From Lonicera japonica (Eukaryota > Streptophyta > Magnoliopsida > Dipsacales > Caprifoliaceae): a stretch of 64,000 nucleotides of DNA. The stretch is taken from assembly GCA_021464415.1 (NCBI GenBank), contig CM038464.1, positions 50,512,783 through 50,576,782 of the forward strand, in the 5' to 3' direction. The notes beneath the pieces were generated by a model that worked only from the letters and a program-made list of their open reading frames with translations, had not been told where the DNA came from and did no database searches. Shown in pieces: positions 1 through 64,000 of the stretch. How positions within the stretch are numbered: position 1 is the stretch's first letter; the number at the start of each line of letters is the position of its first letter. The translations under genes and the position numbers were made by a program.

Positions 1-2095
1 TCATTTCAAAAACATCTTTAATTTTTTCTTTGAACTTGTCAATTAACTATTTGCTGCTTCCTGTAACTAGTAGATCATCAACGTACAATGAATATCACAA
101 GTATTTCATCATCAACCTTCTTGATATATAAAGTAGATTCACTTAGACTTTTGTCAAAGCCTAAGTTCATTAAGTGTGCATCAATTCTGTTATACCAAGG
201 ACCTTGGTGCTTGTTTTAAACCATACAAGGCCTATTCAGTCGATATACCTTCTCCTCTTGTCCTTGAGAAACAAACCCTTCAAGTTGCTCCATAAAAATT
301 TCGTCCTCCAAGTATCCATTCAAGAAGGCTGATTTGACATCCATTTGGTGAATGAGCTAGCCCTTTTGTGTAATAAGAGCAAGCAACATTCTTATGGTAT
401 CCAAACTGGCAACCAGTGCAAAAGTTTCAGAAAAATCTACCCTAAACATCTGGGCATATCCCTTGACCACAAGTCTTGCCTTGTACTTGTTTACAGAACC
501 ATCAGGATTGAGCTTGGTCCTATAAACCCACTTGACTCCTATAGTTTTCTTGTGTTTAGGTCTCTCCACCAACTCCCATGTTTGGTTCTTTTCAATCAGT
601 TTTAGCTCTTCTTTCATTGCAAATATCCTCTTCTGGTCAGTTGCAGCTTTTTCATACCCTATAGGCTCCATTACAGCAACATTACATCGCTGATAAATGT
701 CAGAGAGTGATCTGGTTCCTCTAACAGGTACATCATCCACATTATCATTCTCCTCCTGAATCTCAAGCGTCTTATCATTCTCCCAGTTCCAGTTATCTAG
801 CTCGAGGAATTGAACATCCCTGCTAACAATTATTTTGTTGCTTTGTGGTAAGTAGATCTTGTAGGCCTTTGAAATTGAGCTGTAGCCTACAAAAATCCCA
901 GATTATGCTTTTTTGTCTAATTTGTCTCCCTTAACTTGAGGGATATAAGAGAAACATAGACAATCAATGTCTTTAGATTAAACAACTATGGTTTGTAGCA
1001 GTGCCATGCTTCAAATGGAGTCCTTTTCTGCAAAGTTTTTGTTGGCAGTCTGTTTAGCAGAAAAACTGCTGTGCTTGCAGCCTCAGCCCATAATTCTTTT
1101 GGCAGCCCTTTATCATGAAGTAATCACCTTGTTATTTCCATAATTGTCCAATTTTTTCTCTCCATGACTCCATTCTATTGAGGAGTGTAAGGTGCCGTCA
1201 ATTAATGTTTCAATGCCTGCATCTTCACAAAACTTATTAAATTTTTCAGAGGTATATTCATTTCCATTATCAAACTTGATCACCTGCATTTTGCATCCGC
1301 TTTGAGTTTCAACCTAAGCTTTAAACTTCCCAAAGATGTTAACAACATCAGATTTAAATTTCATAAAATAAATCCAGCACATTCTTGAGTAATCATCAAT
1401 GAAAGCAATACAATACTTACTACCATTCAATGATGGTGTTTTCAATGGTCCTCCAACATTTGTGTGTATTAATTGCAGCTTTTGTGCAGCCCTCAAGCAC
1501 TTGTTTTGTTGAAAAGGCAGCCTGGTTTACTTCCTATACTGACAAGCAACACATTTAGGAGGCTCATCCTCTAACTCGGGCAAACCTTTCACTATATTGT
1601 TTTTCTTCATGAAAAGTAGAGCGGCATGATGGAAATGCCCCAATCTTTTATGCCAAAGTACTGTATTGTTATCTTTTTTATGTACAAGCAGCCTGCTCCT
1701 CTTTCATCAAATCCAAGGCAAAACTTTTGCCTTTCATTTGAACTTTGAATACCTCTATGCATTTTATATCTTTAATCACACAGTGTTTATCTTCAAACAG
1801 CACCTTATAGCCTTTTTCAAGCAACTGAGTAACACTTAAAGGGTTTTGATTAATTTCAGGAACATATAAAACATCAAAATTATTTCAGACCTGTGCGCCT
1901 TTCGAGTGCTACTGTCCCTTTCCCTTTAACTGCAATGCGTGCTCCATTTCCAATTCTGACTTTAGAAATAGCGGTCGAGTCAAGATCTCTGAAGAGCTCT
2001 CGATCATAAGTCATGTGATTTGTACAACCACTATGTATAAGCCAACTTTCTGTGGAGCTGTTGGTGGCAAAGCATGATACCACAAACAACTGCTC
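1..2095 (-). pseudogene. copia pol remnant (protease, integrase, reverse transcriptase)
   Basis: Several short frames in pol order. Near 2090-1880 is the protease start with WLIHSGCTNHM, where the usual catalytic Asp of the D-S-G triad is His. Near 1500-1314 is the integrase core with IDDYSR. From 740 to 357 is the start of the reverse transcriptase (WVYRTKLNPDGSV, ARLVVKGYAQ). Near 95-60 the YVDD active-site motif can be read across a broken frame. Stops and frame changes separate all blocks. It is a dead polyprotein; the RT C-terminus and RNase H lie beyond the left edge. Confidence 0.9.
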
Positions 2096-2099
2096 CTCT

Positions 2100-3025
2100 T
2101 GCGGTTGATCCTCAGCAGCCTTGGCCTCTCCTTCTTGTTATTGAGTCTTGCATATCCTTTCTATATGCCCCAATTTTCCACACTTGTGACATCTTCCTTC
2201 TGGCTTCCATCAACATTTATTCTGTGGATGGTTGGTCTTTTTGCAATGACGGCAAGGTGGAAAGACTTGAGTGTTGCTGCTTTGGCTATTTTTGTTGTTG
2301 CTTGAAAAACCTCCAGGCTTGTTGCTTTTGTTTTGCATTTTTTTGTTGTTTCTGCCACCATTGTTGTTATGCAATTTGGCTTGAAAAACACCATCCACGT
2401 ATCCTTCTTGCCTCATAACTCATTTGTTCTTGTGCCTGCAGCGCATTCAATAATTCTGCTAAAGTAATACTTAACAAATCTTTTGAGTTTTCCAATGATG
2501 AAATTGTAGCCTCAAGCTTTTCAGATCTGTAACAAGGACTTTTTGAACAATTCTAAAATCATAAAAATCAGTACCAAGCAGTCTTACTTTGTTGACAATA
2601 CCAAGAAGTATGTCAGAATATTCTTTGACTGTTTCTGATTCTTTCATCTTTTGCATCTCAAATTCTTGGATTAAATTCAGCACTTGCATCCCTTTGACCC
2701 TTTCATTTCCTTCATATTCTTGCTTCAAAAAATCCCAGATGTCCTTGGTGGTTTTCAGCGTCATTATTCTGGTAAAAATGGTGGATGAGGCTGCTGCGAA
2801 CAATGTTGCTCTTGCTTTTGATTTTTTTTGCTTCTTCTCCTTTTAGTTTTTGATTTGTGAAAGAGTTTGATTGTCTGGCAAGGGTGGAACTTCATATACT
2901 TGTTCAATAGCTGCCCACTGGTCATTTGCATCAAAATAGGCCTCCATTCGAACAACCCATACTTGATAATTTGTTCCATCAAACACTGGAGATGCGATCG
3001 CAGTGAATGAATTTTCTGAATTCAT
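2100..3025 (-). pseudogene. copia gag remnant
   Basis: The frame opening at 3025 begins MNSENSFTAIASPVFDGTNY, the DUF4219-like N-terminus of plant copia Gag. The frame at 2803-2471 carries the UBN2-type Gag body (KDIWDFLKQEYEGNERVKG). The frame at 2416-2210 holds a CCHC zinc knuckle (CRHCKKTNHPQNKC). The three blocks are in different frames, so the gene is broken. It should have packaged RNA in virus-like particles when intact. Confidence 0.88.
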
Positions 3026-3095
3026 GTTGAATCAGGTTTTTGGGGTTTTGAAGCTCTCTCACAGGTCCCTCAGGATTGTCCCTTTGATACCAATT

Positions 3096-3348
3096 TGTGG
3101 AACATAAAATTAAGGACTAAAACATATACGAAATTGATTTAGGGACATCTGAAACATTTTTATTAAGCATAAACCATTTATTTATACAGCATAAAGAAAA
3201 CTGAATTGCAGAAAATCTGCTACATGATAAGCGTAACATCTTACTGTCTAAAAATAGCATAACAACTGCTAAAAATCATGAAGAAAGCCATAATCCTAAT
3301 AGAATAGCCAAATAAAACTGATTCAGCTTCGAGTCATTGCAGTCAACA
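3096..3348 (-). repeat. 5' LTR of the minus-strand copia element
   Basis: About 253 bp. On the minus strand it begins TGTTGACTGC and ends TTCCACA, so it has the TG...CA ends of an LTR, and it is followed directly by the priming site. Its partner is outside the window, so the boundaries rest on the TG/CA ends and the priming site only. Confidence 0.75.
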
Positions 3349-3654
3349 ATATCATTAGCAAAGTGTGATACGTGTTGGTTTATTTGGGGTTGTAATAGTT
3401 TCATTTAAAGATTCTCCATCCATTTCTCTCATGCCTTAATGCCATCTTCTGGAGATATTCAGGGTTCAAGCGATCGAATCAGTGAAGTCTCTCGGCCCAC
3501 TCAAACCTATACTTTCTATTTTCTTTTTCGAAGGAACCCTAGATCAGCGGTGGGTGATCCTTAAATTGAAGGTTAATTCTTCAGGTTTTAAGAAAATGAA
3601 GGCTTCGTCTCCTTTTTGAAGCTCTCAGAGAAGCTTGCACTTGTGTGTTAGCTT

Positions 3655-3915
3655 TCAGCCAGTGTGGCGTGTGTGTCTATGGTGACAACAGATCTATCAT
3701 CTCTTTGGGCAATTCGGAAGGAGTTTCCCCGTGGGAAATAGCCTCGATCATTGAAGATGCCAGAGCTTTAGCAAAGTTGCATCGTATTTATTTTGTTTTT
3801 TAGCTCAGAAAGGAAAATAGTATTGCTCATTGTGTTGGCCTCTCTTGCCAGTAAAGGACATTTGTTTGGGGATTGGATTAGTTTTCCTCCTCCCCCTCTT
3901 GATCCTCTTTTGTAG
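3655..3915 (+). pseudogene. LINE-type RNase H (RVT_3) C-terminal fragment
   Basis: A translated stretch contains WEIASIIEDARALAKL and then, after a stop and one frame change, RKENSIAHCVASLASKGHLF and a stop at 3913-3915. This is the pattern of the RNase H domain found at the end of plant LINEs and in LINE-derived genes. An A-rich run follows near 3939-3950. The fragment sits directly beyond the copia LTR. There is no promoter or longer frame, so it is a dead remnant. Confidence 0.6.
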
Positions 3916-3950
3916 TTTTTTCTTTGTATCCTGTAGTTCAAAAAAAAACC

Positions 3951-4576
3951 TACGTCAAGAAATTACACTGAAAAATAATTTTAATTATGTTTTTTTGAGT
4001 TAACCTCAGCATGTGAAAGAGTATAAATAAAAGTTCACGAAATAAAACTTAGCAGTTAGAAATTTAAAAGGCCCCGAGATTTTTATTTTTGAACAGACAG
4101 GGATATCTCACATTTTTCTACAAATATAATTTCTTTTATATTTTGGAAATATAAGACATAATTCTATGGCAATTTTTAGTATAGATTTGCAAACCATCAC
4201 CTGAAAATGAACAAGACAACCTACTACAGTACTGCCTAAACTCGAACAAGACAATCTATTACATTAAAAATGAAGGATACAAAAATACATATTGTAAAGA
4301 AACACCCATTAAACAATATTAATTAATGTTTCGATTGACAATATATCTAGTAAATGCGTATAAAATCTTCTGTTACAAAACGAAAGCGAAAAAACTAAGA
4401 TCCCGTAACGAACGCAGTCGCGTGAATGTTTGCAATGAGTTCTTCAACTAAGCAGGAACAAGCATCATTACATGACTCTCTCTTTGAATATCTACAAGTA
4501 CAGGAATACATCTATGGCTTTTTCCTATTTAATTTCTCTCAACTATTTGCAATTCAGTACTTAGAGGAAAGAATAT
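3951..4576. other. AT-rich intergenic stretch and likely 3' UTR of the PILS gene
   Basis: No coding frame is recognisable. The right part, next to the stop at 4577, is probably the 3' untranslated region of the minus-strand PILS gene. Confidence 0.5.
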
Positions 4577-6611
4577 TTAGGATAAGATCCACATGTAAAT
4601 TGTAGCCCACACAGTAAGTGCAAAGGCAGCAACCAAATAAGTCCACAAGAAGAGTACTGAGCATTCTGCTTGAGCAACATCAAATAGTTCTGTCACTGTA
4701 GCTGCAAAAATATAACCATTTATTATATTATATTCCCAAATATATTGAATTAGTTTCATTATATTAAAAAAAAAAAAATACGTATACCAAACTAGTAATA
4801 ATCAAGTGTAAATATTCCATGGTTGAAAAATGAAAATAATCCCCTACAACGGAAAAAAATTATTGTCAATTCCTATTTTCAAAGCAATTTTAGCTTCTCC
4901 AAAACAAAAAATGTTGTTGTACAAAACGTTTTAAAGAATAAAGATGCTATATAGATTTGGCAATAGGGCCAAAAGAAAGTCGTGAATATCCCTTTACGTG
5001 TGTCTAGAAAATTAAAACCTTTTTAAGTGACACCTAGGGGAAAATCGCAAAGTTTGACGAAATCACTAGTTCAATAGCGTATTTTCAACCAATTATAACA
5101 AAATTTAAGGAGTTTATTGCAATTTACCTTAATGAAAAGTGATAAAATGGTTTCACTTGTTTATTTTCATATTCTATCTGTCGCAAATTAAGAGTTTCCC
5201 AAAAACGAAATTTGACTCCTTTTTTTGGGACCGAAGGATCACATGGTTTTCCTTAATTCCGCCCACTGGTGGATTTTGATTACTTTTGGAGGAAAGGGGT
5301 AATTTGGCACCAATCTCTCAAAACTAATACGAAAATTTCATCATAATTTAGTTTTTGCATGTCTAATATTTAATGAGTTTGCACCTCTATAGTATATATA
5401 TATGTGTATAGTGTATACAGTCCGGCTCTAAAGCAAACGGTCCGCTGCTAAAGCCTGGTCACTTGTCTAGAGAAGTTTGAGTTGAAAGAGAGCATCCTCA
5501 AATTTCATTTTACGGTTAAAAAAACCAGCCAAGGAATTAAAAGGCCATCTTACATGTATAAGACCAATAACTCTTACCAATACTCATGGCAGGTGGAAGA
5601 GTGAACTGAGTCATTAAAATAAACTGGAACAGCGGGTCCGATGGAAGAATGCCAAGATTTGCCGCAGCTTTAACTACACCAATCCCAATGACCGGTAGTA
5701 TCACGTATCGAACACAAATTACTGCAACAATGCTCGATGGCACTAATGTTGCATGGCGTAACCCTGTCAGTTGATCATAATTTGTCAGAACCAGTTCTAT
5801 TTTGTGTATATGCACGCGCGTGTAAACAAGTAAAGTTCATACAGCATGTGTACATGGAAAGGGCATAGTCATGAAAATGTATACTTAAACAAGATTAACA
5901 AGAATTCAAGTGGGAAGTTGGAGGTATTTTTACCTCGTGTGAGGTTGCCTCCTAGTATAAGGGTGATGCAAGGTATGGTTCCATCCCTATACATTCAAAA
6001 TTATTCTGTTACCAAATTGATTAATAGCTGAGAAGAAATTTAACATGGATATCAAATGCGAAAAAGAAAGAATTAGTGATGGTACATAAGCATAGCTATG
6101 AGTATCGGTAATTAGTGAATTTGGATTATAATTAGTGCATACCCAAGTAACTTGATGGAATCTTGGATCACTCGAAGTGGAGCGTCGTCGCCAATCACAA
6201 GGTGTTTCAGCCATGGGACTGCTCCGAACATGAATCCTACAATCTTAAAACAGATGGATAAGCTAGATTTGTTATTCCGTCTTTGAAGTAGTGAAGATAG
6301 CAATTAAGAGTTTCATACTCCTTTACATGAAATAAAGGTGGGAATTCAAGAGAACTCACTGCAGCAAGAGTTGGAGGTGCTGCTAGCTCCTCCAATAGTT
6401 GGTGCAGAGTGCCCTTCAATTTACTCCAAAATGACTCGTCCTCTTTCATCGATCCAAAAGCTGACTCTTGGGGCATAATCTGCAAAAAAGAGATGCGATA
6501 AACATTTTGAAGGTATCACTGCCTTCACATTATACTTTTGTGAGCACTTATGAGGGTGGGTGGACGGGGTTTGGGGTCAGGAACCCCCAAGAAAACAACC
6601 TCACCCCCAAT

Positions 6612-6644
<33 letters not shown>

Positions 6645-8931
6645 CCCCATCAAAACCAGCGCTAACTTTTAGGAAGTTGAAAGGAGGTCTTACAACTTGG
6701 TTTTCTCTTCCCTCTTCGGTTGATTTTGTCGGCACAACTATAGATACATATTCTCCAGGTTCGTCTCCCCCTAGAAGATGAGCCTTCTCATTTGCATTTA
6801 GGTCCGTGTTGGGTGCCTTGAAGACCTCCTTGGCTGCTATCATCGCTTTATATCTCATGGCTGAACTCCTTATCAACTGGTACGTATAAGTCCATAGGTA
6901 AAAACCGCCAAGCTGAAAAAAGACCAATGACAAATACAGTGATAAGAAAAAGAACAAGACGAGCCAACTTCTTGATCCAAACAGAGGACTTCCCTAAGAC
7001 AAGAATTCTACTTCCTAATCCAGAAATTAGAATTTGGGTTCCCAAACACATCGTTAGAGATATTCTCCCTTACTGCCATTGAGAAGGACGAATATGAGAG
7101 TCCATGAGTAGCACAGACATCATGATCACCAAATGGGCTGCCTTTCTCGCTGCAGATTGCAGGGATAATTATCAAGAGAAGGTTTCCCAAATTTCCTGTT
7201 GACAAAAAAATTGGAAAATGGTGCACTGTTACAAAATAATATACTTAATTGGAGTATACATATTAGACCACGGTAGTCCTGTATACAAATTGTGTAAGTA
7301 TTTAGTACTTTTCCATTTTTACACTTTTTGAGAAGTTACCTGAGGAACATGTAGCAATGATGAGGCCCTCGAGATGTGGCTTTGGTTTAAGTATTTTCAC
7401 TGCTATCCACCCAAGGATCCCTCCCATTAGAAAGGTTAGCCCAATATTAACAGGCATAAACCACCTGATTATATAGTTCAAAGAAGCGGAAAAAAGTAGT
7501 ACAAATTAGGGGCACGCATCGACAAATTATAAGTTTAAAGAAATTGTCATAAGTGCCATATATATATATTCAGTGGATGCTGCATAGTAATTTTTGAACC
7601 TTGTTTAGCCAAATAAATTAATGTACAAAAGATACATCAAGGCTGTGTTTCGATCGCTGAAATCTCAATGCAGGTCAAATTGTTTTCAATGTACACATAT
7701 TTTCGTGCAAATGAAATGTTTTACGTATGTTTGGTTGGTATTAGAAAAGATGTTTCGAAATGTGAAAAAACAGTGTAAAAGTAGATCACAGTCTTTTCAT
7801 TTACAATGTTAATCAAACCCATTGTTTTGCATTTTCTGCACAAACCAGACCTCTGTAGTATTTACAGGTAATCAAACACAGACCAAGTGAGGTACAAGGA
7901 TACATTCATACAAATAGCATACCATGAGATTATGTCTTGAAATGTAACAGTCTTGGCAAGGCTTGCAAACATTAGTGAGGGTGTAAAAATCTTGAACACA
8001 ATCTGCAATAGCATTTATTAATTTCTTAGCTAAATAAAAATATACAGCAAACCTAGTTTTATATTTTTCCTGCTATTATCACTTCATAACCATTGATTAT
8101 GTTTGAAATTAGAGCTTGTTTCCTTCAACCTTTTATACTTTTCAAGTTTGGTAAATTTTCGATGTAATGTTTAATCTTTAGAATGTTAATGTTGGGATTC
8201 AAATGAGGCTTTATTTGTAAATCTAGTCAATCTACCAATTTAGGATTACTCAAAATGCAAATACTCGAACCATGTGAATTACGACACTTTAATTGTGAGT
8301 CTAGTCAATCTACCAATTTAGAATGAGTCGAAATGACAAAAACTTGAACCAAAAAACTATCTAGGTGAAAGTCAAACTTCCGGACTTAATTTGGGGCAGA
8401 GAATATATGTATGTATATCAGTAATGCTTTAAAAAGGAAGTTCTTTCTTTAGCTAAAGAACGGACTTCTCTTTTTTTGAGGAAGTATATGACTGAATTTT
8501 ATGATGAAAATTTGTGGGGATGTTCTCCATGATGAAGATCACGTAACTCTGCGAAATTTCATCAGCCACACAATTCTTTTTCTTTTTTTTTTCTAAGATT
8601 CAAAAACCATTGCTTCTAATTATATAGATATAAAGATATGTCTTGAGAAAAATAAAGAAAATTGTACGACTCCGAAAGATACATTCATCTAATCTAAATT
8701 AAAAATAAAGAAAATGGACATTGGTATCTTAATTGAAGAGTGTATAATAATATACATATATATATATATAAGTTGTTTATATATATATATATGTACCTTG
8801 TTCATAGAGTTAATAGTAGAAGGATTGAGAAGGTTGAGATAATCAGTAGCCATGAAAGCGCCTAGCAAGCTTATTAGCAGCACCTGCACTATTGGCATTG
8901 ATGCCACCTCCAATAATTCCCAAAAATTCAT
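4577..8931 (-). CDS. PILS: PIN-LIKES (PILS) auxin transport facilitator, 10 exons
   Basis: PILS proteins sit in the ER membrane and control intracellular auxin by moving it from the cytosol. Ten exons join in frame with GT/AG borders: 8931-8797, 8002-7923, 7464-7340, 7195-7074, 6912-6694, 6479-6360, 6243-6143, 5986-5934, 5763-5578 and 4701-4577, giving 421 residues, a normal family length. The N-terminal half has MATDYLNLLNP, TPSLMFASLAKTVT, WWFMPVNIGLTF and TCSSGNLGNLLLIIIPAIC. The central loop is hydrophilic. The C-terminal half has APPTLAA, FMFGAVPWLKHLVIGDDAPL, ILGGNLTRGLRHATLVPSSI, LPPAMSIA and a last helix before the stop. About ten membrane segments in two bundles are expected. The start at 8931 gives the family N-terminus. 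No lesions were seen, so it is probably functional. It is closest in pattern to the PILS3/PILS5 group, but the exact member cannot be fixed by eye. Confidence 0.95.
6613..6642. repeat. 30-base C homopolymer in a PILS intron
   Basis: An uninterrupted run of 30 C on the plus strand, inside the intron between exons 5 and 6 of the PILS gene. In the pre-mRNA this is a G run. Sequencing error in length is likely. Confidence 0.95.
7640..7885. mobile_element. MITE-like element in PILS intron 2
   Basis: The left end reads AAGGCTGTGTTTCGATC and the right end, reversed, reads CTTGGTCTGTGTTTGATTAC, giving short inverted ends with a shared TGTGTTTSRAT core. It lies wholly in an intron and has no coding frame. 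The target duplication is unclear. Confidence 0.45.
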
Positions 8932-8935
8932 CTCT

Positions 8936-8964
8936 CCTTTCTTTCTTTCTTTCTTTCTTTCTTT
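8936..8964. repeat. CTTT microsatellite in the PILS 5' leader
   Basis: Seven or so CTTT units directly upstream of the PILS start codon. On the gene's own strand this is a purine-rich AAAG run just before the ATG. Confidence 0.85.
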
Positions 8965-9290
8965 GCTTTTACTCTTCTTCTCTAAATGTCAATATAATAA
9001 ACATCTATCTTACAATATTTGATCACTGATTTTCTCTCGCACTATATATATGTATATGTCTACTGATTCTTCTATGCTAATAAAAGAGAAGGAACGTCCT
9101 GGAAGGCAAAAAAAAAAAACCGAGAGAATAAAGATTAGTTTAATTTGATGAAAGAAACAAGGCAAATGAATACGTAAAAAAAGCAGAAGAGAGATTACTT
9201 TGAGTTTGAAAAGGAAAGACCCCCTTAATTTGTTTTTGTCACATGCCCAAAATCTTAATAAAAATTTAATGCCCAATCCATTTATTTATT
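8965..9290 (-). promoter_or_regulatory. presumed promoter and 5' UTR region of the PILS gene
   Basis: Sequence upstream of the PILS start codon. It contains TATATATA-like stretches near 9040-9057, but no single TATA box can be chosen. It is assigned by position only. Confidence 0.35.
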
Positions 9291-9991
9291 CATTTATTAT
9301 TATTATCCACGTCGTGTCGTGGTTGTCGTTGTTATTATTATTATTGTTACAATAGTTAACAACCCGTACGATACACAGGCGTTTAATAAAGATGCAATTT
9401 TAGTAATATTTGTTTTAATAGTTTTGTCAACTAATTAGCTTAAATATGTTGTGTATGGAGAATAAAATATATATCGTCTCCGTTTAAAATTAATTTTGCA
9501 ACTTTTATTTTGTTATTTTCAAGAAAACATTAATTTCAATCTAATTATTGGTTGATAATACAACTCATTTGCCATGGCAAATTAAAATAAGACTATTAAT
9601 TTTAACACGTTTTTAAAAAACAATATAATAAATGATGCAAATTCCAATATTATAATAATAATTATTATTTTACTATGCATTAAGAATATAAAAAATCAAT
9701 TAATAAGTAATTAATATTACTATAATTAAGAATATAAGAAAAAAAATTAATGTATCTACTTCTTTCATAATACTATATAGAATAGATAGATAATAATTAT
9801 AATAAATAATATAATCATTTATTAAGTTGAATAATTAGTTATTTATTAAAGTATGGTATTAAGTGTGTTATTTATTGCCTAATTAATTAGTGAATAATTA
9901 AGGTAATACATGTCAAATTCTAAATAAAAGGTGCATTAATACTTTTAATTCTCCCATTTTATATATATACTATTAAATTATATTAGATGTG

Positions 9992-9993
<2 letters not shown>

Positions 9994-10047
<54 letters not shown>
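9994..10047. repeat. ATT trinucleotide microsatellite
   Basis: About 18 uninterrupted TTA/ATT units. Confidence 0.95.
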
Positions 10048-10050
<3 letters not shown>

Positions 10051-10212
10051 TATATGTATATATTGATCATATATAGTTCGTGTCTATAATATTAGAATAA
10101 TAATTAAAAATTATTTATACTTACAACAATCTATCTACGATTCAAATTATTACTATTTACGAATAACTAAATTAATCTATCTATCTTCTCTTTTTATAAT
10201 AATTTCAACTCG

Positions 10213-10590
10213 GTACTAAATGGTAGTGTAAAAATTGATTTATAAATTATGTGTCAATTCATTTTTATAAAAATATGAACATTTAAAACTAAAATAAAAA
10301 TTACAATGGTGCTTTTGTAAAATGTTATGTAAATTTTAAAATAACCGATAAGATTCTAACCAAGTTAAATATCAATTTAAGCAATTTTTATTAATTTTTT
10401 TTCTTAAATTTTTTATAAGTAATTTTACGGTCACAATGAATCTTGATTTATAGGTATCGCTGAGTAGATTTTAAATACACAGTTTTTATTAAAATATATA
10501 TTTTACATTAGTTATTACATTTGTAAATTTTATTAGAAAAAAAAAAATGAAAAAAGTTGATGTGACATTGTAATGGGAGTGTGGTTTACA
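10213..10590 (+). repeat. dispersed repeat family member 1
   Basis: Begins AATGGTAGTGTAAAAATT and contains AAATATCAATTTAAG and ACGGTCACAATG blocks. The same blocks recur in the same order on the minus strand at 26395-26895, and in part at 45235-45475. It has no coding capacity and is probably a non-autonomous DNA element, but clear inverted ends were not found. Confidence 0.6.
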
Positions 10591-10893
10591 CGACTAGTTA
10601 ATTTTGATTTTAAAAATTGCTAGAGACAAAAAAAAATTATTAGGTGTAAATTTTACGCAACAAAGATATAAAAGATTATTGGGGATGCTATTAGACTCCA
10701 AATCGCACTCACACGTATGCAGAAAAAAAAAAGAGAAAAAAAAGTTGATGTGACATTGTAATGGGAGTGTATTAACTTTGATTTTAAAAACTGCTAGAGA
10801 CAAAAAAAAATACTAAGCATAAATTTTACGCAAAAAAATATAAAAATTTATTAGAGATGCTATTAGACTCCAAATCGCACTCGCACACACACT
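10549..10893. repeat. two-copy tandem duplication of about 185 bp
   Basis: The copies share AAAGTTGATGTGACATTGTA, GCTAGAGACAAAAAAAAA and ATGCTATTAGACTCCAAATC. Copy one ends near 10713 and copy two near 10893. The second copy lacks about 20 bp present in the first. The left copy overlaps the right end of the dispersed repeat. Confidence 0.8.
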
Positions 10894-11210
10894 AAAATGC
10901 GATGTACTCTAATCAGAATTGTTAACCTCAATTGTACATTTTGTAAGTCATTATCTTTTAAGAAATGTAATATCTCATATAGCACGTACCGGACAAAATT
11001 GGTTAATTAGATTTTTAATCTATTTTTAAATACTTTATTAACAAAATAATGTACCCGCCTTGGACAAACTAGTCTGTTAGGTTGTTCCACTATTTTTCAA
11101 AATTTTACTCAAAAGACAATATGCGTGAAATATATAGGAGTAGATAAACATAATCCAAAAACGTATTATTTTTTTGTTACGAAAAGAAAAACAGATAATC
11201 CAAAATGGGG

Positions 11211-11215
<5 letters not shown>

Positions 11216-11242
<27 letters not shown>

Positions 11243-11371
11243 TTAAGGGAGGTCTAAGTCTCTCCCTTAATCCTACAAATAAAGAAAAACCCTCCCTCCA
11301 CCAAGTCGAACCCTTGACCCTCCCCTCCCACCCCATGGAGGTTGCCTACCACTGGGCCAACCCCTCTCCTC
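11216..11371 (-). mobile_element. tRNA-derived SINE with 13-bp target duplication
   Basis: On the minus strand it starts GAGGAGAGGGGTTGGCCCAG, has a pol III A-box-like TGGCCCAGTGGTAGG and B-box-like GGGTTCGACTT, and ends in a long A run. AAATGGGGAGTTT occurs directly at both sides (11203-11215 and 11372-11384), the mark of target-primed insertion. A close relative lies at 54455-54611. Confidence 0.85.
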
Positions 11372-11384
11372 AAATGGGGAGTTT

Positions 11385-11948
11385 AGATAACTCACAACAT
11401 TTCAAAGGAAGTTTCCATGATCCAAAAGATTTGATTATGATAGTTCAAATGTATTTTAGTTGCACTTTTTTTAGAAATATTTTGTTAGCTGAATGTATTT
11501 CAATATATAATATCAACAATTCGCAGAATTTCAGGGGAACAGTAGTAATAAATGCACAACTCTCTAGCAAATGCAAATATGCTATGAAGGAAAAATGTGT
11601 TCTCAAAATACATTTTAAAAATCTATAAGATAGATTAAAAAAAAAATATTTTATATAACTATCAATATTGAGTTCGTTTGTTTTTTTAACTTTTAATTAC
11701 TTGAACATTAAATGCTTAATGCACAACGGAAATTCCGAACGACATTTGATTTCATTTGTCTTTGAATGTATGACATTTTACTTTTTAACCCTTATTATTA
11801 TGATATATATCAACATTGTACTTGGTTTTTAATGTCAAACTTTAATTGGATTTAGTATTCACATTTTTTATTTCCTAATGTTAAATAGAATTCTATTTAA
11901 AATTAAACGACAAGGCTTGTTGTAGGGTGATTCTATTTTCATTCCCAA
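11385..11948. other. gene-free AT-rich stretch
   Basis: No recognisable gene, repeat or element between the SINE and the hAT-like MITE. The only open frame here crosses the SINE and looks accidental. Confidence 0.5.
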
Positions 11949-12555
11949 CAGGGCCGGTCTTGAGTTGTCTTCAGTTTTGAGCTGTTCTAGGTAAATTTTG
12001 GTTTCGAGACCCTTTTGTATATTCATGTAACATAACTATATCAATAAACTCCAACAAATATATACATATATATATTTACAAATTATGAGATTTGAAAAGT
12101 AACAAAAAGTGTAATTAAATTTCCTATTTATATAGAATTTAGTTAAAACAAGAACTAAAAGATAGTGTTATATTCAACAAATGGGAAAAAAATAAAAATA
12201 AAAAACAAATCTCAAATAAACTCATCGATATATAAGGTTTAAGGTTATTTTATTGCATTTTTTTAAAAAAAAATTAGTTGAATTGATAATTTGGGTTTGT
12301 ATACTTGTTAAAAAAGGAAGGGAAAAAAAATCTCAATCCCGTCCATATCAAAACTCTAAACTCAAGAACTAGAGACCTCGAGTTGCAAGACAAGTACCAG
12401 CAAAAAATTATCCTATTGTTTGCTTTTATTCTGCCAAAAATTATTTTAATTTTACCTATTATAACTTATATATAAAGGACAAAAAAATTCGGGAGACCTA
12501 TTACGTCAGGGTCCTAGGCGACCACATGAATCGCCTATGCTCAAGGCCGGCTCTA
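11949..12555. mobile_element. hAT-like MITE, 607 bp
   Basis: The left end is CAGGGCCGGTCTTGAG and the right end, reversed, is TAGAGCCGGCCTTGAG. The 8 bp outside are ATTCCCAA on the left and ACTCCCAA on the right, a near-perfect 8-bp target duplication as made by hAT transposases. It has no coding frame, so it is non-autonomous. Confidence 0.8.
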
Positions 12556-12563
12556 ACTCCCAA

Positions 12564-13581
12564 TAAAGTTTGCTTTCAGTTTCACTCTTATTCGGTCCTT
12601 GAGTTCTAAGTAAAGACACATTATTCAGTTCTTGAGAATCGAGTATAAACTTATTACTTTAGTACTTAAGAGCCAAGTAACAAATAAAAAGCTTTTATTC
12701 GATACTCAAAAATAAAATGAATGAAGAAAGTAAAATCAAATATTATTGAAAATAGAAATAGAATCACCCTTATTATATTACCAATGCAATAATTTATTTA
12801 TTAGAGTATAATACTTTAAAAAATTATATTATATATTTTTAAAATTATATATTATTATAATAAATATAATTATTTTAATAATAACAGAACCAAAAACAAA
12901 TCACACATAAAATTTGTGTCCGTTTGTGGATACGTGTCCTTGTGAGACACGTTTAACATAAAGAAAAAAATATATATATATATATAGAAATGATGTCACG
13001 TAACGTTAACAGAACACAATAATCAAACTAACAGCCAAAAGCACCCATTCAATTAGGGGGACCCACTTGTATTTTCGAGAAAGAATTTAAAGATAGAGAC
13101 AGTAATCTTATATTAAAAGATTTTATTTTTGGTAATCATTTTAAAGGCTTTGAACAGTACACGCATATGACAATGAACCATAAAAGTTGGATAATCCGAA
13201 CAAGGAACAAAATTAATTATTAATTATAGCAAGTTCAAACATGGCAATTGGTTTGGAGCTTCATGCAGCCAACCAGGTTTAAATGTTTAATAATCTAAAC
13301 ATACGTATACATACACTAGGCCTGAGAAAGGGTCAGATTTTGTGTAGGATTGAATTCCTATTAGATGAAGAACGCCTTTGTTCATATATAATTTGTTTAA
13401 TAATGAGTAAAAAATTTAAATTCATAGCCGATAATCGGATTTATTTTAATCCATTTAAAATAAATGGTTCAAATCAGAGAGTAACCAAATAACATTTAGT
13501 AACACGCTAATCAAATAACATTTAGTAACACGCTAACCACTTAATTAACTATTAGACTATATTCATAACAAAATCGTGTAT
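12564..13581. other. gene-free AT-rich stretch
   Basis: No gene is recognisable. It includes a TA microsatellite near 12970-12985 and a short direct repeat (AACATTTAGTAACACGCTAA) around 13490-13535. Confidence 0.5.
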
Positions 13582-13733
13582 AACACTTTGTATCAAATAG
13601 CATTTATTTTATAACAAGTTATATACGTCAATTAGCAATTTATACGACCCAAAACTAACTCATCAAATAGCATTTATTCTATAACAAATTATATACGTCA
13701 ATTAGCAATTTATACGACCCAAAACTAACTCGT
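13582..13733. repeat. 74-bp tandem duplication
   Basis: Two adjacent copies share ATATACGTCAATTAGCAATT and ACGACCCAAAACTAACTC with only a few changes. Confidence 0.85.
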
Positions 13734-15810
13734 GATTTAATATGGTTAAACGAGTTTTATTCAAGTTTTGTGAATTGACATGGAACCAATTCATTTAAAA
13801 AAACAAGTCTAACGGCTGGTCCACCTATTTGTATTCCATACCTATTATCAAGTTGTGTCACAAATTGTATGGCCTAATACATAGATACAAAATAGCCAAC
13901 AGACATATATACGTGAAAGTTCTTGAAGATGCGTAAAGTGGGAAGAATGTATATTTGGATCATTGTATTCAGATAAGAGCCTACAAAATATGTTATATAG
14001 AAAAAAGTGACCCTAGTATATATATATATATATAAGGTCTCATATATTTTGTAAATACATATTTAAAATTCACTAGATAACAGGGTAACCTATCCTGACA
14101 CTAATTTGAATTAAAATTGGCATGCAATTGAATATGTTAACTTGGGTAATAGATAGAGTCAAATCTATAATTTCTAATTTTAAATTGTGGTGATTTCATT
14201 TGAATTCAAATGCCGGAGTTGGATTTGTTGAACATAAATAGATAGATAAATAAATAGATCACACAAACCGTGTTTTTTACGCTTTCCATATTTTACAAGA
14301 AAAAACACGGTTTCCGTATTTCACAAATGAGAAGGTTACTATATCACAAAAATGAACATGACAAAACTCCACAAGACATATTGTAAGAATCTAATACAAT
14401 TAGATATACATACATGTATATATATACACACACAACTTACAAAAATGACTTGATCGAACACGAAAATACATATTAGATATATATTCGTGCTTAATATATT
14501 ACAATATAGGGAAGAGAAAAACTGAGAAGAAATTAGAAATGAAAATTGATCTATGCATATAAAATAAAGAACCTGGAAAGTGATTTGATTAGGGAATTGA
14601 TCATGAGAATCTGACTGGAAATGGAGGAGAAAATCGGAGCGAGAGGGAGTTGGATTTGAATGATAAATTAAGGGTGGAGAGATTGATAGTTAGATAAAGA
14701 AAGAGAAAGAAAGATAAAGAGAAGAGGATCGAGATTGATGTATAGGTCGATTAACAATTTATACAACCCAAAACCGATTCGTGATTTAAAAGGGTTAAAC
14801 GAGTTTTATTCCACTTTTGTGAATTAACACAGAAACGATTCGTTTAATAAAAAGTCTGGCCGCTTGTTCACCTATTTATAATCCATACTCGTTAAGGTTT
14901 TATCCATACCTAAAAAGTTCATGTCAATTTCATATCGTGTTATTAGGTCATGTCACAAAACAAACAAAATAGACAACACGCTTATATATGTATATGAAAG
15001 TTCTTAAAGACGTGCAGAGTGGACGAATGTATATTTGGATCACTACCCTAGTAAATTTATGTTCATATACATATATAGTATGAATTAGTAGCGGAACTAA
15101 TCCTATCGCTGGCCCAAGAGAATTTGCACCTAGGGGATTCGAACACCAAACATGGGATCCCTCATATAAACCTAGTGGTGGACAACCCTATGGGTTCTTA
15201 TATATTTTGTTAATACATATTTAAAAGTCACAAGATAAGAGCATAACCACTCTTGACACTAACTTGAATTAAAATTGAATTGTGGTGATTTCATTTGAAT
15301 TCAAATGTTGGAGTTAGATTTGTAGGTCACACGAACCGTGTTTTACAAGAAAAGCATGGTTTCCCATATTTCCCAAAAAAGAAAGTTATTATATCGCAAA
15401 AAATGAACATGACAAAACACGTCTAAGACATCATAAGGATCTAATACAATTACATAAATATATCTATACAACTTACGAATATGACTCGAACACGAAAATA
15501 CATATGGCGACTTCTAATATAATTAGATATATATATATATATATATATGCGTATAATATATTATAAATATAATATAGGGAAGATAAAAACTGAGAAGACA
15601 TAATTAGAAATGTAAAATTGATGTATGCATATGAAAAACAAAGAACCTGGAAAGTGATTTGATTAGGGAATTGATCATGAGAATCCGACTGGAAATGGAG
15701 AAGGAGGAGAAAATCAGAGGGATTGGGAGAGGGAGTTGGACTTAAAGGAAAAATTAAAGATGGAGAGATTGATAGATAGATAAAGAAATTAGAGAAGAAG
15801 AGGAAAGCAT
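13690..15810. repeat. tandem duplication of a ~1.05-kb unit
   Basis: Copy one runs about 13690-14740 and copy two about 14741-15810. Shared blocks in the same order include GATTTAA...GGTTAAACGAGTTTTATT, GAATGTATATTTGGATCA, TCATTTGAATTCAAATG, AAGAACCTGGAAAGTGATTT and GAGAGATTGATAG. Copy two carries an extra SINE-like insert near 15085-15195, and both copies differ by many small changes. No long frame is conserved. On the minus strand each copy has a pyrimidine-rich leader, an ATG and a possible splice donor (CTTTCCAG/GTTCTTT), which resembles a captured or duplicated gene 5' end. Confidence 0.8.
15085..15195 (-). mobile_element. SINE-like fragment
   Basis: On the minus strand it has GTTGTCCACCACTAGG (weakly A-box-like) and GGTGTTCGAATCCCC (B-box-like), and it is present in only one of the two tandem 1-kb copies. 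It has no clear A tail. Confidence 0.4.
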
Positions 15811-15844
15811 TAGAGATTAGAGAGGGAGCTATTGTTACGGATTG

Positions 15845-16266
15845 TGCTGTTTAAATTTAGATAACGTCGTATATATATTTGTACATACATAAGACTCGGT
15901 GGTCTATATTTGTCTCACGATTGGACACCGGAGTCTAATTTAGAGACAGAAATATATACGAGTACTTCTACGTTAATGTAATTATCTGATATTCAATATC
16001 ACGAATATGCATTGATTATAATTTATTATGATGAGCATGAATCTTGTATAAACTCTAAACGTGACGAAATCGCATATTACATAATAATATGATACAAAGT
16101 TATAAGTTAACGAGTGAACTATCAAAGAATTTGTGTTGTTATCAGGTTCAACCGTTTGATATGAAATGTTAATGAATTTGGGTGATTTGTTAAAAAAAAA
16201 TTCCATCTTTTTATATAAATAAAGTTTATTGAATCACCTTAAGGTTTGTAGCTATTTTAGGTTTTA
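15845..16266. other. gene-free stretch
   Basis: No coding frame, repeat or element could be recognised here. Confidence 0.5.
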
Positions 16267-16795
16267 TGAATATTTATTTATACTTTTTAGTTCATTTAGT
16301 TTATCACTCATCATGTTTCTAGTGAAAAATTTTCTTGAGTTTTTTCTTTTTTAAAATTAAATTTATTTACTTAATGGGCACTATCGAGTTATAAAGCATC
16401 ACACAATAGCTTATAGAGTTATGTTGAATGCTAACAAAAATAATCTGCATTCATTAAAACTCAACATAAACTAACCTATTGTTAAATCTAATGGATATAT
16501 TCCACTTTCTAACTTATATTCATAGAATATTTATTTATACTTTTTAGTTAAATGGTTTATCACTCATCATGTTTCTATATCTTTGACCTTTTTAAGTCAA
16601 AATAAAATTGTTATAAAATAGCTTATAGAGTTATGTTGAATGCTAACAAAAATAATCTGCATTCATTAAAACTCAACATAAACTAACCTATTGTTAAATC
16701 TAAGGGATATATTCCACTTTCTAACTTATATATCATAGTAGTTAAATGGATATATTGACCTTTTTAAGTCAAAATAAAATTGTTATAAAAAATAG
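16267..16795. repeat. tandem repeat of about 210 bp with a partial third copy
   Basis: Units starting near 16409 and 16621 share CTTATAGAGTTATGTTGAAT, AATCTGCATTCATTAAAACT and TTTTTAAGTCAAAATAAAAT. A piece with TTATCACTCATCATGTTTCT also appears at about 16300 and 16557. Confidence 0.85.
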
Positions 16796-16972
16796 ATATA
16801 GAGATGTGAGATAAATAGAAATAAAGAGATAAAGATATATACACGTAAGGAGTTGAAGATATATGTATTTCAACTGCCCTCCCCTGCAACAAGACACGGA
16901 GAACCATTCACGCTTAATCTAGTCTAGTAGTATTGATCTAGTGCGGAAGTGACTTACCTTTGGGCCTTGTTT

Positions 16973-17285
16973 GGTTCACGAAAAAAAAATTAATTTTTTT
17001 ATTTTTTTTAATAAAAGTGGAAAATTAAATTTTATGTCAAGATTACTTTCTTGTATTTGATAAAGTATGTAATGTATTTAGGTAAGAGTATTGCTGTTCA
17101 AAATTTTTATAATAAATGCTTGAAAATCACATGGGAAAATTAATCCCATAGGTTTTAAGAAGAATTGGTTTACCCCCTACTTTCCTTCTGTCGGGAACTG
17201 TTTCCGAAATTTGTGCTTACCAAACAAAGGAAGAAAAGACTTTCCTTTCCTAAATCCTCAAATCTGTGAACCAAATGAGACCTTA
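16973..17285. mobile_element. MITE-like element
   Basis: The left end is GGGCCTTGTTTGGTTCAC and the right end, reversed, is AAGGTCTCATTTGGTTCAC. This inverted pair encloses about 310 bp of non-coding AT-rich sequence. The target duplication could not be fixed. Confidence 0.6.
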
Positions 17286-17489
17286 TAGCAGTGGCGGCAA
17301 TTTTTCAAATTACGCGAAAACTCGACATGAAATATTTTTAATTTGTGTCATTCCGTTGTGCGTGTGTTTATTGTGTTTAACACGATGTTGTATTACATTA
17401 TAGCATTAAATTTTTAGTACAAAAATAAATTAAAATTAGAGATATGTACCCCTGTTTGGTAGAAAATAAAAAAATCAGATTTTTAGTTT

Positions 17490-18831
17490 GGGTCATTTGG
17501 GTTTTGGGTACTTAAGTTTTGTCGAAATTGAGCTTTGGGTACCAAAGTTTTTAAAAATTGCGGTTTGGGTACCATTCTATGAGTCAAGCACGGCTGACTG
17601 TTAACTTAAAATTTTGTACCCAAAAATACCCTTGTTTAACATCAAAATCTACAATTCCAATTTGAATTTTGATATCAACATTGTAAATTTTTTGATCAAT
17701 TTCAATAAAACCTAATCCTTTCATCCTTCATCCCCTATTTTCTTTCAATCTCCTTGTAACATTTGTATATACACACACATATACATACACGTACCCAATT
17801 ATTTGTTAATTAAAGCAATTCATTTGTTTCAATTAAAGAGTAATCACAATAAAAATAAAGGTGATGACTATGTAGTCAACACCATCGCCACAGACACCAC
17901 TGGTCGGCGACATCAATTTCAACAACGCTGATCATTCTACGCAGGAAAAAGAAAACTCAAAATTTTAAATTCTTCCATTTTCCATCTTTAAAAATCAAGA
18001 TGCAATTCTCCATCAATTCGAACAAACCAAAAATTGATACAAATAATAATTCTAGAGAGAGATACAATATATATAGAAATAAAGAGAAGAGGGGTTTGTG
18101 TGAAATGCATTAAAAGAAATCTTAAGTACATATCATAGAAGAAAAGTAGTGGGTGAATGGCAGCAAAGAGGGAAGTAACTGAATTGGGGTTTCATCAACT
18201 TTACTAATTCTTCCTTCATAATTGAAACCCCTATCCAATTTCTTTTTTTCTTAAACATAGAAAAACAGTTTTCAATTTTTGGGTATCTTTACCTTCAAAA
18301 TCAAATTGGGTTTTGACGGTGAACTCTCCGCATATGTATAGAGAAATAGGAGGAGGAGGATTACCAAACGATGCCGTAAGCACCATGGCCAATAGGCTAA
18401 ATGGGAAGAACGTACTTGGAAGAGACCTAGAATAGATCTCCAAGGAGGATATACTGAACATACTTTCCTTTCCTTATGAGAATCAGATTCAGATTCAATT
18501 GATTGTCTACGTTCTTTTTTCCGGCAATGTATTTGGGGGAGATGGAAAGGACGGTGAGGAATGTGGGAGGGTTCTTCTTTTCGCTCTTTATATTTTTTTC
18601 TTTCTATTTCTTTTGATCATGATTTGGGAGATAAATTATTTTATAAGAGTGTTTGTTAATTGCTTAGGGCAATTTCAGCACTTCAAATGCAAAATTAGAG
18701 AGAGTTAACAGTCAACTTTAATTGACTCACGGAATGGTGTAAAATGATATCCAAAGCTCAATTTTCAGAAATTTCAGTACCCAAAGCCCAAAATTTCAAC
18801 AAAACTTTGGTACCCAAAACCCAAATGACCC
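17490..18831. mobile_element. MULE-type element with long TIRs and perfect 9-bp target duplication
   Basis: The ends are inverted copies of about 125 bp, starting GGGTCATTTGGGTTTTGGGT on both sides and ending near GACTGTTAAC. TTTTAGTTT lies directly outside on each side (17481-17489 and 18832-18840), and 9-bp duplications are typical of Mutator-like elements. The 1.1-kb interior lacks a transposase. It has a 76-codon open frame on the minus strand (18461-18231) with gene-like composition that I do not recognise, so capture of host sequence (Pack-MULE) is possible. Confidence 0.88.
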
Positions 18832-18840
18832 TTTTAGTTT

Positions 18841-19310
18841 TTTTATCAAAAAGTCAACTTTACTTTCTCTCTGATAAAACTTTTAAAACACTATAACTTT
18901 AAATCCAAAAATCGGAATTAGATAAAAAAAAAATATTTAAAACTTACTCATTAAGATCTATAAAATAAGATTTATTGTGACTATTTTTTGAGTTTTTTTA
19001 GGACTTTTCTTGAATTGGTTGAAAAAAACTCTAATAAAAATTAAATTCAAGTAAACTCAACTTTTCAATTTACTTTCACACTTCATAACAAAAAAAAACT
19101 CGAAACCTCCGTCAAACAGGGCCGTAGTGTTAATTGTATGTTTAAATGCGAAAATAAAATAAATTTTGTTCTTACTTATGTTGAGACTTGTTTATTGTAA
19201 TCATTTTTATTATGTGGTGTTTAAGTAGATCATGTTTGTTTAGTTAGCAAGCTCAAAATAGAAGGATATATCGTGTGTATTTGTGTCACAATGTTTCCCG
19301 TTTCTACCTT
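18841..19310. other. gene-free stretch
   Basis: AT-rich sequence between two elements; nothing recognisable. Confidence 0.5.
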
Positions 19311-19313
19311 TTA

Positions 19314-19796
19314 GAGCATCTCCATTGGGTAGGGTAAATTTACCCCACTCCTCTTCACAGCGAAGTAATTTAGGCGAGTAAAATTTGGCTTGTATGAAAG
19401 AGAATGACTAAATTTACTATTCTCATAAATTTTAACCTATACGGGTATCCGTCACTCGTATGAGCCATACAAGCATGAAAGACTCGTATCAAAATTAAAA
19501 AAAAAACATACGAGTGACCTTCACTCGTATAGCCATTTCTTTTTTAATTTTCTTTTTTTATATATAGCTTCGTATAGATTTTATTATTATTTTTTTTAAT
19601 GGCCCCATTACCCCATACAAGTATGACTCCAATCTTATGGTGGGTTTTTGAAAAAAAATTTAATTTAAAGCCTCATAAAAGGGTGGAAGCCTCGTATGAG
19701 TGTTTTCTATACCCTATTCGATGTGTGCATCCTTTAAAACTTAGTACACAATGGGTAAATTTGGTCTAAATTTTAGAGTATCCGGTGTGGATGCTC
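19314..19796. mobile_element. Harbinger/Tourist-like MITE, 483 bp
   Basis: The left end is GAGCATCTCCATTGGGTA and the right end, reversed, is GAGCATCCACACCGGATA, with further matching inside around GTAAATTTACC. The trinucleotide TTA flanks both sides (19311-19313 and 19797-19799), the target preference of PIF/Harbinger elements. The interior has CACTCGTAT repeats in both orientations and no coding frame. Confidence 0.75.
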
Positions 19797-19799
19797 TTA

Positions 19800-20501
19800 G
19801 CGAAGGATTTGTATATGCAAATCCTTCTCAACTCAAATTTAACGGTTGAAAATGACAACACATGACGAGGTTGGATTAGATCATGTTCCTGTCATGTCGA
19901 GATATATTAATTGAATTCATACTTGTACAATGTTCATGTTTAATCGAGTTTGTGTGTGTAATTGTTGCCTAACTATTTGTTGCTTGTGTTTCACCATTTT
20001 GTATGGCCCATTTTCTTTTCTAGTCGAATTCATTTTACAAGTTTAGTAGCGTCTAGAACTCCAGAGGAAGATTGTAGAGTTTCACCAAAATAAGAACTAT
20101 TTTCACATCATCCATTCTATATTTGAGTTTGAAACTTTTAGATATTTATCACAATCAATATTTGAAATAGAAGATTTAGATAATTACTTCAAAAATCTGA
20201 GAAAACAGATATGGATACAAAGAGTATTCAATTAGGAAAATACATATCCGCACTAATACATATATAATTATATACGTGTATATATATATGTAGAGTCGGT
20301 CCAAAGGTTTGAGAGGCCCAAGGCAAACATTGAAAATGGGAGCCCAATTAATTTGTCTCTATTTTATTTGTTTTTTTTTCTAATATATGGCTCTTGCTAT
20401 TTTTAATTTAATTTAGTTGATACTTAAGAGTCAATAAAAAGAAGGTGAGCGCCCAATCATTAATGTCACCGGTCATAACTTTTGTCAGGAGCATGGGCAA
20501 G
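19800..20501. other. gene-free stretch left of the copia element
   Basis: No coding frame seen. Around 20293-20330 there is AGAGTCGGTCCAAAGG followed by GAGGCCCAAGGC, reminiscent of the GCCGG-ended hAT-like element at 11949-12555, so an old relative may have been split by the copia insertion. Confidence 0.35.
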
Positions 20502-20657
20502 TGTTATAATATATTATTTAGCTTTCCTTATATTAGTAGGATATTAGAAGGTTTTCTTTTTTCATTAGGTATCTCATTGTTTACATAATCCTATAAATAG
20601 GACCCTCTTGTATCATTATTATTAAGTTAAATAACAAATCTCTTTCTTTTAGTCTCA
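20502..20657 (+). repeat. 5' LTR
   Basis: 156 bp, TGTTATAATA...TCTCA. By eye it differs from the 3' LTR at about 8 positions (roughly 5 percent), so the insertion is not recent. It contains CCTATAAATAGG, a likely TATA box for the element's RNA. Confidence 0.9.
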
Positions 20658-20660
20658 AAA

Positions 20661-20672
20661 TGGTATCAGAGC
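20661..20672 (+). other. primer-binding site (initiator Met-tRNA type)
   Basis: TGGTATCAGAGC, three bases after the 5' LTR; the standard priming site of plant copia elements. Confidence 0.9.
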
Positions 20673-21340
20673 AATACACGATCCATCCCAAACCCTAGCT
20701 GCCCTCACCACGCAACCACCATCATCATCAACCTCCCGCAACCATTATCAAACAAAACTTGCAATCGTTCATCCAACCTTAAGCTCAAAACTTACCAATA
20801 GACATACCACCTGGATGTTCTAATCAATACGATCACGATCCTGTTTGAATACCCAAAAAAGATGTGCTCACACGCCTTCACGCGCCGAGGGTGGATTTTA
20901 CTATCATTTCCGTTCAGGCCACGCGTAGCCAGTCCAGCAGATCACGCACCGAAACTACTTTAAATAAAACTATGAGGGGATACTAATCATAATAGCTGAC
21001 AGCTCGTGTGGCAGGAGCAGCAGGTATCCACAGCTTTGTACATAGATCGAATCCCAGCAGCCACCTCACTAGACACGTTCACCGGCCACTTCGCTTGAGC
21101 AGCCACGTCATCAGCCACCTCACCAGACACGTTCACCAGCCACGTCATCGTTGACTAGTCCATGTCGCCTGCCATTGACCGTTTGACCCCATAAGTTTAT
21201 AATATTTACAGTTTTGCCCTAGAAGTTTCGGTTATTTGCAGTTTACCCAAAAAAAGAGAGGAAGAAGAAGAAGAAAAAGAAAAAGTTTCTGTCATTTTTC
21301 ATAATCCGCCTTGATTTTACAAAGCCACACAATGGCATAC
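20673..21340 (+). other. non-coding leader in place of gag
   Basis: No Gag-like frame. Around 21058-21150 the phrases CACCTCA-CAGACACGTTCACC and CCACGTCATC repeat, and a GAA-rich run sits near 21256-21285. This looks like unrelated filler or a badly decayed leader. Confidence 0.5.
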
Positions 21341-21359
21341 AACCACGTCTTCCAGAATC

Positions 21360-24300
21360 ATTCTAGTTCAAAGTATACACCTTATTCAGTATGCGGAAAA
21401 GACCGGACATTCAAAGAAATGGTGCTATGAAGTAATTAGTTATCCAGGCTGGTAGGATCATTCTCGAAGTTATCGTTCAAATCAAAGTAATGATAAAAAA
21501 TATTCAGGTTTACTCACAACCACTAGGACACCTGGTAAGATATTAAATTCTGCATCTGTTTAGAATAATACATGAATAATTGATTCTGGTGGTACAGATC
21601 ATATGATATTCGATTTTAGACAGGTCGCATCTCTTACCCCCTCATCAAAGAATTTTATTTCCACAGCTAATGGTGATCCAGTCCCTGTTATTGGGGAAGG
21701 ATCGGTTCATTTATCAAATTCCCTGAACTTAAAATATGTGTTCGTAGTCCCCTCACTAAAAAATAACTTATTGTCTATTACTCAGATTACAAATGTTTTA
21801 AATTGTATTATTATTTTTTTGCCTTCTCATTGTGTCTTTTAGGATATTCAGACACGGAAGACAATTGGTTATGGTGTTAGGCGAGGAAACTTTTACTACT
21901 TGGATTTGGCATTGAAAAGCACAAATTAGTTATGTCAAGCCCTACAAACAGCTGTGACTCAAGAAAAAAAGGCCGATGATGAGATTTTACTGTGGCATCG
22001 CCAATTAGGTTAATCATCATTTAGCTATTTAAAGAGGTTATTTCCTAAAACTTTTAGGAGCGTTAAACTCTCTACTTTTCGCTGCGAAACTTGTGAACTT
22101 GCAAAGAGCCATCGTACCTCCTTTTCACCAACACTTAATAAATACTCAGTTCCTTTCATGACGATTCATTCAGATGTATGGGGGTATTCTCCTACTCTGT
22201 CTTTAAATGGTGCTCGTTGGTTTGTTACTTTCATTGATAATTGCACAAGAATGACATGGGTATGTCCAATGAAATCTAAAAGTGAAATAAGTTCTTTATT
22301 TCAGAAATTCCATAAACAAGTTAGTACACAATACAAAGCCACCAAGTTCTTCGAAGTGATAATGGAGGTGAATACATGAGTACAGAATTACATGAGTATT
22401 TTAAGCATCATAGAATTATTCATCAAACAACATGCCCTTATATACCTCAGCAAAACGGGATTGCAGAAAGAAAAAACAGGCACTTACTAAATTTCGTAGG
22501 TGCATTACTAATTGGGGCCAATGCTCCAACATCTTATTGGGGCGAAGCACTTGCCTCCGCCATCTATCTGATGAATCGTGTTCCATCATTAGTCCTTAAC
22601 TTTCAAACACCATTTGATGTCTTCCACAAAGCTGTATTGGCTCATTCAATACCGAATTTGCCCCCTCGCATATTTGGATGCATTGCATTTGTTCATTTGC
22701 AGAAAGAACAACGAAACAAATTAGAATTTCGTGCTTTCAAATGTGTTTTTGTGGGTTATTCATTCTCTCAAAAAGGGTATAAGTGTTATCATCCTTCACA
22801 CTCGAAAAGTATATGTGACAATGGATGTAGTCTTCCATGAAAAATATATGTTTTTTCATCAGGCTGAACTTCAGGAGGAGAATCATAGTGAAGTTTAAGC
22901 TTTTGATTTTGTTGGTAAAGATGAGGATAAGATTATTCAACTTGAAGTATCCCTACAGTCAACCTTACAACTACTGAATCCACTAAATTCACCACCAAAT
23001 TCACCACCAAATCCACCAAGTTCACCGCAAGCTCACTGAGTTCACTACTCAATTCGCCCTAGCCCTCAAGTTTGCCATTGCCTGGTACAAATAACCAATT
23101 GCCCCCCTCAGACACATCTGAATCTGAATATCAAGTTCTTCCATCCTTATCCTTAGGTATCTTCTTCTGAACCTCTACAAAAACAACTCCGTAATCGAAT
23201 CAATAGAGGTGTGCCTAAACCAACATATGAACCTAATCTTGCTAGTAAAGCCAAATATCCCATGAGCAACTATGTGTCTTACGATAAGTTGTTTGAATCG
23301 AATAAGTCATTTGTAAATCAATTATCCTCTGTATCTGTTCCTAATAATGTGCAGGAAGCCTTAGGTGATCCAAAATGGAAAGCAACAATGGACGAGGAGA
23401 TGAAATCCCTAAATAAAAATGGTACATGGGATATAGTTGAATTGCCTAATGGGAGAGAAAAATGTTGGTTGCAAATGGGTATACACGGTGAAACATAAAG
23501 TAGATGGAACCATCGAAAGATTCAAAGTAAGACTTGTAACAAAAGGCTACACTCAGACACATGAGATCGGTTATTTGGAAACATTTGCACCAGTGGAAAA
23601 AATTAACAATATTCATGTTTTACTCTCTTTAGCGGCAAATCTGGATTAGCCATTGCAATAATTTGATGTAAAGAATGCATTCCTGCACAGAGATTTAGAA
23701 TTGGAGGTATATATGGAGTTCCCATTGGGTTACAATGTTTCGACAGAGCACAGAAACAAAGTATACAAATTGAGAAAGTCTTTGTATGGTTTAAAACAAT
23801 CTCCAAGAGCTTGGTTTGGGAGATTCGCCAGATCAACGAGGAAGTTCGGTTACAACCAGAGCAATTCGGATCATACATTATTCTTGAAGAGGTGCCATGA
23901 AAAAATCACAGCACTTATTATCTATGTTGATGACATGGTTGTTACCGGGGATGACCCACATGAACAAAGAAGTACTGAAGAAAAATCTCTATCTCAAGAG
24001 TTCGAGATGAAATATCTTGGCAAGCTAAAATATTTTTTAGGAATTGAAGTGTCCAGATCTTCAAAGGGCATATTTCTCTCTCAGAGAAAGTATGCATTGG
24101 ATCTACTAAGTGAAACTGCAATGTCTACCTGTCAACCGTTCAAATACTCCCATGGAAGAAGGATTGAAATTAGAAATTGAAGCTGATCAAGTGTCTGTTG
24201 ATAAAGGGCGTTACCAGAGATTAGTATGAAGACTAATGTACTTAGCACATACTAGGCCTGATATTTCTTATACATTGAGTACAGTTAGTCAATTCATGCA

Positions 24301-24886
24301 TAATCTTAGAGAGAAGCATATGCATGCTGTGATGAAGATTCTTAATTATCAGAAGGCAACTCCTAGAAAATGGATTTTATTTACAAAGAACAGTGATTTT
24401 TTGAAAGTTGAAGGGTATACTGATGCTGATTGGGCCGAAAATATTGGTGACAGACGGTCCACATCAGGATATTTCACATTCATTGGTGGGAATCTTATCA
24501 CCTAGCGAAGTAAGAAACAAAATGTCGTTTCTTATTCGAGCGTCGAAGCGGAATATCGAGGAATGGCAGTGGGAGTCTAAGAATTATTGTGGCTGAAGTT
24601 GCTATTGACTGATTTAGGTTATCCGCCAAGAGAACCTATGATGTTACATTGTGATAACAAGGCAGTGTGCGATATTGCTCAAAATCCAGTTCAACATGAT
24701 AGAATAAAACATGTGGAAGTAAATAGATTCTTCATTAAAGAAAAATTGGAGGAAAACATAATTGCAGTGCCTCATATACGCTCAGAATATCAGTTAGCTG
24801 ATGTACTTACTAAGGCTGTTTCCAACAAAATCTTTTCTAGATTAATTAGTAAGTTGGACATGTTCGATATCTACGCGCCAACTTGA
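21360..24886 (+). pseudogene. copia gag-pol remnant (zinc knuckle to RNase H)
   Basis: Near 21390-21460 is a zinc-knuckle remnant of the CGK-GH-KKWC type. Near 21575-21830 is the protease, with IIDSGGTDHM preceded by a TGA where Trp is usual. From 22158 the integrase core shows HSDVWG, FIDNCTR and, after a frameshift near 22350, QNGIAERKNRHLLN. Near 23440-24170 is RT with KGYTQT and an intact YVDDMVVTGDD. From 24236 is RNase H with ARPDISY-like, DADWAE and the terminal LADVLTKAV. Stops and frame changes at several places make it non-functional. Confidence 0.93.
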
Positions 24887-24893
24887 GGAGGAG

Positions 24894-25049
24894 TGTTAGA
24901 ATATATTATTTAGCTTTCCTTATATTATTAGGATATTATAAGGTTTCCTTTTTTCATTAGGTATCTCATTGTTTACATAATCCTATAAATAGGACTATCT
25001 TGTATCATTATTATTAAGTTAAATAAAAAATCTCTTTCTTTTACTCTCA
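24894..25049 (+). repeat. 3' LTR
   Basis: 156 bp, TGTTAGAATA...TCTCA, directly after the purine-rich GAGGAGGAG tract. It aligns end to end with the 5' LTR without gaps. Confidence 0.9.
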
Positions 25050-25300
25050 AGAGCAAGCCTACATATATACATATATATATATATATATATAATGTTTATA
25101 TATATTTGAAGCCTTTTCAAGTTGCTTAAACCACCTAGGACCCAGAGGTACATCTAAGATGGAAAAGTGGTGATTGATCTCCTACTTAAACCGACCACCA
25201 CGGTTGGAACAACCCCGGCCAATTCCCCTATTCCCTGAATATTAAGTATTTTTTTTGCACACAAAAACAAGGAAAACTACGAAAGCTTTACGATCAGAAA
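25050..25300. other. short gene-free stretch
   Basis: A TA microsatellite near 25070-25090 and AT-rich sequence. It may be the right part of an element split by the copia insertion. Confidence 0.4.
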
Positions 25301-25566
25301 CTTAAGCTCTAAAAAATGAGAGGAAGTCCAGTTCTGAGGAAGGAGACCTCTAATAGAAGATTGAGCCACCCAGTGATCCACAGAATTAAGAGATTTAGGA
25401 ATAAAAACAAAAGATATCTCGAGCTTTGAGTGCAGATCTCTAACATCTTCCATAATTGAAGCAATTTCCCATGGAAGGGGGAGAAAGAATCGGCAAGATC
25501 CACATCTTGCTTAGAATCACAACAAACCACAAAGCCTTTGCACCCTTTCATCAATCCCAACAAACA
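25300..25566 (-). pseudogene. LINE-type RNase H (RVT_3) fragment
   Basis: On the minus strand one frame gives GLMKGCKGFVVCCDSKQDVD, and after a frame change another gives FVFIPKSLNSVDHWVAQSS. These match the middle and end of the RNase H-like domain at the C-terminus of plant LINEs. The fragment is frameshifted and has no start. Confidence 0.6.
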
Positions 25567-25599
25567 CTGGGTGTACGTATATCTTACCGCTTCAATATA

Positions 25600-26330
25600 T
25601 ATGAATAAAAAAAATCTAGATAATTATCTAGTCTTATGTAGTAAAATATTTTATATTAACATCAATATTATGTACTGTTCAAGTATTTTTACGTAGACTA
25701 AGCTAATTCTTGTATTAACTTTATATGAACAATGTGTGTATACTATGATAAAAAAATTACAAATGAGAGTGAAAAATAGCTTCTACGTATTGTAAATCAT
25801 AAACTATTTACGTCATGTAAATCATAAACTATCTGCATCATGTAAATCATAAACTATCTGCGTCAGTATTGTAAAAAGGTAAATTTATCTATTTTGGAGT
25901 TGTACCAATGAAACTATATTGCTAAAAAAGGAGGACAAATGGTAAAGGTAAACTAAATCTAGCAACAGACAAACATTTACTATAGCAGATACAATGTACA
26001 TTGGCTTTTCTTCTTTTTTTTTCTTTTTTTTTAAAAAAATCCCACAGCCAACACACATTGTGTCGTCTAAAGGTGTAAGGCGTACCCACGGCCGATATTT
26101 AGAACATTGTATATGGGTTTTTTCCCATAGCCGATATTCATTGTATCGTCTGTGGATTTTTTACCCTATCCGGTGCAAATTCAAGGGATATGGTAAGCTA
26201 AATATACCCTTTTAGCCTACCCTTTTTACAATATTGATGCAAATGGTCTTAGAGGTGAAGCTACAAAATACAACTTAATTATTTTTAGCAAAAACCGGCC
26301 AACTAAGGAAGGTTGTACATGATTAAGAGC
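25600..26330. other. gene-free stretch
   Basis: AT-rich, with three short direct repeats (TGTAAATCATAAACTAT) around 25790-25860. No gene seen. Confidence 0.5.
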
Positions 26331-26394
26331 ATTTATAGTGGTTTTTTTATATCTTTATTTTGTGTAAAAATTGGCCAACAAAGGAATGTTGTAT

Positions 26395-26895
26395 AAGATT
26401 AAGAGCAGTTGCAGTAGTTTTTTATATCTTTATTTTGTGTAAAATTTATGCAATTTGTAATTTTTTTTATATCCAGTATTCTTTTAAAATTTAAATTTGT
26501 GTAAAATGGATAGTAAAATACACTCACATTTTACGATGACATGTCATCTTTCTCTCTCTTCATTTTATTTTATAAAATTTATAAATGTAATAACATCAAA
26601 TGTAAAAGATGAATTTTTATAAAAACTATATATTTGAAATCTACTCATCATTACTTATAAATTAAGATCCATTGTGACCATAAAATTATTTATATATAAA
26701 ACTTGAAGTAAAATTTACTTAAATTGATATTTAACATGTGTTAGAATCTTATTGATTATATCAAAATTTATACAAGAACTTACAAAAGTATCATTGGAGC
26801 ATACTTTTTTTTTAGTATTCAAGTTTTTTATAAAAGTGAGTTGCACACATTTGACTTACAAGTTAATTTTTACACTACCATTAATAATACTCTAA
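26395..26895 (-). repeat. dispersed repeat family member 2
   Basis: On the minus strand it starts AATGGTAGTGTAAAAATT and follows the same block order as 10213-10590 for about 350 bp. Its far end (AAGAGCAGTTGCAGTAG, then a T-rich run) is partly duplicated upstream from about 26325. Confidence 0.6.
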
Positions 26896-26993
26896 AGGTG
26901 ATTAATTAGGCATATGCGGCCCTGCCTATTTTCTGCAAATAATTGGGGTGCTTTTTGGCTACTTTTAACTATAATTTTGCCCATAAGATTTTT

Positions 26994-27440
26994 TTATTTT
27001 TTTTGTTTTCTTTTGACCTGATCAAAAATTGCAGCTCTAGACCAACCATTCCTAAACACAGACTTAGCTATAAAGTCTGCCACTTTATTGGCCAACATCT
27101 GAAGGAGCAACAAAAAACTTAATATCTGCAATAAGCGAGGCCATATCCCAAGGAGGAGTTGCTCCCCAAAAGAACACCAGTTGATCACATTAGCGCAATC
27201 CCCTTCAACGATGAACTTAGAGGCATTAACTTTAAGGCAGAAAATGCACGCTTCCCTCACAGCCACCGCTGAAGGGGCATAAACTCTCCTCCCGAAGAAA
27301 TCAAGCAAACGACTAGAGGAGTACGTCCCTAATAAGCTACTGCTGCCTTAGAGTTGGAAAAAGCAGCGTCACAATTAATTTTGAGAGTATCAATTTCGGG
27401 TTGCTGGGTGGTGGGTGGATGAGGAAATCCAAGACGAGGC
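26994..27440 (-). pseudogene. LINE-type RNase H (RVT_3) domain remnant
   Basis: On the minus strand the domain opens with TLKINCDAAFSNSKAAVAY, then a stop, and continues in the 104-codon frame with AVREACIFCLKVNASKFIVE, EGDCANVINW and ANKVADFIAKSV. Those carry the D-E-D type acidic positions expected of RNase H. It is the most complete of the three such remnants here, but is interrupted and lacks the reverse transcriptase part. Confidence 0.7.
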
Positions 27441-27449
27441 AGCTCTAGA

Positions 27450-29036
27450 GTAGGAAATACTCCTGTTGAAGGGGCGGCAGCACATCTCTATCTTTGAAAC
27501 CTCCTGATAATTTGAAGGATTCAAATATTTCGTTTATAAGACTTAAGTTAGAATCTCGTTGTTAGTCTTGATAGACAACATGTAAATACATGTAAAAATA
27601 AAGAGGAATTTTCAGGACGCCTTAATAATTAGTTGTCAAGATAGGTCTTCTTTTGTCGAATTAGAGAAAATTACATGTTCGCATAAAAAATTGAAGCTAT
27701 CATTAAGGAAATTGAAATATTTAAATTTCAAGCAGTTTTTTCAAACTCCAAATTTTATTTGTGATATTTTTTTTATAATAAGTTTACCCGATAAAAGAAT
27801 TCCGTGATATTTATAATTTATAGATAAAATGCATATTTTAATTAATTCTTCTATCTAAAGTAACCAAACCCTCATACGTTGCAATTACTAATGAAATGAA
27901 ACAATTTGACTTTTTATAATTTTTAAAAAATACACAATTTTTAAAAAATACACAATTTTTAACATAATTAATGGTGGATCATTATTGAAAAATTTGGTAC
28001 ATTAATTGGTTATAGATAGTAGATTTGGAGGTCTTGATATAGGCTCCACATATACTCCATGTGGTTGCAAGACTCCAAATATTGAGAAGTATATACTCCC
28101 TTTTTGGGATCACTACAAAAGAATAAAGTATTTGCAGTTCCGACTTTAAATCTTTTCTTTTACTTTCTTTTTTTAAAAAATAAATTAATTAATTAATCAA
28201 AGACAAGTGCGGATATGATTTGGTTTAGTTGTTAAGGTTTGTTTTATTCATGATAGAAGTTTTAGGTTAGAATGATGTTTCAAGTGTCAACATATTTTGT
28301 GGCTCTCACTTTAATATATATAGCAGGAATTCTAGGAAATATATATCATATTTTGTGGCTCTCACTTCAATGCATTATATAAAATATTAAACCTCCTATA
28401 TATTAAGTTTCAAAAAGTTTTATGGTAATCAAGGCCATGTGTGGTCGTCCACTCTACACACTTGTAAAGACCTGCATCTATATAAATTAACTTAAATGAT
28501 AAAAAAAAAATATTGATTTAAGTTGCCTTGAAAACCAATACTAATATATTTGATAATTTGAAAAAAAAAATTAAGTTTTTAAGTGAAATCTAGTTCTTGG
28601 GCAAACTAGTAAAAAAATCCATAAAGAAAATGGAAAATATGAAGAACAACTCTTCAAATTACTAGTCACATCTTCTTCTTTTTTTCCAAGTTCTCATAAA
28701 AAATAATTATGTTATAATCTAAGAAATGTAAAGTTTGATGCAGTGGCCCTTCCCTTTTGTTTCTAGGGCAGGAAAAGTGGCGTATTCTTTATCTCATTAC
28801 ACTTTACCTATTCCTGATTATGAAAGTTGGGATTCCTCGATGATTAATTTCATGATTAATTATGGCACAAAGCATTTTCTGTTTTATAAATATATATATA
28901 CATATATATAGCATTCAATATAAATTGAAAAAATTATAAAAATTAAGAAATATATTCACAAAGGGAAAGGTGGACACTTATGTTATAAACAGTTAAACAC
29001 ACAAACACAAGACAAAAACATCGTTCCAAACTAAAT
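27450..29036. other. gene-free AT-rich stretch
   Basis: No coding frame is convincing. A direct repeat (TTTTGTGGCTCTCACTT) occurs near 28293 and 28350. Confidence 0.5.
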
Positions 29037-29165
29037 CGAGTGGGTTAACCTAATTGGTATTACACGCACCCAACCTCAAGAGGAATCCTGAGTTCAACTC
29101 TAATCTGGAGTGGGAGATTTTTGTTATTATTGTAGTAAAGAGAATAAACTTAAAACTTTCCCTTT
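29037..29165 (+). mobile_element. SINE-like fragment
   Basis: CGAGTGGGTTAACCTAATTG (A-box-like) is followed 45 bp later by TGAGTTCAACTCT (B-box-like), spaced as in tRNA-derived SINEs. It differs from the 11216-11371 family. Confidence 0.45.
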
Positions 29166-29279
29166 ATATATATAATAATAATTAATTAAAAAAAAAGCCC
29201 ATTGTTCCCACACTTAAATGGCAGATTTGCTACTGTAATAAACTCAGAATGAAGGAGACATCCGCAAATCGACTAACGT

Positions 29280-29456
29280 TGTGTTTAAATTACCTGCTAT
29301 TGTCTAAATGAAAGACTATAATTTAATGGTTTCCAAATTTTGTAACAACTCCACTACTATTCATCATTTCTGATACCCAATCAAATAGGCATAAACATTT
29401 CACTTTCATTAAAAACTGGCACAAGTTTACAACGACCCAAACACAGCCTTAACGGG
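29280..29456. mobile_element. MITE-like element
   Basis: The left end TAACGTTGTGTTTAAATTA and the reversed right end TAAGGCTGTGTTTGGGTCG form short inverted ends. It resembles the element in PILS intron 2. No coding frame. Confidence 0.45.
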
Positions 29457-29754
29457 CCCATGTTTACCTGGTTTAGTTCAAGGGTATAACAGCCGATGTA
29501 TTAAACAAGATTACACAAACAAGTGACCAAGACCCAGCTATAAATGACACAAACCTGTTATATACGAGAAATATATGTTTTAAATACAACAACTAGCCAT
29601 TGCCAGGAATATACAGCCCCAAGCAAAGTAAGGGTGGAGATGGGTAAATTTTGGTCAATGACTAAACAAAGACACTGATAAACTGAATGGGAAAATTATT
29701 CAAACGTAAGTAAAAACGATAAGGTTTTAATTACTAGTAAAAAGTAAAAGAACC

Positions 29755-32700
29755 TTATTTTTGCTCAATGGAAGCTTTAATTCCATTTGAGTTTACTGCA
29801 GCTCCATCTGAGTGGTCATCATCAGAATGAAGCTGAGCCGAAACCTCGTCTATAGCAGTGTTCAGCTGTGCGATCTTCTCGGTCAGTATTTTGCGGGTTT
29901 TCTGTATCAGTGCCGTAACTTAATAAGAAGAGAGGAAATCTCTACCAGCAAGTTAAGAAGAAAAAGAAACAAGGAATGAACATCAACAATACTCTCCGTG
30001 TCCCAAATTAAGAGTCCAATGTTCCTTTTTGGGATATAAACAATGTACCAAATCACAATAACAGACAAGTTTTGCTCTCAACCGTCGATTAGCTTGAAAT
30101 TTAGTGTATACCCAAAAAAGGTTGAGTCGATCTAAAATGCTTGATTTGGGATGGAGGGAGAGCATCAATAACTTTAATTTGGTATATGAACTTAGCAGCA
30201 TATCTCATAGAATACACAAAATTACATAAATCTAACATATTATTGTTAATATTGTTAAAGTTAACAATGATATGCTCCACAATGGTTATTTTTTCTCAAT
30301 AACTAAAATTGTGGGCCTACTAATTTGATTAGCTAGAAATTAATCAGATTTTAACTTTAAAGAAAATTGGCAGTGAAAAATTATCCAAATTTGAAATGTC
30401 TATCCTTATCTTTTCTTCTGACCAATAGAATTAGTGTTATCACCAATACTGATTATTGAAAAAGTTATTAATTTTGATTATTGAGTAGCTAAATTTGAGT
30501 ATTTGCTAATCGATTGTCAAGATTTGATTATTCCATTGGTTATTTTTTTAAGCAATATTATTAAAATTGATTATTCTTGTTATTTTGATTATGCCATTGG
30601 AGATGCTCTTATAGCCAAATTTTACTTTGGTATAATAGGTAAGTTTAGAAAAGTGGAGGGAGTAGCTTAGTAGCCAATGGCAAGAGCACATTCTCACCTC
30701 CAAGGCTTTCTCTTCATCATATATAAATTTTGGCAGCTTTCTCATTAAATCCTTTCTTGGTTCTCCAGTTAGCGCATTGCTTATCTGCAAGACATTATAA
30801 GAAAGCCGTCAGTTTGTATAATAAACATTAAATAAATCATTTTTGTCCCTCCATAAGCAAAATGGTTCACCATATTTGCCCTAGGCTATGAACAATTACA
30901 CTATCTTACACTCTTCCAACATGCTCAGACATGTTTTGAGGGCTGAAATGTGGTTTTCCTTTTAAATAAAGGAGTCAAATTGAAAAATCTTTGTACTTAT
31001 TTTATTCACTAATGTATCTTGATCCATTTACACGAATATCAATAAAATTTGTTTATCATGATAAATATGAAATAATGCATAAACCTATAATAAGGAAGAA
31101 TAGTTTTTGAATCTTAAAAATATGTAAGAAATATAAAGGATTGGAGGCCGAGATGAATGATGCCTTTTTAAGGGTTGAGACTTGAGACGAATGTACAAGG
31201 GGCCAAAAATACCTTTTTAAGAGTTCCGATGATCTGTATAAAGAGTAAATTACGCCAATACTCCCTTTGGCACGGAATACCACTGGTATATAATTAAATA
31301 CACATAATAAACATTTTCCCATCTCATATGGTTATACAAGTTTAGCTAAAAAAGCATGCAGATGCATTACTGCCCCATCAACGCCAAAGATTTACATTAA
31401 CTTTTCTAAACTTACATAAAATAACAATAACCAAAATGTTTGCTTTTTCGCTAGTTACAAAAGATCAACAAGCAACTAAATGAAGAAATTAACCATGTGT
31501 AAATGGGTAGTTATTTCAACCATACCTGAGGTGCGTATATGCAGCCTAACGTTCCAACGGCAATTCCTCCCAATACAAAGCCACCAACAAAGATACTTGC
31601 ACCGCTTGGTCCTCTGCCATCCCGACTGTAATTATACAAAAGGCAGGTTAATTGTCTAATCTGTAGTCATGGTACAAGCCCTCACAGCACCACCTGTTTT
31701 CCCAAAAGCCAAAAGTGCTCTTCAAATAGCATTACGGAAATAATATCCATATTATATGAAAATTGGCAAATTCTGAATAATTAATAACAAAAGGAGTCCT
31801 CAAGTTTTGATGCAGTGAATATACCAGTATATCTATTTCATAAATGCCAGCACGGTGTGGTCCCAGATGATGTGACTTTCGTATCTAAGTCAAAGGCCCA
31901 ATGTTTGTTCACATAAAATCAATGGAAGACAATAGTTCTTCACCCTAATCAAACCCCTTCACAATTTGTATTCTCCAACTCAACTGAATCCAACTGATAA
32001 ACCCAACATACTCAATCCAACTGATTTTTATTACTTTCACAATTTAGTAAGTAGGTCATCAAGTTTTCATAAATCCAACATCACCCCCACCAACAACAAA
32101 AAAAAAAAAAAACAAACAAACAAACAAAAAACCCACTACCCAGCACCCGAACAAAGAATTTTCATTCGCTACTAAGCTTATTTTACTTCGGTCAAGTTTT
32201 TACGAATTAAAAAGTGCTGTAGAAAGAGACAAGGAGAATGAGACTTGTAAATTTTTGTTACAAACTTACAATGATTTAATCTGAAATTAAGTATCCAAAA
32301 CGACTGATACATGCATGCCAATGTAAGCATGATGTGATTTGTGAAGAAATTTTAAAAAGCCAATCTTCCCCATAAACAAAAATTTATTGGGTTTCTTATA
32401 CTATTAACTGTTATGATAAAATCGATAAAGAGACAGGAAGAGTACAATGCTTTATGATCATACCCAGCTCGCACGGTAAGTGGCCTTCTGTACTTTAGAG
32501 GTTTTGCTTTTGCATGGTGAGGGGCACTGATAAACAAGTTACAGGAGCTAATGCATTGGTCCGCTTGCATCAAAGAGGAACCTAGCAACATATATTCGCA
32601 ACAATGAGAAGAAAAGGAATATGAAGAAACCCTAGAACAGAATATATCCTAGTGAAATGTGTATACCATTCATGAGAATTACAATATATAAACAAAATCA

Positions 32701-34176
32701 TGATAATGTACTTGTGACGAAATAATAATTTCTTTCTCATAAAAATAAAATAAACTTTCCTACTTAGTACCTTTGTTGCAAAAGGCTCAGTTATCCTAGA
32801 TAATAATTTCTTACTCATAAAAACAGCATGCATTAATATAAAATGGGTCCAAAAACATTTAGATTTAAAACATCTGCCAAAAATAGGGGACAAGAAATTC
32901 ATCTAGACTAAAAATATGAGACCACCACCATCTTCCTCCATCGAGCTACTCAAAGCATCTGTGACAAAAGCAAAAAGAAAGGAGGGTAGTAGATCACAGT
33001 GTTCAACGCCTCTCTATGCTCTGCACTTCCTCCTAGGCCTCCCATTAATAATGAAAAAAAAGTTAGATGTTCCCAAACACCCATTAATCCAACTCCCTCA
33101 TTTTCAGAAAAACCCTTTTTGCTCCAGCACCAAGTCAATAAATCTCAATCCCTGCTATTACAATGTTCCAAAAAGTCGATTTAAACACCAGTACTCCTCC
33201 TTCTACTTTTATAATGCTCCACTAACTCCCTAGATTCCTAGAATTCAAGTTAATATTGTCTTGAATATTAAAGTACAACATGATAATAGACCTCAAAGAA
33301 ACTGAAGACTAGATGTATGCGCGTTCAATTACAAAACTGCTCAAACATGAACACCAAGAAGCTGTTACATTTGTACAGCAACCAGTGACCTAATTTTCAA
33401 GTTTTTCGATTCTTTGGGTAAACTTGATTATTTTATAACACCAAGACACCTAAATGCAGGAACCAAATTACACACAATCTGAAACACTTGATAGGATATC
33501 GAGCAAACCAAACCCTAAAACCTGAATCTAGAACTAACAAAACTTCAGAAATTCACAAATACCAGAACCAACAAGTTGTAGGGAAAAGTATCCCAATTAC
33601 AAACATGCACTTTCTAGACGACTCAATTTAATTAACAAAACAGCTCCATAAGATCAATATTGATACACAAACTGAGCATTTGTTTGGGTGGGTACCCCAA
33701 TTCCATGGCTTCGAATTGGAATTGGTCCATTGAATTCCAAAACCAGTGTTTGGATAGGAAATCTATAAATTAACCAAACAACGGAATTGCAATTATTTGG
33801 AACTGTAATTCCGCGAATTGCAATTATATAGAATTACAACTCTAATTGAAACCCTGAGGGTGTGTTTCAACTTAAAATATACAAGCTATCAACAAATTAC
33901 TTCCATATTTTAGTCCTATTCACAATTTCACATGCCTTGTTATTACAACCTTGCTGAAGATTTAACAATCAGACATACATAATAAAAACTCGCATAATCC
34001 ACAATACTGAAGAGTAGGAAAGATTAGATAGAGGGAAAAGCATAATCAACAACTAAAAGCAAACAAATGGAAGAATTAATAATAGCTCATCAGTGCAAAT
34101 TATGATTAATTTCTATGATGATGAAGCAATTGAAATTACCAGATAAAAGCAGGGAATTAGAAAGAGTAGTAGTCAT
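29755..34176 (-). CDS. small chloroplast-targeted membrane protein, 5 exons
   Basis: Five exons join in frame: 34176-34140, 32581-32464, 31625-31526, 30784-30698 and 29901-29755, giving 162 residues. The first ~50 residues are rich in Ser and basic residues and end near RRPLTVRAG, as in a chloroplast transit peptide. A glycine-rich membrane helix follows at about 60-84 ([20 protein letters not shown]). Then come [20 protein letters not shown], a coiled-coil-like segment ([19 protein letters not shown]) and an acidic tail. It resembles the plant family of AT1G42960, recalled as a chloroplast inner-membrane protein of unknown role. All borders are canonical and I saw no lesion. The introns hold several MITEs. 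The start at 34176 was chosen because exon 1 joins exon 2 in frame and completes the transit peptide. Confidence 0.85.
29985..30165. mobile_element. Stowaway-like MITE in intron 4
   Basis: The left end CTCTCCGTGTCCCAAATTAA and the reversed right end CTCTCCCTCCATCCCAAATC match the CTCCCTCCGTCCC ends of plant Stowaway MITEs. About 180 bp, non-coding. Confidence 0.6.
30268..30615. mobile_element. MITE-like element in intron 4
   Basis: The right end, reversed, is AAGAGCATCTCCAATGGCAT, the same terminal motif as the Harbinger-like MITE at 19314. The left end has ATGCTCCACAATGGTTAT, a weaker match. Confidence 0.4.
32650..34130 (-). other. intron 1 of the chloroplast-protein gene
   Basis: A long intron (about 1.56 kb in total, 32582-34139) with no recognisable gene. 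It includes the MITE-like segment at 33680-33880. Confidence 0.6.
33680..33880. mobile_element. MITE-like segment in intron 1
   Basis: It begins ATTTGTTTGGGTGGG and ends GGGTGTGTTTCAAC, with several AATTGGAATT/AATTCC inverted pieces between. It resembles plant MITEs with TTTGG ends. The borders are approximate. Confidence 0.4.
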
Positions 34177-34467
34177 CGTTGGAGAAGGAGAATATATCCG
34201 GAGAGAGAGCGAGAATGAGAGTGTTCGAAGCGGTGCCAAACTTCCCTTTTTTTCGATGATAATTGAAGTTATCGTTCATTCATTTCTCGATGTTTTCTAT
34301 GAACTACAAACACAGTTTAAAATGGGCCGCTGCTAAATACCAGTAGCCATTTACCTGCTTTTATCTCACGACACGTATGCATTGAATGAATACTGCATAC
34401 AACTAAACTGGTATATTTTAATACACCTAACACTAATTCAATATATAAATTCAATATATATATATAT

Positions 34468-34800
34468 GGGTAAGGTTTCAATGGTTACCGCTATTTTTAT
34501 TCATGGATGGTTATTCTAATATTAACCGTTGGATGAAAAATTAATGGTTGAGATCAAATGAGTAGTTGGCTAACATAATTAATACACATTGAAGAAATAC
34601 AAACCATTAAGTGCCAGGTTAAGTGGGTAACTTGTTGTTACCTGATGACATGGCATTTTTATTTTTATTTCCATTTAATTTTAAGGAATCTTAAATTAGA
34701 GATTCATTCCATGATTTGCTAATTCCAATCCGGGATATCCCTATTCTTTACCCTTGTAAAATATGATCTCAAATATTATTTGCCAAACACCACACATTGA
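34468..34800 (+). repeat. left terminal inverted repeat of the giant element
   Basis: It starts GGGTAAGGTTTCAATGG next to the TA tract. Relative to the right copy it has about 50 extra bases between the terminal block and the ACATAATTAATACACATTGA block. It ends shortly before the ULP1-like gene and probably supplies part of its promoter. Confidence 0.65.
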
Positions 34801-34984
34801 TTATTGAACCAAAGTAATTAATTATTTAATACTACACTAGTCACGAAGTTTGTATTATCACACCGTAGATCTGATATATAGTATCTCTTCTACTTACAAC
34901 TCTTGATAGCTAGTTTCACAAAGGACCACAAACTAAGTTATATTGGATTGGTTTATTCGATCCATTGAATAGTTTTTAAAGAAA

Positions 34985-36580
34985 ATGAGTTCTAGTGATC
35001 AGGTTAAGGAGGTAGGTGAAAAAGAATGGAGAATACGCATGGAGAGAGAATTAAAAACAGTGAAGAACGAATTAAGTTTGATAAAAAGTTTGATGGTTGA
35101 TAAAGAGTTTATCAAGAGAGAGAGAAACTCTTCTGATGATAACTGTTACGGGGATGATGACGAGTTTTCTTTTATGTCTCGAAAGAAACTCAAGTCATCG
35201 AATGACGATAGTATTAAAATAATAACACATCAAGTTCGTAGAAGTATTTGTACGACGCCAGTGAATATTTGTTTGTTCAAAGATTTCAAACTTAAAATAC
35301 GTTCAGGGCAAAGGAAAGAGAATTGTTGGAGTACATATTCTCGAAATCTGTAAAGCAAGAGTGAGTTATATTAACTCTTCATATAATATATTGTTTGAAT
35401 TACACTAATTTATTTTTCTTGTTTGTATCAGCCAATTGATCGTGGCGAGTGGTGATCATAGCCTTTTGCGTTCTGATTTTCGATATCTCGGTCCCAATGA
35501 GGAAATAGAATCTGAGGTTTTTCTTCTTCTTATTGTTATATTTTTTATTTTTAAAGTAAAATAAGACAAGTACTGTTTCATTCACGTAGTGGTCGTATTG
35601 ACTTTTTTTATTTATGAAATAGATTATTACTATGGTTTCCAAAATATTGACCGAAGATGAGAGATCCAGAACTAGCCAAAAGGCAAGAAAGTGGTATCTT
35701 CCTGCGAGATTAATAGTGAGTATGCCGTTGATTGAATCACTTACTTAAAAAACTTAGTTATTGTTATTAATTTATACTTTTTGCAGAAGGATCATCTGCC
35801 ACATCGTGATCTAACACTACACAAAGTTTGGGGAACAATGAATTACTATAAGACGTTTATGGGATGCATGGACAAGTGCGAGGAGGCAAGTATATATTAT
35901 CTCTTTCGTAATTCGTTTTACGTTCTATATCTAACTAATTGGTAATGTGTTTTACATTAGGTATTCATTCCAATTTTAATTTCAAGACACTACATTCTTG
36001 CACGAGTGTTGTTGAAGACAAAAGTTGTTGAAGTTTGGGACTCTCTATCGGATGCGACACAACCTATTCTTTATTCTGCAAGAATTAAGGATATTGTAAG
36101 TTTAAAATTACGGGATCTCTATTCCACATTGATTGTTTTTCAAAGGTTCATAAAATGTCATTTTTTTTCCTGTAATGTTCCTAATATATTCCAGCTACGT
36201 AATTTGGACTTGGGACTTGAGAGAGAGATTAGAAAGAAGCCTGGAAATTTCAGTTTTTCTAGTTTTCGCATTGTTCGTGCATCATTCGTTCCGAGGCAAC
36301 CTAACGGGTTTGATTGCGGCATGTTTGTTATTTTGTTTATGCAATCTGGATGTAAAGTCGATTCTCGATCCTTTGTGGTAAGATATTTCTATTTGTTTAG
36401 CGTTACTAATTAATTCAATCGTTGTTTCCTTTATTTAATTGTTTTGTAATTATTTTGTAGTTCGACTCAAATGAAGATCGGTGTAGACTAGCATGTTGGT
36501 TGGCGAATTCTAACTACAACAAGCACAGAGATATATTGATGAACGATGTTCGAGAATTTTATTTGAAAATGAACATGTAA
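34985..36580 (+). pseudogene. ULP1-like SUMO protease (C48 family), 7 exons, one frameshift
   Basis: ULP1 enzymes are cysteine proteases that cut SUMO from proteins. Exons: 34985-35360, 35432-35516, 35623-35715, 35787-35885, 35961-36095, 36195-36377, 36461-36580. Late exons carry the catalytic set: His in SRHYILARV, Asp in VEVWDSL, and Gln/Cys in QPNGFDCGMFV. The N-terminal exon is charged and coiled-coil-like. The intron after exon 4 starts with GC (GAG/GCAAGT) instead of GT, which is needed for frame. In exon 1 the frame must shift by one base near 35285-35300 to pass from CLFKDFKLK to the downstream ELLEYIFSKSVKQ, so the copy looks disabled unless this is a sequencing error or an unseen intron. 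About 360 residues. ULP-like genes are known cargo of plant MULEs (KAONASHI type). It lies just inside the left TIR. Confidence 0.82.
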
Positions 36581-37083
36581 ACTGTTTTGAATTTTTTTGT
36601 AAGAAAAAATGAAAAGTTATTATTATGATGCACGGTGCTCAATTTGCATGCCAATGGATTTGATTAATGAAGAGTTATTATTATTTTTTACAATGATGAT
36701 GCACGGTAATCAATATGCATGCCAATAGTTATGATTAAATATTTGTATTCCTCCTCTCTCTAAACACGGTTGGAGAGTAAATTTGGTGTGTATGCTTCAA
36801 GTACTTTAATTAAGTTTCTCTGTCCATACAATCTCAGTTGGAAGTCCAAATGTTAACATGTATTGGAAAAAAGGAAAAAATATAATATGTTTAATTTGTC
36901 ATTGAACTCGGGAAGAAATATTAAAATATTAATTAGTAGTAATATTCATTACAAAGCAAAAACAAAAGCACTACGATAACATTAGAAAGCAAAAAGAAAA
37001 CTACTACGTTAACATCAGAAAGCAAAAACAACACTACTACGTTAACATTAAGGAAACCAACCCAATTCGTAATAAAAAAAAGT

Positions 37084-37356
37084 TCAAATTCTCCTCCTCT
37101 TCTCATTATTCTCTCTCTCCGCCGCTTCTTCCATCTCGAGGTTTGCCTTCCTCAGTTCCTCCAGTATCTCTTTCATCCTCCTATAGGCCTCTTCAAATTT
37201 TTTTGATTCAGCCTCCCACTCTTTTGTCAATCGTTCAGCATAAATCAAATTGTCGATGCACATCTTAGTGAAGTTTAACGATGATATTGGAGGGCTCGAC
37301 GTCGATGGAGATTCTGGTGGGCTCGACGTCGATGGAGATTTTGGAGGAGTTGACAT
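37084..37356 (-). CDS. short coiled-coil protein A
   Basis: A single-exon frame of 90 residues starting at 37356 (MSTPPKSPST). A longer in-frame start exists at 37428, but the inner Met is preferred because the paralog at 44178 starts MSTSPVTPS at the same place. The N-terminus is Pro/Ser-rich with a repeated SPSTSSPP unit; the rest is a charged alpha-helical segment (LTKEWEAESKKFEEAYRRMK) ending in a basic RRRI tail. I do not recognise the family. It shares its upstream sequence with A'. It may be a DNA- or protein-binding partner of the transposase, but no domain shows this. Confidence 0.65.
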   Translation of the reverse strand: MSTPPKSPSTSSPPESPSTSSPPISSLNFTKMCIDNLIYAERLTKEWEAESKKFEEAYRRMKEILEELRKANLEMEEAAERENNEKRRRI

Positions 37357-37500
37357 GTTGAAACAGAAAATTGAAAGTTGATAAGATATTTGATGGTTGG
37401 TTTGATTTGATTTGTGAATGGCAGTCATGTTTATATACTAGTCTCTTGGAATATGAAGGGTTGTCAGTTTGGAAACCCCAACAGGTGCGTGCATTCCAAC
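37357..37500 (-). promoter_or_regulatory. promoter of gene A, similar to that of A'
   Basis: It shares TTGTGAATGG-AGTC, TATATACTAG and a TTTGGAAACC block, in the same order, with the region upstream of gene A' (44179-44330). Confidence 0.5.
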
Positions 37501-37554
37501 AGTTATTATTACGTGTGCACCTACAATAAAAGAGATGGACGGTTCAATAATCAA

Positions 37555-37935
37555 TAGTTATCTCACCGAATGATGCGTGATCCTTCGGCACAATATTGCT
37601 TTAATATATTTACATTTGCAAAAACAACAGTAATAGTTCAGAAATACATTGAACTTAATGGAGCATTCGAACTGACATTAAACATTGGAACTTATGATTA
37701 CACTTTGGGTTTAATGGACTTTTTAACTAATGTAGTTTTTTTATAAAATGTTTGCGGTTCCTGCGCGTGGCTCCTTCGACAAACCCATATATATCTCACC
37801 GAATAATGCGTGTTCCTTCGGCACAATATTGATTGTATATTTACATTTGCAAAGACAACGGTAACCCTAATACGATTAACTTAATGAAGAATTTGAACTG
37901 ACATTAAATATTAATATGAATTTCAGATTTTACAA
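37555..37935 (-). repeat. inverted copies of the ~240-bp repeat
   Basis: About 1.6 units in reverse orientation relative to the array at 41585-42325. Landmarks are GATCCTTCGGC, ATATTTACATTTGCAAA, GGTTCCTGCGCG and CTCACCGAATGATGCG. Together the two arrays bracket the transposase and gene B. Confidence 0.75.
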
Positions 37936-37997
37936 TATATCTAAAAATAATGCTTAGTCAAAACAAGCTTAGAACTACCATAGGATTGAGGTAATAA

Positions 37998-38453
37998 TCA
38001 GACATCGTCCGAAGGCTTCAATAACTCTCTGAGCTTTTTCTCCAGGCTTTCGGTTGCAACGTTGATAATCATAATGTTGGACACGCTAGCATTGAGAAGG
38101 GCTTTCCTTTTGGCATATCTCTCCAAATTTTGTAGCAGCTTGTGCAGCAGTTGGGTCAACTCCGCATTCTGGTAATCCGTCAGTACTTGTCCATCTTGGT
38201 TATGATTTAACTCTTTAGGACAAGAGACATCAGGCTTCATCTTTTTCGTGGGGGATTGAACCTCATCCTCTTGGCGAGTGTTGACCTTCGTCAGGGTAGA
38301 TTGTACCTCATCTTGATGGAGATTCTTAATCTTTTTCAGGGGGGATTGAACCTGTTCCTCCTCTTCGTACTGAATATACCATTCTTCTGCCTCGTTAAAA
38401 TCATTTGTGATCTTTGGTAGCTCTTCAGAATCAGACAGTATAATCAAGGACAT
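37998..38453 (-). CDS. coiled-coil protein B with SUMO-interaction-like N-terminus
   Basis: A single-exon frame of 151 residues. It opens MSLIILSDSEE, a strong match to SUMO-interaction motifs (hydrophobic core followed by Ser and acidic residues). Residues about 30-80 hold three repeats of the type EDEVQSPxKKxK, each with an S-P-x-K kinase-like site or a decayed version. The C-terminal 55 residues form an amphipathic helix region (LTQLLHKLLQNLERYAKRK, ATESLEKKLRELLKPSDDV). No known family is recognised. A paralog, B', lies at 52677-53099 with the same N-terminus, repeats and C-terminus. Promoter landmarks are shared as well. It lies between the inverted repeat copies and the divergent transposase gene. 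Confidence 0.75.
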   Translation of the reverse strand: MSLIILSDSEELPKITNDFNEAEEWYIQYEEEEQVQSPLKKIKNLHQDEVQSTLTKVNTRQEDEVQSPTKKMKPDVSCPKELNHNQDGQVLTDYQNAELTQLLHKLLQNLERYAKRKALLNASVSNIMIINVATESLEKKLRELLKPSDDV

Positions 38454-38605
38454 GTTGAGTATTAAGAGAAGTATTACTGAAAATGCAGTGATGCTTTGGT
38501 TACGTTGTACGCGTGCATATATTTATTTATTTATATTAAAACGTGCACAATACTAATAGCAAAAAAAAAATAAAAAATTTGTCATTTACTGCGCATGCCT
38601 TCTGA
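38454..38605 (-). promoter_or_regulatory. promoter of gene B, similar to that of B'
   Basis: It shares TTGAGTATTAA next to the start, a TGATGCTT-GGTTA block, GTGCATATATTTAT (TATA-like, 38512-38525) and TGCGCATGCCTT with the region upstream of B'. Confidence 0.6.
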
Positions 38606-38846
38606 AAATCATGAAACTTGGCTACGCACAATTCGTTATCTATTTTTAGTTTTCCAATGGCCATTGATTGTTAGGCAAGTAATTTGCTGTTTTCCAATGC
38701 TCATTTATTTAAAATTTAAAAACTTAAAAATTAGGAGGGAAAGTGGGCATTACAAAACTTAAAACCTAAACAAGTACTCCACCATTCAGTCATCAGTAAT
38801 CATATTGCTTTATAAGAAAGTAATATTGCATCATCATAATTTGTGA

Positions 38847-41414
38847 ATGGAACATTCAGTTAGTTCTGCATCTACATTCAATCTTCTAAACCAAAATGAG
38901 GGAGCCATTAACTTATGTGAAGATGATGATGATTTTCTAAGCAACAGCAGAGTGTTGACGCATATTGCTGAAACCGAAAAGGCAAAAGAACAGATTTCAG
39001 AAGATAAATCTTCTAACATGGAAGCTGAAGGTGAAAATGAAGATGGTGAAGATCAACCTCAAAAAGATAAGCAACAGTTATTAGAATGGACAGATCCAGA
39101 TGTTACGGTGTGGGAAGAATTAATGACGTATTTGTGCATTGATAAAGCACCGGAAGACATACAAGATGATGACTTAGTCGATAAAGAGTTCGTTACAATG
39201 GAACAAGCTGAAACATTCTACCATATGTACTCAAAAATAATGGGGTTTAGCATTCGTAAGAAAATTAAAAGGAGAAACTCAGTAGGTGAGTGTATAATTA
39301 GAAGTTGGGTGTGTTCAAATGAAGGATATAGAGAGAATAAATATCAATATCTTGAACGTAGGACTAGGGAGCCAAGAAATATAACTAGGACAGGTTGCAG
39401 GGCTTCATTTAGAATAAACAGAAATAAAGAAGATGGCACATGGTTTGTTAAATGTCTTAGGACACATCACAACCATTCCTTAGCCTTATCCCACCAAAAA
39501 CCATTTCTTAGATCCAGCCGAAAATTAAATGAAGCAGATAGGGAACAAGCAATGTTGATGAAAAGGTCTGGAATAAGGACTTGCCACATTTGGCAATATA
39601 TGGTAGAACAACACGGAGGTTGGCAGAAGGTAGGGTGTATCAAACCTGACTTGTATAGGGGGGTGAGGCAAAAATATGGTGCTTGGAGTGATTGTGATAC
39701 ATCTACGGCAATGGGTTATTTAGAATCAAAAAAGGGACCAGATCCTGAATTCTTCTACAAGCATGCCACTGACGAGGAAGGGAGGTTGACAAATTTGTTT
39801 TGGGCGGATGGAGCGTGTAAAGTCGACTATCAGTTATTTGGTGACTGTTTATCTTTCGATTCCACATATAAAACTAACAGGTACGAGTTCCAAGCTCATG
39901 CCAAATTATTTACATTCATAATAAAATCCACACGTTTTTCTTAATTTGTAATTTTTTTGTAGGTATGGAAAACCATTGGTAGTTCTATTGGGGTCAAACA
40001 ATCACGATAGAACCTGTGTATTTGGTTTTGCTTTACTACAAAACGAGTTGGCTGAAACGTATACATGGATACTAGAGACATTTTTAGAATGTATGGATGG
40101 AAAGCAACCTGATACAGTTTTAACTGATGGTTGTCGATCCATGAACAAGGCACTAGAAGAGACCATGCCAGGTGTTGTGCATCGTATATGCTCATGGCAC
40201 ATAATAAAAAACTCGATACAACATATACATAAAGCTGGATTCTGCGAAGATTTCAAGAGATTAATATTCAGGTAAATAATTGTTACTCCGAACGATCAAT
40301 ATATTTACACTTTTTTTTTTCATTCTGTCTTCTCAACAGGTACTACTCAGATAATCAGTGGGAAGAAGAGTGGAACAAAATGAAGGCCAAACACGAATTA
40401 CTTGAGAATGATTGGTTGGAGGCACAGTACATGACTAGGCATATGTGGGCAGATTCTTTTCTTCGTGGTCATTATTTTGGTGGGAGTAGAGCAACCGGCA
40501 GGTGTGAGTCTATGAATGCTTTTCTCAAAAAGGATTTAGAAGAGGATATACCATTGTGGATGTTTCTTAGACATTGCGACAATGGTTTAGCTGCTTTACG
40601 TTACCATGATATGAGAGAAGACTTTAGAACAAACATGACAGAAGCTGTCCTTGATCGGACCAACATGGAGTTGCTTGAGGAACAGGCCTGTTCAATTTTC
40701 ACTAGAGAGATATTTCATCGGGTGAGGGCTCAGATTCTACGTGCTGATAAATACATTGTTTTAGAACGGACAGAATTACCTAACTACGATGTTTGCGTAG
40801 TGACAAAGTACATGCGCAATGATTCAAAGCGTAAGGTTCTTTACTCTCATGATGGGGATGACGTCAGATGTGAGTGCTATTGGTATGAAACTAAAGGAAT
40901 ACCATGTAGACATATTTTTTCAGTCATGAAGCATTTGAACAAGGCTGACTTCCCAGAATATTTAGTAAAGAGGAGGTGGTTAAGGGATGCAAAAATCATT
41001 GATCCGTCATCAGTAGGTTCGGAGAGAAAATGCCCTCATCCGGATGTCGTAGAGAACACCAGGTATGGTGGCATTAGCACGCAGAGTAATTTGGTCGCAT
41101 TCTACGCTACCAAATCAAGCAAAGCATTCAATATGGCAATGAAGGCTATGACTGGGTTAGTAGTTGAGTTGCAAAAAATGGCGAAAGAAAAAGGAGATGA
41201 TCCTATATCAAGGGACCAAAACTCTGCCACATTGGGTATTAAAGACCCAGCAATTGTTCCAACCAAAGGCAGACCTACTCAATCATCTCAACGTGGAAAA
41301 AGGAAAAGTACAACGACTATTAAGCCAAGATATTGCAAGAGATGTCATGGAACAGGCCACGATTCAAGAAATTGCCCAACCAATGGAGGAGGGACGAAGT
41401 CAAACAAAAATTAA
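38847..41414 (+). CDS. FAR1-type MULE transposase, 3 exons, intact
   Basis: Exons 38847-39880, 39963-40271 and 40340-41414 join in frame (AAC AG/G TAT; TTC AG/G TAC) to give 805 residues. Residues ~115-210 are a FAR1-type DNA-binding domain with the zinc ligands Cys in SWVCS and TGCRAS and His in HHNH. The MULE transposase core follows, with candidate catalytic acids D338 (FDSTYKTNR), D400 (LTDGCRSM) and E504 (GRCESMNAF). A SWIM zinc finger is at about 625-639 (CECYWYETKGIPCRH) and a CCHC knuckle near the C-terminus (CKRCHGTGHDSRNC). The N-terminus is acidic, including INLCEDDDDF. All catalytic and zinc residues are present and there are no stops. It resembles host FAR1/FRS regulators, but the setting inside TIRs with ULP and other cargo favours an active or recent transposase. 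Confidence 0.9.
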
Positions 41415-41584
41415 TAATATTTTTTTTCGTCTTAATTTAGCGCCTTCTTTTTTTCGTAGACATGTTAATGCATCTATGTATATTACATTTTGAGAAAGCA
41501 TTATTTTGTTTATATATCTACATTACATTTTTATTGCACAATATTACTTCGTCATTTCTTCATTTTTTTTCAAATTAAAATTAA

Positions 41585-42325
41585 ACCCATAGTGTAATCT
41601 TAAGTTCCAATGCTAAAGTCCCAGTTATTTATGAACTATTATTATTTAGGGTAACCGTTGTTTTTGCAAATGTATATAAAAAAGACTCTAATTGCCGAAG
41701 GATCATCCATCCTTCGATGGGATAACTAATTGTTTGCCGAAGGATCCACCCGCAGGAACAAGAGACATTTTATAAAATATTTACATTAGTTAAAAAAGCC
41801 ATAAAACCCGTAGTGTAATCTTTTAAGTTCGAATGCTTAAAGTCAGTTCGAATCTCCATTAAGTTCCAGTCATTTCTTAACTATTATTTAATAGGTTACC
41901 GTTGTTTTTGCAAATGTATATAAAAAAGACTTTACTTGCCGAAGGAGCACCCATCATTCGGTGGGATAACTATGGGTTTGCCAAAGGACCCACCCGCAGG
42001 AACAACAGACATTAATAAAATAGTTACTTTAGTTAAAAAAGCCATTAAACCCGTAGTGTAATCTTTTAAGTTCGAATGCTTAAAGTCAGTTCGAATCTCC
42101 ATTAAGTTCCAGTCATTTCTTAACTATTATTTAATAGGTTACCGTTGTTTTTGCAAATGTATATAAAAAAGACTCTACTTGCCGAAGGAGCACCCATCAT
42201 TCGGTGGGATAACTATGGGTTTGCCGAAGGATCAACCCTAAGGAAAATATATGTTTTATAAAATATTTACATTCGTTAAAAATGACATTAAACCCATAGT
42301 GTACTCTTCAGTTCTAAAAAATGCC
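41585..42325 (+). repeat. tandem array of a ~240-bp repeat beside the transposase
   Basis: Three units start near 41585, 41806 and 42048, with a partial fourth at about 42290. Each has TAGTGTAATCTT, ACCGTTGTTTTTGCAAATGT, GCCGAAGGA-CA-CC and TGGGATAACTA. Units two and three are nearly identical. The sequence carries the GCCGAAGGATC motif, whose two copies per unit face the inverted ATCCTTCG inside the same unit. Confidence 0.9.
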
Positions 42326-42465
42326 ATTAAACCCATAGTTAAAAATGCCATTAAGCCATTACACCCAAAAAACTTCACAACCCTACCAAAAAAAAAAAAA
42401 AAAAAGACTTCCCTCTTATGAAGCATTCATCAACACCTATTCCTCGTTCTTCCAACCCCTTGCCA

Positions 42466-42915
42466 TCAGAGAAGATCATCGAGACGGCCCTTCAGATCCC
42501 TGTGGAATCTTATTTTCTTCTTTGTCCCTGCTGCATGGGATGATAAAGTTCTTAACCCGTTGAGGCGCTTGCGGTTGCCAGTTGCGTAGCAAACTGGGCA
42601 GTGCACCATGCCCTTTTGATGGTCATCAACTGTCTCCATAAAGATAGTAATCATTGCCTTTATCCGTCGCTTCTCATCGCTTTCTTCATCGCTTGCTTCA
42701 TCGGTGTCTCCGTCCGGTTCCTCTATAGCCGTTGGATCATACGGCTCTGCTAGGTTCTCGGGCCAATCATTAAGAATATCTTTTGCTGCAGTTTGTGGTG
42801 GGGGAGGGGATTTGTAGTAAGTTGGAGGATTTTGGACGTCAGCCTTCATTTTTGGATGATCTCCTGAGAAAGCATCTGTTTGATCAAACTTGGCTTTTTT
42901 GATTGGTGAAGCCAT
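42466..42915 (-). CDS. small acidic protein with XS-like zinc finger
   Basis: A single-exon frame of 149 residues starting MASPIKKAKF. The N-terminus is basic then Pro-rich (YYKSPPPPQ), the middle is strongly acidic (EEPDGDTDEASDEESDE), and the C-terminus has HCPVCYATGNRKRLNGLRTL, then SSHAAGTKK and FHRDLKGRLDDLL. The spacing C-x2-C, then H-A-x-G, then H followed by a Leu-rich helix resembles the XS zinc finger of SGS3/FDM plant RNA-silencing proteins, but the match is short and made by eye. A ~90-bp module upstream (43139-43229) also precedes the GRF gene. If the finger is real, a role in escaping or using small-RNA silencing is conceivable; this is inference only. Confidence 0.6.
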   Translation of the reverse strand: MASPIKKAKFDQTDAFSGDHPKMKADVQNPPTYYKSPPPPQTAAKDILNDWPENLAEPYDPTAIEEPDGDTDEASDEESDEKRRIKAMITIFMETVDDHQKGMVHCPVCYATGNRKRLNGLRTLSSHAAGTKKKIRFHRDLKGRLDDLL

Positions 42916-43138
42916 TGGAAACAGGTTTTTCGTATCAGAGGTATATGTGTTGCAAATAATTTTATTGCTTGTAGAATCTATTTAAATACAATAGGAAAGA
43001 CTAGTAATTTAATGATGTACGTAATGTGGAAGGCTATACTTTAATGCGCAGGGATTTATATTGGGACTTTAAAGTCCCCATCAACCGTTCCCGATGATTT
43101 TTATGGGTTTTCGAACCGTTTCCATTGTGTGGCTAATC

Positions 43139-43229
43139 GAAAGCAACGATTTAAGTTAGTAATATCTGATTGGGCATGTAAACCTATTGCATACTGCAAC
43201 TAATTAATACTGTTGGAACTCACAAGTTT
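43139..43229 (-). promoter_or_regulatory. shared ~90-bp upstream module, copy 1
   Basis: It holds AAAGCAACGATT, TCTGATTGGGCATGTAAA, GCAACTAATTAATACTGTTG and GAACTCACAAGTTT. The same blocks recur in inverted orientation at 57899-57985. Both copies lie about 190-225 bp upstream of a start codon and face it the same way. Confidence 0.7.
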
Positions 43230-43896
43230 ACATTTATTACTATTTTAAAATTAGGGTAATTTTATTTCTATCCACCAATTAATAATCCTTCAAATATATT
43301 TATTTTAAAAGATAGTTTCCTAACTAGAATATACTTCCTTTAAATATATTTACTTTTAAAAGTAGTTTCCTAATTAGAATATATTTTCCTTAATTTGTTA
43401 AAATTGTATTGATACAAGTACTTTACATTCATTATTTATCAAAAACATACAATATTACAAAACTGGGCGGAATTAATTTATAGCATTACATCTAGTGGAT
43501 TTTTTAAAATGAAATCATTAATAAATAATATTTATAAAATTGAATCAATAATATATTTTTTTTCAGTTTATCCACAATCGTGGATTAATTTAATAGGCTA
43601 CGTGGATTAACTTAATAACGCGGATTAACTTCGAGATATGGTGGACAGAAATAAAATCACCCTAAAATTATTGTGTAAAACGATGTTCAGTGGGTTGAAA
43701 AGCATTTCCTATAAGTTCATGGTTGGGAAACATTTGTTTTTTGTTTTTTAAAACAATTTCGGACAAAATGGCTGCAGGCTACTGAATTAGATGTTCACCC
43801 TCCTTAACCAGAGATTCTCGAAACTACTGATAATTTTCATTAATAATTAAAAAACAAGTAATACATAGCGGACCATTAAAAAAAAGAAAAAAACAT
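43230..43896. other. gene-free AT-rich spacer
   Basis: It contains a short near-duplicate (CTTTAAATATATTTACTTTTAAAAG-like, around 43290 and 43335). No gene seen. Confidence 0.5.
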
Positions 43897-44178
43897 TTAT
43901 TTTTTCCTACTATTCTCCCACATGAGTTCCAATGCATCCATCTCGTCTGTTCTCTTCCGCCTCTTCTGAATCAGCCCATCTATTTTCAATAAGACATCGT
44001 TCATTTTTTTATCGAACTCGTCACGTTCTTCGTCTGAAGCATTCGGGTTCTCTTTCTCAGTTAGCTCTCGAAGTTTTTTGTTTTCGGAAGCCCATTCATC
44101 CGAAAGTCCATCGAGAAATTTTATATACTGGGCACGCTTGACATGAATATCCGAAGGAGTGACTGGACTTGTTGACAT
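43897..44178 (-). CDS. short coiled-coil protein A' (paralog of A)
   Basis: A single-exon frame of 93 residues, MSTSPVTPSDIHVKRAQYIK onwards. It aligns with protein A at the MST-P start, at the L-x-x-EW-x-E-x-K-K core, and in the basic C-terminal part (KRRKRTDEM against EKRRRI). The body is charged and helix-prone. The region upstream is similar to that of A. It does not belong to any family I recognise. The duplication with promoter argues that the protein is useful to the element. Confidence 0.65.
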   Translation of the reverse strand: MSTSPVTPSDIHVKRAQYIKFLDGLSDEWASENKKLRELTEKENPNASDEERDEFDKKMNDVLLKIDGLIQKRRKRTDEMDALELMWENSRKK

Positions 44179-44330
44179 GATCGCTATCTTAGGGGAGAGA
44201 GAAAGTGAAAGTAGAGAAAAGAAGGAAGTTTGTGGGTTGTTTGAATTGTGAATGGTAGTCGGAATTATATACTAGGGCCATCATTATATACTAGGGTGTC
44301 ACTCTGGAAACCGAAGAGATGCACGATAAC
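44179..44330 (-). promoter_or_regulatory. promoter of gene A', similar to that of A
   Basis: It carries TTGTGAATGG-AGTC, TATATACTAG (twice) and CTCTGGAAACC in the order seen upstream of gene A. Confidence 0.5.
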
Positions 44331-45790
44331 CAAGAGGAGATCAGTAAATTAATTAAATTAATTCTGCCTGTGTAACCGTCATACGGGCTTCCTGTAACGT
44401 TACTTCATCCGCGTAGGTTATCATTGCCTTTCAATTCACCTATCAACGACTTCTAATTTAATGATGGCTTTGTCTGTGCCTATAGCACAATAATTTTTTA
44501 TTAACATCAATTTTATAATTTTTGGTTTGAAATTCCATATGATCATGAGAAAAATAAATTCTAGATATGATAAATATTTACAAATCTTAAAAACAAAATA
44601 TTAGTTTTTACACTTTAAATTTAAGAAAAGTTTAAAAATAAAATATTGAATCAATATAAATAAGGAGTTGGATATTAACACTCGAATTAGTAAAATATAA
44701 TATAAGGAGGAATTTTTTCCTCTTTCAGAAAAATATATAAATTTAAACTTTTTATTTTGAATAAAAAAGAAAGAAAAACAAAACTGTCAATGAATGAAAG
44801 AAAGTTGATGTCAATTTTTTAATAAAAAATTCACATGCACAATACTTAATCACTTCTACGGGTGTCCACTCTTTGGTTAAAATTAATTTCTTTTTCATTT
44901 GTTCATTTGATTGAAATAGATTAAAAAAATAATAATAATAATGGACACGTGCCGTTTTGTTATTGGGACCCCATGACCCATCCAATTTTGCCACCACCAT
45001 TTTTTTTTCCGGTGGGTCCCAATATATCAATATCTTATTTAAAAAAAAAATAGAAAGGCAGATATGCGCAATGATTTTGAATCTTTGCATTAAATGCAAA
45101 GACTGCAATGGGGCGCGTGAGCACCCAGTCTGTCTTCTTTGAGACGACTAGCTTTTTTATGTGATTATGTCAGGTTGTGGGCCCGTTGTAATTGGGCGCG
45201 TGAGCACCCAACCTTTATTTGTTTCCTTTTTTAGTGCATATCCAATGGTAGTGTAAATTTTAAAATAATAAGATTTTAACACATGTTGAATATCAATCCT
45301 AGCATTTTTTTTTTGTAAAATTTTTTTAAAATTTTTACAACTGAAGTTATATTATTTTTCTACTAGAGTCTCAAATTACGTAAATCACGTGAAAATAACA
45401 TACCCTTATTTAATTTTAATACTATAAATTTACTACCTACTTTACAATATTTTTTAAGAGTCCTCCAGCAAGAATTTTTTTTTTGTGCCACTTGTACAAG
45501 TTAAAAGTCCATTTTTGCGGGAGATGCGTTAAACAATTTTTTTGTTTTACATCTTCTGCCACCTCTTATTTCACTTTTGTTTCCCGCTTCTCTCCTACTA
45601 CTTCGATACTTCCTTTTGCACAGTACCTAATATGTAGGTACTGGTTTTTCATCATTCAAAGTTTTCTACGTCTTCATTGGTCGGTCGAAAAAAAGAAAAA
45701 AAGAAAAAAAACCCAGACCAAACGAACCCTAAAATTGATAAAAATTTGTTCTCGTTGAAATTCTTCTGTTTCCGAATAGTTTTATTCGTA
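44331..45790. other. spacer and presumed 5' region of the PMD gene
   Basis: Mostly AT-rich. GGGCGCGTGAGCACCC occurs twice, at about 45112 and 45198, near a palindromic TTTGCATTAAATGCAAAG at 45086. A member of the dispersed repeat family (10213 and 26395) lies at about 45235-45475. An in-frame upstream ATG at 45677 extends the PMD frame, but it is in an A-rich leader and is not favoured. Confidence 0.5.
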
Positions 45791-48700
45791 ATGGCCAACA
45801 TTCCTTTATCTAAAGATCACGTTCCGAATGTTCCTCCACCCAACTGTTGGAGGTCTGCTCCCTTCTTTCATGCTTGCGAGACTATCATGGATGATCTGAT
45901 CGATTGTGATGGCACAAATAATGATCCATCCGAAGTTGCTCCTTTTAATCCCGATGTTCCTTCTCCCAAAATCGAGTTAGAGCCTGAGAAAGGTTCTTTC
46001 ATTCCCCCTTCTTCTGTTCTACGCTTCGCCTTGGATCGTGGTGATTTCCCGTACTCTTTGCTTATATTCGATGCTTACAGCGGAACCACCAACAACTGGG
46101 AAGTGTGGACCGATTCCATCCTTAGTAATTCCACATATCGCGTCCTGTTGATGAAAGCAGGTATTTATCATTTAGTGGAGGCTTTCCGTTCTTTTCACTT
46201 TGAGAAAAAGGACGCGGTTGTTAATTCTCTGATAACCCTAATTTCACGGTGGAGCTGTGATACTCATACTTTTATCACGGGTTGGGGCGAATTCACAATT
46301 ACACTAGAAGATATTTGCCAGCTATTTGGGTTAGCCCCCTTAACCAAGCACCCTTATGACGAAAAATCCATTGGTGGAATGAAGGAGGCTCTTGACGTGT
46401 TTGACCGCTGGTACACGGAAGCTGGCAATCTGATTGACGATAATGGAAAGAAGTCAAAGAAAACTACTTTCGGAACCTGGGTCAGACATGTGTTTGGTCA
46501 TATTGACGGTGGTGCCAAGGGGAAGTCTAAGAAGGCGGGTTCAAGCAGCACAACTCCTACGGTTAAAACATCGGAGTTGTGTAACCATAAGTGGCATCTG
46601 GCCGCTTATTTGACTATGTTTCTTTCGCGAGTTATTTCGCCCGGTAAGCCCTCTGAAGCCCCCCGAAAGCTTCTTGTGCCTCTTGCTGTTCAACTGGCCT
46701 CAGGTTGTGACGTTCCTTTGGCCGCTTTTATGCTGGGCAATCTTTATAGCTGGCTCGATCGAGCCCATTCCGATTTCCGCCGTTCAATGGGTCGGTATGC
46801 GATTGGCAGCTACGCGCCCATAATGATTCTGCTCCCTTTCATTTATGAACGTTTTCCCAAATACGCTCCTACCCCGAAGCCCTTTCCCCCTCTAAATGTT
46901 AATGCCGAAGGCAACGAAGAGAGAGGACCTTTGAGGTTCTTACGGTGGAACGGTGTTTCGTCCTTAAACAATTTGGGAGATTTCATCGATGTTGAAAGTG
47001 ACTTTGTCTTCAGGCCATATCAGAAGACTGTATTTTTTCACCACGATTTCTTCGGTCCAACAGTTCAGTCGTATAGGAATATTCCGGGAATTAGCGCCAA
47101 ACAGTTTTATCGTGAAACCATCGGCAAGACCCTTGCTTGTGTTCTTCGCTGCTGTGTACCTGTTTTGAATGAACTGGAGACTTCTGCAGCGGCTTACAAC
47201 CCTCACAGAGTTGCAAGGCAATTTGGCTGGGACCAGGTGGTTCCTACGCCTCCTGCCCCTTATGCAAAAATCGAAATTCTCTCGGGCATGCACGATTTCG
47301 CATGGACCGCTTTTACTAGGAGGTTAGCACTGGAGAGATGTATTCGGCTTGATGAACCCTTCGTGATTGCTGATAGTACTTCCATTGGTAGGAAAACCAT
47401 TAACTATTCTTTGTTTTGGCATCTACAAGCCGCCGAAATAATTAAATTCGTTCAGAGTGATCCCGAAGTGGCATCTTCTGATATGGTGAAAATACCGGAA
47501 ACTACGCTCCGCCGTTTGAGAGAATTTCCAGTTGAAGGGCAATGGAGAGGACATCGGAGCCGTTTCATTAAGGACATAGCAGAGAATGTTCCCAAGGGCA
47601 ACAGAATTGCTCCTTCCGGTCGTTCCAAACGGAAACAAAAGAGTAGGGACGCAGATGCCTCTACTTTTGTATCCATGGAGGCCGACAAACGCCGAAAATT
47701 GTCGCAAACTTTCCCTGATGATGAAGTGCCCTTGTCGGAATTGGTCAAAGCTTTAAAGGAGGCAGCCAGCCAGAAAGTTTCTTCCATTGCCGGTCAGACT
47801 GAAGATGACCTCGGTGGAAAACATTGTGAGGGCGCCGAAGGAGAGAAGGAAATAGCAAGTGAAGTGGAAGTTCATTTGTCGGAGGTATATGAATTTTCCT
47901 TTCTTTCGTTGGAAATGAGGTACTTAAAATGACCCTTTAATTATAAGTACGAACCATTGGAGCAAAAACTGACAATGTGTATAATTTATTTGTAAAACAA
48001 ATTTTTATCAACCAAATGTCAATTATTTATTAGTCCACATGTTTTTATACATTGCTATTGGAGATGCTCTCATCTGATTGTTATCCCTCCTTTTTTTTAG
48101 TCGGAAGAAGAGGGTGCTTGCGTCCTTGTGCGGAAAAATTCTCGTACTATTGCTGAACTGGTTGTTTCAGAAGGCCGTAATGAAGGTGGGACTACTGGCC
48201 TGATTGAGGGACATGATGACAATTCTGTCTACGGTGGCAATGTGTCGGCTGGCCTCAGTGAGGGACATAATCATTCTTCCGGCGACGGTGGGAATTCAGA
48301 TACTCCTGCGGATTCTTATAAGAGGAAGGAATTTGAGGAGACTGCGCAAGTCGGCATTCCAACAGGTGGGAATTTGCTTATACATTTTGATATTGCTTTC
48401 TCACCTTTTTTTTTTTAACTCTTAGCTGCATGCTTTCTCCTTTCTATTTTTACTTTTTTTTACAGCCTCTACGGACGTTGCTCCCCTAGTTGTTTATGAA
48501 GGCAACATTGAAAGAGAAATTGGCGGAATGCTTGAGCAAACTGACGATTCTTCTTACAAGACGAAGGAAATTGAGGAGACTGCTCAAGTCGACCTTCCGA
48601 CAGCTGGAAGTGGCCATGGTATTTATTTTGCTTATACCTTTTTCATATTGCTTTCCCTCCTTTTTTTTTTAACCCTCACCTGCCTGCTCCACTAGTGGAT

Positions 48701-49333
48701 TATGAAGGAATGACTGAGCAACCTGGTCATTCTACTGAAGAAGGTGTCGACGCTGATGAGCAAGACTTTTCTTACATGTGGAATGGAATTGAAGACACTG
48801 TGCAAGTTGACCTTCTTCAGAAACTTTCCACCAAGGACCGTGCCTTCTTTCGGTCTTTGGCAAGTCAGTCAACACTCAGGCCACACCTTCTTGGTATATT
48901 TAATGACACCTTCGGTGTGATGGGTGATACTGCCATTGAGCTGCTGAGCGACTTTGACATTGAGCGAATGGAAAGCGCCTTGATCATATTGCATGCGAGC
49001 AAATTGGATACTACATATCTGGAGGAGAAGGTTCGTCTTTTGAAGTCCCTCTCCACTCGCAGCAAAAGTGATAGGCTTGATACTCTCTTTTACTCTGAGG
49101 AAAAACTACTGCGTAAGAAGGAGGAAATTGAAACTCAGAAGGTTGCTTTGGAAGCAAGGATAAGTGCTTTGATGAAGGAAATTCAAGAATTGGAGCAACC
49201 GATGCGCACTTTGGACCGGCAACTCGGTGCTATTGCCGCTGAAAGGAGGCAGTTGCTAGGTGATGTGAAAGAGAGCTTGGGCAAGGAGTTTGATGAAGTG
49301 GTTGGCACTTCACTAGGAGAGTTCCTACGCTGA
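45791..49333 (+). CDS. plant mobile domain (PMD) protein, 4 exons, C-terminal coiled coil
   Basis: Exons 45791-47884, 48101-48365, 48466-48618 and 48696-49333 join in frame to about 1049 residues. Exon 1 holds the plant mobile domain: NNWEVWTDSIL, WSCDTHTFITGWGEFTITLE, DICQLFGLAP, then the long conserved body with LYSWLDRAHSDFRRSMGRYA. A basic stretch (GRSKRKQKSRDAD) near its end may be a nuclear signal. Exons 2, 3 and 4 each begin with a diverged copy of a V-x-EG...SYK-KE-EETAQV-LP unit, so the linker grew by exon duplication. The last exon ends in a coiled coil. PMD occurs both in transposable elements and in host proteins (MAIN, MAIL1) needed for transcription and silencing. Intron 1 includes a MITE-like TTGGAGATGCTCT end. 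No lesions seen. Confidence 0.85.
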
Positions 49334-49849
49334 TGATTTGCCTTCAAACATTTTTTCTTCTTTATTTGTAAATATTTACTGTCACGATTGCTCTTACTTT
49401 TGTAGAAATTTTATTATATTAAGATTTTTCGATATAGAGAAATATTTAAATTTTATTGAATTAGGATATGCTACTTTGGTGTTAGCACTGACGCCACATT
49501 TCAAAATTTAATCAAACTTGTCTCATAATCACTAAATTCTTTTTTAATTCTGAAATATTACTCTCTTCAATGTGTAAAATGGTTGTGTATTAGTTAATAA
49601 TATAAAAAACGTTAATGCCCCAAATTAGACAGAATATGTAGACCGAAAAAAGAAAAAAAAAATTAGACAGAGTACTGGCTTTCCATTAAGTGAAGAAGAT
49701 TACACTTGACTTATACAGAAGGCCAAACATTTCACGATTCAAAAACAAAGTACACTTACAGCGTGAACAAAAAGAACGGACTGAACAGTAGAAGAGCAAA
49801 ACAGGATAAAGTGTCCCCAGTAAGAATATTTATATGGGGGGAACCACCA
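49334..49849. other. spacer between convergent genes
   Basis: AT-rich; probably the 3' UTRs of the PMD gene and of the minus-strand gene at 49850. Nothing else seen. Confidence 0.5.
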
Positions 49850-50182
49850 TCAAGTAGTGTTTTCTTTCCGTTCTCCCAATCTTCTCTGCAGCTCATCCCG
49901 CTCTGCCATGACGGTTGCCAAGCGCTCCTCCAAACTTTGGATTTGACTAACCATTTTGGGGATCTCTCTTTCCAAGTCGGGGATCTCTCTTTCCAAACTC
50001 ACCACCCTTAAGGAAAGGGCCTCGAAGCTATTGGGTGAGGGAGGAACGTTGGAAGTACTGGCTTTATCCATAGTTTGCTTGATGTTTTGGTTAACTAGAG
50101 GTTTGTTCTCCTTCATAAAGGTGGACGATTCTGAAGCACCGGATTCTGCCAAAAATCTATATATGGCTCTGTATAAAGGCAT
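49850..50182 (-). CDS. short coiled-coil protein
   Basis: A single-exon frame of 110 residues from 50182 (MPLYRAIYRF). A later in-frame Met at 50071 (MDKASTSNVPPSPNS) gives a Ser/Pro-rich start like proteins A and A' and leaves room for a leader after the TATA-like GTATTTATAG at 50220-50229, so either start is possible. The body is a heptad-like coiled coil (SLEREIPDLEREIPKMVSQ, ERLATVMAERDELQRRL) with a duplicated LEREIP unit. The upstream ACTCGGGAAACGATGC recalls the GGAAAC block of A/A'. No family is recognised. Confidence 0.6.
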   Translation of the reverse strand: MPLYRAIYRFLAESGASESSTFMKENKPLVNQNIKQTMDKASTSNVPPSPNSFEALSLRVVSLEREIPDLEREIPKMVSQIQSLEERLATVMAERDELQRRLGERKENTT

Positions 50183-50514
50183 GGAATATGAGAAAGATGG
50201 GTTTCTGAGAAGGTGCTTCGGGTATTTATAGCCAAGCTAAATGACCGTTCGCAAAAGGGAGTTATGACACTCGGGAAACGATGCAAAAAATAAAATAAAA
50301 AAGTGAGACGGATAAAGGATACCTATCTACTAAAACTAAAAATCTACTAAAACTAAAAACTAAATAAAAATGCAGCCCCTTCTTACCAAAGAAGTGCCAC
50401 GTGTCGCGTTTTTAACAATTGAGCATTTATATCTCAGTTACTCCTAGTCTTCTTTCATTTAATGCGGCTTTTGAATTTCCTTGCCACTGTAAACACTTTT
50501 CGAAGAAGTTTATT

Positions 50515-50870
50515 ACTCCCTCCGTCTCACAAAGATAGACCCATTTTTTTTCATGTAGATTAAAAAATTTCATTTAATGTAATTGGAACCATAATTTTTT
50601 TTCATATTTTCCCTATTATACCCTCATTTATTCTACTATAATAAATACATTGAATTAGAAGATGAACATACATTTTTTTATCTTTCCTATGGGAAATGAG
50701 TATTTATTAGGTAAAGTTAATTATTTAGGAGTTGATAACAATGTAATTAAATAAGGGTACATTAGGAAAAAGAAAATTTTAGTACATTTTTTAAAAGGCA
50801 AGAGGACTATAATTTGGAACAGACGAAAAAAGAATAGTAAACTATTTTTATTGGACGAATGGAGAATTTG
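50515..50870. mobile_element. Stowaway-like MITE inside the giant element
   Basis: The left end ACTCCCTCCGTCTCACAAAG and the right end AAACTATTTTTATTGGACGA (then ATGGAG) match the Stowaway pattern with a worn right end. About 355 bp, non-coding. It is nested in the larger element. Confidence 0.65.
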
Positions 50871-51376
50871 ATTTGCTTATAGTAAACTATTTTTATATAT
50901 TAATTAGTAACTAAATATTAATTGACTGAGATGCATAAGATTTCTGAAATTTAGTAGGCATTATATAAATAATTGATGTGTAAAGTGATATGTTAGTAAA
51001 AAATTAGTAAAACAAAATTATATAACAAATTCTTTATTAAAACGACCACGCACTGGGTGGACATTATTATATATTAAGCTAGTATTATTATTATTAATAT
51101 TATTTCTAAGTTGAAGATGCCACGTGGAATTTCCCTGAGGGTCATTTCAACGCACGTCTTTTGCATTAAATGCGCGATGGTGACCATTCTCGACTCCCAA
51201 TGGGCAATGGTTACACTCCATCGTTTGGTTGATCGAGCGTGGGACGCGTGTGAACTTGCGCGTGCGGATATGTTAAATACGGAGAAAATATAGAAACAAT
51301 TGAGTTCTTTCTCCCTCTTCGAAGAAAAAACCTAGGGCTTACTCCTTCGTCCTTCTTCTTTCGTCGTTTCTGGAAT
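50871..51376. other. spacer and presumed promoter of the 51377 gene
   Basis: It contains TTTTGCATTAAATGCGCG near 51160, a near-copy of the palindrome upstream of the PMD gene, and TTAAATACGG near 51275. No gene seen. Confidence 0.45.
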
Positions 51377-51793
51377 ATGTCGACTCACAGGAATCTGGAT
51401 ATCTTTCTTGTTGAAGCCGAACCCATTCCTCGTAGGCTCCGACGGTCGGATACGGGCGATGCAAGTGGTTCCAACTCGACAGATGTTAATCCAAACGAGC
51501 ATTATTTCGAAAGGATCCGACGGGTAGAGGCGGAATTGAAAGGTAAAGTCCACCGGATGGAGTGTGAAATAGTTGACCTTGACTCTAAGCGGCGTAACCT
51601 TGGGGTAAGATATGAGCAATTGAGGACAAAGTACGAGATGTCTGTATCCCGGGAGGCCAGCACAAATGCTTATGCTGATGGCGTGCTACAAGACTCCATC
51701 CGATTGGGGAGGGAGCAAGAAGAACAAATCCGCCGATTGAGGGAAGAAAATGACCGACTGCGACGTGCACTGTTACGGTTATACCTAAAATGA
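51377..51793 (+). CDS. coiled-coil protein
   Basis: A single-exon frame of 138 residues starting MSTHRNLDIFLVEAEPIPRR. Residues about 40-135 are almost continuous heptad-like helix (FERIRRVEAELKGKVHRMEC, EQEEQIRRLREENDRLRRAL), ending in LRLYLK. I do not recognise a family. It resembles the C-terminal coiled coil of the PMD protein and the other short cargo proteins in composition only. The start was chosen because it is the first ATG after the leader and gives an MST start, as in A and A'. Confidence 0.65.
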   Translation: MSTHRNLDIFLVEAEPIPRRLRRSDTGDASGSNSTDVNPNEHYFERIRRVEAELKGKVHRMECEIVDLDSKRRNLGVRYEQLRTKYEMSVSREASTNAYADGVLQDSIRLGREQEEQIRRLREENDRLRRALLRLYLK

Positions 51794-51925
51794 AGATAAG
51801 GTTTTTTAGAGGAATCTGTAACGGTTCAGGCGAAGGACGATTTATAATGATTATCTTCGTTTTTTGTTACTTCTTTGTTTTTTGTCATTAAAAATATTAG
51901 TTTTTTGTGAGGTATTTTGTCTTTC

Positions 51926-51988
51926 GCTTAATGTTAATGTTAATGTTAATTCCTCTCGCTTAATGTTAATGTTAATGTTAATTCCTCT
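51926..51988. repeat. 32-bp tandem duplication made of TTAATG units
   Basis: CGCTTAATGTTAATGTTAAT followed by GTTAATTCCTCT occurs twice in a row, in the 3' region of the coiled-coil gene. Confidence 0.85.
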
Positions 51989-51999
51989 TTGATAGTTTA

Positions 52000-52470
52000 A
52001 ATGCTTGTACAACGCTTCTGCAAATAAATTATCGTTTTCGTGTTGCCTTTGCAGAAATAAAAACCTAAATAATCATTAATGTGTTGTTATCTTTGAGGCC
52101 TACATATTTGAGGCAAGATTAATTTTTAAATATTATTTCAAAGAAGATAGAAATTGTATTTTTTTTTTACGTCTCCTTTGTAGTTAATGCAAAGGCTTAA
52201 GTACTTCAAGTATATATATTAAGTACGGGATTAAAAAGTGCCCTTTTTTTTTTTGCAAAAAACCTGAGAGGACAAATTACTTAATGAAATTTATATCTCT
52301 GAGTTGTCTTTCGGTTGATATAAAATAACTAATGTATTCGCTTAGAAGGAAAACTTGAATTGCTATGCATGCACTGAGAAGGAGAATTGAACATCAAGTA
52401 CCATTTGAACTAACAAAAAGAAGAGGGAAATCGCAACATTTAAAAGCATTAGGATTAACATTAATTAAGC
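52000..52470. other. spacer
   Basis: AT-rich sequence between the convergent coiled-coil genes; no gene seen. Confidence 0.5.
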
Positions 52471-52488
52471 CAACACGAGATGCTTATT

Positions 52489-52650
52489 GGGGTCCAGGGA
52501 CTCAAAACATAAGAGTTGACAAATAAAGTAAGGATCCTTCGGAAGGTTGATCCTTCGGATGGACCAGGACCCCAAAACAAAAGACTTGACAAAGAAAGTT
52601 GAGATCCTTAGAAGGGACAAGGGCCCCAAAACAAAAAGACTTGACAAATA
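52489..52650. repeat. ~60-bp repeat, three units, 3' of gene B'
   Basis: Each unit has CCCCAAAACAAAAGACTTGA or a near match, then AGGATCCTTCGG or GAGATCCTTAGAAG. The GATCCTTCGG core is the same motif that marks the ~240-bp repeats around the transposase. Confidence 0.8.
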
Positions 52651-52676
52651 ATTTTAAAAGTAACAAGAAAAAAACA

Positions 52677-53099
52677 TTAAATATCGTCCGAAGGCTTGAA
52701 AATCTCAGCGAGATTTTTCTCCAGACTCTCAATGGTAGCGTTGATAAACATAATATCGGTCACGCATGCACTCAAAAGGGCTTTTTGTTTGCCATATATG
52801 TCCAAATTTTCATGAAGCTTGTTCAGCAGTTGTGTCAAGTCCTCTTTCTGGTCAAGTTCTTTACCATTGTTCTCTCTAAGGGGAGATTTAACCTCATCCT
52901 CTTGGCGAACATTGATCTTTTTGTGGGGAGATTCAACGTCATCCTCTCGGCTAACCTTGAGCTTTTTAAGCGGAGATTGAACCTCCTCCTCATCCTCTTC
53001 TTCGTAATGAATAGAACACTCATCTGCCTGAGTAACATTTTTTTTGTTGATTTTCTTTTTTGGTACTTCTTCAGAATCAGACAAAATGATCAAAGACAT
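52677..53099 (-). CDS. coiled-coil protein B' (paralog of B)
   Basis: A single-exon frame of 140 residues. It opens MSLIILSDSEE, identical to protein B through this SUMO-interaction-like motif. An acidic stretch (YEEEDEEEVQSPLKK) is followed by repeats EDDVESPHKK and EDEVKSPLRE, as in B. The C-terminus (LTQLLNKLHENLDIYGKQKA, IESLEKNLAEIFKPSDDI) aligns with the end of B. The pair diverged mainly in the middle, with the motif and helix kept, which suggests selection. The upstream region is also shared. Confidence 0.75.
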   Translation of the reverse strand: MSLIILSDSEEVPKKKINKKNVTQADECSIHYEEEDEEEVQSPLKKLKVSREDDVESPHKKINVRQEDEVKSPLRENNGKELDQKEDLTQLLNKLHENLDIYGKQKALLSACVTDIMFINATIESLEKNLAEIFKPSDDI

Positions 53100-53270
53100 A
53101 TTGAGTATTAATTAAGAAACTAAGAGAAGATGTATTATTCAAAATAGTGTGATGCTTCGGTTATGATGTACTGGTGCATATATTTATAGTGTAACGGAGA
53201 CAAGACTCCCAAAAAAAAAAAAAAAAAGGGATTTTGTTGTATATCATCTAATGCGCATGCCTTGTGTAAT
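53100..53270 (-). promoter_or_regulatory. promoter of gene B', similar to that of B
   Basis: It has TTGAGTATTAA beside the start, GTGATGCTTCGGTTA, GTGCATATATTTATAG (53174-53189) and TAATGCGCATGCCTT (53249-53263), in the same order as upstream of B. Confidence 0.6.
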
Positions 53271-53464
53271 CATGTTAATCTTAGAACTTCGAACTTTTTA
53301 TTCTACCACTGCATCACATTAAATGCAACCTGCCACGGCGTGACTTGGCGCCCAAAATTAAGTTGAAATGAACACGGCATTGCCTAGGGAGATGACCCGT
53401 GACATTTGTACAATCCGATGAAGCCAAATGAGAATAAAGTAGAAGGAAATTTTGTGGAACGGAA

Positions 53465-53905
<441 letters not shown>

Positions 53906-54185
53906 ATCCGAAAACCTACCGAACAAATTTAACTGATTCACACCAATCCAAAAAACAATGAAATATTATTGTAGTAGTACTATTGTACTACTACTAACAG
54001 TAGTAGTAGACAATTGGTACGTAGCATTAGTAGCTCAGTATGTTTAGTACTAATTTAGGGGGTGTTATGGCAAATCCGAAAACCTACCAAACGAATTGAA
54101 CAAATTCACACTGATCCAAAAAACAACGAACTAATAGTACTATTGTACTACTATTACTACTACTACTGACACCACTGCTATTGAC

Positions 54186-54216
<31 letters not shown>

Positions 54217-54217
<1 letters not shown>

Positions 54218-54281
54218 AGGAAAGAGGTTGGCCCAGTGGTAGGCAACCTCCACCCTCGGTGTAAGATCAAGGGTTCGACTC
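54217..54281 (+). mobile_element. truncated SINE in satellite unit 2
   Basis: It starts GAGGAAAGAGGTTGGCCCAG after a TAG run and stops after the B-box-like GGGTTCGACTCA, losing the 3' half. Confidence 0.75.
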
Positions 54282-54454
54282 AGCTCAGTATGTTTAGTAC
54301 TAATTTAGGGGGTCTTATGGCAAATCCGAAAACCTAGCAAACGAATTGAACAAATTCACACTGATCCAAAAAACAACGAACTAATAGTACTATTGTACTA
54401 CTACTGCTACTACTACTGACACCACTGCTATTGACGGTAGTAGTAGTAGTAGTA

Positions 54455-54611
54455 GAGGAAAGAGGTTGGCCCAGTGGTAGGCAACCTCCACCCTCGGTGT
54501 AAGATCAAGGGTTCGACTCATGGGGTGGGAGGGAAGGGTTTTTCTTTATTTGTAGGATTAAGGGAGAGACTTAGACCTCCCTTAAATTTAAAAAAATAAA
54601 AATAAAGAAAA
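54455..54611 (+). mobile_element. full-length SINE in satellite unit 3
   Basis: The same 5' end and A/B boxes as the copy at 54217, with the complete 3' part (GGGAGAGACTTAGACCTCCC and an A-rich tail), closely matching the SINE at 11216-11371. It follows a TAG run at the same point in the unit. Confidence 0.8.
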
Positions 54612-54957
54612 TAGTAGTAGTAGTTGTTGTAATAGAAGTAGTAGTAGACAATTGGTACATAGTATCAGATGCTCAGGGTGTTTACTACTAATTTAGGGGG
54701 TGTTATGGCAAATCCGAAAAACAACAAGCTATTAGTACTAATAGTACTATTGTAACTATTACTGGGTGTTTAGAACTAATTTAGGGGGTGTTATGGCAAA
54801 TACAAAAAGCTACCGAACGAATTGAACAAATTAACATCGATCCAAAAAACAACAAACTAATAGTACTATTGTACTACTACTACTATTACGACTGACACCA
54901 CTTTTACTGACAGTAGTAGTAGACAATTGGTACATAATATTAGAAGCTCAGCATGCT

Positions 54958-55045
<88 letters not shown>

Positions 55046-55295
55046 GTTGTCACCACTACTACTGACAGTAGTAGTAGACAATTGGTACGTAATATTAGTA
55101 GCTCAAGGTGTTTAGTACTAATTTAGGGGGTGTTATGGTAAATCCGAAAGCCTACCGAACGAATTCAACTGATTCACACCAATCTATAAAACAACAAAAC
55201 TAATAGTACTATTTTAGTAGTGATAGTTAAAAATAAAGTGATGTGATAGACAATGGTCACATCACACTAGTCACATTATTGTAACTAGAATTTAG

Positions 55296-55561
55296 GGCAG
55301 TGATATTGGCACCCCCAAAAAAACTTGGTGACACTCCCACTTTCATTCGATCCTTTACAACCAAGTAAAGTATCTGTTACTCTGTTATTGTGGATCGATT
55401 AGAAGCTTATATACTCAGTCCTTGACAACCGAGTAATGCATTATTACGTTTATACTCGGTTCTTGACAACTGGGTAATGTATAGTTACCCGGTTGTAAAG
55501 AACCGAATCAAAAGTGGAATTGTTTCCAAGAGATATTGGGGGTGCCAATATTTTAACCCAT
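55296..55561. mobile_element. hAT-like MITE
   Basis: Inverted ends share ATATTGGCACCCCCAA. AATTTAG flanks both sides (55289-55295 and 55562-55568), fitting a 7-8-bp hAT target duplication. Inside, GACAACCGAGTAATG-type units repeat. Confidence 0.65.
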
Positions 55562-55568
55562 AATTTAG

Positions 55569-56703
55569 ACTAATGCTTGATTTTTTTCTTTTCAAATATT
55601 TTTGTTCTGCCATCTGACTGAAAATATATATTTAAATTTAAGAAGGAAAATGATAATATGAGGCCTTAGTGCACATGTTAAAACTATTATAAATGGAAAG
55701 AACAATTTCTTCTACGAGAATCTGTGCCTTATTTAATTGCAGGAGTTTATTTTTATCAAACAAGTAAATGACAATAATGCAGCCCAATCTAAAAGAACGT
55801 ATCAATTTGCACCCTAAATTGTAGCGGGGCCCACAAAATCTACTTAAGGAAAACCCATGCAACCACATTCCTATCCACCACGTACGCTGTACACTTGTTG
55901 AATTAATTGTTAGAGCATCTCCAACAAGCTCTTCAAAGGACTAAACTGCAAATTAATTGAATAGTCGTGTCAGCAAAATTCACTCCAACAGAAGTAGCAC
56001 AATGGAATCTCCAATTTGAAAAGTCTTTCTCAGTCTTCAAATATGAAGAGTGATGAAAGAACTCTTCAAACATGTTTTTTAATATTTTACTAAAGTGATT
56101 TTCTGCTAATTTAAAATGACATTGTTGGAAAGTAAAACATTTAATATATAATAATATATTAAAAATTAAAACAATAATATATTTGAAGAGGCTCTTGGAG
56201 ATCATTGAAAACATTTTTTAAAATGGCTCTTCAAAGTGCTACATAGGTCAACAAAATTATTTTTGTAGAGTCATTTTTAAGAGGCTCAAAATTATTTTAT
56301 GTAGCATCTTAACCTCCAACGTGATGTAATATTACGATTTAAATGGAGCAAAAAATATATATCCCATAGATTTTGACCGGGTAAAAGTGCAATCTTTTTT
56401 TTTCTTTGTTAAAACTTGAAAACACTTATTTAAAACGTAGAAATATATATCCCATGGTCATCATTCTTGATTGCATTAGGAAGCACTTTTTGATATCCAT
56501 CTAATTATATTATAAATTTTATATTTTATATTTTATATTATATTATTATTAATATTAATAATAATATATAGTAAAAGGCTCTCTTTCTCTGCGGGGCTTG
56601 ACACGTGTCCATTATTAACAAAACGTGCGATGAATATGCTCTAAGCCTGTCATAACTCGGAAACGTAACAGTCCCTTCGTTCACCACCAACTACTACGAA
56701 AAA
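55569..56703. other. spacer with possible Harbinger-like MITE
   Basis: TTAGAGCATCTCCAACAAG at 55911 and the reversed TTAGAGCATATTC at 56643 could be the ends of a ~730-bp element of the 19314-type, though the flanking triplets differ. Otherwise AT-rich. AACTCGGAAACG near 56655 recalls the GGAAAC block upstream of other cargo genes. Confidence 0.35.
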
Positions 56704-57114
56704 ATGATTAAAACAACAACGGCGAAGATAGACAGTGCAGACCACGTTCCAAAATCCCTCATGAGTGAAGGAACCTCAAGGAAACGCCGCAACGACGGAG
56801 TTGAGGAGAGTGATCCTCAAATAAACATGTCGGAATCTGCTCCGAAGAAACTAATGAAGACATTTCAAATTTTGGAGTGTGAAGAAGAGAGGGCAGAGAA
56901 GAAGACGAAGAAAAACAAGAAGAAGAAGATGAAGAAGAACAAGAGAAAGAAGTACGGAAATCATGTCGATACCGACATTGACAAATTTGAAGCGTGGTTG
57001 AAGTACGAAGACAGAAGCGACCATGTGAGCCCTTCTCTGGATGGTAAAGAGGAAGAAAATGGTTATGTTCTGGACAGCGATGATGATGAACCTCCAAACC
57101 ACTCCCATCGATGA
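56704..57114 (+). CDS. lysine-rich nuclear-type protein
   Basis: A single-exon frame of 136 residues. Residues ~60-85 are a long run of Lys (KKTKKNKKKKMKKNKRKK) that should act as a nuclear or nucleolar signal. An earlier GTSRKRRND is also basic. The C-terminus is acidic with GYVLDSDDDEPP, which has some likeness to a SUMO-interaction motif. There is no known domain. It could be accidental low-complexity coding, but the open frame, leader and composition shift make a real gene more likely. It lies between a MITE-like spacer and the GRF gene. Confidence 0.5.
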   Translation: MIKTTTAKIDSADHVPKSLMSEGTSRKRRNDGVEESDPQINMSESAPKKLMKTFQILECEEERAEKKTKKNKKKKMKKNKRKKYGNHVDTDIDKFEAWLKYEDRSDHVSPSLDGKEEENGYVLDSDDDEPPNHSHR

Positions 57115-57600
57115 AAACCCTAGTTTTTGATTTTTTTAACATTTTCTTTTTTGGGTAAGGATTTTTGTCAGCGGATCCTCTTGGTAAATTATTATTTTTT
57201 TTTTTGGTGGTTGTGTAAATGATTGGTCCTCAGAGCACCTATATCCCCTACTTTTCTCTCAATTGTTTTGTTTTGGGCCCCTGGCCTCTCCGAAGCATCA
57301 AATCAAGTTTTTTCCTTTTGTTAGTTCAAATGCTTAGGTTCTCCTTCTCTGAATAAAAAAGGAAACTAAAAACATAATTTCGTCATTTTTAAGTTGAAGA
57401 TAAAAAAAAAACCAAAAAAAAAAAAAAAATTAAAAACAACATGACATAACTACACTTTTATTAAAGTACATCACAAAATAAAACAAGTATTTTCGTTCAT
57501 AATTTCTTTTAGGGAATACATTAGTTATTTTATATCAACCGAATGACAAAACTCATGGATTTAATTTCCATTAAGTTCATCGAGTATTAATAAGTATTTC
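57115..57600. other. AT-rich spacer with A homopolymers
   Basis: 3' region of the lysine-rich gene; no other feature seen. Confidence 0.5.
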
Positions 57601-57609
57601 TCGACTGTT

Positions 57610-57880
57610 ATTACTCCATTAGGAATGAAGGACTTTGTTAACCTCTTTAAAAGAGGGTAATGGTGACCCTTGCATTTGATTAGTGGATGCAATAAAAACT
57701 GTGGGTATCGCCCAGCTCCCTAACCTAATGCGGCACCGGGTTCGGACGGCAGGGAACCGTAGCATGGGGGGACGTCTAATCCTTTTGCCGCCGTAAGTCG
57801 CCCTGGCTAATCGTAAGTAGCATGCAAGCATTCTCTCAAAATTAGAATTAATGGACAACATCGTTTTACACAAGACTTTT
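57610..57880. other. GC-rich island of unknown nature
   Basis: The stretch 57700-57830 is far richer in G and C than its surroundings and includes CACCGGGTTCGGACGGCAGG and GCCGCCGTAAGTCGCCC. An 84-codon minus-strand frame covers it, but it matches no family I know and is Arg-rich. It may be inserted DNA of other origin. Confidence 0.4.
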
Positions 57881-57898
57881 TAAAATAGTCATAATTTG

Positions 57899-57985
57899 TA
57901 AACTTGTGAGTTCCAACAATATTAATTAGTTGCAGCATGCAATACTTTACATGCCCAATCAGAATCGTTGCTTTAGATAAATACT
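57899..57985 (+). promoter_or_regulatory. shared ~90-bp upstream module, copy 2
   Basis: The reverse complement of the module at 43139-43229, with about 10 changes. It lies about 190 bp upstream of the GRF gene start and faces it as copy 1 faces the XS-like gene. Confidence 0.7.
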
Positions 57986-58175
57986 ACTTTACATGCACCA
58001 AGCATCGGAAATTGCATTATCTCACGCTGCCAAGGAAATAATTAAAACTACTCCAACTGTTAGAAGATCTTCGCTATAATTAAAACCTTCTAATTAACCT
58101 AAATTCTTCAATCAAATTACACTATACTATTATCTTCTTACAAGTTCTTCGCTTCTTGTTACTACGATTTCAAAG

Positions 58176-58535
58176 ATGGGAGCACTAGATTATTCTAGCA
58201 GCAGCAATTCAGGAGAACAAAATCTCGTTTGCAGGCCAAAGCTATGCTTCTGTGGGAAAAACGCCTCCGTTAAGATTAGCCGGACACTGAAAAACCCAGA
58301 TAGGATTTTCTATTGCTGCAAGAACAATGGCTGCGGTTTTTTTGAATGGTTTGTTCAACCAAGTGCTCTGTCTTCTCTTCCAGAAGAGAACAAAGATAGG
58401 TCGACACATTCTACTACTTCAGCTTCTGTTAATATTCTAAATAAGCACGAGAAACTGTATGTTATGGTTCTCATTGAAATTGTGTTAACAGTTGTTTTAA
58501 TTCTTCTTGTAGTTTGCATAATATTAAAGATGTAA
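58176..58535 (+). CDS. GRF-type zinc finger protein with C-terminal membrane helix
   Basis: A single-exon frame of 119 residues starting MGALDYSSSSNSG. Residues ~20-60 are a GRF-type zinc finger: C-x-C in KLCFCGKNA, then TLKNPDRIFYCC and GCGFFEWF, with the four Cys and the FF-x-W signature. Residues ~96-118 are strongly hydrophobic (VLIEIVLTVVLILLVVCII) and form one membrane helix before a short KM end. Plants have many small GRF-plus-membrane-helix genes, often repeated in the genome. GRF fingers bind single-stranded nucleic acid in other proteins. The stop is followed by AATAAA-like sequence at 58551. It shares an upstream module with the XS-like gene, which ties it to the element's cargo. 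Confidence 0.75.
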   Translation: MGALDYSSSSNSGEQNLVCRPKLCFCGKNASVKISRTLKNPDRIFYCCKNNGCGFFEWFVQPSALSSLPEENKDRSTHSTTSASVNILNKHEKLYVMVLIEIVLTVVLILLVVCIILKM

Positions 58536-58559
58536 AAAATCAGTTATTTCAATAAAATT

Positions 58560-59277
58560 TGATCTCTGTTCTATCCATTGTGTTTCTTCTTTTGTTTTGC
58601 ATAATATTATTTGATATGTAAAAATCAGTTACGGTTTCATTGTCCTTCAAATTGCGGATTAGATAATTTACAATTAACTAATTTACAAAATTTTAATTTA
58701 TTAGTATTTGGTTGTGTAAATTGAACAATTGTAAAGATGATAATTCAAGTTGATTCACAAAAACTCAAATTAGTCATTTCAAGTAAAACTTGAAATTGCC
58801 CCAAATTCAAGAATTAGATAATTCATTCCAACTCTATTTTTCGAGAAGATCTAGTATCTACCCCGTGATGTTGATGCATCTAGACAAAATTTTAAATGAC
58901 ATAGAACAAAAGGGAACATTATTCTAACAATTGAAATTGAATTAGTCATAAATGAGCAAATTCACAATTCTTCAATCGAAAATTAACCATAATTCAAAAA
59001 TTAGGTAATTTACACAACCAAACGGGTGGTGTTTTCAATTAAATTTTATCAAAATCTTTGTTAATTAAACCCATTTGCGTCTTAAAGATAAATTTGACTG
59101 ATGATACTTAAAAGACAAAAATACAAATTCTATATTTCCTCAAATAAGCTGTTTCAATATCCAGCTGGGTCTTAAATAAAAATAAAAATAAAAATACATA
59201 TATACATGAGACTTCAATGCATTAATGATATTATAGTTTTTATTTCACCAGCAAATAAATAAAAATATCTTTCCTAA
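58560..59277. other. spacer
   Basis: AT-rich sequence between convergent genes, with scattered AATTA/TAATT inverted pieces. No gene seen. Confidence 0.5.
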
Positions 59278-60164
59278 TCAACGTCCACCTCCGGCTCCGG
59301 GCACTACTTCACTTGTCACCAATCCATCTTCCTCATCTCCATTTCTGTTTTGATTGCCTTCATATTCTTGCTGCAAAGGAAACAAATAAAAAATAAGTTT
59401 TATGTTATTAATCAACCAAGTACATTAAATACTCCTATAATCAGATCAAACGGTACTTACAATACGACGTCGTAACTCATGTATTACAACGTTAGAAGCA
59501 TTCAACCTATCTCTCGATTCTAGCATCTTCGAAACTAGTATGTTTTGCAACCCAACAATCATTCTCAGCAAGGTAGACACTTTCTCAACACTAACCTACA
59601 TTTGTAAAATTATATTATGTATCAAACATAGGATAATAAAAATATATATATAAAAGGAAAAAGTAAGAACAAACATTAAAAAACATATCCACTTACAAAT
59701 CTAACATGTTCTGGAATTTGTATATTGTTCATGTTAACATCTGATGGTATATTTATAGTCATTGGATCACCATCTTGGTCTGGAATAAGAAAGGTCCAAG
59801 GCGGTATTGGGACATCGTCATCTTCAATTAGACTAACATTTCCATTACTGGCACAATCCTAATAATTTAAGATGTACAGATATTATTGGTTAAAATAGGG
59901 AAACATGTTAAGCAATTCTCGAATACAGGAAAAAAAAAAACAAACAAGCAGACTATACACAAATATTACCAAAAAACCGTGTGAGGAACACAGATCAAGC
60001 TTCGTACGACTGGTTCTGCCTCGATTCTTGAATCTTGATGATGATGATCCCTCAGACTTTTTAGGGGAAAAATATCGGCGAGCATTGTCTACGATCTCTC
60101 TTGATCTTCTCCGGTAGTTACGTGATCTTGTTGGAACTTGCTGTGATGCTCCAACAGATCTCAT
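59278..60164 (-). CDS. unknown protein, 4 exons, basic N-terminus and helical middle
   Basis: Exons 60164-59970, 59858-59697, 59595-59461 and 59370-59278 join in frame with canonical borders to 194 residues. The N-terminus is rich in Arg and Ser (RSRNYRRRSREIVDNARRYF) and is probably a nuclear or DNA-binding segment. Exon 2 has NVSLIEDDDVPIPPW, where VSLIEDDD fits the SUMO-interaction consensus. Exon 3 is an amphipathic helix (VEKVSTLLRMIVGLQNILVS), likely a coiled coil. The end is acidic and then Gly-rich. No family recognised. It is the last gene before the right TIR and is transcribed away from it. Confidence 0.72.
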
Positions 60165-60369
60165 CTTAGAAGCAGAAGAAGCAGCTCTGTATTTTACTTT
60201 TCTTTCTCTCTCAAAGACTCAGACAAAAAAAATAAACAAACAAAAAGCAAAGAAAGTAGAGTTGTACGTAAAATGTAACATGGTATATAGAGATGAAAAA
60301 TCAAACTCAAATCTATTTTGAAGTGTTATTTCCTATAAACATATGCCATTAATTAACTATAAAACTGAA

Positions 60370-60606
60370 ATGACTAAAACACCCATGTGCACTTATCCTA
60401 ATCCGGAATTGGGTTATACCAAGTCTGTTTGGCAAATGGAATCTTTAAAGAATCTAAAAGATTAATTAAAAAAAAAAAAAAAAAAAGATCCGGTCACCTT
60501 AACCTGCTATAACAGGTTAAGGGATATGCCAACTCATCAATGTCCATTAATTATGTCAGTACCCATCTATGGGTAGAGAGAGAAGGTAACCATTGAAAAC
60601 TCTTCC
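60370..60606 (-). repeat. right terminal inverted repeat of the giant element
   Basis: Read from 60606 on the minus strand it starts GGAAGAGTTTTCAATGG and follows the left copy block by block, including ACATAATTAATGGACATTGA. It contains a GTTATAGCAGGTTAAG piece and a 20-base A run on the plus strand. Confidence 0.65.
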
Positions 60607-60639
60607 ATATATATATATATATATATATATTAGCTTGTT

Positions 60640-61200
60640 TAATACATCATTTTGGGCTAAGGAAATGCTGACATGGCATAAGAAATATAAAATTATTGTC
60701 CATTTGGTTATTAGCTAGGTTGGAGATGCTCCTAATGTTAATTAGGGAAAATCAAAAGTACATCCTTGAGTTGGAAATTTTTGAATGTTATCGATGTCTT
60801 TTTCTTTCTTAAAATTTACGGTTGTGCATGAATATTGTTACTATAATTTTAGAGATATATTGTACTGTAATTCACATATATTAGTCACGGAACTTAAATA
60901 TTAGTTCGCAAATATCTCCAGCGTAATTCATAAATATTATTAGTTAAAGCACCTCTATAAATTATGCATGCAAAGTGAGGTGAAACAATTATAAGTCACG
61001 GATCGAATATAATGCTTGTGGACGCCTTCTTTCTATCATCAATAAGTGTTATATGGTCAAAATATAATATAAAAATACATAATAGAATTTTAAAATTCGG
61101 AATATGAAAAAATAGAGTTTGTATGAAAAAGTTTTTCACAAAAAAATCAAGAAATAATATTTTTGTAAATTAAGGGCCTACATTTGACCAAACTCTAAAA
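60640..61200. other. gene-free stretch right of the giant element
   Basis: AT-rich; nothing recognised. Confidence 0.5.
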
Positions 61201-61204
61201 GGAG

Positions 61205-61650
61205 GGCAAAGTTAACTTTGCAATAGATTTTTAAATTATATTTTTTTATGAAATCATGCAAAATTAAGTTTGCACTACATATTTTTTAGCATATTATTAT
61301 AAATAAGTGTTTAATTGATAGTTCTTTAGAATAATTTTAACAAATTACATATTCAAAACCTATTTATTAAGAAAATGCACATAATAATTTTTTCGGAGTT
61401 ACGCAAAGTTAAGTTTGCACTTTTTATTTTCTAAAATATTACTATGCATTTGTGTTTATTTAACGTTGTTTTAAACTTTTATGAATGAAATATAAGAATA
61501 TACTTGTTAAAAAATATAAATACACCATACGAAACAAATTTGCTTTAATTTTTTTTGATTGCAAAGTTAAATTTGCACAAAACACAATTTTATGCAAAGT
61601 TAAGTTTGCACTCAACATAATTTTGTGCAAAGTTAAGCTTGCACTCGATC
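61205..61650. repeat. array of short imperfect palindromes (GCAAAGTTAAGTTTGC type)
   Basis: About six copies of GCAAAGTTAAGTTTGCAC or near variants, at about 61205, 61258, 61403, 61560, 61595 and 61628. The last three are spaced by 33-35 bp. Each is nearly self-complementary. Such sub-terminal motif arrays are typical of CACTA elements, and a CACTA transposase remnant begins 0.75 kb further on. Confidence 0.75.
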
Positions 61651-62365
61651 AAAGCCCTTATTTTAAAACACAATTGATAAACAAGCCCTTGTTTCAGAAT
61701 GATAATGATATCTAGGCCCTTATTTCTAAAAGATATTATTCGTTGAGTTTTTTTACAAAAAAAACATTATTATGTACGTAAGACCTTTTACCTTATTTTT
61801 AGTTTAAAATTTAGTATCATAAATGGCATGATATCCATTTGGCTTTCATAGAATATAAATGTCTATGGGCTACAACATAAAGAAAAGACACGCTAGTGAA
61901 ATTCTGTTTGTTTTTTTTTTTTTTTTTGAAATATTCGGGTTGCGTACATATTCATATTGGATGTTCATGATCGAAAAGATATTATACACAATAATTAATA
62001 AATGCATTGCTTGCACTACGTGCACATCTCGTGCAACACTTTCAATTTAGAAAGAAAAAAAACACGCTTTTGATAGCATACGTTAATGTTAAGCATTTAA
62101 AAACAATATTTCGTGTTTATATAGACTAAGATAATAATAAACCTTAAACTCTTATATAAAGACAATGGATATGTAAAGAGGATCAAATAAAATCACTTAT
62201 GTACTACTATTCTATCAAAAGTTTGGAAAATAATATGTTCCTTTTTTTTCGCTATATGTATTTTATTAATTTTCAACACAAAATTAATTTAGATTTAAAT
62301 AGAAACGCTATTCATTGTTTTGAAAGTTTTGATGATATATAATACAAAAAAAAAAAGTTAAAAAA
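61650..62365. other. gene-free stretch between palindrome array and CACTA remnant
   Basis: AT-rich with a T run near 61909-61927. No clear CACTA terminus was found. Confidence 0.5.
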
Positions 62366-62369
62366 GTCA

Positions 62370-64000
62370 AAAATCAAGTTAGCTACGGCTCTGTCCCACA
62401 GCCTTGGCCTATTATTGTGATGCCTTACAATTTGCCTCCTTCAATGAGTATGAAAATTGAATTTAACATACTAGTCATGTTAACATCCGGTCCCAAATCT
62501 CCGAGAAAGTGTCTCAATGTATTTATGAGACCATTAATAGATGAGCTAAAGGTGTTGTAGGGTTATGGGAGTTTAGACTTGGGATTGACATAAAAATGAG
62601 CCATTCTGGATGAAAGCAGTGGTGACGTGGACCATCAATGACTTTCTAAGATTATGGATGTTGGGAGGCATTCAGACTAAAGGGTACAAGGCATGTCATA
62701 TCTGTTTGGACGATATTGATGCAGCCCATAGTAAATCCAGGATGTCATACCAGGGCGCACCGAGATGGTTATGTGAGGATCACAATATTTGAACTGAAAC
62801 GAATAAATTTAATGGAAAGACCGAGTTCAGAGCTGCCCCTAAAACTCGGTCTGCGAATGAAGTTTTCGAAGCTACCATCTCTCATCAATACCCTGTGCTA
62901 GGTTTGCATCTGAGCTTCAAATAGATACAGGGTAAAAAAAAACTGTGTTGAACTCACGTCAGTATATTTTGGGAGTTGATTTACTAGAAACAATCGAAAA
63001 TAAGACATGCCTTAGATGTTATGAATATTGAAAAGAATGTGTGCGACAATGTTTTCGAAACCATTCTAGATTTAGAAAGAAAGACTAAGGACGATGCAAA
63101 AGCTCACGGGACTCTAGAAAAGATGGGGATATGCAAAAGACTTTAGCTAAAAAAAGGGTCCTCAGGCAAAACGTCGATTCCGTAGGCAAATTACACAGTG
63201 GACCCTTAGTATTGGAGCAATATATTTGAATGGATTGGTACTACTAAGTATCCAAGAGGTTATGCGAGAAGCCTGAAGAATAAGGTTAATGGGTCTAATA
63301 AAAAGTGTTATAGATTGAAAACTCACGATTGCCATGTATTGTTTTAACGTCTTTTTCTAGTGGTTATCCAAGCATATTTGGTAAAATATGTCGTTGATCT
63401 ATTAGTAGAGTTGTCCAGATTCTTTCAGATATTATATGCTCAAGAGTTGAAGAAATCAGTCGTCCACCAAATGCAGCAAGATATTGTCATGCTTCTCTGT
63501 AAATTAGAAAGGGATTTTCCTCTAATTTTCTTTACCATCATGGTCCATCTCATGATTCACCTTCCCAACCAAGCCCTGCTTACCGATCATGTACATTTTA
63601 CCTAGATCTTTCCCATAGAAAGGTAACTCGGAGCTAACATTGTAATTTCACAATACTATATAATTGTCTATATTTATATTACTATATAATTTTACAGGCA
63701 ATTCGGGGACTATAAGAAGTTTGTAAAGAACAAATGTTTCCCAGAGGGGTGTATTGCTGAACAGTACATTATGCATGAGTGTGTGACATATATTAATTTA
63801 TATATAGGTGATCCTAACGCCCCACAAGATGCAATCATCCTTGATGCACCTCAATGAAACATCTCTATTGTTTCCGACCTTGTGATGCTCAATGGTTTCG
63901 TCACAAATGTCAGGTTAAGTAGAGAAGAACTTGCAGTGGCTCACTGGTGTGTGATGGAGCACTGCGATGAAGAAAAATCTTTCATTAAAGGTCACCGAGC
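62370..64000 (+). pseudogene. CACTA (En/Spm) TNP2-type transposase remnant, cut by the right edge
   Basis: In several frames the TNP2 order can be followed: PWPIIVMPYNLPPSMSMK, GPKSPRKCLNVFMRPLIDEL, then FMKAVVTWTINDF-like text at 62600-62660, YKACHICLDDID and RWLCEDH. Later come LDVMNIEKNVCDNVFETIL, LKTHDCHVLF, VIQAYLVKYVVDLLVELSRF, KKSVVHQMQQDIVMLLCKLE and MVHLMIHLP. After an intron-like break near 63620-63700 come FGDYKKFVKNKCFPEGCIAE and SREELAVAHWC (DUF4218-like). Many stops and frameshifts make it dead. Its 5' part is missing, and it continues beyond 64000. Confidence 0.88.

Follow-up and report, generated by a model that had tools for sequence, protein, structure and literature searches.

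A complete Mutator-like DNA transposon of 26,139 bp occupies positions 34468-60606 of the window, the 64,000-nucleotide stretch of Lonicera japonica 'Sijihua' DNA that was analysed here. This element is a giant, gene-rich MULE, and it very probably represents one copy of a giant autonomous MULE, possessing its own transposase and accessory genes that would aid its escape from silencing. Both end coordinates given in the initial annotation (34468 and 60606) were exact to the base.

Termini and Target Site

The left terminus reads GGGTAAGGTTTCAATGGTTACC starting at position 34468, and the right terminus, on the opposite strand, reads GGAAGAGTTTTCAATGGTTACC ending at position 60606. The terminal bases of the two ends are identical at 18 of 22 positions, and weaker similarity reaches inward over about 250 bp, giving a left terminal inverted repeat (TIR; 34468-34720, plus strand) and a right one (60354-60606, minus strand), both with approximate inner limits. 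The local alignment of the TIRs, proposed earlier as a check, came out above chance but only modestly so, with a score of 39 against a maximum of 37 among 500 shuffles and with 2 of 300 random window pairs also reaching 39. The TIRs were judged to be real because the genome copies share these ends, and chance resemblance was rejected on that ground.

The element is flanked by 10-bp target-site duplications (34458-34467, within a TA tract, and 60607-60616), the length of which was set from copies outside pure TA runs. In end pairs built from individually retrieved loci, the flanks agree over exactly 10 bp in 17 of 19 cases, while the exact duplication is absent in two; it is present in all four pairs outside pure TA runs. 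Comparison of the insertion sites shows that the element inserts into A/T-rich targets, mostly (TA)n. Assignment to the MULE superfamily rests on a 10-bp target duplication (about 8-11 bp is usual), on TIRs matching at their terminal bases (common in the superfamily, though not universal), and on a transposase domain (PF10551, 98 bits, E 4.6e-28). Pack-MULEs are non-autonomous, carry host gene fragments, and measure a few kb, whereas this element, 26 kb long, has a transposase that is intact and frames that are complete.

Genome Copies and Insertion as a Unit

Left-end copies are 96-100% identical (best 40 of 749 candidates scored) and right-end copies 94-100% identical (best 40 of 801), and the scored copies are spread over all nine large contigs, C1 to C9. 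In all 29 other left-end copies that were retrieved, homology ends inside the same TA tract (34440-34459), which defines a common left breakpoint. Each of six element probes matches at least 40 places in the genome. The order and spacing of five probes spanning the 26 kb are kept at no fewer than 15 of 78 clusters, the window's included, and three or more of the five are collinear in at least 32 of the 78, each probe contributing no more than its best 40 places; one distant copy is collinear from end to end, with main blocks about 87-97% identical. A composite of nested insertions was rejected because of the collinearity at these 15 or more five-probe places.

Three junctions were used as queries for an empty site, one of which yielded a full-length match (98.9% identity over 792 bp, with the target present once). 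The window's own junction gave no full-length empty-site match in the genome, and neither did the junction at C2:21.1 Mb, which retrieved 23 repeat copies at 77-84% identity reaching only 14-35 bases past the junction. Other copies with the same ends, conserved gene order, and an empty site had been named in the initial annotation as checks on its core claim, the movement of the region as a single unit; all three were found and support it, and the comparison of genomic sequences demonstrates insertion as a 26-kb unit. The two end pairs lacking an exact duplication, the clusters with fewer than five probes, and the frequency of broken copies weigh against the reading of the element as an autonomous giant MULE. 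Judging by at least 13 full-length matches of the PMD gene that round to 100% identity, the window's included, the element underwent a young burst. A shorter copy (C3:77583104-77600175) lacks 42267-51734 through a deletion private to it, since the junction occurs only once in the best 40 places scored; from this one copy, a mobilised short form of 15-18 kb was rejected.

Gene Content and Non-Coding Repeats

Of the thirteen gene models identified in the element, four encode proteins with named domains, namely a transposase of FAR1/MULE type, a protease of ULP1 type, a protein with a plant mobile domain (PMD), and one with a GRF zinc finger. The other nine encode small proteins without any Pfam family above the cut-off. 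The four named domain genes had been recognised in the initial annotation, and Pfam detected the corresponding domains in each of them; its XS-like gene gave no zf-XS match in the Pfam search.

The transposase gene (38847-41414, plus strand) has three exons (38847-39880, 39963-40271, and 40340-41414) and encodes 805 aa with FAR1, MULE, and SWIM domains, followed by a C-terminal CCHC knuckle read by eye. Its top three protein matches are 51-52% identical, two of them named FAR1-RELATED SEQUENCE 5-like. The ULP gene (34985-36581, plus strand) consists of eight exons with one GC-AG intron and encodes a stand-alone C48/Ulp1-type protease of 345 aa, in which C48 is the only domain above the Pfam cut-off, with none assigned to the N-terminal half, and the catalytic residues H, D, Q, and C line up with those of yeast Ulp1. 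The PMD gene (45791-49333, plus strand; exons 45791-47884, 48101-48365, 48466-48618, and 48696-49333) encodes a 1049-aa protein with a coiled-coil-like C-terminal part and only two remote matches, 25-26% identical. The GRF gene (58176-58535, plus strand) encodes 119 aa, with the zinc finger and a hydrophobic C-terminal tail.

Seven of the small genes lie on the minus strand, six of them being cc2 (37084-37356, 90 aa, coiled-coil-like by eye), cc3 (37998-38453, 151 aa, starting MSLIILSDSEE), the XS-like gene (42466-42915, 149 aa, with a CPVC...H zinc-finger-like motif), cc2p (43894-44178, 94 aa, coiled-coil-like by eye), cc7 (49850-50182, about 110 aa, coiled-coil-like), and cc3p (52677-53099, 140 aa). 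The seventh is g12 (59278-60164), with four exons and 194 aa, and the plus strand carries cc8 (51377-51793, 138 aa, coiled-coil-like) and g10 (56704-57114, 136 aa, rich in lysine and glutamate). Element copies are often broken; only 17 of 30 copies, for example, keep an intact ULP frame across the 245 codons that were covered, and 26 of 30 an intact g12, the window's copy being intact for both. The paralogue pairs reported earlier were recovered, cc3/cc3p with 79 of 135 residues identical and cc2/cc2p as distant paralogues with only 17 of 67. The copied promoters attributed to such pairs are supported for cc3/cc3p only, whose similarity runs some 70-160 bp upstream of the two start codons. The largest copied block is found on the 3' side of the transposase gene and of cc3, and its left arm in addition lies upstream of cc2, at a distance of about 200 bp.

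A non-coding repeat of about 243 bp carrying TGCCGAAGGA forms a left inverted block (37554-37866) and a right tandem block with three main units (41580-42308). The repeat unit was found at the expected element position in all of the best 40 places scored. A microsatellite-rich stretch of TAA/GTA repeats extends over 53440-55260.

Selection and Alternative Explanations

The signal of purifying selection on the accessory genes, as read from sequence divergence, is not clean. Their dN/dS is 0.63 (0.54-0.76) against an old broken copy at C8:54.8 Mb and 0.76 (CI 0.60-0.98) against a broken copy at C1:109 Mb, values that are indecisive because both copies are broken and because the wrong-frame controls for C8 (0.69 and 0.80) overlap. 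Within the family, pN/pS is 0.81 for ULP and 0.93 for g12. It is possible, though unlikely, that the element is in essence a compact MULE made of transposase and ends, with a 26-kb interior consisting mainly of DNA from the host and from transposons, passively captured or nested and amplified as ballast, and with accessory frames that have no role. Such a history is consistent with the gene capture for which MULEs are known (PMC13317346), with the lack of a third-position excess between element copies, and with the persistence of a copy whose central part is missing, between the XS-like gene and a point inside cc8. However, many copies keep the same gene order, and that single short copy is a dead-end deletion. 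The differences between cc3 and cc3p fall mostly at third codon positions (35, 23, and 52 of 135; dN 0.26, dS 0.79), and coding DNA has an indel frequency 4.6 to 7.8 times lower than that of non-coding DNA (three comparisons, partly confounded by low-complexity spacers), which argues against ballast.

A second set of elements, measuring 3.9-5.1 kb where the ends could be paired, has nearly the same termini as the giant. These termini occur 519 times genome-wide, against none for the reversed-pattern control, and the second family is the majority among the terminus matches listed. Since the termini are common to both, either could drive movement, and the giant might itself be non-autonomous, a passenger that some other transposase mobilises in trans, its internal FAR1 gene being irrelevant. 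This is quite improbable: the giant bears an intact, open 805-aa transposase frame that is 95-100% identical across the best 40 places listed, whereas in one small element the central 1.6 kb shows neither a frame longer than 63 aa nor any similarity to transposases, and the small elements look non-autonomous. Segmental duplication or an assembly artefact in place of transposition is highly improbable, for although C4:64.57 and 64.61 Mb share a left flank and C228 and C3:82.85 Mb a right flank, the flanks differ for most copies, the target duplications are exact in the 17 pairs, copies occur on every large contig, and the empty site, on which segmental duplication was rejected, contradicts it for one copy.

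If the element is an autonomous giant MULE, its FAR1/MULE transposase would bind and cut the shared termini and thereby move it, and could also mobilise the 3.9-5.1 kb elements in trans through their almost identical ends. The SUMO-protease-like ULP, PMD, GRF, and small coiled-coil-like proteins may help such a large target evade host silencing, perhaps, by analogy with VANDAL/VANC, through the element-specific tandem repeats adjoining the transposase gene. Counter-silencing would be the likeliest role of the accessory genes, and the gene programme of its own that the initial annotation proposed for the region is likewise inferred. A more specific version, somewhat doubtful at present, is a full counter-defence kit, in which the SUMO-protease-like enzyme, PMD, and small coiled-coil and zinc-finger-like proteins would target the expandable CCGAAGGA tandem repeats of the element itself to keep silencing away, and so enable 26 kb of DNA to undergo a burst that other large cut-and-paste elements cannot achieve.

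Comparison with Known Elements

No description of the 26-kb Lonicera element was found among the openly licensed papers listed. Its domain architecture, on which the likeness rests, matches that of group 36 (PMC6446971), the Jittery-type MULEs found in dicots and monocots, with an N-terminal FAR1 and a C-terminal SWIM or CCHC (FAR1 and SWIM by Pfam and CCHC by eye in Lonicera). The TIR length also falls within the group's 39-292 bp; however, the group 36 entries give one ORF and a target-site duplication either not indicated or of 8 bp, as against 13 genes and 10 bp here.

As described in PMC13317346, PMC10398659, and PMC2528002, KAONASHI and VANDAL/VANC are likewise MULEs that carry additional genes, a ULP-type one among them, and they share with the Lonicera element a short motif in non-coding tandem repeats. 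The kinship with KAONASHI suggested earlier extends only to a ULP gene inside a MULE. KAONASHI elements are described there as non-TIR MULEs with ULP on VANC-type genes in reverse orientation to the transposase, whereas the Lonicera element has TIRs, 13 genes, and a ULP that stands alone, as far as its Pfam domains show, on the transposase's strand. Absent or degenerate TIRs characterise KAONASHI/VANDAL, unlike the present element, though TIRs of 46-174 bp are listed for the VANDAL group in PMC6446971.

In kochia, the 16-kb mobile element that borders duplicated EPSPS copies (PMC6808082), compared by description, also combines an FHY3/FAR1-type gene with a ubiquitin-related gene. It comes from a different plant, and only four genes are predicted in it. 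One of these belongs to the endonuclease/exonuclease/phosphatase superfamily, a domain with no match above the cut-off among the Lonicera element proteins searched; the term 'mobile domain' is absent from that paper's text. Kochia was rejected as the host of the present element, a glycosyltransferase of the assembly being 91% identical to L. macranthoides; matK was recovered only in fragments. The grapevine MULEs Mutavine-1 (17.7 kb) and Jitvine-2 (14.4 kb) are long and multi-copy, some with ULP, like the Lonicera element, but they are shorter, and the account of them in PMC2528002 describes no 13-gene set. MuTAnT of Medicago resembles the Lonicera system in inserting into TA microsatellites and in pairing an autonomous element with many small relatives, but its autonomous copy is given as 4.9 kb with one ORF, and its target-site duplications were mostly unresolved in that work (PMC4486113).

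PMD genes aboard MULEs are reported in PMC5418596 and PMC6446971, the former of which speculates on an anti-silencing use. The cases presented in them have PMD either as a fusion with the transposase or as a listed motif or ORF, in many instances antisense, whereas the Lonicera PMD gene encodes a protein of its own (1049 aa) and shares the strand of the transposase gene.

Implications

Giant gene-rich elements of this kind could pass for host gene clusters in genome annotation. Cut-and-paste elements are believed to face a size limit. As summarised in one review, the founding Pack-MULE survey contained none above 7 kb, transposition falls as cargo grows, and CACTA elements of a red alga reach 16-20 kb with 4-5 ORFs (PMC6431247); MULEs of up to 17.7 kb were recorded in the grapevine survey (PMC2528002). 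Having copies that are collinear, target duplications that are exact, and a burst that is young, the 13-gene, 26-kb element offers a natural test case for the mobility of large DNA transposons and for the benefit of accessory genes. If the counter-defence kit were true, the element would parallel, in plants and solely in its logic, gene-rich giants such as the fungal Starships.

Ends and genomic copies of the element

The window corresponds to G000:C2:50512783-50576782, and the genome searched comprises 886 Mb in 967 contigs. A glycosyltransferase gene shows 91% identity to Lonicera macranthoides. The initial annotation had read positions 34468 to 60606 as one candidate mobile unit with inverted ends and its own gene programme, and both end coordinates proved exact: the Mutator-like element (MULE) starts with GGGTAAGG at 34468, and its last bases, CTCTTCC, end at 60606. 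Eighteen of the terminal 22 bases are identical between the two ends, with a weaker inverted repeat over ~250 bp beyond; this alignment is above chance, but only modestly so when taken alone. Other loci with the same ends occur genome-wide as close copies (the best 40 of 749 candidates for the left end, the best 40 of 801 for the right), and homology ends inside the same TA tract (34440-34459) in 29/29 other left-end copies, the window being the thirtieth locus compared. Every one of the 60 ends compared, including the window's two, retains a terminal core of 16-18 bases with two mismatches or fewer. These copies settle the reality of the ends.

Five probes (left end, transposase, exon of the plant mobile domain gene PMD, accessory genes cc8/cc3p, and right end; best 40 places each) gave matches grouping into 78 clusters. 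Gene order is kept between copies: at least 15 clusters, the window's included, carry all five probes collinearly, spaced to within 1.5 kb of expectation, and the distant copy at C1 109.5 Mb can be aligned from one end to the other, with main blocks of about 87-97% and deletions. At least 32 clusters contain three or more probes, and a probe missing from a cluster among the matches listed need not have been lost. GRF-g12, used as a sixth probe, matched at least 40 places. The older copy at C8 54.8 Mb is left-truncated; its order is preserved over the right two-thirds, at about 79-87% in the main blocks. One 17-kb copy represents an internal deletion of 42267-51734, whose junction has no second occurrence among the best 40 places.

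A second copy lies at C2:50606565-50632831, ~33 kb downstream of the element and beyond the window. Composite units of 44-48 kb, at C2:21116952-21165034 and C5:47470279-47514341, may reflect internal duplication or nested insertion; the C2 unit holds two PMD copies inside one end pair sharing one exact 10-bp target duplication. Within the element, a long stretch (53440-55260) is rich in TAA/GTA microsatellites; outside it, open frames at 357-2842 and 22014-24180 resemble Copia-type retrotransposon fragments on inspection by eye.

Target sites and empty site

Among 19 copies with both ends paired, the 10-bp flanks match exactly in 17, such a match being uninformative within long TA runs. Four of the 17 are not pure TA runs (TATTTATCAT, ATTTATATGT, ATATATGTAA, and ATATATATAA) and are the telling part of the target-duplication evidence. 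The two copies lacking an exact duplication, C228:3820-30092 and C3:82851629-82877881, match over 8 bp only and have a common right flank and different left flanks; because of the short match and the common right flank, one or both may be rearranged.

Joined flanks of three insertions were used as empty-site queries. The junction of the C1:38.27 Mb insertion found a 99% match across its whole length at C1:38930252-38930683, where ATTTATATGT is present once; this locus is a true empty site. The same junction is also spanned at four less similar places (84-85%). The window's own junction gave no spanning match in the genome, and that at C2:21.1 Mb matched 23 repeat copies (77-84%) reaching merely 14-35 bases beyond the junction.

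Gene content

Gene models, built from splice signals and open frames alone, number 13: ULP (a C48/Ulp1-type protease gene), cc2, cc3, transposase, CPVC-type zinc-finger-like, cc2p, PMD, cc7, cc8, cc3p, g10, GRF (a GRF zinc-finger gene), and g12. Pfam assigned the FAR1, MULE, and SWIM domains to the transposase and C48 to ULP, and it also recognized the PMD and GRF proteins; the nine other proteins had no Pfam family above cut-off, and the label "coiled-coil-like" reflects weak Pfam similarity or reading by eye. The ULP alignment to yeast Ulp1 (1euv) covers the catalytic residues H, D, Q, and C. The transposase shares 51-52% identity with its three best matches, from Cannabis, Humulus, and Ulmus; for the PMD protein, only two remote relatives were found (25-26% identity). 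In Citrus sinensis, a FAR1/MULE transposase and a C48 (ULP) domain, the partners encoded by two separate genes in the element, are fused in single proteins (P0010, P0013, and P0014). The gene programme proposed initially stays a testable hypothesis.

Selection on the accessory genes

Compared with the C8 copy, eight right-hand accessory genes gave a dN/dS of 0.63 (0.54-0.76), and out-of-frame reading of the same columns gave 0.69 and 0.80. Relative to each of the two old copies (C1 and C8), both of which contain premature stops, changes fall evenly on the three codon positions, and within-family pN/pS is 0.81 for ULP and 0.93 for g12. Indels are 4.6 to 7.8 times rarer in coding than non-coding DNA, a partly confounded comparison, and differences between the paralogues cc3 and cc3p are concentrated at third positions (35, 23, 52; p 0.003); both points favour selection. 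Purifying selection is not cleanly shown by these comparisons.

Candidate regulatory repeat

A ~243-bp non-coding unit containing TGCCGAAGGA is repeated directly on the 3' side of the transposase, in three main copies, and lies inverted beyond cc3 as one near-full and one partial copy; this 10-mer is present seven times, where 0.02 occurrences would be expected. The unit was found in at least 40 places (135 matching rows, unit number variable), and 40/40 best places fall where the offset within an element cluster predicts. It had no match in the C8 copy, which is truncated before the repeat region, or in 1.6 kb read from one small element. PMC10398659 describes VANC anti-silencing proteins that bind short-motif non-coding tandem repeats in VANDAL elements. 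The ~243-bp repeats are likewise non-coding, tandem, and short-motif, and by this analogy only they are a candidate regulatory element.

Small relatives and the nature of the element

A pattern made to cover both termini (at most one mismatch) occurs at 519 places genome-wide, the reversed control at 0. By our count, 33 of the 100 matches listed have the giant's ends, and the remainder are mostly of a sister type (GGGTGAGG / GGATGAG). Among the matches listed, eight pairs of adjacent termini face opposite ways at a distance of 3.9-5.1 kb; examples with termini nearly those of the giant are C4:21394375-21398881 and C1:28726333-28730207. The middle 1.6 kb of one small element has no frame longer than 63 aa. 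We infer that the 3.9-5.1 kb elements are probably non-autonomous relatives moved in trans.

That the region moved as one unit is well supported by the common ends, target duplications, empty site, and collinear copies. The element belongs to a transposon kind already known, of which it is a very large and gene-rich form.
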